Program-made: the position numbers and the translations under genes
The notes under the pieces: generated by a model
What the model saw: the letters and a program-made list of their open reading frames with translations, nothing else
What the model was told of the DNA's origin: nothing
Database searches by the model: none
In this document: one piece after another, positions 1 to 64,000 of the stretch
How the letters are laid out: each line of letters opens with the position of its first letter
Position numbering within the stretch: position 1 is the stretch's first letter
Source: Monosporascus cannonballus
Lineage: Eukaryota > Ascomycota > Sordariomycetes > Xylariales
Assembly: GCA_004154925.1 (NCBI GenBank)
Contig: QJNS01000018.1
Span: 372,001-436,000 of the forward strand
DNA: 64,000 bases
Direction: 5' to 3'

Positions 1-490
1 TCTTTTTATAAATCTTAAATAGTCCAATTCTAATTTATATATTTAAAAGCCTATTATAATATAATATATTTCGTTTTTAGCGGTTTTACATATTAATGTT
101 TAGTATTAATCTGTCTATAGTTTTTTAATCAAAAAGAAATATAATAATCAAAAAATTAAAAAGCACTTTACTTATAATAATTATTTAAGTATTAACTTTA
201 ACTCATATTAAACGTTCGTTAATTAAAATTTTAAAAATAAAAACTGTTAATTATAATATTTTATTAAGAACACACTGCTTGTATTAACGAAAATATATCT
301 TGATATATTAATATATTTTGCTCACTTTTTAGTTTAATTTAGCACTTTTTAAAAACATGTAATTTTTATAGTTTATCTTAAATTTTAGTTTCTAGTATAT
401 AGTATTATTTCACGCTAAGTTATCTTCGTTAATAAAATTACTGTTATAATAATCTCAATTAGAAGATCTTTTACAAATATTACGAGCGTT
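1..490. other. AT-rich RIP-decayed relic, no gene
   Basis: This stretch is strongly AT-rich with almost no open frames and few CpA dinucleotides, like the decayed transposon blocks further right. Base composition changes abruptly near 490. I recognise no domain in it. It is probably the edge of a RIP-mutated repeat that continues to the left of the window. Confidence 0.6.
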
Positions 491-1018
491 ACCACTTCTC
501 CCCATTCACTAAGCAATTAATGTCAAATAAATAAATATACTTTCATTGGTATATATGCCGCCCTTTAACGCCAGGGAAATATTTCATGATTCCAAAACTC
601 CAATGGAATTTAAATGCTTAAATCCACCCCATAAGGTCAATTGCAACCGCAGCTGCGGTTGTGCATGTCGTTATGTTATTTTATGCGAAAAAGCTCACAA
701 GTTTATGTCCTACCAGGTTCTTCCATCTTCAAATCCCCTTCCAACTGGGTATCCCTGACTTGAACTCGGAACTTTTCTAGTCGGGTGGCGTTTTTAGCCC
801 TGACTAATACCTCTTGGCTCGATATCAATTCTCCAGAAAAATGAGACACCCGGTCGCCCCTGGGGTATCATTCACTGGACATCCATATAAGCCTGTTTGG
901 GACTCGATTCTGGATATTTCGTGTTTCTCGATGCATCTCGACGTTTATACCGGCACGTTCACTTTTCTGTGATACTCGAGACTTCTGTCCATTCCCCGAT
1001 GCACCACTCTGTCCTGAG
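491..1018. other. Base-balanced intergenic DNA upstream of the membrane-protein gene
   Basis: No convincing gene is seen. A 70-codon open frame at 546-758 has no recognisable features and no partner exon, so I treat it as chance. The segment must hold the promoter and 5' leader of the gene starting at 1019, but I could not point to a defined promoter motif. Confidence 0.5.
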
Positions 1019-2493
1019 ATGAGTCTCCTTTCCCCAAACTTCGTTTTACAAGAGGTGTCCAGAGATGACATCGTCATTGCGTCTCTTGCGTGGGGCTTTA
1101 CGATAGGTTTCGGGTGGCTGTCGGTATGGACGGCAATGAAGCAGTCCTGGCATGCCTACAAGAGGACTGGCCGCCGGGTCCTCAATAACGGCTACGTGTG
1201 GATGATATGGCTCGAGGTGCTTGTATGTCTGGGCTTTGGCATAATATGCTTTCTATATCTTCTAGGGGTGATCGCACCAAGGTCAGTATCAGTGATGCAC
1301 ATATGACAATGAAAACGGAAGAGGCACTTACTAACCCAGCCTTTGGATCAGTTTTATTTTCTACTTTAGCATCCGTGAGTTCACTACGAGATCTGATGAA
1401 CATACAGATGCTAATTAACCACGATAGTCACCCTCTGGGCTTTGCAGGTCCAATTCCTGCTCCAGATCATCATTAACCGTTGTTCGCTACTGATACCGGA
1501 TAAGCGGTTCTCCTGGAAGCTCAAAGTTGGTGTTGCCACCCTCATCACGGCTATCAACATTTCCGTGTACAACATCTGGATTCCTGCTCGCCTGCAAATA
1601 TCCGAGGAGTACATTCATATTAACGAGTGGTGGGATCGCTGCGAGAAGGTCATATATCTCCTTGTCGATGGCGCGCTCAACATATACTTCATTATAATTG
1701 TCCGTCGAAACCTGGTACAAAATGGCCTGCAAAAATACAACCGCTTGGTTCACTTCAACATGTTCATCATCGGCTTCTCGCTGAGTATGGATGTTCTTAT
1801 TATAGCCATGATGAGCCTGGAGAATACATTTGTGTAAGTACATCTCGAATCTCAAACCCCATTTGCGGATGCCTGCACGCTTATCAAGAGCTGATCAATC
1901 CCCCTTGTAGTTATATGCAATTTCATCCCTTAGCGTATATGGTCAAGCTTCATATCGAGATGTCGATGGCCGAGCTCATCGGAACCATCGCCAAGGAACG
2001 GGACTCTGCCCACGGCGGGATCTATAACCGGACTTTTGACGGAACGAACTCGAGAAGGGAAACAAATAGAGGAGTAACAGGAAATAGAAGCGGCGTGGAG
2101 GCGTCGGCGGTCAGGACGCGAATCACTGCGCAAGGCGCCGAGAAGCCGATCGAGCTCAACGAGGTAGCGAGGCCGGGTAAAGGCGATCTCGACAGCGATA
2201 GCAGCAATGACGCGATCGCTCATTCCCCATACCCTGACCACCCGCAAGGGCATAAAGGCATCTACACCACGCGAGAAATCAGCATAGAGTTTGAGAATGT
2301 GTCAGGCCGGTCGCACGACACAAGTCACAGCAGCTTCGATGAAGATCATTCGATTGGGAAGCGCGCGAAAGAGGAAGACGAAACGCCCCTGAGGAACCAC
2401 CAGACACGAGTGCCGCGCCATGGGGCGACGGACACCGTGAACTTCCAGACCCGAGTCCAAGGCACGGGTCACCTGTCACCGTCTCATTATTGA
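1019..2493 (+). CDS. Seven-helix integral membrane protein of an uncharacterised fungal family (four exons)
   Basis: Proposed exons are 1019-1281, 1340-1374, 1428-1833 and 1911-2493, giving 428 residues. Introns of 58, 53 and 77 bp begin GTCAGT, GTGAGT and GTAAGT and end CAG, TAG and TAG. The reading frame is continuous across all joins. The first two introns are chosen because they restore a third hydrophobic helix running into WALQVQFLLQ. Hydrophobic segments lie at about residues 18-40, 60-83, 88-110, 124-148, 170-192, 200-225 and 236-258. A hydrophilic C-terminal tail of about 170 residues, rich in charged residues, follows. The segments NISVYNIWIPARLQ, SLSMDVLI and QFHPLAYMVKL resemble a widespread Pezizomycotina family of rhodopsin-like or PTH11-like membrane proteins that I know only as hypothetical proteins. 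Function is unknown. It has no frameshift or in-frame stop and no RIP bias, so it is the one gene here likely to be functional. Confidence 0.8.
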
Positions 2494-5027
2494 GGCCTAA
2501 GCGATGGTCCACAAAAAGGAAGCGGGACACGGGCATGGGCGTATGGAAGGATGTCTGGGGTTCGGTTGCTCTAGAGGCCTCTGACGAAGGCTTTCAAGTA
2601 TAATTATAAAACCCTAATGCCGGAATCTTCTAGTGATAGGACTGGCTCAGTATAGTTGCTGCTATTAAATGAATGTTTGCGGCACAATTCATGGTTCAGT
2701 AGCACCAGATGATACCTTAATAGGAGTCGCGGCAAGGGGCGGGTGAAGTACTGAAATTGATCAATCAGCCTTCAAAGCATCAAATGCAAGCAGCCACACT
2801 TTATCTGGATGGTTCCACAGATTCAATTGGACGGTCCGAGGCAGAGGGACAATGCAGGTCACTCAAGCCCGGGAGGCCCGTGAAGCGGGGTCTTACCCAC
2901 CCCCCCGTTGATTGGTCGGCTCTTGATCAATTCTCGGGGCTGAGGCTGAAGGACGTTTTTAGGGAGAATAACGTGGGGAAAACCAAACTCCCATCACCGC
3001 TCCATAAACTCCAGAGCCCATCGTAGAATACTTCGCACCGATGGTTCAAGAATCCCACGTCAAGACGCCAGCGAGACTTGAAATATCGTCTTCTGATATC
3101 AAAAGTAGAACGGGCTGTCTTGCAATACGATGAGGCTGTCTGTGAAACGAGAATTGGGTACCTCCTTGGGAGAGTCGTCTTCTCTCGACTGAGAGGGGAT
3201 CCATTATATTTTCAGGGGTCTGCGTTGGTGAAATAACTACCGAAAAGAACACCTCTTCGCTGTCAGTGTTCTAGGTTCACTTCTTATTCCCAGTCACGAC
3301 CTGCGGGCGTGCAAGGGCTGATCCCTGGCACTTTGAGAAGGGTACGCCGATTAATCTAATCACTAAGTTCAAAGTCCCCCGCTTTACTAAACTTAATTTC
3401 ATGGCGCCGATCTCTCCTAATAGTCCCAGGAGGACGTGGGTTCGAGTCCCTTTCCACCGCACTTCGCGTGGCCCCGCTGCTTGAGGTTGCCGAGGACGAG
3501 ACGGGGGGATAATATCTCGGCTACATTATGTGCCGGGGCGCACATTTGTTAGCAGGCCTATGGGTCCACTGGGTCCAAATGCTACATACAGTGCCCAGGG
3601 GCATTTTCTGTTAATTGCCTCCACAGGCCCAGGTGTTGCCATTAAAGGTTAGAATGTTGAGTCACTGTAGAAATTGTACGGGATGTACCCAAGCCGGTGG
3701 CTTCCGGATCACTTTTAACAGCTCCTGGTAGTGCTAAGCGTGACGGGAGTATTGGATTATGCCTGTTCGAATACAAATTTTGTATACAGGGCTTACATAG
3801 ACGTCAGTGGACCCGGTGGGGAAACTAACAGCAAATATCCCTGCGTACTGTATTCAATAGTCTCCTGTGCGAGAACCGCCAATCCTCACTGGAGCCCCTG
3901 GAGCGCTAGTATTTGACCTGACCTTATCGTCGACCGCGTTGACCCAGCTGACATGACCTGAACTTATCCTCAACTTTATTGTAAGCAATTTCCATCGATT
4001 GACGGTTAGCAAGGGTCGACAGCTAATCTCGGCTTCCAAGACTTTACCGATTCCCGGTCTATGGTTAGCGGGGGTAATGCTTAGATCGCCGATTAGGTTA
4101 GAGTTAGCCAGGGGGTTTAGGGCATTTAGAAAGAGGTTGGCGTAACGCCGCTAACTTCAGCCGTCGGTTGGCTGATGGTTGACTAAAAAACCAGCGGTTA
4201 CCTCTGATGCGTGTGTGGCGATGGGGGGTCGCGTAATTGTTTTCCAACCGTCGACCTGGCAGACCGTCAACTTGGCTAACCGTTACTTGGGATTTGCGCT
4301 CGAAAAACAAGAGCATCTATTGGGCTAGCAGGAGCGCCGTGATTGCCTTAGGCTTTCCATGGTTAGCATATTTTGAGGCCCGGCAGCGGCGTCCTCCTGG
4401 CACGCCACAATACCATGTGATTCTCGTCACTAACGCGGCCATTGCACTACAATTGCCCCCTGTTAGCGACACAACTAGTCCGAGGCCGGACTATCTCGAG
4501 CTTATTCTCTCGAGGTCGAAAAGCACGGAGTTAATTCCGTCAATGCGACGATATCTCAGATTCCGGCACCACTTCACGGTTTGCCTGGTGTCCAACCACC
4601 TCTGCGAGTCCAGAACCAGACGGCTTTTACAAAGGCTCGAGGAGCACCGATTTTGGAAAAGTTATGGCGACTTTACTGAAAGTTGCAAATGGGCAGGCGG
4701 GTCATAGATAAATTGCGACTTCTGGAGGATGGTCACACGTCGAACCTGTATTTTGTATAGTTCACTTAACCATATCTGGATATATGGAATTTATCAAATT
4801 CAAAGCAGTTACGATAATTGATACCTTGCAAAACTCTCAACGGTCAGAAAGTCAGGTCGAAATGCCAAGACATATGGTATTAGGCCATGCATCTGTAACT
4901 GGGGGTGCGATTTTGCCGAGTTGTAAATTCGATGCCACCAACCTGAAGGGCAACTTGGACCAAATCTCGTATTAAAGAAATTAAGGATATCCAGAACTTC
5001 GGGATCGTTACACTACATAGTAATGCA
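2494..5027. other. Base-balanced intergenic DNA, no supported gene
   Basis: Several open frames of 60-156 codons exist (the longest at 4237-4707) but none shows a recognisable domain, exon partners or coherent composition. Between about 3900 and 4330 the motif GTTAGC and its complement, and GGTTGAC/GTCAAC, recur many times. This looks like subterminal repeats of an old DNA element, but I could not find its ends. A tRNA T-arm-like stretch near 3440 lacks a matching acceptor stem. Confidence 0.4.
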
Positions 5028-5032
5028 GCTTC

Positions 5033-5260
5033 TGTAAGACCTAGCTAACCTAGCTGGGTCTTGGCTTGGCTAGGGCAGCGACCAGTGGAAATTGCACTTT
5101 GTATTTTCGGTATCTCTATCTCCTAGCTACCGCTATTTTTACGTGTATTTAAGGAGGGTCGCTACCCTTACTTACTCTCTAGGACCCCCTAGAGAAAAAT
5201 AACCTGATAATACATCTTCCTTCGGTTGTATGCTTAAGTGTGTGATGTCAGGGTCTTATA
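5033..5260. repeat. Solo LTR with 5-bp target duplication GCTTC
   Basis: A 228-bp unit begins TGTAAGAC and ends GTCTTATA. The ends are inverted repeats of each other apart from one transition that changed the expected terminal CA to TA. It is flanked by a perfect direct repeat GCTTC at 5028-5032 and 5261-5265. No internal retrotransposon sequence is present, so it is a solo LTR left by recombination. A diverged second copy lies at about 45590-45782. The family is different from the LTRs of elements A-G. Confidence 0.8.
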
Positions 5261-5265
5261 GCTTC

Positions 5266-5636
5266 ACAGATCTTAAACTCTAAGGTAGTAGTTTAGATCT
5301 TAATTATGCAAATTAATAACGGACTTAGCTAAGTATAGGCCTTTGGAGCTTGGTCTCAGTCTCTTCGGCTAGCTTAAGCCCTCCTTGCTTGTTTTTTAGC
5401 GAGTTGTGTAAGTACCGCTTTATAACGTTGAAAATGGGGCCTGATCTCAAAGACGTACGGCCAGCCACACCTTAGAAGCAAAATGCCTGATTCTAGTGAA
5501 GTAAGGCATTTCCTATTTTGTGTGCTCTTAGCAATTCTGGTCAGCTGGTACTTCCTTCGCAGCTTCCGTACGTTAAAGCGAGATTATAACGACATGGCAC
5601 AAAAGCATAGCTCATGCCTTTTCCACAACCAAGACC
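5266..5636. other. Intergenic DNA upstream of the F-box-like pseudogene
   Basis: There is no gene. An imperfect inverted repeat (GATCTTAAAC and GTTTAGATC, near 5268-5300) directly follows the solo LTR. The remainder is base-balanced and probably held the promoter of the decayed gene that starts at 5637. Confidence 0.35.
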
Positions 5637-6528
5637 ATGCCACAACGTAAACTTCACCACTACCTACAAAATCCACAGCAGCCTCAAACATCATCGCCAG
5701 GCGTCTCTTTCGTAGATTCCCCTACCAGATTCGTCACCGCATCTATGTTCTCGCCGGGGTCGTCCGTTTGGCCCTATCAACCTCAATCAGGAAGGCCCCT
5801 GCGCCTACCACTATCGCAACCGTGGCCAGACTGCTACCGACTCTACCTCCTTCTTTAAATCAAGGAAGTTTATGGGAAAATACTACGTGTTGAATTGCAT
5901 ACCCGGTTGCCAGTGCTCCCCGCTGCCCTCCTCCCTTCTCTACGTCTCACGCGCTGTTTCGGAGGAAGTAGGGAGCATTCTCTATTCCGAGAACTCATTA
6001 ACCATTAGCGGAAAGTGACTTCTGGGGCTTGAAGCCTCTACGAAATCTAAGCACATCCGCACTCTCCCGTCTTCACTCCCTAACCGTCCGCCTTAATAAC
6101 TGCGAATTTGTCTACGGACCTAGTCTTTGCATAGAGGATGGTGGGGATACAGAGTTTGCCGGCTTCTTCCCATGTCATCCGCTATGTCGAGCCTTGGGGT
6201 TCCACGACCAACCTATTTGAAATCGGGGGAGGCAGCACACAGCGATTTTAGCCAAATGGCAACGTGTCGTTGACAGAATGGCCATCCATTGCTGACCAGG
6301 ACTGTTACACCTCGACATGGTTTGCGATACTCGGGACGTGGGGATTGCAAGCGACTTTGTTCAACAACTCTTGATCCTCCCAAGACTTGGCTCTTGCTCC
6401 GTTCGTCGAACTGGCAGTCCAAAAAATTGGGAATTATCTACCCTGGCAAGGCAGACCGCTACTCGGCTAGTTTGGCCAATCACCAGAGCAGGTGCACGAC
6501 GAGAAGTCATATACCTACCATCTCCCAC
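5637..6528 (+). pseudogene. Fungal F-box-like protein gene, 5' fragment (frameshifted)
   Basis: I read a protein in successive frames. It starts MPQRKLHHYLQN (5637), then RFPYQIRHRIYVLAG (about 5714-5758), then PINLNQEG through SRAVSEEVGSILYSENSLTISG (about 5776-6014). It continues LRNLSTSALSRLHSLTVRLN (about 6030-6090) and DMVCDTRDVGIASDFVQQ from about 6315. This order is typical of a large, poorly characterised Pezizomycotina family with an N-terminal F-box-like RLPxxIRxxIY motif. At least three frame changes and an in-frame TGA (about 6293) show that it is broken. The frame change before YHLPPEILKHF (about 6470-6500) leads into the next fragment at 23828, on the far side of the hAT-like insertion whose target site (6521-6528) lies inside the gene. 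Family membership is from memory of conserved motifs. Confidence 0.65.
6521..6528. repeat. 8-bp target duplication TCTCCCAC, left copy
   Basis: The identical octamer occurs at 23820-23827, immediately outside the other inverted end. Eight-bp duplications are diagnostic of hAT-superfamily insertion. Confidence 0.8.
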
Positions 6529-7053
6529 TAGGGTTTGCAATGGGTACCCAATGAGTACCCACTGACTACCCGCGACCGTGGGTGGGTAACTGTCAGATAA
6601 GTAGCCCGATAAGCGCGCACTTATCAATTCAGTCTTTTGGTGCAGTGGCTAGCTGACAGTAACCGTGGGTAATCTTGGCATTTTTTCAACAATATCTATA
6701 ACTACCCATCTACGAGCTAACTATCTACGGGTACTCGTTAGGTAAAAATTATGATAATGTTAAAATATAACGAACTAAAAATCTTATTTATTTTAAACGT
6801 AAAATTACTATTAAATTCGTATTAATTTATATATTTCATTGCTTTGTTTTATAAATTAAACAAAATTAATTGCGAATTATTTAATTTGATCAAATTCTTT
6901 AATTTATTATGCTTTATAAGCTAAATATATATACGCTTAAAAATTATATACAAATACCTTAAATATAATCGGAAAAACTTTCGGAATATATATTATTAAC
7001 TTCACTTTTTTCTTAAAAACCGAATAAAAAGCGGTTTTGGTCAAATTATTGTA

Positions 7054-7266
7054 TTGTCGTATTATTTTAAAATTAAGCTGGGCCGGAAAAATAAAGCGAT
7101 TAAGATTTACGAAATTTATAAATATTATAATCGAAAGAATTTTTTAAAATATTCCGATAATCGTAAGCTAAAAATACGAAAGTATTTTTTAAAAATATTT
7201 AAAAAGACGAAAAACATATTTCGAAATAAATCGAAAAAAATATTAATACGAAAATTCATTCGTTAA
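7054..7266 (+). other. Unrecognised 70-codon open frame inside the hAT-like unit
   Basis: This is a Lys/Asn/Tyr-rich open frame in RIP-mutated DNA between the hAT left end and the Tc1/mariner element. It begins with a tyrosine-rich stretch, which could be a RIP-altered cysteine/histidine region. It may be a relic of the hAT transposase N-terminus, but nothing specific is recognised. It could equally be chance. Confidence 0.2.
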
Positions 7267-7273
7267 TAAAATA

Positions 7274-8628
7274 CACTAATGGATGAATTGGATCCGTGCG
7301 CTCGGACATCTCTACCTTCCAACTCCGACCTATATTACCACCCCCTATCATTTCTAAATATAATAACTCAACAATCACAACATGGATTTGGATAAGGCTG
7401 TTTCCGTTTTCGTCGCCGACCGTCGCCCTAATAAGAAATTCAATCCGGAAACCCGGGCTTTCATAATTGGGGCCGTAACTAAGAATATAACCCAGATCTA
7501 AATAACTGCGGTTATAAAAATAAAACGTTTACAAATCGGAAAATAATTTTAATATTTTATTATATATAAAACGATTTATAACCTATTACGGAAATACCGT
7601 TAACGGGTAATTCGAAATCGCTTAACCTTATATTTTTCTTAATTAAGCCGTCGTTATTTTTTAGATACATACTGTAATGTTTTTTAAAAAAAACGAGTAT
7701 TAATATTAACCGGTTAACGATAAAATGTTTTTTTTCGTATATTTACGTTAAAAGAAATACCGTACGGTAAAAAGAATTAACCTTACGACCGATAACGTAC
7801 GTAAACATTTAAGATTTATTAACGAAACTTTTAAACGACATAATAATTTTTTTTAATTTTGTCGTTTATCGAATATTCTATATAAAACGTACTTTAAGGT
7901 TTAAATTAATAGGTATTTCGTTTATTATCGAAACGTTATAGGAAAAACCTGGTAAACCCGAAGGTTTACGAAAAAGTTTTCTTTTTTATCATAGTCTAAG
8001 GAATGATATAATAACGTAACAAGGAAAGCGGTTTTTTTCCTATTGTTCTTTACGAAAGAAATCCGGATTCGCTCGGCAGCGGAAGAACTTTTCGGCGTTA
8101 TATCGAAACCTTTAAATAAGATTTCCTTTCTTTTTACGAAGTTGGTAATCTCTTTATTTAAAATAACGTTCTAATATATAAAGTTACCGCCGTTAAAGAA
8201 TTTTTCGAAAAATATAGGATTTGAATATTCGGATAACCGTTATATTCGCCCAATTTAAACTTAATCAAATATCTTTGGCCTGCTTTAAAGAACAAAATTT
8301 ACGAAATCGAACTCGAATTTGGATATTTATTTAATAACGAAAAATACCGTTATCGCGCGTTAGAAATAATTAAAAACGCGTAATTATAATTAGATTCTTA
8401 CCTTATTATAAAGTGTATTAAGTTATTTCTTAATAAATTAAGGGCCGTTCGTTGTGCTGAGAAGTAGTATATACGGTTTTGAAGCCTGACTTTAAAGCTA
8501 TATTATGATATATATAGCTCTTTAATTGGATACGTCTCTGATAAAGATATGTATTATTGACGTTATAGAGTTAATATAAAGGGGTGGTGGATTAATAGGT
8601 GCGCACGGATCCAATTGACCTATTAATG
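7274..8628 (+). mobile_element. Tc1/mariner-family DNA transposon (1355 bp)
   Basis: The ends are inverted repeats of about 27 bp (7274-7300 and 8602-8628) sharing the core AATTGGATCCGTGCGC, differing at four positions. TA dinucleotides flank both ends (7272-7273, 8629-8630), the target duplication expected for Tc1/mariner. The outer ~200 bp on the left and ~40 bp on the right are base-balanced, while the middle is AT-rich and full of stops. One decayed transposase frame fills the interior. Confidence 0.85.
7382..8473 (+). pseudogene. Tc1/mariner transposase, RIP-inactivated
   Basis: It begins MDLDKAVSVFVADRRPNKKF at 7382 and runs open for about 40 codons before the first stop. Near 8230-8290 the translation matches the DDE catalytic block DWPPYSPDLNPIEYLW in degraded form (read as PLYSPNLNLIKYLW). 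Asp and Glu are replaced by Asn and Lys, as expected from G-to-A changes. ALKNKIYEIE follows. Catalytic residues are therefore lost in addition to multiple stops. The family's role is cut-and-paste transposition at TA sites. The usual length of 330-360 residues fits the space between the inverted repeats. Confidence 0.7.
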
Positions 8629-8630
8629 TA

Positions 8631-11600
8631 AATAAGTAATTAATTTACCACAATTTATAATATCAGAAACGTAATTTAAATTTATCTGCTATCCGAAGAA
8701 ATAATCTTTTCTAAATTATAATATCGGAAAGTTACAATTTAATAAAATTAAATAAAAGTTTCTTTTCATTATTCGTTATTTAAAAATAAATATCAACCAA
8801 ACTCTAAAAATAATAAAAAATAAAAATAATTCAAACGTTATTAAATTTTTATTTATAAAAAAATTAAAAATACCTAATTTAAATTCGAGTAATAATTTTT
8901 ATTACGTAAATAACAATAGCTTTTTTAACCTTATAATATAAGGTTTATAAAGGTTTTTATAAAAACTTAAATTAATAAATAGAAATATAATATAGTTAAT
9001 ATTATAAATTAACTTATTATCGAATATACGTATTAATTTCCGTATTAATAAATTTACTCTTACCGTTATTTAACAAAAATATTAGATTTTTTATATTTTA
9101 ACGAAAACGTTTTCTGTTCGGTGTATATTATAATTAAATTAATAGTCATTCGAAAAAGGTATTTTATATACAAAGGAGTCGAATTAAAATATACATTAAG
9201 CATAAATTTATAATCAAATATTTGAAAAATATTAAATGTATAAAAAGTTAAAGGATTAAATACAAAGAAATAAAATAATAGTAAAAAGATTTAACCTTTT
9301 TAATAATCGATAACACAACGTTAAATTTGTATAAAATAAATACCAATAATTTAAGATATTTTTCGGTTCCTATATATATTATATTATTAATTATTAACAT
9401 TAATTTGTTTTTAAATTTGAAAAATAAAAATAATAACAGATTATATTATCTTATTATAATAAGACGATTTATTGAATTTTTAAAACCTTTTTTTCGAGAA
9501 TAAATTTATATTTTCCGATAACGAACGCTTTTGAAAAATTGTTATTTGAACTAAAGAATATATAAAATAATTCATTCAAATTGTTTGTAATCACATTTAT
9601 GATATTAAACGTAATATAATATTAAAAATATATTAAATTATATATTATATAAAATATTTATTGTATAATCGATTAACAATACTGAATACGAAAATTAATA
9701 TATTAATAATATCGAAAATTATAATAAATTCCTAGCGGCATCTATAATATTTTTATAAATTTTATTTTAAGTTATAAAGTTCGATTCGGGATATTTTTCA
9801 TTTTCAGCCGTTTTATCACTGCGAATATTAATTCGCAATGTTTGCTAAGTATTTTTTACAGCTTTTTTATTAAAGGTTTTACGAAAAAAGGTTTTTATTA
9901 TAATGTTACTTTTTTATAATATATTTATTAATTAAAAATATATTATCGGATTTATAATATTTGTAAAAACAGTTATAATTATTATTTCGGAAACCAATAC
10001 TATATTCAGTATAAAGAGATATTTATTAATGCGAAAATTAATACGTTTTATATTGAAAATGCAGTGTATTAATATTTTGAATTAATAATTACCATTTAAG
10101 ACAAAACTTTCTTTTTATGTATTATAATATTTATTTTAAATTCTTTATATATATTAAAATTATTATCGTATTATTGATATAATTACAAATATAAGAAAAA
10201 TATAAATATTTTATTACTTAATAAAAATATATTAAAATAAATATTTGGTACTTGATAAATAAATTAGAAAGAAATTAACGAAATATATATATAATTAATT
10301 TAAATAAACAATTCGCATTAAATACGCAATACACTTTTTTATTAAATAAGTATATTAAATTTATTATGCGATAATAGAAAAAAACCATAAGCTTATATAT
10401 TTATTAATTTATTTACTTATGTAGATGTGTTTTAAATAAATAATCAATCTTTTTGTATAAATTATACAAAAGTTTTTATTGGTAAATAACGTAACGTATT
10501 ACACAAACTCGTAACTTAAACAAGCCCGCGATTTGTTTTTTAATAATTCGTAACAACAAATTCAAATAACTTAACTATAACGTATTTAATTGATTTATAT
10601 CGACGGTATTCTTTGTTGCTTAACATATTTACAGCTTTTTAACTAATGTACGTATTAAATCAAAGCTTATTACGAACGTTATTTTTTTTGGTCCTTTTCA
10701 CTTATACGTAACCGATTGCTTTTTAACGTATTTATATTAATATTATCTTTATTTCGAAAATATTAAAGCCGACCGACAAAAAACGATTACCGACCGAATT
10801 CTTAACCTATATACGCAAGCGTTTTTTATCCGACTTTAATACGTAAAAGATATTTGCAAAATATATCGGGAAACGTGTCGTAAAGCGTATTGTGGAGGGC
10901 GTTGCGGGGCTTATCGAGGTGTATTGCAGAGCGCGTTGGAGTGTATTATAAAGCGCGTTGGAGGACGTATTTCAGAATAACTCGATCTTACGTGATTAAA
11001 TGGTTAAAATAAAGGTTTTTAATAAAAAAAATATTTACTATATGAGAAAAAATAAATATTTTTAGGTCGGCAAAAAAGGTGGTAGTAAAAAATTATTGTT
11101 AATAATTATTAAAGATAGTTATCGCAAAAAGATTAAAGAAAAAAATAACAGTATGGCGTCCGCGATAGGCTTTTTATTAATACATATATCTGTTTAAAAG
11201 CTGCAATTACGGTTAACCAAAAAGAATATAACTGATTAAAATTAATTTAAGGTGTTGTAGTTGAGTTATTAGGATTAGTTGTTATAAGGCGCTAAAAAAC
11301 GAGTCGCGAGCTTGTGTGATACGTTAACTAATTTATTTTTTACCGTTTTTTATAATGTTTTTAACGTAAATCGCTAAATTTTAAAATCGTTTGCCGATTA
11401 TATATTAAACACGATTTTTCGAATTATACATTTAAAGGACAACTATAAAATTAACAAAATGTATAATTTCTAAAACTATTTAATTTTACGTAAAACTATA
11501 ATTTTTTAAAAGTAAAATCGTATTAATTAACCTGTTAACTTTGTAATTTATTACTTATTTCTTAATTTTAAATAACGATATTAAACTTATATTTTAACCT

Positions 11601-14600
11601 TTTTTTATATCTAGTTATTATAAATATTTTCTTTCAAAATCTGTTCCTATAAAATAAAAGTAATCGGCAGTTATTAGTAGAATAATTTAGTTATTTTTAG
11701 CGTTCGAATTGTAATCGGCGGTTATTATTAATATAATTTGATTATTGTTGTTATTAGAATTACAAAAATAAGATTATTATTGTTAATAATAATAATAATA
11801 ACGGATACCTTTATAAGATAATTAAACCGTATATTATTACGGTTGATTAGAGTCTTTTTATAATACTTTTTAATACGCGATATAATAAAAATATGGCTTT
11901 ATTTATTCAGAGAGATATTCTAGATATATGAGCGCAGAAAACTTAAAAAAAAGAATAATAGCAAATTTTTAAAATTTATCCAAAAAGTTCGAAATAAAAT
12001 AAGCATTGAATAAATAATTCGGATAATAAATAATCCCGTTATAGTATTTTACGTATATATTTTATTTAAATTTTAGTTTTAGATTTTCGCTCGTATTAAC
12101 CTTTTATTTTAATATATTAATTTTTTTGCTTTTACAATATTCATCGCATACAGTTATATTTAATAATTACAACTTACAACATAATTACATCATTCTTTTA
12201 ATTTAATATGACAAAATATTACAGTTCTTGATCCACATTTTTAATTAAATTACGACCGACGAAAAGCAATATAGATTGGACTTTACCGAAATAATTTCGA
12301 AATAAAAAATTAATTACGAGAATTAAATAATGCTTTATAGGCTAAAAATAAAAACGAAAACGAAAAAAAGACGAACTTAAATTTAGAAAATAGTCTAATA
12401 TTAAAGACGAAAACGAATTTAAAAATAATTACTTATTTAACGAATTAAATACCGAAAAATAAAAATAAGAAAAGGTTAAAAAAGAATTTAATTACAAAAA
12501 CGAAGAGAGTTTTAAGGAATTAGATAACGACAAATTACGAAATAAATATGTTAAAAAAGGTTGAATTTTTAACTTAATTAAAGCTTTATTTACGGTTTTA
12601 AAATAATATATAAAAATATTCGAATTATTTTTACGATTTGATATTCTAATATAGTATATTTATAAAACTAAAAACGCCGAAATATTGAAAAGGTAATTTA
12701 GGCGGTAATCATAATTTCAAAAACAGTTATTTTCGATAACGGTATAAACGAAATACTTTTTTAAAAAATTCCATTTTTCATTAAAGGTTTTAATATTAAT
12801 AAGGTTAATTTAATAGCGTAATCTTAAAAACAAATTAATTAATAATAATTTCTTAATGTTATTATAAAACTAGTATATATTCTGAATAATAACAATAATT
12901 ATAATATGACTTTATAAAACAAATTATATAAACACTAAATTATACGAAAAATACTTAACCGAATATAAAAAACAAATTATTATAGATTTTATTATAAGTT
13001 GGATTTCTTCAGACGTATTTTTATTATATTAATTATCGTATTAATCATGGTTAATTAATATTCGTTTCACTATATCACAATTTTGCTCTAAAACGATTAT
13101 TATATAATTAAAATATAAATTAATTTATACTTATTTTTTAATTTTATCGAATATCTATATTTTATTTATAAGATTCGATATATATGCCTTTTTTATAATT
13201 TTCTACGCTTTCGTAGATTTAAAAACAAATACAAAAAAAACGTAAATAAAGTTATACGATTAAAATTAAAAAACTTTCTTTTCGCATTTACGTTTTAGTA
13301 ATTACGAATATTTAAATTTTCTTTAACTTATTATAAATCTTTAAAAATATATATATTTATTTTATCCATTAATATTAAACATTTAAATATATTTTAATTA
13401 ATTATTACCTATGTAAAAATAAAAAAGGAAAATCGAATATTCAAAGGTTACACAAAGCGTTAAAAATACGAATTTTATATAAAAATCCAAATTATGATTA
13501 TAGATAAAAAACGAGTTTCGGTATAAAGTAGTTTAAAAAATATATAAGAAAAAATAAGTAACAATAGAAAAAAATAATAAAGCCGAATAATTTTTATTAT
13601 ATTTTATATTTTTTACAAAATGTTTATAGACGTTTTGTTAAACGGTTAAATGTTATAAATAATATAAATATAGAATATAAAACAGAGTTACAAATAACAA
13701 AATAAAAAGGAAAAAAAAATTAAAATTAAGCATATTAAGTTTAATACAGTTAATCGTAAAATAATAAGAGTACGTTAATTTTTGTTATCTCGTTAATAAT
13801 ATTATATTTATCTTCGTATTAATTTTCGTATTACTTTAAATTAAATAATTTTCGATATATTTTAATTTTACTACTAAGTGTTAATATTAATTTAGATATA
13901 TATAAAATATTTAAAAATTACTGGAAATTATTCGAAACGTAAGAAGTTTTTAAAGTTCTATAATGTATATATTTGTCCGAGTTAGTCGATTAAAGTGTAT
14001 AATCGAAAATCACTTACAGTAAAAAAAATAATCAGTTTTAAAATTACGAAAAGTATTTAAAATATTATTAATAATTTAACAAATATTAATACATCGTTTT
14101 TTATTAATAAATCTTCTCAGCATTTTGAAAAAGTTCAATTATAATTTTATTTTTAAAATATTTAAAATTATAAAACAAACGTTTTTATAAATGCGAAAAT
14201 TAGATATAAAATCGACATTTTGTTTATATTTCGTTATGGTATCTTGAAAATTATTATAAATCTTTTTAGATTCATATTAATAAATTTTTGTTTCGCGATT
14301 AAACGATGTATCATTTCAAAAGTATTTATATATTTTCTTATAAATAATATTAAAATAATATCACGAAACTATTTTATCGATACAGTATTAATTGAAATTT
14401 ATCGGAAATTATAATCGAAAATATTAAAACTTCTTAAAAGGTATATCTCTGTATATTATCTTATATTGTTGCCGGTACTATATTTATTAATATTCAATAG
14501 TGTTTTAAATTTATTAAATTCAAGTAGCGTTTAATTTTAAGAATAAACCGTTAATTATTATTTAACAATACGTAAGCTATATATGTTTTCGATATAAAGG

Positions 14601-15072
14601 ATTAATATTTTAATTAATACGTAAATTTACTTTTTAATTAAAATATTTTTATATTTTGATATAAAGCAGAGATAGTTTCTCTCAAGATAGGCGGACTTGT
14701 CGAAAATTACTTTTATGTTTAAATTATTATTATTTTAAAAAAACAAAAGTAAAATTATATTAAATCCATTTATTTATATAATTAGTCCTAAGTAATATAT
14801 TTTATATATTAAATGAATTGTTTTATTATATTCTATTAGTAAAAACGTAAATTTATATATTGTTTAATATTTTGTATAATTATATCAAAAGCGAAAAACG
14901 TATTTAAATTATAAAATATCGACAAAAAGAAATTAAAACCTTTTTCATACGAACCTTTTAAAAAGTAAGGTTTAAATATTATTTAATCTGTTTTTATTAT
15001 TAACTCAATTATTAATTTTTAATCGGTTATTTAAATTGTTATATTTTAAATTAATTACGAAATATTTTTATA
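8631..15072. other. AT-rich RIP-decayed block, no gene recognised
   Basis: More than 6 kb of very AT-rich sequence without long open frames. It belongs to the hAT-like unit or to unrecognised elements within it. The only compositional island is at about 10876-10985, a short GC-richer repeat. Some sequence pairs resemble each other (for example around 11660 and 11710, both with AATCGGCRGTTATTA), consistent with old internal duplication. Confidence 0.5.
10876..10985. repeat. Short degenerate tandem repeat, GC-richer than surroundings
   Basis: Three loosely repeated units carry the core GTATTGYRGAGCGCGTTGGAG. They stand out in otherwise AT-rich DNA because of retained GCG. Unit length is roughly 22-34 bp and irregular. 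Function is unknown. Confidence 0.45.
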
Positions 15073-15077
15073 TATAG

Positions 15078-15462
15078 TGTTACGACCCGACAAGCTCCGG
15101 TCTCAAGAGACGGTCAGGTAGGGAGCACACGGGCCACCTCCCGGGTCACGTGACCATGATCACTGCCAAGCCAGTGATCATTAGTGATCAAAGGTGATTA
15201 CAAGTGATCGTAATTACCACCAACGGCGTAATCACAAATAATTAAGCTAAAAAAAGAAAAATATATACGTTCATTATTTCCATAATTTAAATAGCTTTAA
15301 TTTGCAATATTTATTAATATTAATCGTTTATAATAAGGTATTTCTGGTATTAAGAGACATAATACGATTATTATATCCATTGCTTAGATTCTTACGATAC
15401 TCCTGCTAACGTAAACCCGTCGACTTAGGTTTAATAGTTGGTTAAACCGTTTAGCCGTTATA
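15078..15462 (+). repeat. Element A, 5' LTR
   Basis: 385 bp. It starts TGTTACGACC; its first 130 bp are GC-balanced and hold a perfect 12-bp palindrome GGTCACGTGACC (15144-15155). Next comes a 10-bp inverted repeat ATGATCACTG / CAGTGATCAT with a 6-base loop (15156-15181) and further TGATC-containing direct repeats. The 3' end has mutated from GTCACA to GTTATA. Confidence 0.9.
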
Positions 15463-15522
15463 CGTTGCAAGTTCTTGTTTAATAATACCGTCAGACTCTG
15501 AGCAATATTTAACACTGTCAAA

Positions 15523-18500
15523 ATGTCGACCAGCATTTAGGAAACCCTTATTCAGCAGTTTTAGGCTCGAATTCGGGAGCTAAAGAAAGAAGTTCGACAG
15601 CTTAGGGCTACGCCACTTACCCAACCCTTTTTCGTTCGCATAAAGCCAAAAAAACCAGAACCTTACGATAAAAAAGGTAACCCTTAAACCTTCCTAATTT
15701 AGGTACGAATTTACCTTTATTTCTTAAATTTTAATAATTTAACGGGTATAATCCTAATAATAAAAATATATTTAATAAAAAATACGATTAATTAATTTAA
15801 ATTTATTATAAGAAATTTCCTGAAAATAAAAAACATAAATAAAAAAAACTTTATTAATAAAGTTTTTTTAATTTATATTAATTTTAAAAACAAAATACGT
15901 AATAATTTTGATAATCCGGATAAAAAACGATTAACGGCTTAATAACTCCTATAATTCTGACAAATAAATTTGTATCTAAATATGCCGTAATCTTTAAAAA
16001 TTTCGCAGCTAAAGTAAAATAAGGAAACGATAAAACCGATATCTTTATTAATATATTTTATAAAGAATTAAAGGATAATATGAAAAATAGAATTATGCGG
16101 ATCGAATGATTAATTGCCCTAAATCGGTATATCGCAAAAGTAATTAAAATTAATAACCGATAATTTAAAAAACGATAAAAAAAATAATACGTTTTACGTT
16201 CGGGATATAAGTTTAACCAGAAGAAAAAACGAAACGTATTTTTTACTTTTTATAAAGCGGCGTTAGGACGTATGGAATTCGGCGTTATTTACAAATAAAA
16301 TTAAAGCCAGATTAAATACTTTAATTATGGCAAAATAGGACATAAGGCTTATAAATATAAAAAACCCAAAAAGTTACAATAAAATAATTAAATTCCTATA
16401 CCGAAAAAATAATTTAAAAATAATTAAGGAAATAATAATAAAATTATGAATATAATTTAAGATAAATACATATTAGGTTTACGACAAAAGGTCGAATTAA
16501 GATTATTATAATAAAAGATTCGACGAAAAATACGAAAAACAAAAAAGTTAATTCGACAAATATCGTAAACATAGTAAAAAACGCTATAAGGATAATTATA
16601 CGAATACCGGAATTAGATAGAAAAACTTTATTCCGGAATACCTGATCGATACGGTAAAATATACGCCATATACTGTCGACGACGAGAATATCCCAATTAC
16701 GAAAAATAAAAATAATATATTTACGTACGAATTACCCGAATATATTATAAGGGATGCGATTTTTCAAACCGTACCGGGCATAACAAAAATAATAAGTAAT
16801 AATATTAATAACTTCGAACCATAACCCCAAAAAAGGTTTATTAACTAGCCAAAGCAAAAAGTTAATTTAAAGAAAAATAATGCCCGTAAAAAAAACCTTT
16901 TTATTATTATAAATAATATAATTATTAAACGGAAAAAAAGTTAATTTAACGTGCGGTAAAAAAATATTATTAAAAGATTATTACGGATCTTTATTTTTAA
17001 TTGGCATTTACTGCGAATCCCTAAAAACAGGTTATTAAGGAAAAAATATGTTAATTTATAAGAAATCTTTAAAATAATAATTAAAATAACGCATAATAGG
17101 ATATAATCGTAAACAAAAGAAAATAGTTTATTCGATAATAAAAGATTTGTAAAAAATTAAAAATAATTAATACGGTTTAAAAAAACAATATGCCGATAAT
17201 AATAACAATTATAATAATTAAATACGTTAAACGAAAAAATATAAGCAAAGCCCGATAAATTCGAATAGGAATTAAAAAAAAGGTTACTTATAAAAGAATT
17301 GCAAAATAACAAAACTTAAAGAAATTAAAGGAAATTTCCAAAAAAGGCTTTAAACGCGACAATAAAAAATATTAATAACTTTATTACTTTGGATATACGA
17401 ATCGGAACGTATTAGTATACCGCAATAGTAAATTACGGAATTTTAAGTAGAAATTATATTATACCAAATATAATTAATAAGTTTAAATTGCTATAAAAAT
17501 ACAAATTAGAACTTTACATAGCGATAAATATCAAAAGTTAAAAATTCGCTTACGATAACAAAAAAATTATACGGGAAATTAATTATTTCGAGATTCTTAT
17601 TTAAGGATAATACCAAACGGTTAATTTCGATATCGTTCTATTCGAGAATTACGATATAATCTTAGGATTACTATAAATACGTTAATACGGAGTTTTAATT
17701 AACGGAAAAACTGGCTAGGTAAAATTCGTTTAACTTCTTATTAATAAACGAAAAAAAATTAAAATCTTATTATTTAATTGATAATAGCGACGAATGTAAG
17801 CATAAGAATACGATAAATACCTTATTATCTAAAAAAATAAAACATAAAAAAAACGGGTATCAAAGAAAAATACGACATATCGTTATTATTATCAAAGCAA
17901 AATTAAAGCAATTAAATAACGATCTAAAAAAATAACAGCCTTAAAAGTTAAAGAATTTAACTAATATATTACCATAATATTACAGATACGAATAGCTCTT
18001 TAAAAAGGAATTCGATATAAAATTATTAAAACATAATAAATAGGATTATGAAATAATCCTTAAAAAAATCTTTAATAAAATTTTACCCCATTTACAATTT
18101 TAACGGAGACGAATTACATACTTTCAAAAAATACCTGGAAAATCGGTTATAAAAAGGATAAATTGAATTTTTAAAGTTACCGGCAAAATACCCTATATTT
18201 TTCATACCTAAAAAAAAGCGAAATTGCAACTTGTAATTAACTATCGACAATTAAATGATATAACAATTAAAAATCGAATATTATTATTTTTGATGACGGA
18301 AATAAAAAGCCGGCTTTATAAAATTAAATAATTTACAGCATTCGATCTTAAAAATAAATATAATCTTATTAAAATTAAAAAAGAATTTGAATAAAAAATA
18401 ACATTTAAAACGAAATACGAATTATTTAAATATTTAGTTATATTAATAGAACTTACGAATATATTAATAACCTTTTAATGAATAGTAAATTACTTATTAC

Positions 18501-20795
18501 GAAAATGCCTCGATATTTTCGTTATTTGTTATCTTAACGATATTCTTATTTTCTTAAAGACGGAAAAAATATATGCAGAATACGTTTATAAAATTTTTAA
18601 GTTTTATAAAACGTAAAGTTATTTATTAATACGGAAGAAAATTAATTCCATACATAAGAAATAAAATATTTAGGATATATTATTACCTTAAGATATATTA
18701 GGATAAACTTTAAGAAAATCGTTACAATTATAAAATAGCAGATATTAACGATAATTAAAGAGGTATAAGTATTCCTTGGATTCGCCAATTATTATACAAA
18801 GTTTATTCGAAACTTTAATAAGATAATTATATTTTTAACGAATCTTATAAAGAAAAAAAAGTTTAAATAAATGCCAGATATAGAAAAAATATTTTAAAAT
18901 ATAAGGATGCGGTTATTAATAAATTAATGTTAATTATGTACGATCCAAACCGTCTCGTAAAACTAAAAACCGATATTTCGAATTACGTATTAAATGTAAT
19001 AATCGGATAACAAAATAATTAAGGCAAATTATACTTTATTATATTTTTTTCGTATAAATTAAAAAAAGCTTAGCTTAATTACGGTATTCGAAATAAAAGG
19101 TTTATGGTTATTATTATGGCATTTTGGGAATTTAGGTATTTCTTAAAAGAAATTTTATATTAAGTTAAGGTTTATACGGATTATTAAAGTTTACCCGATT
19201 TATTACGACCAGGGAATTTATAAAACAATAATTAAGATGTGCAAAAAAATTGGCGAACTTCGATTTCGTTATTACCCATAAAAAAAACCAAAAAACGGCA
19301 GAACAAATATCCCAAGCAAATAATTAAGCCATAAAAAATTGGTCAAAATTAACCATATAATTTTTGATATTATTATAAAAAGATATTTAGGCTTACGACA
19401 AATTACGATAATTCGGGCAGTACCTTACAATATATATCAAAGAATTTAATAATATAATGACGGTTTCCCAAAAAACTAAAGAACGGATAAAATACAAATT
19501 TCCAAAAAATATTAAAAAGATTTAATACGAAAAATACATAAATATCAGTTATATAAATATTCAAAAATCCACAAAATCCTAAGAAAATCTTAACGTATAT
19601 ATTTTTTTCCTAAAATAAAATTAATAATACAAAAAATTATACGGTAATGCGATATTTGCGCTAAAGCAAAAACTCGATAACATAAGCCATACGGAAAGTT
19701 ATAGCTATTATTAGTCATAAAGCAACCATAATATTTAGTTATATTCGACTTTATTATTAAGTTTATTATATTAAAAAATCCAATTACGGGAATATATTAC
19801 GATAACATTTTCGTAATTATTAATTGATTTACGAAATTTTCTTATTTTTTACCATATTATAAGAACATAAACGCCAAACAATTAATATTTTTATTTTTAA
19901 AAATATTTTTAACGTATACGGATTATTAATCAAAATTATATCAAATAAGGGATTAACCTTTATATTTAAGTTTTGGCAAAGCTTTATAATATAAATCGGC
20001 TTAAATCATAAATTATTTAACGTATTTAAAATTAAAACGGATAAATAAATAAAATAAATAAATTAAAATTTGTAAACATACTTACGATATTATATTAATT
20101 ACGAACAAAATAATTAAGTTAAAAAATTACCGATTATTTAGCTAATTTATAATATTAGTTATTACGAAAACATTAAAATAATATTTATAAATACAAATTT
20201 TGGTTTTATTTTAAAATTTTATAAAAAAATACGTAATAATAATTTAATTAATATCAAAATAATTTTTATATTAAAATAATTACGATATTTTTATTAAGAA
20301 ATAAAAACAGAATTAAAATTTGTACGAAATTAAATAAGTAAATATTATAATTAAAAAAAGTTAAAAAAATTAACTTTTAAAAAAGGAAAAATAGTTTTTT
20401 TCGTTATAAAAAATATTTAAATAAAATAACTTAACAAAAAATCCGATTTCAAATATATCGGTCTATACAAAATTGCTAAAAAAAATCTTAAAAAATAATT
20501 ATTAATTGGAATTTTTACCGAAAATTAAATTTTATTTAATTTTTTCCATTTTTTTATTTAAGTTAACAATAAATTCGATTAAGGTGCATACGGTATAAAA
20601 CAATATGAAAATAAAAGATAAATAAATATACGAAATAAAAAAACATTCGATATGCGAAAATAAAACGGATTTACTTAGTACTTGATTAAATGGAAAAAGC
20701 ACCCAGATTTCGAAAATACCTGGGAACCCGCCAAGAATTTTATTAGCGCCTAACGCCTGTTGAAAAATTTTCATCAGTAACGACGAACGCGTCCC
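15523..20795 (+). pseudogene. Element A gag-pol polyprotein, RIP-inactivated
   Basis: Gag starts at ATG 15523 and shows KPKKPEPYDKKGN. The nucleocapsid knuckle at 16317-16358 reads YFNYGKIGHKAYKY, with cysteines changed to tyrosine but CCHC spacing kept. The protease C-terminus is read as NYDIILG near 17650-17680. The reverse transcriptase shows LVIDYRQLN near 18230 and YLND (from YLDD) at 18530-18541. RNase H lies around 18930-19300. The integrase zinc-binding CDICAKAKT starts at 19648, with the core VIINRFTKFSYFLPYY around 19810. A chromodomain is readable near 20690-20770 as YLIKWKKHPDFENTWEP, which places the element among chromoviruses. Stops occur throughout, largely TAA/TAG where CAA/CAG is expected. 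Confidence 0.85.
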
Positions 20796-21372
20796 AATTA
20801 ACAATCGACCAGTTAATAACCGGGATATTAGGCCAGTCGATTACGGCCTGCATTAACGTAATAGCCGTAACGGCGGCCTTTAACTATTTTTATTTTTAAC
20901 GTTTTTACTTTTCTAATTCGTTTAACGATTAAAACCTATATTATACCATAATAATATCTTTCGAACAAATTAACGTTTTTTATTTATACAAATAAATAAA
21001 ACGAAAAAAAACTTTATTTATATTTTTTTAATATTTACGTTAAACTTTGAAATAAAGCCGTTAAAACTTTCATAATTATTTTTCGGCAAACGTTTTTTTA
21101 CGTTTTAAACGTTAATATTTATAATAAATATTTTGCTAAGAAAAAATAAATACGTTAATATTATTATAGGATTAACCTTAATTAATATATTCCTTATACT
21201 TTAAAACATTTTCCATTATTTTATACCTTATATTTTTCGAAAAATAATAAGAGTAAGGTATAATTTTGTAACCAAATTCGTTAAAGGCTTCTACGAGGTT
21301 AATACGACGAACGGTAGAAAAACAGAGAATGCGATAAATTTTAGAAATACGAAACGATATAATTAAAAGCAA
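20690..21372 (-). pseudogene. Element A antisense ORF with Zn(II)2Cys6-like cluster, decayed
   Basis: Reading opposite to pol, a frame opens by 21372 and runs FNEFGYKIIP, then a six-position cluster at 21253-21166. Its Cys positions are now Tyr, with spacing x2, x6, x8, x2, x6. The frame continues past the cluster and is again readable as VINW...NWDAFVVTDENFSTG opposite the end of pol. The spacing equals that of fungal binuclear zinc clusters. Elements B-F carry the same feature at the same place. Function is unknown; a DNA-binding protein encoded by the transposon is an inference. Confidence 0.6.
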
Positions 21373-21449
21373 AAAAAAGATATTTACTAAATAAAGAAAA
21401 AAGGAAAAAAAGAAATCTTAAGGGCAAGATTTAAGGAGGGGGGAGGTCG

Positions 21450-21835
21450 TATTACGACCCGATAAGCTCCGGTCTCAAAAGACGGTTAGATAGGGAGTAT
21501 ACGGGCCACCTCCCGGGTTACGTAATTATGATCATTGCCAAGCCAGTGATCATTAATAATCAAAGGTAATCCCAAATGATCGTAATTATTATTAACGGCA
21601 TAATTACAAATAATTAAGCCAAAAAGAAAAAGGATATATACGTTTATTATTTCCATAATTTAAATAATTTCAGCTTACAACATTTATTAATATTAATCGT
21701 TTATAATAAAATATTTCCGGTATTAAGAGACGTAACACGATTACTATATCCATTACTCAGATTCCCACGATACTTCTGCTAACATAAACCCGTCGACTTA
21801 GGTTTAATAATTGGTTAAACCGCCTAGCCGTCACA
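21450..21835 (+). repeat. Element A, 3' LTR
   Basis: 386 bp. The inner end starts TATTACGACC (TG changed to TA) while the outer end keeps GTCACA, followed by the TATAG target duplication. It differs from the 5' LTR mainly by C/T and G/A transitions. Confidence 0.9.
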
Positions 21836-21840
21836 TATAG

Positions 21841-23700
21841 GTATCTCTTTTTTTACCAAGGTAATAAATTTACAATAAGAATATTGTATAACAAGAATTT
21901 GTTTTATTAAGAGTTTTAATTAATTTAAATCTGAAAAATTAAGCAACAATTTAAAAGATATTAAACTTAAATTAATAACAATACGAAAACAATTGACGAA
22001 GACTTAAAAACATTAATATAATTCCTTTAAATATATATATAAATAAAAAAATTAACGTATTATTAACATATTTATATAATATTTTTATATACATTCTCTT
22101 ATTATAATATAAGTTATTTTATATCATATTTATTTTAAGTTCGTTTTTTTAAAACATTAAATATTATTTATTATATACTTTCTATTTTGCGTCAATATAA
22201 AAGTTTCGTATTGAAAATAATAACTTTTTAAAAAATAATAAATTTATTAATAAACTACTTAATATATCCTATTATTATTGTTTCGTTTTATTTATATTAT
22301 ATATAATATATTATAAGCCTTCGCGTAATTATACTTTAGCGTGAATATATTTTTCAAGTAATTTTAATTAATTAAGTTCTATTTTAATAAGTTTTTTAAA
22401 TCAAATAAATAGTTTTTATTAAAATATACATAACAATTAATAGGTTAATATTTATATTAACTAATGTATTAACTTGCGTATTAATTAATATGTTAATTTT
22501 AATTTAAAAATGCCCCTAATGTTAAAAATTATAATCGTTAAAGATAAATATTTATTTAAAAGTAAAATTAGGGCGATATTTAAAAGGCTTTTTATAAATA
22601 TAACTAATATAAATACAAAGTTTAAATAATAAAAATCTAGAAATAACAATTTTAAGTCTTATTAATTAAACTTCTTAAAATAATATATTTTTATTAATAA
22701 ATTATTTTTCGAAAGATTTATAAATATTACAAAACTCGAATTTATTAATAATAATAATTTCATTTTAATGTTTAGTATAAAGACGTTTATAAGGTTTATT
22801 TAATAAAACGTATTTTCGATCTTAGCGGTTAATTATTAAAATTTTAAAAGAACTAATTTAAATTATTTTTAATCCGTTTTTCATTAGTATATTTGTATTC
22901 ATAATATATATCTTAATTTGCGTATTAATGATTAATAATTATAAATTTCTATTATATTTATAGCAAACGGATTATTGTAATAATAAAAAAACGAGCCTTA
23001 CACTTCATATAATTGAAATAATGAAGCCGGTTAGTTTATTACTTTTTCTCGAATACGACATGTTTATTCACGGGCTTTATTTATAAAAATCGGAAAAATT
23101 CGTATGGAACGAAAACAAAAATAAAGTTTTAATAAATCTGAACTCGGAAAAAACCGTTATAAAATAAAATAAATATAAAATAAAACCTATTTTATTAAAC
23201 GAATAAAAGAATTACATGGTTTCGAAATTATATATAAAAACTATTTAAAACAATTATTAAATTAACATTTAAATAAAGCTTCTTATTTACTTTTTATAAG
23301 CGTTAACGATTATAATTTTAAGCTATTTAAATTTTAAAAATAATATTAAAAAACATATTAATACGTTAATTAATATAATATTTATTTTTATTATTAATAA
23401 ATCTGTCGAAATATAATACTTAAACATTTTAAATATATTATTAATATATAAAATAACAAGGAAGTATACTATGGTTAATTTTATAAAGATAATAATTCAA
23501 TTTAAGTACAATAATAAAATGTTTTAATTTAAAGATTAATATTTAAAAAATATTTCATAATATATAACTTTAAAATAATTAAGTTTCCTTTTTTCATTTT
23601 ATTTAATATATTATATTTATATGATAAATATTTAATTTTAAAATAAATGTTTATAAATAATTAATTATTTTATAATTTGGGTATTTACGAATAATTAATC
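21841..23700. other. AT-rich RIP-decayed block, no gene recognised
   Basis: This is the remaining right part of the hAT-like unit. It contains no open frame of note. A slightly less biased patch at about 22980-23120 may be coding relic, but I could not assign it. Confidence 0.45.
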
Positions 23701-23819
23701 CGCGGATAATTTTCATTTTACCTATATACCCCTGTTAACCACCTACGTAAATTTTTACCCACCCACGGATACCCGTGGTAGGAAATTTTAGCGTGGGTGG
23801 GTGGGCAGTGCAAACCCTA

Positions 23820-23827
23820 TCTCCCAC
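23820..23827. repeat. 8-bp target duplication TCTCCCAC, right copy
   Basis: It matches 6521-6528 exactly and abuts the TGCAAACCCTA inverted end. Confidence 0.8.
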
Positions 23828-23923
23828 CAGAGATCTTGAAACATTTTCGCAACTACTCAGAGCTCATTGCACCCTACGACTTCGAGTGGCAACCAGAGAA
23901 AGGGTTAGTGCCCTTTGACTGCC
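23828..23923 (+). pseudogene. F-box-like gene, second fragment
   Basis: Joined to ...YHLP at 6528, the reading continues PEILKHFRNYSELIAPYDF and ...GLVPFDC with no stop, ending at the insertion site of element B. The next fragment resumes at 30657 in the same frame. Base composition is normal, so this piece escaped RIP despite lying between two decayed elements. Confidence 0.65.
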
Positions 23924-24316
23924 TGTTACGACCTGACAAATTACGGCCTCCAGGAACGGTCGTAACAGAAAAGGCCAAGAAAATTATGTAGATCAGGTTA
24001 CGTAACGGATTACCAACTCACTGATGGTAAGCCAGTAAGCCGGATTACCAACTTAGTGATGGTAAGTTAATAAGCCGGATTATTAACTTATTGGTAATAA
24101 TCCAGCTAACTGAATAAAAATATATATATTTATTATTTTCATAATTTAAAATAATTTTAATTTGTAATATTTATTAATATTAGTTATTTATAATAATTAG
24201 GTATTAAAAGATATAATACGTTACTATATTTATTACTTAAATTTTACGATATTTTTATTAATATAAACCCGTCGACTTAAAATTTAATAATTGGTTAAAT
24301 TATATAGTACGCTATA
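23924..24316 (+). repeat. Element B, 5' LTR
   Basis: 393 bp, beginning TGTTACGACC. The outer 150 bp are nearly unmutated. It contains three 35-bp tandem units at 24006-24110. The end GCTATA corresponds to GCCACA in the 3' LTR. Confidence 0.9.
24006..24110. repeat. Three 35-bp tandem repeats in the LTR of element B
   Basis: Units at 24006-24040, 24041-24075 and 24076-24110 each begin CGGATTA. The first two contain TGATGGTAAG; the third is more diverged. The same array is present, more mutated, in the 3' LTR (about 30340-30445), and partly in the LTR of element G (about 61160-61235). The position upstream in the LTR suggests a regulatory (U3) role, which is inference. Confidence 0.8.
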
Positions 24317-24376
24317 TATTGTAAGCTTTTATTTAGTAATACCGTTAAATTCTAAACAATATTTATTATTGTTAAA

Positions 24377-27300
24377 ATGTTGACCAGTATTTAGGAAACC
24401 TTTATTTAGCAGCTTTAAATTTAAATTCAGGAATTAGAGAAAAAAGTTCGATAATTTAGGGCTACGCCACTTACTTAACCCTTTTTCGCCCGTATGAAGC
24501 CCAAAAAACCGGAACCTTATGATAGGAAAGGTAATTTTCAGATTTTTTTGATTTAGGCATAAATTTATTTTTGTTTTTTAAACCTTAGTAATCCAGCAGA
24601 TATGGTTTTAATAATGGGAATATGCTTAATAGGAAATACGGCTGATTAGTTTGAGCTTATTATAAGATATTTCTGAAAAGTAAGAGAAATAAATAAAGAA
24701 AATTCCATTAACGAGATTTTTTAATTTATATCAATTTCGAAAATAAAGTATGCGATAATTTCGGCAATCCGTATAAAAAACGATTTACGGCTTAATAGGT
24801 TTTATAATTCCAATAAAAAGAATTTGCGTTTAAGTATGCCATAACCGTTAAAGGTTTTGCGGCTAAGGCGAGATGGGGAAATAACGAAACTAACGTTTTT
24901 ATCGATATATTTTATAAAGAATTTAAAAATAATATAAAAGATAAAATTATTCGGATTAAACTATTAATTGCTTTAAATCGGTATATTATAAAGGTAATTA
25001 AGATTAATAATCGACAGTTCAAAAAATAATAAAAAAAATAATATGTTTTACGTTCGGGTTATAATAAATTTAACCAAGGGGAAAAAAGATATATCCTTTA
25101 TTTTTTATAAAATAACGTTAGGATTTATGGAATTTAATGTTACCTATAGATAAAATTAAAGCCATATTAAATGTTTTAATTATAGCAAAATGGGATATAA
25201 GGCATAGAAATAAAAGAAACTTAAGAAATTAAAATAAAATATTTAAACCCTTATACCGGAAAATTAAGCCAAAAACAATTAAGGAAATGATAATAAAGTT
25301 ATTAATATGATTTAAGCTAAATATATATTATGTTTATACCAAAAAGTCCGACCGGAATTATTATAATAAGAAATTTAATAAGGAATATAAAAAGTTAAAA
25401 AGCTGGCTTAATAAGTATCGCGAGCATAATAAAAAATATTATAAAGATAATTACGCAAATACCAGAATTAAATAAAAGAAAGTTATTTCGGAATACCTAA
25501 TTAATACGGCGGAATGTATGCCATATATTGTTAACGACGAAAATACCCCGATTTTGAAAAATGGAAAAAATATATTTATATACGAATTACCCGTATATAT
25601 TACGAAAGATTTGATTTTCCAAACCGAACCGGGCATAATAAAAATAATAAATAATAGTATTAACAGTTTCGAACCATAACCCCAGGAAATGTTTAACAGC
25701 TGGCCGAAAAAAAAGCTGGCTTAAGGAAAAATAATGTTTACAAAAAGATCCCTTTTGTTATTATAAATAATATAATTATTAAACGGAAAAAGAATTAATT
25801 TAACGTACGGTAAAAAACATTATTAAAGGGTTATTACGGATTTTTACTTTTAATTAGCATTTATTATAAATCCTTAAAAAAGGAAAATTATTAATGAAAA
25901 AATACGTTGATATGCGGGGGATTTTTGAAATAATAACTAAGATAATATATAATAGGATATAATCGTAAATATGAGAAAATAATTTATTCGATAGGAAAAA
26001 GAATTATAAAAGAATTAAGAATAACTGATATAATTTGAAGAAATAATATGCCGGCAATAATGATAAATATAGTAATTTAACGTACTAAACAAAAAAATAT
26101 AAGTAAGGTTTAATAAATTCGAATAAAAATTAAAAGAAAAAGGTTATTTATAAGAAAACTGCAAAATAACGAAACTTAAAAAAATTAAAAGGTATTCCGA
26201 AAAAGGTTTTAAATGCGACAATAAGAAATATTAATAATTTTATTATTTTAAATATACGAATCGGAACGTATTGGTATATTGCAATAATAAATTACGCAGC
26301 TTTAGGCAGAAATTAAATTATACCGGATATGCTTAATAAATTTAAATTATTATGGAAATATAAGTTAAAACCTTATATAACGACGAATGCTGAAAATTAG
26401 GAATTCGTTTACGATAACGAAAAAATTATATATAAAATTAATTATTTCGAAATTTTTGTTAAAAATGATATTAAATTATTAATTTCGATATCGTTTTATT
26501 CGGAAATTACGATATGATCTTAGGATTATTATAAATACGTTAGTACGGAATTTTAATTAATGGCAGAACAAGCTAGGTAAAATTCGTTTTATTTCTTATT
26601 AATAAACGAAAAAAAGAAAAATTAAGATTTTAATATTTAATCGATAATAGCGACGAATGTAAATATAAAAATACGATAAATAACTTATTACTTAAAGAAA
26701 CAAAATACCAAAAAATAGGTATTAGAAAATATAACGTATTGTTATTTTTATTAAAACGAAATTAAAATAACTGATTAACGATTTAAAATAATAAGAATAA
26801 CAGCCTAAAGAATTAAAAAATCTAATTAATATATTATTATAATATTATAGATATAAGTAGTTCTTTAAAAAAAGGTTTAATATAGAATTACCAGAATATA
26901 AAGAATAGGATTATGAAATAATTTTTAAAAAATGATTTTCGACAAAGTTTTAACTTATTTATAATTTTAACGGAAACGAATTATATATTTTTAAAAAATA
27001 CTTGGAAGATCGGCTACAAAAAAAATGAATTTAACTGTCGAAATTATTAATACGATATCTTATGTTTTTCGTATTTAAAGAAAATGGAAAATTACGATTT
27101 GTAATTAATTATTAATAATTAAATAACGTTATTATTAAGGATCGAATATTATTACCCTTAATTACGGAAATAAAAGATTAACTTTATCGAATTAAATAGT
27201 TTATAGTATTTGATTTTAAAGATAAATATAATCTTATTAGAATTAAGAAAAGATACGAATAAAAAATAGCTTTTAAAATAAAATACGAATTATTTAAATA

Positions 27301-29660
27301 TTTCGTTATATTAATGGGATTTACGAACGTATTAATAATTTGTTAGCGGATAATAAACCATGTATTACGAAAATACCTTAATGTTTTTGTCGTTTGTTAT
27401 TTCGACGACATTTTTATTTTCTTAAAGACGGAAAAAACATACGCAGGATATGTTTATAAGGTTTTTTAAGTTTTATAAGATGTAAGATTATTTGTTAACG
27501 TAAAACAGAATTAATTCCATATACGGGAAATGGAATATTTGGAACATATTATTACCTTAGGATATATTAAAATAGATTTTAAGAAAATCGTTATAATTAT
27601 AAAATAATAGATGTTAATAATAATTAAGAAGGTATAAGCTTTTTTTGGATTCGTTAATTATTATAAAAAGTTTATTCGAAATTTTAGTAAAATAATTATA
27701 TTTTTAATAAACTTTACGAAAAAGAAAATTAAAATAAATACCAGATATGGAAAAGGTATTTCAGGATATTAAGGATACGATTACCGGCGAACTAATATTA
27801 ATTATGTACGATTTAAACCGCCTTGTTAAGGTAAAAACCGATATTCCGGATTATACGTTAAACGTAATAATCGGATAACAAAATAATTAAGGCAAATTGT
27901 ACCTTATTAAATTTTTTTCCTACAAATTAAAAAAAGCCGAATTTAATTACGGTATTCCAAATAAGGAATTTATGGCTATTATTATGGTATTTCGAAAGTT
28001 TAGGCACTTTTTAAAGGGAAATTTGTACCAGGTTAAAGTTTATACGGATTATCAAAATTTTACCCGATTTATTACGATTAGGGAACTTATAGAACGATAA
28101 TTAAGATATACGGAAAAATTGGCGAACTTAAACTTCGTTATTATCCATAAAACAGGATCAGAAAATGGTAAAGCAGATATTTTAAGTAAACGACTAGATT
28201 TCGAACAAAAATTGGTTAAAATTAGTTATATAATTTTCGATATTATTATAAAAGGATATTTACGCTTATAACAAATTGCGATAATTCGGGTAATACCTAG
28301 TAATATATATTAGAAAATCTAATAATATAACGATAATCTCTCAAAAAATCAAAAAATAAATAAGATATAAATTCCAGAGAAATATTAAAAGGATTTAATA
28401 CGAGAAATATGCGAATATTAATTATATAGATATTTAAGGATTTATAAGATCTTAAAACGATTTCGACGTATATATTCTTTTCTTAAAATGGAATTAATGG
28501 TATAAAAGTTTATACGGTAATATAATATTTGCGCTAAAATCAAAGTTTGATAATATAAGCTGTACGGAAAATTACAGTTATTATTAATTATAAAACGACT
28601 GTGGTATTTAGTTATATTTGACTATATTACTAAATTTCCTATATCAAAAGATTTAGCCATAGAAATATATTATAATAGCGTTTTCGTAATCGTCGACCGA
28701 TTTACGAAATCTTTTTATTTTTTACCATATTACGAGGATATAGACGCCGAACAGTTGGTATATATATTTTTAGGCATATTTTTAATATATGTAAATTACT
28801 TATAAAAATTATATAAAATAAAGGATTAACTTTTGCATCAAAATTTTAATAAGGCTTAATAACATAAATAAACTTAAATCATAAATTATCTAACGTATTT
28901 AAATTTTAAACAAATAAATAAATAAAACGAATAAATTAAACTTTAAAACTTTACTTACAATATTATATTAATTAGGAACAAAATAATTAAGTTAAGAAAT
29001 TACTAATTGTAGAATTAACTTATAATATTAGCTATTACGAAAATATTAATATAATATTTGTAAACGCAAATTTTGGTTTTATTTTAAAAATTTATAAGGA
29101 AATACGTAACGACGGTTCAATTAATATCAAAATAACTTTTACGTTAAAACAGTTATAATAGCTGTACCAAGAAATAAAGACGGAATTGGAATTCGTACGG
29201 AATCGGATAAGTAAGTATTACAATCAGAAAAAGTTAAAGGGATTAATTTTTAAAAAGGGGGAAATGGTTTTTTTCGCCACAAAAAACATTTAAATAAAAC
29301 GACCCAGTAAAAAATTTGATTTCAAATATATTAGTCTATACAAAATTATTAAAAAAATCTCAGAAAATAATTATTAATTAGAATTTCTAGCAAAAGTTAA
29401 ACTTTATTCAATTTTTTATATTTCTTTATTCGAATTAATAACAGATATAATCAAGGTATATACGGTATAGGACGATATAAAAATGGAAAATAAATAAACA
29501 TACGAAATAGAGAAAATTATCGATATGCGAAAATAAAACGGATTTACCTAGTACCTAATTAAGTGAAAAAAATATCCAGATTTTAAAAATACTTAAGAAC
29601 TTGCTAAAAATCTTATTGGCGCTTAACGCTTATTAAAGAATTTTCACTAGTAACGGCGGA
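24377..29660 (+). pseudogene. Element B gag-pol polyprotein, RIP-inactivated
   Basis: Gag begins at ATG 24377. The gag segment KPKKPEPYDRKGN and a knuckle relic (CFN..., about 25166) are readable. The reverse transcriptase keeps its catalytic motif intact as YFDD at 27398-27409, although stops surround it. The RNase H segment is open at 27897-28100 (FSYKLKKAEFNYGIPNKEF ... VYTDYQNFTRFIT), the clearest protein evidence in this element. The integrase zinc-binding and core regions are near 28530 and 28600-28800, including VIVDRFTKS. Confidence 0.85.
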
Positions 29661-29679
29661 ACTACCTGAAATAATAATA

Positions 29680-30215
29680 TCCCAGTCTACGAGATCCAAG
29701 GAGGGAAACCTTTGGTTTACCATATTTCAATTAATAACGTCCATTTCTTTTAAAGCTTAAACTTCGATTACGGATTCCGATTTTAATTATGTAAAGTCGT
29801 TGAAATTATTTAAGGATTAAAAAGTACGATTAACAAGTTTCGTACCTTAAAATTGATAATACTGGCGTTAATAACGTATGCAAAAAAGACGCGTAAAGGC
29901 TTTAAATAAAGATTTTTCGGCTGTTAGCTTTTTTTAAAAAAGTTTTTCGATTCCGCAATATGGTAATTAATTATAAATAGAAGGATTTTTATTCCGTTAT
30001 ACGAACGATTTCGACGGACATATTTCTTATAATAAAAAATTTTATTTATTATTTAGTAATTAAGCTGCCGAACAGAATAGAAAAAATAAGGTATCGCGTC
30101 AAAATTTTCGAATTTAATTAAATTAACCAAGGCAAGTCGTTATTCGGATTTACGAAAACGACGTTTGGACATACCGGAAAACATATTAAAAGTATACGGA
30201 AAAAACTTACCAGAA
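29680..30215 (-). pseudogene. Element B antisense ORF with Zn(II)2Cys6-like cluster, decayed
   Basis: On the minus strand, MSKRRFRKS and a segment ending FENFDAIP lead into a six-position cluster at 30088-29999. Its spacing is x2, x6, x8, x2, x6, identical to elements A and C. It contains KKYVRRNRSYNG, where Y marks former Cys. The frame continues for about 100 further codons. It lies between pol and the 3' LTR and is convergent with pol. Confidence 0.6.
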
Positions 30216-30258
30216 AAAAAGAAATTTTAAGGGTAAGATTTTAGGAAAAGGGAAATCG

Positions 30259-30651
30259 TATTACGACCTAATAAATTACGGCCTCTAGGAACGATCGTAA
30301 TAAAAAAGGCCAAAAAAACTATATGAATTAGGTTACGTAACGGATTACTAACTTATTAATAGTAAGCCAGTAAGCCGGATTATTAACTTATTAATAATAA
30401 ACTAATAAGCCGAATTACTAACTTATTAATAATAATTTAACTGACGGAATAAGGATATATACATTTATTATTTTTATAATTTAAATAATTTTAATTTATA
30501 ATACTTATTAATATTAATCGTTTAAAATAACCAGATATTCAAAGACGTAATACGTTATTATATTTATTGCTGAGATTTTTATAATATTCCTGCTAACATA
30601 AACCCGTCGACTTAAGGTTTAATAGTTGGTTAAACCGTATAGCACGCCACA
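30259..30651 (+). repeat. Element B, 3' LTR
   Basis: 393 bp. The inner start is TATTACGACC and the outer end ACGCCACA, followed by target duplication CTGCC. The inner half is markedly more mutated than the corresponding half of the 5' LTR. Confidence 0.9.
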
Positions 30652-30656
30652 CTGCC

Positions 30657-30764
30657 GTAAGTGTCCATTCTACCATGGCGCCTATTTTCCCAGTTGTACC
30701 TATCGTCCTCCTGAAAGGGGGTCGGCTGGACGATTTAAAGACTTGCGATATGGCAATCCCTGCT
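30657..30764 (+). pseudogene. F-box-like gene, third fragment
   Basis: Joined to ...VPFDC at 23923, the reading continues RKCPFYHGAYFPSCTYRPP without a stop. It then needs one frame change to GGRLDDLKTCDMAIPA, ending at the insertion site of element C. The RKCPFYHGAYFPSC and GGRLDDLKT segments are, to my knowledge, conserved in this fungal family. Base composition is normal. Confidence 0.65.
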
Positions 30765-31140
30765 TGTTACGACCTAACAAGCCTCGGCCTCAAGAAACGG
30801 TCAAACATGGATCACACGGGCCACCCCATGGGTTACGTGCCGGTGATCACTACCAAGCTAATAATCAGAAATGATCAAAAGGGATCATTAGCAATCATAA
30901 TCACCACCAGCCGCGTAATCATAAATAATTAAGCCAAAAAGGACCAAAATATATATACTAATTATTTCCATAATTTAAATAATTTTAACTTATAATATAA
31001 TATCGTTATTTAAGGTATTTTTAATATTACGAAACGTAATACGCTATTATATTTATTACTTAAATTCCTATAATATTTCTATTAATATAAACCAGTTAAC
31101 TTAAGATTTAATAATTAATTAAACCGTTCAGCTCGTTATA
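30765..31140 (+). repeat. Element C, 5' LTR
   Basis: 376 bp, with a GC-balanced outer 180 bp and an AT-shifted inner part ending CTCGTTATA. The U3 resembles that of element A. The part before the end shares the ATTACGAAACGTAATACG motif with element D's LTR. Confidence 0.88.
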
Positions 31141-31198
31141 CGTTATAAGCTTTTATTTAATAGTACCGTTAAACTCTAAGCAATATTTAACACTGTTA

Positions 31199-34100
31199 AA
31201 ATATTAATTAACGTTTAAAAAACCTTTACTTAATAATTTTAAGCTTAAATTCAGGAGCTAAAAAAAAGTCCGAGAATTTAAAGTTACGTTATTTACCTAA
31301 ATCTCTTTCGCCCGTATAAAGCCCAAAAAGCCGGAACCTTACGATAAAAAAAGTAACTTTTAAATTTTTTTAACTTAGGCATAAATGTATTTTTGTTTTC
31401 TGGATTTTAATAATTTAACGGATATGGTTCTAATAATAAGAATATACGTAACGGGAAATACGGCTAATTAATTTAAACCTATTATAAAAATTTTTTGGAA
31501 ATAAAAAAACTGGGTAAAAATATTTTATTAATAAAACTTTTTATTTTTTACTAATTTCGAAAATAAAATATACAATAATTTCGGCAATCCGGATAAAAAA
31601 CGATCCGCGGCTTAATAACTTTTATAATTTCGACAAAAAAAACGCGTATCCAAATATGCCGTAATTTTCAAAAGTTTTACGGCTAAGGCTAAATGGGAAA
31701 ATAATAAAGTTAATATTTTTATCGACATATTTTATAAAAGATTAAAGGATAATATAAAAAATAAAATTATTTGGATTAAACGATTAATTACCTTAGATCA
31801 ATATATTACAAAGGTAATTAAGATTAATAATCGATAATTTAAAAAACGATAGAAAAAAAAGAATAATACGCTTTATGTTCGGGATATAACAAATTTAATT
31901 AGGGGAAGAAACGAAACGTACCCCTTATTTCTTATAGAACGGCACCAGAACCTATGGAATTCGGCGTTATTTACAAATAAGATTAAAGCCAGATCAAATG
32001 CTTCAATTATGGCAAAATAGAACATAAAGCCTATAAATACAAAAAGCCTAAAAAGCCATAATAAAATAACTGGACCTTTATACTGGAAGGACAGTCCAGG
32101 AATAATTAAGGAAATAACAGCAAAGTTATTAACATAATCTAAGTTAAGTATATATCAGGCCTATAGCAAAAGGGACCATTACGATAAAAAATTCGGTACG
32201 GAATGCAAAAAGCCAAAAAATTAATTTAATAAATATTGCGAATATAGCAAAAGGCGCTATAAGGATAATTACGCAAATATTAGAATTAAACAAAAAAATC
32301 TGTCCCGGAACCCTTAATTAATATGGCAGGATATACGCCATATATTGTCGACGACGAGAATATCCCGATTACGAAAAATAAAAACAATATATTTATAAAC
32401 GGATTATCCGTATATATTATAAAGGATTTGATTTTTTAAACGGTACCGGAAATAATATGGACGACAAATAATGATATCGATATTTTCGAACTATAACCCC
32501 AGGAAATATCCAGCAGCTAGCTAAAGCAAAAAGCTGGCCCGAAAAAAAGTAATGCCTATAAGAAAACCTTTTCTGTTATTATAGATAACACAATTATTAA
32601 ATAAAAAAGAAAATGATCTAGCACATAATAAAAAAGTATTATTAGAAAACTTTTACGGATTTCCATTTTTAATTAACATTTATTATAAACTTTTAAAAAA
32701 ACCATTAAGAAAAAAGTACGTTAATTTATAAAAGATCTTTAAAACGAAAATTAAAATAACGTATAATAAGATGCAGTCGTTAATATAAAAAATAGTTTAT
32801 TCGATAAAAAGAATTACAAAGAAATTAAGAACAATTAATACGATTTAAAGGAACGGTATATCGATAATAACGATAAATATAACAGCTTAATGCGTTAAAC
32901 GAAAAAACATAAGCAAAATTCGATAAATTCGAACAAAAATTAAAAGAAAAAAGTTATTTATAAAAAAGCCGCAAAATAACGAAACCTAGAGAAATTAAAG
33001 GGAATTCTTAAAAAAAGGCTTTACATACGACGATAGGAAACGTTAACGACCTTATTACATTAGATATATAAATCGAAACGTATTAATATACCGCAATAGT
33101 AAATTACGGAGTTTTGGGCGGAAATTATATTGCATTAAATATAATTAATAAGTTAAGATTACTATAAAAATATAAGTTAAAATCTTATATAATAACGAAT
33201 GCCGAAACTAAGGAATTCGTTTGCGATAACGGAAAGGTCTTACGCGAAATTAATTATTTTAAGATTTTTATTAAAGGATAATATTAGATAATTAATTTCG
33301 ATATCGTTTTATTTGAGAATTACGATATAATCTTAGAATTATTATAAATACGCCAGTATAAAATTTTAATTAACGAAAGAATTAGCCAGACAAGATTCGT
33401 TTTATCTTTTATTAATAAATGCAAAAAGAAAATTAAAATCTTAATATTCGATCGATAATAGCGACGAATGCAAATATAAGGATATAATAAATACCTTACC
33501 ACCCAAAAAAACAAAATACAAAAAAACGGGTATTAAAGAAAAATACGATATATCGTTATTATGATTAAAACGAAAGTAAAGTAATTAAATAACGATTTAA
33601 AACAATAAGAATAACAGTTCCAGGAATTAGAAAATCTAATTAATGTATTATTATAATATTATAAATACGAAGTTATTAAAACATAGCGAATAGAATTATA
33701 AAATAATCTTTAAAGAAGGATTTTCGACAAAGTTTTACCTTATTTATAATCTTAACGGAAACAAATTACGTATTTTTAAAAAATACCTAAAAGATCGGTT
33801 ATAGAAAGGATAAATTGAATTTTTAAAGTTACCAATAAGATACTTTATTTTTTTCGTTCCGAAAAAGAACGAAAAATTGCAACTTATAATTAATTACCGA
33901 TAATTAAACGATATTATTATTAAGGATTAAATATTATTAACCTTAATTACGGAAATAAAAAACCGATTTTACGAAATTAAATAGTTTATAATATTTGATT
34001 TTAAAAATATATATAATTTTATTAAGATTAAAAAGGGATATAAATAAAAAAATAGCTTTTAAAATAAAATATAAATTATTTAAGTATTTGATTATATTAA

Positions 34101-36440
34101 TAGGATTTACCAACGTACCAGCAACCTTTTAGCGAATAATTAATTACGTATTACGAAAATATTTCGATATTTTCGTCGTTTGTTATTTCGACGATATTTT
34201 TATTTTCTTAAAAACGGAAAAAGTATATATAAAATATGTTTATAAAGTTTTTTAAGTTTTACAGGATGTAAAATTGCTTATTAACGCAAAAAAGAGTTAG
34301 TTTTATATGTAAAAAGTGGAATATCTGGAATATATTATTACCCTAGGACATATTAAAATGGACCTTAAAAAATCGCTGCAATTATAGAATGGCAAAAGTT
34401 AACGACGGTTAAGGACGTATAGGCATTTTTTAAATTCGCCAATTATTACAGGATATTTATTTGAAATTTTAGCAAAATAACTATGCCCTTAACGAGTTTT
34501 ACCAAAACAAAAAAAGATTTAAATAAATGCCAAATACGGAAAAAACATTTCAAGATATTAAAGATATGATTATTAACGAATTAATGAAATTATGTATAAT
34601 TTAAATCGTTTTGTTAAATTAAAAACCGATATTTCGGATTACGCGTTAAGCGTAATAATCGAATAATAAAATAATTAAGGAAAATTATCCCTTATTGTAT
34701 TTTTTTCGTACAAATTAAAAAAAACCGAATTTAATTACGGTATTTTAAATAAGAAATTTATGGCTATTATTATGGCATTTCGAAAGTTTAAACACTTCCT
34801 AAAAGGAGATTTGTACCAAATTAAGGTTTATACGGATTATTAAAATTTTACCCGATTTATTACGATTAAGAAACTTATAAAACGATAATTAAAATACGTA
34901 GCAAAATTGGCGAATTTCGATTTTGTCGTTATTTATAAAAGGGGATTAAAAAAGAATAAAACAAATGCTTTAAGTAAAGGATTAAATTTCGAAAAGAAAT
35001 TGGTTAAAATTAGTTATATAATATTCGATATTACTATAAAAGGATATTTACGCTTATAACAAATTGCGACGATTCGAGCAGTACTTAGTAATATATATTA
35101 AAAAATCTAATAATATAACGATAGTTTTTTAAAAAACCAAAAAATAGATAAAATACAAGTTTTAAAAAAATACCAAAAAGATCTAGTACGAAAAATATAC
35201 GAACATTAGTTATATGAATATTTAGGAATTTATAAAATTTTAAACTGGCTTTAACGCATATACTTTTTTCTTAAAATGAAAATAACGGTACAGAAAACTT
35301 TACGGCAATACGATATTTGCCCCAAAATGAAGATTCGACAACATAAATTATACGAAAAATTACAGTTATTACTAATTGCAAAACGAATATAATATTTAAT
35401 TATATTCGATTTTATTACTAAATTTTCTATATTAAGGATTTAATTACGGGAATATATTACGATAGTATTGTCGTAATCGTTAATTGATTTACGGAATTTT
35501 CTTATTTTTTATCATATTATAAGGACATAAACGCCGAATAATTAGCATATATTTTCTTTAAATATATTTTTAATATATATGGATTATTTATAAAAGTTAT
35601 TTTAAATAAAAGATCGATATTCGTATTTAAATTTTAATAAAGCCTAAAAACTTAAATCGGCCTAAAATATAAGTTATTTAACGTTTTTAAATTATAAATA
35701 AATACATAAACGGAACGAACAAATTAAATATTAAAATTCTATTTATAATATTATATTAATTACGAATAAAATAACTAAGTTAAAATATTATTAATCGTAC
35801 AATTAGCTTATAATATTAGTTATTACGAAAATATCAAAATAATACTTATAAACGTAAATTTCGGTTATATTTTAAAAATTTATTAAAAAATACGTAATAA
35901 CAGTCCAATTAATATCAAAATAATTCTTACGTTAAAATAATTACGATAATTATATTAAAAAATAAAAATGGAATTAAAATTCGTACGGAACCAAAAAAGC
36001 AAATATTATAATTAAAAAAAGTTAAAAAAACTAATTTTCGAAAACAAAAAAATGATTTTTTTCGTTACAAAAAATTTTTAAATAAAATAACCTAATAAAA
36101 AATTCGATTTCAAATATATTAACCTATATAAAATAACCAAAAAAATCTTAAAAAATAATTATTAATTAATACTTTTACCAAATATTAAATTTTATCTAAT
36201 TTTTCATATTTTTTTATTCGAATTAATAATAAATATAATCAAAATATATACGGTATAAAACGATATAAAAATAAAAAACAAATAAATATACGAAATAAAA
36301 AAATATTTTCGATATGCGGAAATAAAACAGATTTACCTAATACATAATTAAATGGAAAAAATACCCTGATTCCGAAAACATCTGGAAACCTGCCAAAAAC
36401 CTCATTAAGGCCCAGCGCCTATTAAAAAACTTTTACCAGC
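31199..36440 (+). pseudogene. Element C gag-pol polyprotein, RIP-inactivated
   Basis: The order is as in element A. The gag knuckle is near 31995 (CFNYGKIEHKAYKY), with the reverse transcriptase YFDD still intact at 34184-34195. RNase H lies around 34600-34990, with FSYKLKKTEFNYGI readable near 34710. The integrase core is near 35400-35600 and a chromodomain relic near 36300-36430. In-frame stops occur throughout. Confidence 0.83.
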
Positions 36441-37047
36441 GACGACGGGCGTATCCCAATTAACAGTTAACCAGTCGGTAGCCGGGATGCCGGGCCAATC
36501 GGCCGCGACGTATGCCGACGTAACAACCGTAACGGCAGCCTCCAATTATTTTTGTTCCCGACGCTTTTATTTTTTTTAATTCGTTTAACGATTAGAGCCC
36601 CCGTTATACCATGGTAACACCTTTCGAACGAACTAACGTTTTTTGTTTACCTAAACGAATAAAACGAAAAAAAGTTTCGTTTATTTTTTCCTAATATTTG
36701 AATTAAATTTCGAAATAAAACTGTTAAAACTTTAATAATTATTTTTCGGTAAACGTTTTCTTACGTTTTAAACATTAATATTTATAATAAATATTTTATA
36801 AGGAAAAAATAAATATGCCGATATTATTATAAGATCGGCCTCGATTAACATATTTCTTATACCTTAAAATATTTTCTATTATTTTATACTTTATGTTTTT
36901 CAAAAAATAATAAAAGCAAAACATAATTTCGTAATCAAATTCGTTAAAGGCTTTTACGAAATCAGCACGACGAACGGTAAAAGAACGAGGAATACAACGA
37001 ATTTTGGAAATACGAAACGATATAATTAAGAGCAAAAAAAAGAACAC
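36390..37047 (-). pseudogene. Element C antisense ORF with Zn(II)2Cys6-like cluster, decayed
   Basis: An open stretch of 83 codons (37047-36796) contains FNEFDYEIM followed by the cluster at 36918-36829. The first position is still Cys and five are Tyr, at spacing x2, x6, x8, x2, x6, with NRGRSYNN after it. Upstream lies RISKIRCIPRSFTVRRADF, shared with element A. It is the best-preserved antisense cluster among the plus-strand elements. Confidence 0.65.
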
Positions 37048-37108
37048 TTATTAAACGAAAAAAAGAAAAAGAAATCTTAAGGGCAAAACTTTAAAGGGGG
37101 AAGATCGT

Positions 37109-37128
37109 ATTACGACCTAATAAACCTC
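37109..37128 (+). repeat. Element C, 3' LTR, first 20 bp
   Basis: It starts TATTACGACC directly after a purine tract (AAAGGGGGAAG). It is interrupted by element D; ACCTC (37124-37128) is the left target duplication. Confidence 0.85.
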
Positions 37129-37491
37129 TGTGACGGCTATACGGTTTAACCAACTATTAAACCTTAGTCGTACGGGTTTATGTTGGCAGGAGTATCGTGG
37201 GAATCTGAGTAATGGATATAGTAACGTATTACGTTTCGTAATACCAAGGGTGCCTTGGGTAACGAAGTTGTATTATAAGCTAATATTATTTAAACCGTGG
37301 TAACGAGCGTATCTTATATATTGTTTACTAATTCCTGTTTTGTCCAGATTCGTTGGACTCGCTGGCGATCCTAGCGATCCAAACTTGCTGGACTCGCTGG
37401 CGATCCTAGCGATCCTTACGGTTACGTAATCTGGGACGTTTTTACTTTCTTTAATTATTTCTGGTTATGCTAAACGTATTAGGTTATGATA
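37129..37491 (-). repeat. Element D, 3' LTR (left copy)
   Basis: 363 bp. The outer 100 bp are less mutated than the matching inner part of the right copy. Two 35-bp tandem units lie at 37346-37380 and 37381-37415, each ending GCGATCCTAGCGATCC. Confidence 0.9.
37346..37415. repeat. Two 35-bp tandem repeats in the LTR of element D
   Basis: The units share CTGGCGATCCTAGCGATCC almost exactly and remain GC-rich in both LTRs (the second array is at about 43816-43885), although the neighbouring sequence is RIP-mutated. Within each unit GCGATCC is itself repeated. Confidence 0.85.
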
Positions 37492-37559
37492 CGATTTTTC
37501 CTTTTTTAGGATTTTCGTCCCGAAAATTAATTTGTAAGTATTTATTTTAAAATAATTTC

Positions 37560-38200
37560 CCGCGTTAGAAAATATGCTAAACCTTTATTTAAGGTAAAAA
37601 TTACGTAACGTAATTCGTTATTTGCTGTTATTTTATTTAACCTTCGTTAAATAACGTTTTGTTCTTATTGCGAACGGCGGAAACTTAAATATAAGTTATC
37701 CGAGGAAGATTTTTCCCGTTACTTTTCGTACGTCCGTTACCAGCAGGCCAACTATAACGTTTATGGTTTAAGCCCGGAACAGTTGCAGAAAATTGCTACT
37801 TAATACCGTAAGTTCGAAAAAAAGTTGGAGGCCGTTATGGAAGCCGAGGAATTCGCTAAGGCTTATATTTGTCATATTTGGAAATAAAAAAAAATATAAT
37901 ATAAAAAAATGATAAAAGCTGTATCTCGTGGTATTAACAATTTAAAAGAACTGGACGAATTAGAACGTAAGAAATAGGCAAAGGCCGCAAAAGTTACGTT
38001 AATATCGTCTGCCATTTTTTTTGATTAGTTCAATATTAAGCTTACGGATTAGTCCGTTATTAATTGGGAGGCTTTTGATTTTGCCGCTTTTGACGTTACT
38101 GGTAAAAGTTTTTTAATAAACGCTAGGCGCCAATAAGGTTTTTGGCGGGTTCCTAGGTATTTTCAAAATCCGGATAATATTTTCACTTAATTAGGTACTA
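37560..38200 (+). pseudogene. Element D antisense ORF with Zn(II)2Cys6-like cluster, decayed
   Basis: On the plus strand, opposite to D's pol, the cluster begins at 37660 with CSYCERRKLKYKLSEED and ends at 37755. The spacing is x2, x6, x9, x2, x7, and the first two cysteines are intact. It continues NVYGLSPEQLQKIAT, a charged coiled-coil-like stretch (FEKKLEAVMEAEEFAK), then MIKAVSRGINNLKELDELE and SVINWEAFDF. About 200 codons are readable with only a few stops, which makes this the most complete copy. The downstream helical region resembles a set of fungal hypothetical proteins I recall, of the type CxxC...SPxQLxxI. Confidence 0.7.
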
Positions 38201-41200
38201 AATGAATTTATTTTGTTTTCGTATTTCGAAAATTTTCTTTACTTCGTATACCGTTTTATCTTTTATTTCCATATTATTTTATGCCGTATGTACTTTGATG
38301 GTATCCGTTATTAATTCGAATAAGGAAATATGAAAAACTAGATAAAATTTAACTTTAAATGGTAATTTTAATTAGTAGTTATTTTTTAAGATTTTTTTCT
38401 TAACTTTATATAAACCGATATATTTAAAATCGAATTTTTAATTTAGGCGTTTTATTTTGATATTTTTGATAGTTAAGTAAATTATTTCCCCTTTTTCGAA
38501 AATTAATCCTTTTAATCTTTTTTCGTTATAATATTTATTTATTTAATTCCGTATAAATTTTAATTCCGTTTTTATTTCTTAATATAATTATCGTAATTAT
38601 TCCGATATAAGGATTATTTTAATATTAACTAAACCGTCGTTACGTATTTCTCTGTAAACTTCTGGAATAAAACCAAAATTCGCGTTAATTGGTATTGTTT
38701 TAATGCTTTCGTAATAATTGGTATTATAAGCTAATTAGGTAATAGGTAATTTCTTAACCCAGTTTTTTTGTTTATAATTAATATAATATCGTAAGTAAGC
38801 TTTTAAGGTTTAGTTCGTTCGCTTTATTTATCCATCCGTTTAAAGTTTAAATGCATTAGATAATTTGTGATTTAAGCCGATTTATAATATAAGGCTTTGC
38901 CAGAACTTAAATATGAATATCGATCCTTTATTTAAAATAATTTCTATTAATAATCCGTATATATTAAAAATATTTCTGAAAAAAATATATATTATTTATT
39001 CCGTATTGGTATCCTTATAATATGGTAAAAAGTAGAAAAATTTCGTAAATCGATCGACAATAACGAAAATACTATCGTAATATATTTTTATTACTAGATT
39101 TTCGGATAAAGGAAGTTTAATAATAAAATCCATAATAATCGAATCCTATGGTTTTTTTAAGACTGGTAATAATTATAACTTTCTATAGGGCCTATATTAT
39201 TACGCCTTAGTTTTGTTACAAAAGTTATATTATCGTCGTACTTTCTGAACTATTATTTTTATTTTAAAAAAGGAATATATGCGTTAAAGTTTTTTTAAGG
39301 TTTTGTAAATCCCTGGGTATCTATATAATTAATATTCATATATATTTCGTATTAAATTTATTTAATACTTTTTTAGGACCTATATCTTATTCGTTCTTTC
39401 ATTTTTTAGGAAATTATTATTATATTATTAAATTTTTTGATACATATTTAAGGGTATTGCCCGAACTGTTATAATTTATCGTAAACGTAAATATCTTTTT
39501 ATAATAATATCGAAAATTATATAATTAACTTTAACCAACTTTTCTCCAAGTTTTGGTTATTTACTTAAAATATCAATTTTACCATTTTTTGAGCTCTTTT
39601 TGTAAACGATAACGAAATCAAAGTTCGCCAACTTTTCTGCGTATCGTAATTATCGGCCTGTAAGTTTTTTGGTCGTAATAAAACGGGTAAAATTCTAATA
39701 ATCCGTATAAACTTTAACCTAATAAAGATTTCCCTTCAGGAAATATTTAAATTCTTTAAAGGCCATAATAATAGCCATAAATTCCTTATTTGGAATACCG
39801 TAATTAAATTCGGCTCCTTTTAACTTATATAAAAAAAATACAATAGGATATAATTTGCCTTAATCGTTTCGCTACCCGATCATTACGCTTAACGCGTAAT
39901 CCGATATATCGGTTTTTAACTTAACGGGGCGACTTAGATCGTACATAATTAATACCGGCTTACTAGTAATTATATCCTTAATCTTCTAGAACGTTTTTTT
40001 TGTTTTTGGCGTCCATGTAAACTCTTTTTTTTTCTTAATAAAGTTAATTAGGGGTATAACAATTTTACTAAAGTTTCGAATAAACTTCCTGTAATAATTT
40101 ACAAATCCAAAAAATACTTATACCTCTTTAACTATCGTTAGCCTTTGCCATTTTGTAATTGCAACGATTTTCTTAGGATCCATCTTAATATATCTTGGGA
40201 TAATAATATATCCTAGGTATTTTATTTTTTACTTATGGAATTTACTTTTTTTTACGTTAATTAATAACTTTACGTCTTATAAAGCTTAAAGGACTTTATA
40301 AACATATTTTACGTATGCTTCTTCTGTTTCTAAGAAAATAAAAATATTATCGAAATAATATATAATAAAAACGTCAAAGTATTCCCGTAATATATAATTT
40401 ACTATTCGTTAAAAAGTTATTAATACGTTCGTAAATCCTATTAGCGTAATTAAATACTTAAATAATTTATATTTCGTTTTAAAAGCTATTTTTTATTTAT
40501 GTCCTTTTTTAATTTTAATAAGGTTATATTTATTTTTGAAGTCGAATACCGTAAACCATTTGGTTTTATGAAATCGGTTTTTTATTTCCGTAATTAAAGG
40601 TAATAATATTCGATTTTTAACAATAATATTATTTAATTATCGATAATTAATTACGAATCGTAATTTTCTGTTTTTCTTTAGCACGAAAAATATTAGATAC
40701 CTTGCTGGTAACTTTAAGGGTTAAATCTATCCCTTTTGTAACCGATTTTCTAAGTATTTTTTAAAAACGCGCAATTTATTTCCGCTAAAATTGTAAATGG
40801 GGTAAAATTTCGTTAAAAAACCTTTTTTAAGGACAATTTCGTAATTTTATTCGCTATGTTTTAATAACTTCGTATCCAGTTCCTTTTTGAAAAACTGCTT
40901 ATATTTGTAATATTATAGTAATATATTAATTAAATTTTCTAACTTTTAAAGCTATTATTTTAAATCGTTATTTAATTGCCGTAACTTTGCTTTAATAATA
41001 GTAACGATACGTCGTATTTTTCTTTAATGCCTATTTTTTTTTTTGTATTTTATCCCTTTAGGTAATAAGGTATTTATTATATCTTTATGCTTACATTCGT
41101 CGTTATTTCCGATCGAATATTAAAATCTTAATTTTTTCTTTTTTTACCTATTAATAGGATATAAGGCGAACCTTATCTGGCCAATCTCTCCATTAATTAA

Positions 41201-43560
41201 GGCCTTATACTAATATATCTATGGTTTTCTTAAGATTATATCGTAATTCCCAAATAAAACGATATCGAAATCAATTATTTGGTATCGTTCTTTAACAAAA
41301 ATCTCGAAATGATTAATTTCGCGTAAGATTTTTCCGTTATCGTAAGCAAAATCCTGATCTTCGGCGTTTATCGCTATATAAGGTTTTAATTTATATTTCT
41401 ATGGTAATTTAAGTTCGTTAACCATATCCGGTATAATATAATTTCCACCTAGAATTTCGCAATTTACTATTATAATATATTAATGCGTTCCGATTCGTAT
41501 ATCCAAAGTAATAAAATTATTAATAATTTTTATCGTCGTATTTAAAACCTTTTTTGGGAATTTATTTTAACTTTTTTGGGTTTCGTTATCTTACGGCTTT
41601 CTTATAGGTAATTTTCGTTTTTTAACTTTTCTTCGAATTTATTAAGCCTTATTTATATTTCTTTATATAACGCATTAAGTTGCTATATTTATCGTTTTTG
41701 TCGGCGTATTATGCCTTCAAATTATATTAATTATTCCTAATTTTATTAAATTTCTTTTCCTTATTAGATAAATTATTCCTTAATATGGCGTATAATTTCC
41801 CATTAAGCCTTATTTCTTTCCTATTAAAGGTCTTATATAAATCGTTAAATTTCTTCCTTTAAAGTTTATCGTTTATCGGGATCTATGGTAAATATTAATT
41901 AAAAATAAAAATCCGTAATAACCCTTTAATAATACTTTTCCACAATATGCTAAATCAACTCCTTTTCCGTCTGGTAATTACATTACCCATAATGACAAAA
42001 GGGGTTTTCTTACGGGTACCATTTTCCTTTAGGCCAGCTTTTTGTTATTACTAACTGAAAAAAATCGTTTTTAAGGGCTATAAATCGAAAGTGCTAATAT
42101 TATTATTTATCGTTCTTATTTTCTCCCGTTTTATTAGGAAAATCGAATTTTTTATAATATATACGGGTAATCCTGCTATAAATATGCCGTTTCCATTTTT
42201 CGTAAGCAAAACAGTTTTGTTTTTTGTAATAAATAACATACATTTTGCCGTATCGATCAAGGGTTCCGGAACAGATTTTTTTTATCCAGCCCTAATATTT
42301 TTCCAATTATTCTTTAAAAATATTCCGTTATTCCTTAATTACTTATTAAACCAGATTTTTGGTTTTTTACATTCCTTATTAAATTTTTTGCCACGGTAAG
42401 CCTGGCATATATTTAAGCCGAATTATGTTAATAAATTTTTTGTTTTTCTGATTTTCCTTAGGTTATCCTTCGGGTACAGGTTTCTAGTTATTCCGTTATA
42501 ACTTCTTAGGTAAAAAGCATTTATAAGCCTTATATCCCTTTTTTCCGCAATTATAATACTTAATTTGGCTTTAATCCTTCTTATAGGTAACTCCTAGTTC
42601 CATAAGGCCTGGTTTAATGCTATAAGAAATGTTATTACGCCAAAAAGCGCTAATATTAGCCGTATATCGGGATCTGTTATTATTTTTTCCTTTAATTCCT
42701 TTAATACGCCAGGCATATTACCGGTTATCAATTTTAACTGCCATGGCAATATAATCCGACAAATAATTAGGCCGGTTAAACTTAAAAAATTCCTTTTATA
42801 TTTCTTTTTTCAGGCTATCGAAAAATTTAGCCATTAATATTTTTTATCCCTAATTCAGCTTAAATATTAACTAAACCAATACGCTGCCGTATTTAGATAT
42901 TAATCCTTTTTATCGTAATTATTAAATCTGTATTTCGGCTTTTGTTTTTTCGTTTACCATTCCGAAAGCTTTTATTAATATTTATTCGAATTGTTCGTAA
43001 TCGTTATATATCCGTACCATTTCCGGATTACGTTTTTCGATTAGCAAAATAACGTATTCTCTTATAACCGGCTTAAACCAAATAACCGCGTTTCCGGTAA
43101 ATCGTCTAACCGCGAACTTAATTCGTACAGTAAACGTAACAAATCAAATAGGAAAATACCCAAAGTACGTTCGGTATTAAGTTAAGAATAATTATAATTT
43201 GGTCGAAATTCCATTAAAGGATTTTGGCTTAAGGGGTTTAAGGACTTTTCCTAGTTCTTTGGTGGAATTTAACTAAATAACCTGGTTCGGCCGAAAGGGC
43301 TTTCCGGTTTCGGGGACCTTTCCTTTTTCCTTAAGCTTCTTATAAGTAACTTGGAAAAACGTAATAAAGTTATTTTTATTTTATTTAAGCTAAATAATAT
43401 ATTCGTTTATAGCATCCAGGCGTCGAAAAACTTCTTTTCGAAAAAAGCGAAACTGCTCCTTTTTTTCCTCGGATTCCATTCTAATATTAAGGTCCTCAAA
43501 AACCTAATAAATGGGCTATTCGGGCTATTTGCTGATAAATATAATATCGGCGGTATTGCT
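38200..43560 (-). pseudogene. Element D gag-pol polyprotein, RIP-inactivated
   Basis: Read on the minus strand: gag from about 43560, protease around 41580-41250, and reverse transcriptase with RFVIDYRQLN-like sequence near 40680-40630. The YFDN motif (from YFDD) is at 40357-40346. RNase H lies around 39970-39640 and integrase around 39240-38900. Stops are frequent. The gag differs clearly from that of elements A-C, so D represents another Gypsy lineage with a related LTR end. Confidence 0.8.
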
Positions 43561-43598
43561 TAAAATTTAACGGTATTATTAAATAAAAGCTTATAACG

Positions 43599-43961
43599 TA
43601 TAACGGCTATACGGTTTAACTAACTATTAAACCTTAGTCGTACGGGTTTATATTAGCAGAAATATCGTAAAAATCTAAATAATAAATATAATAACGTATT
43701 ACGTTTCGTAATATTAAGGATGCCTTAAATAACGAAATTATATTACAAGCTGATATTATTTAAACCGTGGTAACGAACGTATTTTATATATTATTTACTA
43801 ATTCTTATTTTGTCCAAATTCGCTGGACTCGCTGGCGATCCTAGCGATCCAAATTCGCTAGACTCGCTGGCGATCCTAGCGATCCTTACGGTCACGTGAT
43901 CTGGGACGTCTCCACTTTCCTTGACTATTTCTGGTTGTGCCAAGCGTGTTAGGTCATGACA
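43599..43961 (-). repeat. Element D, 5' LTR (right copy)
   Basis: 363 bp. The outer 90 bp (from about 43870) retain C and G at many sites that are T or A in the left copy. The inner end is TATAACGG, where the left copy has TGTGACGG. Confidence 0.9.
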
Positions 43962-43966
43962 ACCTC

Positions 43967-44320
43967 GGCCTCAAGAAACGGTCAAACAAGGATTATACGG
44001 GCCATCCCATAGGTTATGTACCGGTAATTATTACTAAGCCAGTAATCAGAAGTAATTAAAAAAAATTATTAACAATTATGATTACCATTAACCGCATAAT
44101 TATAAATAATTAAGCTAAAAAAAGGAAAATATATATATTTATTATTTCTATAATTTAAATAACTTTAGCTTATAATATAATATCGTTACCTAAGGTACCT
44201 TTGATATTACGAAACGTAATACGTTACTGTATTTATTGCTCAGATTCCCACGATACTCCTGCCAACATAAACCCGTCGACTTAAGGTTTAATAGTTGGTT
44301 AAACCGCCTAGCTCGTCACA
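43967..44320 (+). repeat. Element C, 3' LTR, remainder after element D
   Basis: 354 bp continuing from the 20 bp at 37109-37128 and ending GTCGTCACA-like (CTCGTCACA). CTGCT (44321-44325) follows as C's right target duplication. Confidence 0.88.
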
Positions 44321-44325
44321 CTGCT

Positions 44326-44380
44326 CTCGCAGGCTTTCTTCATAAGTTGTGCGATGGAATCTCATAGCAATGCAACATCT
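44326..44380 (+). pseudogene. F-box-like gene, possible fourth fragment
   Basis: Joined to ...DMAIPA at 30764, the reading continues LAGFLHKLCDGIS to a stop at about 44380. The join is in frame, but I do not recognise the residues as conserved, so assignment rests on position alone. Confidence 0.35.
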
Positions 44381-44734
44381 CAGGCACCGCCGTTGTGCAA
44401 TTACGAGCTCTTCACAAAGCCTCTGAAGCGGCTATAAGGTGCTCGAAATCTGCTCATATATATACATTGGCCAAGCGGTTCTACGTAGTAACTTGTTATA
44501 TATCTTTTAGTTTGCGCCTTTACCTTATTTTATTTATCATAGTGAAAAGTGTCATTATTTCTGTATATACAAGCTGAATAATGTATGTAACTCACCAAGG
44601 TTTACGAGAGATAAATCTGTGGTGGTTTTTATCTAGCACTGAATTATAATCAAACGAATTACATTGGTACATATGTAAACAGTGTAAGATGTAGCTGCGC
44701 TGTCCATAACCTATGCCACTTCCCAAATATAGGT
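44381..44734. other. Intergenic, no supported gene
   Basis: Base composition falls between the two classes. A 60-codon open frame at 44395-44577 shows no recognisable feature. Confidence 0.4.
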
Positions 44735-45583
44735 TTAAGGACTTAGAAGCAATTCGTCCCGGGGGTCGACTATTGGGATGAAGGTCTTCTTCCCCTTCTG
44801 CTCAATCAACAAGAGGAGAACAAAATGCCTTGCAATTTCCGGGGCGCCGTCGACCAGATTTTGAGCACGTTCGCATCGTAGCTCTGCTGTGAAGGTTCTC
44901 TCTCTCATATCGGAAACTATTGATAATTGATCTGATATCGAGCTGTCAAAAAAAACTTTGGAGATTGCCGTAGTGATAGTTTCCAGGCTTCTGAAAAAAA
45001 TCACCCAGTAGGGCTTCCCTGTCAGACTCCCCATGAAACGTATTGGCGAATAGCCTGATATAGGCCACATTTTGAGCAATCCCGACGCAAATAGAGATCA
45101 TCGGGGAGGCTCGATCTGATATATTACCCTTATATACCTCTTTTATTTGAATAACGTATATGGTGATATCACGGTTGGCGGTAGGTGGCGGATCATCAAA
45201 TCTTACACACTGATATTCATCCTTCCAGTCCGAATATAATCTGCAGCTGACTTCTCCTGGCCCGCAGATCCACGCGTGGTTCATTATTTTGAAGTAGCTC
45301 TCGCCATTTTCGGTACGGCTATAACTTTCCCTGAAGGATGCCACGATGTCGGTGAAGTTGAAGAAGCTCTTGCCATGGTCGCCCCGGTCATCTCTTTCCC
45401 TTGAGTTTGTCAAATTGTCGGCAGGGTCAACCTTTGTCGAAGGCATATGCCCTCTTTCTCATACGGATCCGCCTTGATATTCTCGGCCCTATTTCCGATG
45501 TATATCTGGACCGCCCTTTCAGCGTTCGGGGGATGTGACCCGAACTCCAGTTCCGCGTCTCCTGTTGAACCTAGTAACGCCAT
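44735..45583 (-). pseudogene. Gene of unknown function, frameshifted
   Basis: Three overlapping minus-strand frames read as one protein. The first starts MALLGSTGDAELEF at ATG 45583. The second is open 45446-44946 (MPSTKVDPADNLTN ... VGIAQNVAYIRLF). The third, to 44735, reads SLETITTAISKVFFDSSISD ... ERAQNLVDGAPEIARHFVL and ends DELLLSP. The second-to-third frame change falls at a run of seven A (about 44995-45001), so a one-base indel, real or a sequencing error, is likely. The first-to-second change is near 45440. There is no signal peptide or known domain that I recognise, and composition is normal. The start codon lies just beside the diverged solo LTR at 45590, which may have supplied or displaced the promoter (inference). 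Confidence 0.5.
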
Positions 45584-45589
45584 GGCTTA

Positions 45590-45782
45590 GTTAGCTAACT
45601 GGCTAGTGGAAATAGCTTCGGCCACTCCGGTATACTTATCTCTTGGCTACCATTGTTTTCATCTGTATTTAAAGAGGGTTTACCACCTTTACCTTTTATA
45701 AAAGACTCTTTAGAGGTTAGGCAACTTTTAATATAGTTCTTTTTTAGTTATATGCTTTTGTGTATGATATTAGGGTTTTATA
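45590..45782. repeat. Diverged, 5'-truncated copy of the solo LTR at 5033
   Basis: It aligns with 5090-5260 from AGTGGAAAT through GTATTTAA(A/G)GAGGG to the end GGGTTTTATA. Many C/T differences are present, and the first part is shortened or rearranged. No target duplication could be seen. Confidence 0.65.
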
Positions 45783-46171
45783 GTTATAAGCCCGGTCCGT
45801 ATTTCTTTTTAGCCGCGTTTTGATATATTTGTTATATACGTTTTGTTAAAGTTATTTAGAACTTTGCTGTCGTTCCTGCGGTACACTTATTGCTCCGTTA
45901 CCAAGGATATCTATCGCTGAATTGTTATATTTTTAGTTATTTTAATCTCTTTACCTTTTGTATTACTTCTAAAGTTATAATTACTTAACTAAACTCTGAT
46001 AATTATTTTTCCAAGTAAACCTCTAAGTTTCTTCTTAAGAAAGTAATCTTTGAAAATATAATATTTTTAAGTTTTACATTAATTCGAGCCGGTATATTAT
46101 GAATATATATTAACTTTAATATGGCCTAAATGCTATCTTTATTAACGATTTCAATCCTTTCTATGCGTTAC
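45783..46171. other. AT-shifted intergenic DNA, no supported gene
   Basis: Composition grades from balanced to AT-rich. Nothing recognisable was found up to the target duplication of element E. Confidence 0.4.
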
Positions 46172-46176
46172 TATTT

Positions 46177-46607
46177 TGTTACGTCTAGAAGGGACTCCAC
46201 TAGACCCAGAAGAGGCCTGAAGAATTGGAGACGTCTGAGCTCTACCTTCCTCGGGTAAACCTCGGGTCTCTGTCAATCTCCAGAGACACCAGGAGACCAA
46301 CAGACATCAGCTACCATGGTTTCTCGTGATCTCCAGAGATTACGAAAAACGTAAAAAATAAGAAAGATATATATATAATTAGTTATTATTCCTATAAATA
46401 ATTACTTACTTAATTCCGTTCCTTAATTATTAATTTAAGTTCTTAATTTAAAGGCAATTATATTATTTTCTAATTAAATTTATTTTTAAATCTTTTTAAC
46501 GAATAAACCCTAATAAATTATTTTTCGCCTTATTATTATCTGCAAATTAAGACCTTATTTCGGATATTACTTATATCTCCAGGTAAATATATAACAGGTT
46601 CGTTATA
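46177..46607 (+). repeat. Element E, 5' LTR
   Basis: 431 bp. The first 170 bp are GC-balanced and the rest AT-shifted. The inner end is CGTTATA, where the 3' LTR keeps CGTTACA. Confidence 0.9.
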
Positions 46608-46899
46608 TTTTAATAATTCCTTAATTAATAACCGACAAATAATTTAAAGGCCCAATTAGGCATAAGTTTTTTTAAACTTAATAAAAACGATATTATAAGA
46701 CGATATTTAGAAAATAAATAGCATATCCGATCTCCGTTATTAGTTAATAAAGGATTAATAATAAAATTAAACGATTTACCGCTTATTAAAAAAGTTTTCC
46801 AGTTAATAAATAACATAATACCCTTTATTATTAGATTTTAAGAAGGTTTTTTTTCCTTTTAACCTTAATAACAGCCTTTACCCGTAAGGGAAATAATTA

Positions 46900-49800
46900 A
46901 GGTGCAAAAAGATAAGACAAATAAAAAAAGAAAAATATCCGGCTGGAAAACAAAAAAAAATACTAAAACGTTTAATTAAAGAAAAAGAACTTATTATGGA
47001 AAAACGATTAAACCTTTTGGCTTAAGAAATTAAAAGCCTAAAAAAAGAGAATATTCGGCTCGCCAAAAAAAGAAAACCGGTTTTTTTATAATTTGGCTCC
47101 CTAAAAGGATAAAGCCAAAAAGCTGGTTATCGACCACTTTCGTTAAACATAAAATAAGCATTAAAAAGAATTTCGATTTTATTATTATTCGGCGTAAACC
47201 GGATATGGGAAGGAATTATTCCACCCCCTGGTTATTACGAAATGCCAAACGTTAAAGGTTACAAGTTAATTCCCCCTAAGCCTTACGATAAATTAAAGGA
47301 CCTTAATAGATTTTTGGTCCAGGCCAGATTTTACCTTAAGTTTTATAAAAATTTTTTGACGGAGGATTATCAAAAGGTAATAGCTATTTCCCAGTTATTA
47401 ACCGGACGAATCCGGAAATAATTTAAATCCATTTTAACGGATTATCTTAGGAGATATCCAAAGGAATCCTTAGATTTTACTAATTACGTTTTCGATAAAT
47501 ACGGTTATTTTGAAAAATAAATATAGGCCTTATTCGGAAATCTTAATAAAAAATAATATATAATTAAATAACTTTATTTGTTTCGCCAAACTAAATTAAT
47601 ATTTAAATATACGATTAAATTTAATCGTTTAGCAGTTATTTTAAACTTATTAAAAAATACGTTATTTTATCTTTATTATAACGGCTTAAAACCTTAAGTT
47701 AAGGACAAAATATATATAAAACCCAAAATAAAATTTTTTGCAAAATATACCGATAAAATTATTATTGCCGACCGTCGCATTTTTAATTAATATTTCGAGA
47801 AAAAGGGGACCGGCAAACGAAATAACGATAAAGGCTTTAATAGCCGAATTAAGAAGGATAAAGGCAAACCTTAAAAGAAATCGAATTCCGTTTCGAAAAA
47901 GCCCAAAAAAAAACAAATTTAAAATAAAATATTTTAACTATGGCAAAAAACGATATTTTAAAAGCGAATATCGCTTTCCTGCAAAAAAAAACTCCAAAAA
48001 AAATTCCTTAACTTTAAAAAAAAAGTTAAAATAATTAAACAAAAAATCGACAGTAAGGCAAAAAAGAAGGAAAAGGAAATTAGTTTAATTTTTTTCCAGT
48101 TAAAATTCATTATTGCCATAATTATTTAAATCCAAAATAACATTTTAAAATATGAAAATTATCTTAATTACCAGGACTTTAAAATTAAAATTTATAAGTA
48201 TTATTTAAGATAAACGGTTTCCAGAATAACTATAAAGTTAAAATACTAATATTACTTTAATTCCTAGAAATATAAGATGTATATAAAGAACGGTTAATTC
48301 CAATTAAATATTAATAATTATAAATAATTATTCCCCAAATTTTACGAATTTTTAAAATATATTATTTATTAAAAAACGTTATCGGTAAATCTTTATAATT
48401 TATTACATTTTATTATCTGTTATTTTAATAATTATTTCGTTTATTTTAAAACTAAAGAAAATAATAACTTTTGGCCTAAATAAAACGAAAAAACGCTTAC
48501 CGAATTAAACGATAAATGCCGATATACAAAAATCCTACGATAGCCAGAATATCTTAGGTTTTGTTATTTATATCCTAAGTTAAAACGGAATTAAAAGGCC
48601 ATATCGTAAAGATACTTATGTTACTTTCTGATGTTTTGCGTTTAACATAAATTCCTAAATATGGGAATATCCTTTTCGGAGATTTACCTTTTTAACCCCA
48701 TGATTCGGAAGGCACAAAACCAAAGAACGAACCAGGAAAAAAGCAGTTTTCCCTTATAAACTTAATGCAAATACGGTAAGAAAACATAATTCCGGTATAA
48801 AAACGATTAATGTATTAAATATGTTATCAAAAAAGCTTGCGAATAAAGATTTGCTTAAACCGAACGGTATTAAAAATCAAAAAATTACAAAGGCTTTCGA
48901 AACTAAAGTATCGAACAACCTTAATATATAAAACCTTATATAAGGTAACAAAAGGATTACGTAACCAGATCGAAATTCCTTTACGATATAAAAATAAAAC
49001 GTTTAAAGTTATAATCAATTCGGAAGCCGAAAAAAATTTTATTTTTCCTATAATGGCAAAAAAATATCAAATTTCTTGGAAATATAAGTTGAAATCTTAT
49101 AAGTTACGAATAATGGACGGAAACTTATTTACGTGTAAAAACGGACGAATTCTTCGGGAAACTGAAAAATTTCCCGTATAGATTTAAGGATATTAAAAGC
49201 AAATTTCGCTGGATATTGCCGATATTTCTAGCTACGATATTATTTTGGGAATGCCGTAATTTAGGTCCAATAATCCATATATTAATTAAAAATATTAAAT
49301 ATTTTTATAAGAAAATAAGTTACCCGAAAAAAATAAACAAAAAATCTGTTATATTATTAAGGAAATCCAAATTACCGATCAAATTTTTATAATTTTACCT
49401 AAATATTAACGGTTTAAGAAATTATTTAAGGATAAAGAAAATTACGAATTATTTTTATATAATTAATAGGATTATAAGATATTTATTAAAAAAGAATATT
49501 ATTTTAAGTTCTACAAAATTTATCATATAAACCTTAATAAATTAAAAGCTTTATAAAAAAGTATTTAATTTGATTTAAAAAAAGAATATATTTAACTTTT
49601 TGATTTTCCTATTAAATACCCCGTCCTTATGGTACCAAAAATTAAAAACGGAAAGCAAAAAATTAACGAAAACGGAAATCTGGTTTTTAGAAAAATAATT
49701 AACTATAAATAATTAAACGATATTACGATTAAAAACGGATATCCCTTAACCATTATAAATACGTTAAAAAAAAACGTTAACAAAATAAAATAATTTACCG

Positions 49801-52400
49801 CACTTAATTTCCGAAACCGTTATTATTGTATTAAAATAACTAAAGAAAAAAAATAAAAAACGATATTTAAAATAATATATGGATTTTATAAATACAAAAT
49901 AATACCTATAAGACTTATTAATACTTCCGCCAATTTTTAACGTTTAATTATAATTACGCTTAAAAACTTTTTAAATAAATTTATATTTGTTTATCTTAAT
50001 AATATTTTTATTTATTCCAAGACTTTGGAAAAATATAAAAAGTAAGTTACCTAAATACTTTAAATATTAAATAAAGTAAATATTCGAATTAACTCAGCCA
50101 AAAGTATATAGCATACGTAAAAATTGGATTTTTTGGGATATATTTTTTACCTCCGGCCAAATTCAGATTTAACGCTTTAAGATAGAAATAATTAAAAACT
50201 AGCTTATCCCTAATAAGGTAACCGTTATAAATATCCGGCAGATCTTAAGATTTACGGGTTACGTACGCGGCCTAATTAAGGGATACGGAAATATAATTAA
50301 ATTATTAACGAAACTTACTATCAAAAAATATATAAAAGAAAATGCGAACTTTTAGAAAATACGAAGAAAATATTCCAGATATTAAAAAATATAATTACCA
50401 ATAAACCCATAATAAGATTATTTAACGTAAATAAAAAAATGTTTAAAAACGGATATTTTAAATTATATATTAAGAACCGTTTTAAAATAACTCGAAAATA
50501 ACGGCAAATAATATCCAGTGGCATATTATTTAAAAGTATTCCAAAACGCAAAATTTAAATACCCGATTTATAATAAGGAATTATTAATAATTATTAACGT
50601 TTTTAAGGAATAAAAACTTTTTTTAACGGAACGAAAAAACCTTTCGATATTTACTTTAATTACAAAAATCTTATTCGATTTATAAAGGCTTAAAAGCTAA
50701 ATAAACGACATAAAAAATAAATAATTTTCTTATTAAAATTTAATTTCAGAATATATTATATTAAGGGAAAAGAAAACGTCCAGGTAAATATTTTTAATTG
50801 CAAAAATAATTACGATTTTAAAGTCCTTAAAAAATATGCAAATATTATAATATAATAATGATAATATTATACAATTATATAAAATAATTAAAAAACCGAT
50901 TTCCGAATTTTTAATACGGTTCCGAAATTCTTACGATATAAAAAAATAAAAAAAAGTTTAGCAGCTAAAAAACAATTAAAAGATTAATTACTGTACTATA
51001 GCAAAATTTATGTTTCTAAGAATTAATAAAAATAATTCGTAAAAGAATTTTACGAAAACTCGTTATACGGATATTAAGGAATTTTTAAAACCATTTGACG
51101 GCTACAGGAAAAATACAATTTCCCTAAGTTACGCCGTATAGTCAAAATAATTATTAAAAATTATAATATTTGCAATAAAATTAAAGTAATACGCCATAAA
51201 CCTTACGGGCTATTATAACTTATTAATATTTTTAATAAAATATGGAATACCATAATTTGGGATTTTATTTTTAACTTATTTTTATTTTAAGATTTAATTA
51301 TTAGAATCGAATATAACGGAATATGGGTAATCGTTAATAAATTTATTAAATATAGGTATTTTTTGCCTTTTAAATAAACGTAACGGCAGAATAATTAGCT
51401 TATGCCTTTATTAGATATTATTTCGACAAATATGGCATATTAAAAAAGGTTATTTTTAATAAAGATACATTTTTTACTTCAAAATTCGGTATTAGTTTTT
51501 TTTAAATAAATAAGTATTAAATTTAAGTTTTCGATAACCTATTATTTCCAAATTAACGGTTAAACCGAAAAACTGAATTAAATTTTGGAATAATATTTTC
51601 GAAATTATATTAATTATTAATAAAATAATTAGGTAAAACTTTTATTATTAGTATAAATCGCTTACAACATATTTGTTAACGAAAATATAGACGTATCGCC
51701 TTATATAGCTATATACGGATACGAAGCAAAAACAAAATAACCTAAATAACCATTTAATAAAGTACCAAAGGTTATTACGATTGCCCTAAAAGCAAAAATA
51801 TTAATAACAAAAATTAAAACGATCTAAGCCCGTTTCTAAAACGAATTACAATTTTTTCAGCAAAAAATAACCTAATATTATAACAAGAAAAAAATTAAGG
51901 GATTAATTTTAACGAAAGGAAATAAGATTTAATTATTACGCTAAAGGCAAAACGCAATTTTAAATATTTTATAAATTAAAATAAAAAAACTTAATAACAA
52001 ATTCGATTTCAAAAAGTTTATTCCGTTTAAAATTAAAAAAATTATCTTTAAAATTAATTACCGATTATCGTTACCCAAGAAAATAAAAATACACCTTATT
52101 TTCCATATTTCTTTATTTAAACCAGTACCTAAAAATATTCCGTTAAAAATAAATTTAAAATTTGAAAAAAATTTTGACGAATACGAAATCGAATAAATAC
52201 TGGATTTCAAAATAATTAAAAATAAAATTTAATACCTAATTAAATAAAAAAGATATTTATATAAAAAAACATTTGGGAATTATTTAATTACCTAACAAAT
52301 ACGATAAACCTGGTTAAGACGTTCTATCGGCAAAATCCTGACCAACCGTTTTTAACGCGGCCAAAGTTGCAGGCGATAAAGGTCCGTTTCCCAAATTTAC
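46900..52400 (+). pseudogene. Element E gag-pol polyprotein, RIP-inactivated
   Basis: Gag shows KGYKLIPPKPYDKLKDLNRF and ARFYLKFYKNFLTEDYQKV (about 47255-47380). The knuckle at 47930-47971 reads YFNYGKKRYFKSEY, CCHC with every Cys and His changed to Tyr. A protease is in the open frame 48837-49181; its catalytic Asp-Ser-Gly appears as Asn-Ser-Glu at 49017. The reverse transcriptase motif is YLNN (from YLDD) at 49992-50003. The integrase zinc-binding part reads YNICNKIKVIRHKPYG (about 51160). The integrase distal part reads TVKPKN/IAYN...NENIDV near 51560-51700. A chromodomain (EYEIE.ILDFKIIKNKI.YLIK) is near 52170-52240. Usual chromovirus order and length; inactive. Confidence 0.87.
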
Positions 52401-52930
52401 CTTTACGGCGCTCCAGTCGAAAAAAGTAAATATTTTTATTAACGTATCCAGCTTTGAAAGAAGCCATATTTATTCCTTTTTTTTTACGATCTTTTTCCAC
52501 GTTTAGTTTTTTCCGTTTCTTTAATTTATCCATATTTTAAAGCCTTTTCTGAATAAACGACATTCCTTTAGAATATAATTATTCGGATTGGCGATTTAAC
52601 CGAATAATACGATTAAACAATTTTTAAAACTGTTAAACCGCCAGACGTTTTTTTTCGATTTATCCGATATTTTTTAGCCCGAATATTTTTAAACGATAAA
52701 AACGAAATATAATTCCTATCGTAAGTTTAAATATTAACTGCCAAACAATTTTAATAACTCCTCCGGCCTTTTAATATTTTGCACGAAAGTTTCTTTTTAA
52801 AATAACGCGTATACGGCATAATTTCAAAACCAAATTAAAAGATTAACTTAATTAATTCGCAACGATTCTTAATAAAAAATTTAATACGTTTTCGAGGCCT
52901 GTCCGATATGGTTAAAAGCAATATTATAAT
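52330..52930 (-). pseudogene. Element E antisense ORF with Zn(II)2Cys6-like cluster, decayed
   Basis: On the minus strand the frame reads RPRKRIKFFIKNRCELIKLI then FGFEIMP. The cluster at 52813-52721 has spacing x2, x6, x8, x2, x7; its third and fifth positions are still Cys. FGFEIMP before the cluster matches FNEFDYEIM in element C, and RKR...KLI matches the corresponding lead-in of elements A-C. The open stretch 52533-52324 belongs to the C-terminal part. It is convergent with pol. Confidence 0.62.
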
Positions 52931-53007
52931 ATAAAAAATAAGAAAAAAAATTAAAGATTTACCTTTTTTTATTTTTGAAAACAAAAATCCTGGAAGGGAG
53001 GAAATAA

Positions 53008-53441
53008 TGTTACGTCCAGAAGGGATTCCACTAAACCTAAAAAAGGCCTGAAAAATTAAAAACGTCTAAGTTCTACCTTTTTCGGGTAAACCTCGGGTTT
53101 CTGTTAATCTCCAGAGATACCAGGAGACCAGCAGATATTAGCTATCATAGTTTTTCGTAATCTCCAAAGACTACGAAAAACGTGAAAAATGAAAAGAATA
53201 TATATATGATCAGCTATTGCTTCTGTAAATAATTACCTATTTAGTTCCGTTCCTTAGTTATTAATTTAAGCTCTTAGTCCAGAGATAATTGTACCGTTTT
53301 CTGATTAAGGGAAAAATCTTTAAATCTTTTTAACAAATAGACCCTAATAAATTATACCTCGCCTTATTGTTACCTGCAAATTAAGACCCCATTTCGGATA
53401 CTGCTTATACCTCCAGGTGGATATATGACAGGTTCGTTACA
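53008..53441 (+). repeat. Element E, 3' LTR
   Basis: 434 bp. The start TGTTACGTCC is not mutated at its terminal TG, unlike the other elements. The following 100 bp are more mutated than in the 5' LTR, while the outer 70 bp are better preserved. Confidence 0.9.
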
Positions 53442-53446
53442 TATTT

Positions 53447-53817
53447 TCAAATTAAGATAATTAACGAATATACCTTAAATAAGCCGAATTATTTAAAGTT
53501 CTAAAGAGCTTTAAAGGTATATAATAAGAAGTAATCCTTATATATCGTTTAAAAAAAGCATTCGTTGAAGTTAATACGTTTTTAACTTAATTCGTTTATC
53601 CTGATTATTATAAGATATATTAGAAAAAGGTTATATTTCGAAAAAGCGTTAAGTACATTAAAGAATAAATTTAAGCTTAATAATAACGTTTGAATTTACG
53701 AAGTTAACATTCGATATAAATAGACGTTAAAAGTTAACAGGATTTAAATAGATATTTGACTACTTATATGCAGAAAAATATATATTAAAGTTACGAAGCT
53801 TTATATCTTAGCCGTTA
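53447..53817 (+). pseudogene. Copia-like gag relic, left part
   Basis: A plus-strand frame with a few stops reads KPNYLKF-type sequence, then YIRKRLYFEKALSTLKNKF and TLKVNRI, up to the insertion site of element F. It resembles the N-terminal gag of fungal Ty1/Copia elements. The right part resumes at 60573. The assignment is tentative. Confidence 0.4.
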
Positions 53818-54139
53818 TATTACGATCTAGGCCAAGAACGGTTGCAAGAACGGTCGGACCTATACGAAAAAATTTCGAAACTTTGATCTCTTTTAGTAAT
53901 AAGATCTAGGTGAATTTATATTGAACCAATTGTATTTAATAGAAGTGAATTTATAATAACGTTAAAATATAATAAAGGAATAATTCATTTCTGTGAAATA
54001 TATATGTTGATTTTGATTATTAATTTAAATGACAATACTTTACAATAAAACATTATTACTTAGAATCTTACGATATTTTTATTAATATAAATCAGTGCGA
54101 TTTAAATTTAATAATTGGTTAAACCTTTTAGCCATTATA
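53818..54139 (+). repeat. Element F, 5' LTR
   Basis: 322 bp, starting TATTACGATC and ending AGCCATTATA. It is homologous to the LTR ends of elements A-D (TTTAATAATTGGTTAAACC). An internal deletion relative to the 3' LTR is evident. Confidence 0.8.
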
Positions 54140-57100
54140 CCTTACAAACTTTTATTTAATAATGTTATTAAACTTTACGTAATACATAAAATTATTATAT
54201 TAACCAATAAATAAGAGTATTACCTTAATAATAAGAACTTAATTCCGATATACAATTAAGGCATTAAAAATTCAAATATAACAACTTACGTTAGATTTAA
54301 TACGAAAGAATATATCCAAACTTAAAGTCAAAAAGCCGTAATCTTAAAACGGAAAGAATAATGCATAAAATTTCTTTATTTTGACAAACATATATCTTAA
54401 ATTTCGGAGATTTAAGAAATCAGCGAATAAAACTTTCGCTGTTATAGCTTTTTTAACGAAAACCACAGTTAGTTAATTTAAACTTATAATAAAGATTATA
54501 TAGAATATATCGAAACAGATAAAAAAATATTTAATAAATGATTTTTTTACGATTATACTAATTTTAAAAACTCCGACGAATATGCTATTATTACTTAAAA
54601 AACCGTTTAAATACGATAGAAAAAGCCAATATCGACATATATATTAATATTTAAAAACTGTATAATTAAAATAGAATAAAGCCATGGCGCCGAAAATATT
54701 TATATTAATATATTTTACAAAGGATTAAAGGATACCGTTAAAAACAAAATTATTAAACTTTCGAAATCTAAAACTTTAAATTAATATATTACGGGAGTTA
54801 TCAAAACCGATAATAAATTATACGAACGACGTATTAAAAAACAAATATATTTTAAGATATAGAAGTTAATTAGTTAGTTACACAAGTAATATATTATTTA
54901 CATGCTATAAGATAATATAAGAATGTATGAAATTCGAAATCATTTCATACAAAAATAACAATCTGGTTAAGTTCTATAATTACAGCAAAATAGATTTTTA
55001 CTAAAGTGCTTATAAAAAACTTAAAAACTTATAATAAAATAATTAAATACTTATACTGAAAAGGTAATTTAAAAAGAATTAAAAGAAGAATAATAAAATT
55101 ATTAATATAATTCGAACCTTATATGAAATAAGGTTACTATAATAAGGAGTCTAACGAAAAATGAGAAAAATAAAGAAACTGGCTTAAAAAACATCCGGAA
55201 AATAATAATATGCATTAAAGAAATACTTGAAAAATATGAGAAAAAAATGTAAAAAAGGTTATCTCGAAGTTGTTAACCGATATAACAAAATATATGTAAT
55301 GCATTTTGGATAACGAAAACACTTAATATATAACGATTAAAAAAGTTTATTTATTAACAAGTCGTACGTATATATAAAAAATTTTTAATTTTTCTAATTA
55401 AACTAGAAATAACAAAACAAATAAACGATAAGGTTGATATTTTTAAATTATTACCTTATAAAACCATATTAACAAACGAATAACTTTATAAAATTAACTA
55501 CATAAAAATAATACGAGAAAAAAACCTTTTTTATTTTTATAATTAATATAATTCTTAATTTGTAAAAGGTTAATATAGTATATAATAACGGAATATTGCT
55601 AAAAAGCTATTATAGATATTTATTTTCAATAAGCATTTATGATAACGCTTTAACATAATAAAGTTTAAAGAAAGGAATTTTATAATTTACTTGAAAACCT
55701 TATTAAAAAGCTGAAAGGTTATACAAAAAACATAATAAGAATTTATATAATATATTAAATAATCCTTACATAAGAAGCTAAAAAATTATAATTTAAGTTA
55801 CAAAACAGTTAATTTACTTTAAAAACAAATATATCGACAGAAATAATAAATAAAATAATTCGGCGTATTATACGAAAAAATCTAAATAAGGTTTAACAAA
55901 GTCGAAAAGAATTAAAACAAATTATTTTTTATAAAAAGGTATAAAATAACGAAACTAAGGAAAGTTAAAAAATACAATTTAAAAAGGGCTTTAAACATAA
56001 CGATAAAAACTGCTAATAACTGTAATACTTTGAAAATATAACTCGAAACGCATTAGTATATTTTAATAATAAATTGTCAGATTTCAAGTAAAAATTATAT
56101 TAAATCGAATAGTATTAATAAATTTGATTTACTATGGAAATATAAGTTAAAATCTTATATAATTACGAATACTAAAAGTTAAAATTTCCTTTATAATAAC
56201 TTAAAAGTTTTATACGAAATTAATTACTTTAAAACATTTATTCAAAAACAATATTAAAGATTAATTTCGATATTCTTTAATTTAGAAATTACGATATAAT
56301 ACTAGAAATATTAAAGATATATTAACATAAAGTTTTAATCGACAACAGGGTTCACTAGGCAAAATTTGCTTTATATTCTATTAATAATCAAATTTTAAAG
56401 AAAAAGAGAATTTAATATTCGATCGAAAATAGCGAGAAATATAAATATAAAAATATAGTAATTATGTTATGACATAAGAAAATAAAATACCAAAAACAAA
56501 GTATTATAAATACGACGTATTGTTACTGCTATTAAAATCAAAATAAGTCATTAAATAACAGTTTAAAATAATATTTTTTAAAATTAAAAACTTTTATAAA
56601 ATATTATTACAATAATACAAATATAAACAATTGTTTTAAAAGCAAATTAATATACTGTTACTAAAATATAACGAATATTATTATAAAATAATTAAAAAAA
56701 GAGTTTATTAACGAGAATTTGCCGCATTTAATATTCTAACGAACACGAATTACGCGTATTTCAACAATATTTGAAAAATTGGCTACAAAAAAATAAAAAG
56801 TTATAGTTTATAGTGAATTATCGATAATTAAATAATACGACAAATAAAGATTAAATACTATTACCTTTAATTACTAAAATAAAAACCAATTTTACGAAAT
56901 TAAATAATTTATAATATTTGATATTAAAAATAAATATAACTTTAATAAAAATAAAAAGAAGATACGAATAAAAATGTTTTTAAAACGAAATACGGATTGT
57001 TTAAGTAATTAATTATGTCAATAAGATTTACAAACGCATTAATAATATTTTAACTAATAATAAATTATATATTACGAAAATATCTTAATATTTTTATTAT

Positions 57101-58315
57101 ATAGCATCTCGACGATATTCTTAGATATTTAGAAATAAAAATTAAAAGATTTAAAATATATTAAAATAAAATTTAAAAATCGTTATAATTATAGAATATT
57201 AAATGGTAATAATACTTTAAAAAGATGTAAGTATTGCTTAAATTTGTTAAATATTATAAGAAATTTATGCGAAATTTAATGAAATTAAAATAACCTTACT
57301 TAATCTTATTAAAAACATTTAAATAAACGTGAAAAATAGAAAAAAGGTTTTAAAAAATTAAATATACGATACTTAACGAATTAATATTAATTATATATAA
57401 TTTAACACGCTTTATCGAACAAAAAACCAATATTTAAAATGATGTTTTAAGTGAAATAATTAAATAACGAAACAATTAAAGCAAGGTATATTTTATTATA
57501 CTGATTCGTATAGATTAAACAAAGCCGAATTTAATTATACTATTTTTAATAAGGAATTTATGGTTATTAATATACCTTTTCGAACATTTAAATATTTTGT
57601 TCAAAAAGTCGGTTTTTAAATTAAATTTTATACGAATTATTAAACTTTACAAATTGTATTACAATTAAAATTATTACGAAACATTAATTACAATATATAA
57701 AAAAAATAACAAACTTCAATTTTACATTACTAATTATATTTGAAAAGAAATTAATTAAAATAGATTATAATATTTTTAGTATTATTTTAGAAAAATACTA
57801 AGGCATATATTAAATTCTAGTAATACACGTTATATTATATTATATATATTAAAGGTTTAAAATATATAACAATAATATATTAAAATATTACAAAGTGGGT
57901 AAGTTATAACGTATTAAAAAGTATTAAATAAATTTGGTATATAATATAAACAAATATTAATTATATAAATATATAAAAATGTATAAAATTTCAAACCGAT
58001 TTTAATATATTTATTATTTTCTTAAAATAAAAATGATAATAAAAGAGTACTAAAATAATATAAATTTTATATTAAGATTAAAATATAACAGTATAAACTT
58101 TGCGAAAAATTATAAATATTAGCATTTTTAAAAGAATTATAAATTGAAGAATTATAAATATTTTTATAAAATTTTCGTAATTTAATAATTTAATATTAAA
58201 AATATCGCATAATAATATTTTCGTAATCATTAACACATTTACGAAACCGTGTTATTTTTTAATTTATTAAAAAAATAATTTCGAATAATTATTATATATA
58301 TTTTTTCAGAAATGC

Positions 58316-58320
58316 TTTCA
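58316..58320. repeat. Target duplication TTTCA of the TRIM, left copy
   Basis: It is identical to 58775-58779 on the other side of the element. Confidence 0.85.
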
Positions 58321-58453
58321 TGTTACGGTTTGAGGGTACCGTATAAGCTCCAGTATATATATAGCTGTAAGCACCAGGATGATTGTCATAATTGCGATCA
58401 TTCCACCAATCTTTTGAGCCCCGGTGGTATAACGGTATGGTGCAGCCGTAATA
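58321..58453. repeat. TRIM left terminal repeat
   Basis: 133 bp. The outer end is TGTTACGG; the inner end is CCGTAATA, where the right copy keeps CCGTAACA. Confidence 0.88.
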
Positions 58454-58501
58454 TAATGATCGCATGACGGCGGGTGACGCCTTAATACTAGGTTCGATCC
58501 C
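58425..58501 (+). promoter_or_regulatory. tRNA-like A box and B box pair within the TRIM
   Basis: TGGTATAACGG matches the tRNA A-box consensus and GGTTCGATCCC matches the B box, about 55 bp apart. GCCGT and ACGGC between them could pair as an anticodon-like stem with a long loop. A 4-of-5-bp T stem is possible, but no acceptor stem forms. The sequence therefore may be tRNA-derived or an internal polymerase III promoter, but is not a functional tRNA gene. Confidence 0.4.
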
Positions 58502-58641
58502 TAAACTGGTCGTTGCTCACAAGGTTTTCCTAGACGCATACGGGGCAGTGCGGGGTAGACCTTGGGGGTTGGGCAGCTGTACCGTAGGTCGCGGCGAATC
58601 CAGGTGGCTTGGGGACCAAGCCAATGGAAGGTGGGGCAGAG

Positions 58642-58774
58642 TATTACGGTTTGGGGGTACCGTATAAGCTCCAGTATATATATAGCTGTAAACACCAGGA
58701 TAATTGCCATAATTGCGATCATTTTACCAATCTTTTGAGCCCCGGTGGTGTAACGGTATGGTGCAGCCGTAACA
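58642..58774. repeat. TRIM right terminal repeat
   Basis: 133 bp. The inner end TATTACGG shows one G-to-A change relative to the left copy. The outer end CCGTAACA is intact and followed by TTTCA. Confidence 0.88.
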
Positions 58775-59589
58775 TTTCAATATATAAAGATTATTATATA
58801 AACTTATATTTATTATAAAGTGATATTTAATTTCAAATTTTACAAAAAGGCTTTAAAATATGAATCGATTTAAATTATAACTTATTTAACATATTTCAAT
58901 CTTAAATAATATATAATCGAAATAATTAAATTAAATATAAAAACGGTATTTCAAATATTATATTAATTACGAATAAAATAATGGGGTAAAAATATAATTT
59001 ATTACTTAATTAATATATAATATATATTATTATAAAATTATTAAAACAAATTAAATAACTTAAAATTTTAAAATTATGTTCAATATTTTGAATTAAACAT
59101 ATAATAAATATATTAATATTAAAATAAATGAAATAATTATATTAGAAAATAAAAATAAAGCCATAATTTATTTGTAATTCAATAAATACATATTATAATT
59201 AAAAATAATTAAAATTTTATGTTTTAAAAAAAGACTTTATTTTGTTAAAAACTATTTAAACGAAAATATTTAATATCAAATTTAAATTTAAGTATACTAA
59301 TTTATATAAAATTATAAATATAATATCCACTTAAAGATAACTTTTATTCTTTTTTTATATTTTCTTATTTAAAGTAATACCAAATACTGTTAAACTTTTT
59401 ATAGGCCAAAATAATATAAAGATAAAATATAAACCTATATATCAAATAAAAAAAATGTTCGATATAAAAAAGCTGATTTACTAATATTTAATAAAATAAA
59501 AAAAATATTTAAATTTCGAAAATATATAAAAACTTGCAAAAAACCTTATAAACGCCTAATATTTATTAAAAGACTTTTATTAAGAAGGC

Positions 59590-60100
59590 TAGAAATGCTA
59601 ATAATTACTTTTCAATTAAAGGTTTTCGAAATAAATAATAGAAATTATTAATAAAGAATACAATTATAATAATATCGGCCTTTATACGTTTTTATTTTTC
59701 TATTTCGTTTATTAACTAAAGTTCGTAATTAATATTTTTAACGTATTTTTCGTAAAGAAATTGTTAATAATGTAAACGAAAAACATAACCAATAATTGTT
59801 AATATTGTTACTTACGCGCTAGATCTTTTTTTATTTTCTGTTAAAACTATAAAAAGGTTTTTCGACAATTACTTTCTTTCGATTTAAATAATCTTCTTTT
59901 TACTTAATACTTCGTAAAGAATAGATCCAAACGTCGAAATTATTATAATCATGACAATTTTTAATATACCCGTTATAACGACGAATTCTTTTTAAATATT
60001 TAATATTTTATATTATTTTCGAAATACAGCATATATAGTATAGTTTTCAATATCAAATTTAATAATATAAATAGCTAAAGATTATAAGACTTTTTTAATT
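59590..60100 (-). pseudogene. Element F antisense ORF with Zn(II)2Cys6-like cluster, decayed
   Basis: On the minus strand the first three positions of the cluster read YMLYFENNIKY from 60035, in x2, x6 spacing. After one frame change the last three read RYNGYIKNCHDY, ending at 59945, in x2, x6 spacing. The total length exceeds that of element A by a single base, consistent with one insertion. It lies at the same place between pol and the 3' LTR as in the other elements. Confidence 0.5.
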
Positions 60101-60205
60101 AAGAGGAGTACGAAATGTACAACTAACGATACGACTTATTATAATAAAATAAAATTTACTAAGAACAAATCTTTAAAAGTAAAAATGTTAAAAAACGAAA
60201 AATTA

Positions 60206-60572
60206 TATTACAACCTAAGCCAAAACCGGTTGCAAAAACGCTTATACTTATACAAAAACGTTGTGTAATTTGGATTTCTTTTAGTAAGAAAGTTTAAATA
60301 AATCCCTATATAACTAATCGTATCTAATAAAATTAAATTTATTAGAACTCTAAAATGTAATAAAGATTTAATTTATATAACATATATATGTTATTTATTT
60401 TTAATAATTTAGATAATAACAGTTTATATTAAATTATTATTACCCAAAATACATATAGTATTACGAAACGTAATATGTTATTATATTTATTGCTTAAAAC
60501 TTTAGAATACTTCTACTAATATAAACTCGTACGACTTAGATTTAATAGTTGGTTAAACCTTTAACTATTATA
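60206..60572 (+). repeat. Element F, 3' LTR
   Basis: 367 bp, starting TATTACAACC and ending CTATTATA. Both termini are mutated, unlike A-E. Confidence 0.78.
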
Positions 60573-61078
60573 CGGTATCGGATATTACGGCTATTTGGAT
60601 TGTCTTAAAGCTATTAAGGCTTATTTACTCGATTCCTTTATTATTTAAATTATTGCGGTAAAAGAAGTTATATTCGAGAATAAAAATCTTATGAAACTAT
60701 TATCTGTATAAAAATTCGTAAAACGATTCCGAAACTATATAAGATTATAAAAGGTGTAAGGCGTTACTATAAAATAATTATTACGAAAAGTATTCGACGT
60801 TACCTTAATTGGAAGAACTTTTATTAAATAGATATATTTTCAAATAACTAGAATAATAATAACAGAAATAATAATAGCCGAAATAACGGTAGCAGTTATA
60901 ATAATAATCGCTTTACGTCAAAGTATTATTATAAAAAGATATATTTATTTAAAACTGCCTTTATATTAAGAATTATATTAAACCTGATACATAATATAAA
61001 GTTTTTAAAATTCGAAAAAAGGAAAATAAACGTATTTCGAAAGCTCTTTATTAGCATAAGAAAACGATTAAGTTTTTA
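60573..61078 (+). pseudogene. Copia-like gag relic, right part
   Basis: It continues the left part at 53447. DITAIWIVLKLL is readable, then an Asn-rich stretch (NNSRNNGSSYNNNRFTSK, about 60855-60920). A Tyr-rich segment (YYYKKIYLFKTA) follows that could be a RIP-altered zinc knuckle. An Asn/Ser-rich linker before a knuckle is usual in fungal Ty1/Copia gag. It ends at the left LTR of element G. Confidence 0.42.
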
Positions 61079-61441
61079 AGTCACGATTTGACAAGCTACG
61101 GCCTTCGAAAACGATCGTAATAAAAACAGCTAAGAAAACCAAGTGAGTTAGATCACGTAATAGATTACTAACTTACTGATGGTAAGCCCGTAAGCTGGAT
61201 TACAAATTTACTAATAATAAGTTAATAAGCCGACGAAGATATATGCGTTCGTGATTTCTATAATTTAGATAATAATAATTTATAATAAGAATTAGTTATA
61301 ATAATAATTAGTTATTTAAAACTTCTATTATCTTGCGAAACATAATTAATTATTATATTTATTACGTAACTTTATTAATATCTTTTAATATAGATCTGTA
61401 GAATTAAAATGTAATTATTAATTAAACTAATAGCTATTATA
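61079..61441 (+). repeat. Element G, 5' LTR
   Basis: About 363 bp. The start reads AGTCACGATT, where B has TGTTACGACC. The 35-bp repeat array typical of element B is recognisable at about 61160-61235. The end reads GCTATTATA. Confidence 0.75.
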
Positions 61442-64000
61442 GGTTATATATTTTCATTTAATAATATAATTACATTTTAAATAATATTATTCATAATATA
61501 TTTAGTAGCTTGTATTTATCTTAGAAAACTGGAAATAATAATATAAATTTAAATGAAAATAAATCATAACCTTTTTTAACTAAGAAAAAAGTTCTTTAAT
61601 AATTAAACCTTTTAAACATAGGTTTTGCTTATTTCGAAAAGAAAAATGTTAGCTTTATTAAATCGCTTTAAGCGATATATAAAAGTTCGAAAATAAAACG
61701 AAATCCTCGAATATTAAAAGACTTTTTAAAACAAATTAAATTATTTAATTAAATTTTATTAAAAAACTTTTTTTAAAAGAAATTCTAAAACTCATACCAT
61801 TTGATAACACTTTTATAAAACTGGAATTATTCTTTGTATAATATATCAACGTATTTTAAGTATTTTTCTACATATTTCGTTATATTTATCGTATGAATAG
61901 AATTTGTAATCGAATAATTTATAAAACCCGCAGTTATATAATTTAAAACTGCGATAAGAAAATATATTACCTGATTTACGAAAAACCAAAACTCAAAAAT
62001 AATGCAAATATATAACTATTATAAATAATTCGAACAACTATTAACGAAGCTTTTCGGAATAATAAATAAAAAAATAAAAACAGAAATATAAATCTACGAA
62101 TTAAAATAAACGAGATCGGTATCTAATTACGGCAGTATTTTTATTTAATTAACGTTAAAATTAAATTAAAAACAAAAAGTATTAATGGCCAAATTTTTCG
62201 ACGGCTTAAAAGAATCTAGAAAAAACTCTTTAAATATAATCGATCTAAATTTTTATCGAATTATATCGCTATTATATTTAAGATAGATAATAAATAATAT
62301 ATTAAGCGTATAAAGAACGTTAAAAATAAGCACGATAACAAATCTCGACCTAATATTAATACGTTTTGATATAATAATACTTTTTACAATATTACGTCAG
62401 AATCTATGAAATTTGACAGAGTTTAACGTCAAGATAAAAGCTAGATTAAGTACTATAATTATAACAAAATAGAATATTACTAAAGTACTTATAAAAACCT
62501 TCAAAGATTGCGATAAAATAACAAAATACCTATACTAAAAAGATAGTTTAAAAATAATTGAAAAATTAATAATAAAGTTATTGATATAATATAGGCCTAG
62601 TATAAACGAGAGCTATTACAATAAGAAATCTGACGCAGAATACGAAAAGCAAAAAAACTGGCCTAAAAAACGTTAAAAAGTTAACAGTATACCTTGGAAA
62701 AATAATTAAAAAAGTACTAGAAATAAACGAAAAATATTTATCTCGAAATTTTTAATTAATATAACAAAATGTACGCTATATATTGCGAACGACGAAAATG
62801 CTTAGTATATAACGAATAAGAAAATCTATTTATTAATTTATTGTACGTATATATTAAAAGAAATTCGATTTTCTTAAGTAAATCGGAGATATTAAAGTTT
62901 ATTAATAATAATATCGATAGACGAATAACTTTACAACATTAATTAAAAGAAAAATAATATCTGTAAAAAAGGTCTTTTTACTTTTACAGTTGTTATAATT
63001 ATTGACTCGCAAAAACATTAGTTTAACATATTGTAAAAATATATTAGTAGATAATTCGTAGCAACTTTTATTTTTAAAAAGTGTTTATTATAAACCTTAA
63101 AAAATAAGCTTTAAAAGACAAATTAATAGTTTACTTCAAACTTGTATTGAAAAAATAACGAATTATAAAAGGCCTAATATAGTATTATATATTATGCGAA
63201 AAACAAATTTATTTAATAAGATGAAAATTTATATAATTTGAAAAAATAAATATACTAGCAAAAACAACAAATTCAAAAACTTAACGCGTTATATATTAAA
63301 ATGCAGATAAAGCTCGATAAATTTAGAAAGAAGATTAAGAGAAAAAATTACTTATAAAAAGATTGTAAAATACCGAAATCAAAAGAAATTTTAAAAAAAC
63401 TTCCAAAAAGGTTTCTAAATACAACGATAAGAATTATTAATAATTCTAATATTTTAAAAATACGAATCGGAAAGTACTAGTATACAGTAATATTAAATTA
63501 CGGAGCTTTAAGCGAAAATTACATTATATCGAATATTATTAATAAGCTTAGATTATTATAAAAATATGCTTAAAGACTTTACATAATTACGAATATCAAA
63601 GGCTATGATTTCGCATATAATAACGGAAAGATCTAACAGAAAAATATTTATTTCGAGGTGTTTATTTAAAAACAATTTTAAATAATGAATTTTAATATTA
63701 TATTATTTACAAATTATAATCTAATTTAAAGACAACTATAAACTCACTAATATACAGCTTTAATCGACGAAAAAGCTGGCTAGATAAAAAAATTCTTTTT
63801 ATACATTATCAATAAGCAGAATTTTTTAAAAAAAATCTAAATATTAAATTGAAAATAACGCTGACAGCGAATATGAAGATATAATAGATATTTTATTACG
63901 CAAAAAATAAAATATAAAAAAAGAATGTTAAAAACTGCAATACATTATTATTATTATTAAAGCAAATTTTAAATAATTAAATAACGATTTAAATTACTAA
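61079..64000 (+). mobile_element. Ty3/Gypsy element G, 5' part, truncated by window end
   Basis: A 5' LTR (61079-61441) closely related to that of element B is followed by gag (about 61500-62560) with a knuckle relic near 62445. The protease region (63450-63750) aligns with element A's CGAATCGGAA...ATTACGGA block. Everything is RIP-mutated. The 3' end and the target duplication lie outside the window. Confidence 0.8.

What the first reader, a model, noticed from the sequence alone, without database searches (positions are those of the whole stretch)
20690..60100. Six Gypsy elements carry an antisense ORF with Zn(II)2Cys6-like spacing
In elements A, B, C, D, E and F, the strand opposite to pol, between the chromodomain end and the 3' LTR, encodes a six-position Cys cluster (many Cys now Tyr through RIP). 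Positions are A 21253-21166, B 30088-29999, C 36918-36829, D 37660-37755, E 52813-52721 and F 60035-59945. Spacing is C-x2-C-x6-C-x8/9-C-x2-C-x6/7-C, within the known consensus of fungal binuclear zinc clusters. A conserved lead-in (F-E/D-Y/F-E-I-M-P type) and C-terminal NW(D/E)AF segment recur. Conservation across three unrelated LTR types implies an old, selected antisense gene convergent with pol, perhaps a transposon-encoded regulator. The reading rests on seen sequence; function is inference.
Basis: partly seen in the sequence, partly recalled or inferred. Interest (0 to 1): 0.85.

Follow-up and report, generated by a model that had tools for sequence, protein, structure and literature searches.

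The report
Backward zinc-protein gene in fungal retrotransposons
Many jumping genes in this fungus carry, on the strand opposite to their main gene, a second small gene that was kept by natural selection and encodes a protein resembling fungal DNA-binding zinc-cluster regulators, which suggests that these elements may control themselves.

Summary
All six elements carry, convergent with pol and starting beside the 3' LTR (displaced in C), remnants of one antisense gene (profile E 8e-10 to 4e-83; 26 reversed decoys no better than 0.13). B and F are badly decayed; E and F are split between frames. Intact relatives exist: 109 public proteins, some fragments, with six Cys columns filled in 84-90 of 87-91 rows. 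Layout: basic arm, Cys6 cluster, long helix, acidic tail. A transversion-only codon test, blind to RIP, shows purifying selection in the antisense frame: omega 0.37 and 0.31 against nulls near 0.9 (0 of 300 permutations each). The gene faces an opposite-strand pol end in 45 of 45 copies and in 20 of 20 pol ends fetched by pol. The Zn2Cys6 reading is probable, not proven: spacing fits and both AlphaFold models align with Zn2Cys6 domains, but weakly; Pfam is mostly below cut-off, and the usual DNA-contact Lys is rare. An antisense gene at this place is known (brtn, Botrytis Boty); the Cys6 family, its breadth and its selection appear new. Regulation of the LTR is inference.

The parts
20755..21360 (-). 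Element A, antisense gene (RIP-broken); Cys/Tyr cluster about 21253-21166
   Evidence: profile ownA E 5.0e-47 at 20809-21315; A2 match to 20755; A4 1.1e-13; arm start
29742..30172 (-). Element B, antisense gene, badly decayed; cluster 30088-29999
   Evidence: ownA E 7.7e-10 and 1.6e-4; A4 only 0.009; arm start
36562..37023 (-). Element C, antisense gene; cluster 36918-36829
   Evidence: ownA E 2.2e-41; A4 4e-15
37552..38094 (+). Element D, antisense gene, best preserved of the six; cluster 37660-37755
   Evidence: ownD E 3.8e-83; A2 1e-40; 6 stops, TAG/TAA
52462..52909 (-). Element E, antisense gene, cluster and coil in different frames; cluster 52813-52721
   Evidence: ownA E 7.8e-23 and 1.9e-11
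59680..60043 (-). Element F, antisense gene, frame change inside the cluster; cluster 60035-59945
   Evidence: ownA E 3.0e-10; second piece only 0.059; not found by public-relative profiles
20655..20777 (+). Element A, chromodomain at end of pol (sense), convergent with the antisense gene
   Evidence: Pfam Chromo 1.3e-8, above cut-off
29501..29647 (+). Element B, chromodomain at end of pol
   Evidence: Pfam Chromo 2.1e-6, above cut-off
38105..38248 (-). Element D, chromodomain at end of pol
   Evidence: Pfam Chromo 2.1e-5, 24.8 bits, just under the 25.1 cut-off; SH3_Tf2-1 2.2e-8 above cut-off
21449..21835 (+). Element A 3' LTR (5' LTR from 15078), 5-bp target duplication TATAG
30261..30651 (+). 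Element B 3' LTR (5' LTR from 23924), target duplication CTGCC
43944..44316 (+). Element C 3' LTR (5' LTR 30762-31136), separated from C's antisense gene by nested element D
37129..37489 (-). Element D 3' LTR (5' LTR 43603-43961), target duplication ACCTC
53008..53447 (+). Element E 3' LTR (5' LTR 46177-46611); no clear target duplication seen
60203..60578 (+). Element F 3' LTR (5' LTR matched at 53815-54059 only)
   Evidence: partial matches

Best explanation
Chromodomain Gypsy elements of this fungus, and probably of many Pezizomycotina, carry a third gene on the antisense strand, convergent with pol and starting about 60-100 nt inside the 3' LTR. It encodes a protein of about 160-220 residues: basic arm, Zn2Cys6-like cluster, long (probably coiled-coil) helix, acidic tail with Trp. 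Shown: the gene exists, belongs to an old homologous family, was under purifying selection before RIP, and sits at a fixed place. Inferred: it is transcribed from an antisense promoter in or next to the 3' LTR, the protein enters the nucleus, dimerises through the helix, binds DNA (most likely the LTR) through the zinc cluster, and tunes the element's own transcription, comparable to HBZ, the antisense regulator of HTLV-1 (comparison recalled).
For: Homologues: 32 hits and 89 hits, 109 in all. Named hosts: Monosporascus, Gaeumannomyces, Cryphonectria, Sclerotinia, Pseudogymnoascus, Apiospora, Lachnellula, Ophidiomyces, Thermoascus, Cordyceps, Colletotrichum. Cys columns 84/87, 85/87, 85/87, 86/91, 90/91, 87/90. 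omega_tv 0.371 (23 pairs) and 0.314 (20 pairs), 0 of 300 permutations as low in either set; transversions at codon position 3 were 192 vs 122+-8 and 463 vs 276+-13. Geometry 45 of 45 and 20 of 20. Of 635 stops in 99 copies, 606 lie at columns where another copy has a codon from which C>T/G>A changes make that stop (no chance level computed). Model 1: pLDDT 87-95 over the cluster; 7 of its 8 Foldseek PDB matches are Zn2Cys6 DNA-binding domains. Model 2: cluster pLDDT 94-96, aligned with HAP1/CYP1 and LAC9. PUT3 (two sequences), RSC30 and Cep3, Zn2Cys6 proteins (recalled), are 4 of the 24 weak matches in the PDB sequence search, E 0.7-8.5. Mean charge: arm +2.7, cluster +3.3, tail -5.8; Trp in 68 of 80 tails.
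Confidence: 0.58

Rival explanations
1. The protein is an accessory factor of the transposition machinery, not a transcription regulator: it binds chromatin or cDNA through the zinc cluster and helps nuclear entry, integration-site choice or particle assembly.
For: Chromosome-associated Zn2Cys6 proteins RSC30 and Cep3 appear in the PDB sequence search, at E 5.9 and 8.5 only; the gene accompanied every pol end examined.
Against: The acidic Trp-bearing tail and the antisense position fit a separately expressed regulator better; elements A and B have a chromodomain above cut-off, and D just below it, for targeting.
Confidence: 0.2
2. The protein acts against the host: it is a counter-silencing factor, or steers host genes, descended from a captured host zinc-cluster gene.
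For: Zn2Cys6-like layout; the ORF diverges faster than the pol end (mean transversion distance 0.267 vs 0.105 in 44 loci), as expected in conflict.
Against: Fast divergence is equally explained by weaker constraint; omega is clearly below 1; no host target is known.
Confidence: 0.12
3. The six-Cys domain is a zinc fold of another kind that only resembles Zn2Cys6 in spacing.
For: Pfam mostly below cut-off and the passing match looks like a half-cluster; canonical contact Lys rare; fold matches not significant.
Against: Both models align with Zn2Cys6 domains (1pyc 40 residues at 2.7 A and 39 at 2.9 A; 1cld 33 at 2.0 A); spacing within the consensus.
Confidence: 0.15
4. The antisense frame is a by-product of sense-strand or RNA constraint and no protein is made.
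For: One sense frame also has lowered omega; antisense transcripts alone may silence elements (PMC7264820, passages read).
Against: The antisense frame is lowest in both sets, and four of the five other frames in each set are within or above their null range; homologous proteins keep six Cys at low identity; the ORF mostly lies outside pol.
Confidence: 0.03

Closest known systems
brtn, antisense gene of Boty elements in Botrytis cinerea (Zhao et al. 2011, Virology 417:248)
   Same: Gypsy element with chromodomain, antisense gene between pol and 3' LTR; also reported for Sclerotinia sclerotiorum (PMC7264820 section 5 read; passages of PMC8365987, PMC4227169 and PMC5987419). A member of our family is S. 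sclerotiorum SS1G_00408.
   Different: The Zhao paper is not held, so homology with BRTN is not tested. The word zinc does not occur in PMC7264820 or PMC8365987; PMC7264820 calls the function unknown.
aORF-3R of plant LTR elements (Grande gene23, RIRE2, Retand, PvRetro13)
   Same: [quoted passage not shown] gene23 product nuclear (PMC7264820, passages).
   Different: Plant elements; no clear similarity to other proteins apart from an SMC domain in PvRetro13 ORF2; no Cys6 cluster in the passages read.
Fungal Zn2Cys6 transcription factors (PUT3, HAP1, LAC9, Leu3)
   Same: Cys spacing, cluster followed by a helix, similar predicted fold, weakly supported.
   Different: Encoded antisense in a retroelement; small; atypical residues between Cys 2 and 3.
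HBZ of HTLV-1 (recalled; the antisense promoter in the HTLV 3' LTR is in a passage of PMC7264820)
   Same: Antisense gene at the 3' end of a retroelement, started from the 3' LTR, with a dimerising regulator as product.
   Different: bZIP, not zinc cluster; no homology claimed; expression here untested.

Membership tests
Fungal Zn2Cys6 (PF00172) domain | C-x2-C-x6-C-x5-12-C-x2-C-x6-8-C | tested here: met
   63 of 109 members strictly, 77 of 109 if x6-8 is allowed between Cys 2 and 3; the misses include fragments without the cluster
Fungal Zn2Cys6 (PF00172) domain | Pfam Zn_clus at gathering score | tested here: inconclusive
   34 of 109 members match at E<=1, best 7.9e-5; of 22 scanned singly 1 passes (P0057, 23.1 vs 21, residues 2-22 on profile 17-38, which I read as a half-cluster out of register), 8 are below the cut-off, 13 not listed at the E used
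Fungal Zn2Cys6 (PF00172) domain | Basic residues between Cys 2 and 3, with the contact Lys of Gal4 (recalled) | tested here: inconclusive
   K/R at C2+2 in 44, C2+3 in 31, but C2+4 in only 9 of 69 members with x6
Fungal Zn2Cys6 (PF00172) domain | Zn2Cys6 fold | tested here: inconclusive
   [not shown]
Fungal Zn2Cys6 (PF00172) domain | Binds two zinc ions and DNA | not testable with these tools
   needs protein
brtn-type antisense gene | Antisense, between pol and 3' LTR of a Gypsy element | tested here: met
   45 of 45 copies beside an opposite-strand pol end; LTR pairs of the six window elements
brtn-type antisense gene | Sequence similarity to BRTN | not tested
   paper not held; BRTN sequence not at hand
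HBZ-like antisense regulator | Antisense transcript from the 3' LTR, regulating it | not testable with these tools
   no RNA data

The most novel reading that the evidence does not exclude
A whole lineage of chromodomain Gypsy elements across Pezizomycotina encodes, antisense to pol, its own zinc-cluster regulator expressed from the 3' LTR: a fungal counterpart of HBZ, of which brtn is one poorly recognised member, diverging together with the LTR it reads.
Probability: 0.42. Interest if true: 0.84.

Novelty: new variant of a known kind. Interest (0 to 1): 0.7.

Why it matters
Antisense genes at the 3' end of LTR elements have been noted in plants and Botrytis, mostly without a recognised domain and without a known function (PMC7264820, passages and section 5). 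A conserved Cys6 cluster with helix and acidic tail gives a concrete biochemical hypothesis (zinc, DNA, LTR). It also warns that proteins named 'Zn(2)-C6 fungal-type' in some fungal genomes may be retroelement genes. The transversion-only codon test is a simple way to see selection through RIP.

Tried and rejected
The D, A and E read-through frames gave no Pfam hit; only public relatives made the domain visible. (first codon test) had a counter-name collision for third positions and was aligned by protein; I set it aside and redid it on DNA alignments. For some searches I used 54 D-type loci, of which 2 fell under the score limit (52 kept), and 49 A-type loci, of which 2 fell under it (47 kept); L015 and L043 were left out beforehand. 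A search for CGG pairs as an operator was negative. The Mantel test on 44 loci gave ORF-LTR 0.54, pol-LTR 0.57, ORF-pol 0.20 (0 of 500 permutations each); at these divergences the DNA alignments are rough, so I draw little from it. Rfam found nothing in the window. Chance, sense-strand by-product and 'ordinary pol sequence' were rejected. The 45 loci had been found by the ORF; they include window element D (L001) and seven that I chose for few stops. The 20 pol ends were picked by me from the upper part of the list, avoiding places seen in the ORF lists; they are matches to D's chromodomain piece, so other Gypsy lineages were not sampled. Paper searches for a zinc-cluster or other antisense gene in fungal retroelements: no paper; 15 of 40 listed; 2; 15 of 705; 15 of 54; 10 of 54; 3; brtn searches. 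I saw no zinc-cluster antisense gene in those titles and abstract starts; passages were read and one section. [quoted passage not shown]
Full report
Setting. The window is G000:C101:372001-436000 of an unnamed 88.8 Mb, 618-contig genome. Over the elements its GC is about 16-32%. The decay has the pattern of RIP (C>T, G>A); that the host is a pezizomycotine fungus is my inference. LTR pairs delimit six elements: A 15078-21835, B 23924-30651, C 30762-44316, D 37129-43961 (inverted, nested in C, target duplication ACCTC), E 46177-53447, F about 53815-60578. A and B have intact 5-bp duplications. Of the pol ends sent to Pfam, A has Chromo, B SH3_Tf2-1 and Chromo, D SH3_Tf2-1, E SH3_Tf2-1 and an integrase zinc domain above the cut-offs; D's Chromo and C's SH3_Tf2-1 are below theirs, and F has no pol domain. 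F is placed by its repeats with A-C in the same orientation.

Is the antisense ORF there? Yes. Read as it stands, D gives 158 residues with six stops, all TAG or TAA. Public proteins identify it: first two relatives, then 32 and 89 at E<=0.01; only the 7,993 and 7,997 candidates sharing most words were scored. The combined alignment A4 has 109 proteins, some of them fragments. Six columns are Cys in 84/87, 85/87, 85/87, 86/91, 90/91 and 87/90 of the rows with letters there; of the 16 exceptions 13 are Tyr. Commonest spacings (between Cys 2-3, 3-4, 5-6) are 6-8-6 (35), 6-8-7 (13) and 6-9-7 (12) of 77 matching the loose pattern. With profiles from other copies in the genome, all six window elements score, with the decayed B and F near 1e-10. 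In the own copies six columns per type pass a filter of over 80% Cys or Tyr with at least five Cys (52 D-type and 47 A-type copies).

Is it more than an accident of the sense strand? RIP makes transitions, so I counted transversions only, on DNA alignments of disjoint nearest pairs, with a null that moves each transversion to a random site of the same base. D-type: 52 copies, 23 pairs, 10350 bases, omega_tv 0.371 against 0.897+-0.119. A-type: 47 copies, 20 pairs, 8433 bases, 0.314 against 0.927+-0.074. No permutation of 300 was as low in either set. Of the other five frames, the sense frame sharing the same third position is also low (0.527, 0.611; 0 of 300), as expected of any frame with that class; the other four are within or above their null range. 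Transversions by antisense codon position were 113, 65, 192 and 235, 133, 463, the order of a coding gene. This shows selection on the antisense protein before the copies were mutated. Pairs were limited to transversion distances of 0.02-0.2. I ran no pol or LTR control of this test.

How general is it? In the 45 loci with long flanks the pol end lies on the opposite strand 3' of the ORF in 45 of 45, at -34 to +513 nt. Those loci had been found by the ORF and include window element D, so I also took 20 pol ends found by a chromodomain piece: 20 of 20 carry the ORF on the opposite strand, E 3e-10 to 5e-66. I picked these by hand from the upper part of the list, avoiding places seen in the ORF lists; they are D-like elements. 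The chromodomain search had 5036 candidates, of which only the best 150 were scored. Named hosts of relatives are Monosporascus, Gaeumannomyces, Cryphonectria, Apiospora, Cordyceps, Colletotrichum, Sclerotinia, Lachnellula, Pseudogymnoascus, Ophidiomyces and Thermoascus, i.e. Sordariomycetes, Leotiomycetes and Eurotiomycetes (classes recalled). For these proteins the genomic surroundings could not be seen, so that they too lie in elements is inference.

Mechanism. From these facts I think the most likely role is a DNA-binding regulator of the element, made from an antisense transcript that starts in or next to the 3' LTR. The ORF starts 88 (A), 88 (B), 62 (D) and 98 (E) nt inside the LTR, which leaves little other room for a promoter. 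Shown: gene, selection, place. Inferred: transcription, nuclear entry, dimerisation, DNA target, direction of regulation. A simple CGG operator was not found. A block at the LTR end shared by A, C, D and F includes a near-palindrome (14 matches with up to 3 mismatches vs 1.1 expected, both strands and both LTRs counted, 12 of them in these LTRs); it is a candidate site and nothing more.

Known or new? An antisense gene at this place is known: brtn of Boty in Botrytis, also reported in Sclerotinia (PMC7264820 section 5), with function unknown; the original paper is not held. A Monilinia transcript resembles BRTN (PMC5987419, passage read). Since our family has a Sclerotinia member, brtn may belong to it, but that is untested. 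In the listings, several of them capped, I saw no paper describing a zinc-cluster antisense gene. Hence 'new variant of a known kind'.

Noticed in passing
37129-43961 within 30762-44316: Element D is inserted, inverted, between C's antisense gene and C's 3' LTR, with 5-bp duplication ACCTC.
   Followed up: yes
37133-37250, 43603-43714, 21720-21831, 44154-44320, 60408-60559: The outer ~120-160 nt of the LTR are well conserved between otherwise different elements despite RIP and hold a near-palindrome.
   Followed up: partly
58300-58790: A GC-richer (35-59%) insertion with an internal repeat interrupts the integrase region of F in otherwise 7-16% GC DNA.
   Followed up: no
44946-45446 -: A 166-residue ORF in a non-RIPed island between C and E, no Pfam match at E<=0.001.
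   Followed up: partly
P0024: Its cluster and coil are of the A/C/E type while its tail is nearly that of P0003/P0006: exchange of modules between element families, or a metagenome chimera.
   Followed up: no
own genome, A-type copies: One of 47 A-type copies has no stop in the matched stretch, and one pol end lies in a 434-residue open frame, so not all copies are RIPed to the same degree.
   Followed up: no
L043: Two antisense genes that score best with different profiles lie about 0.7 kb apart in one locus, probably nested or neighbouring elements.
   Followed up: no
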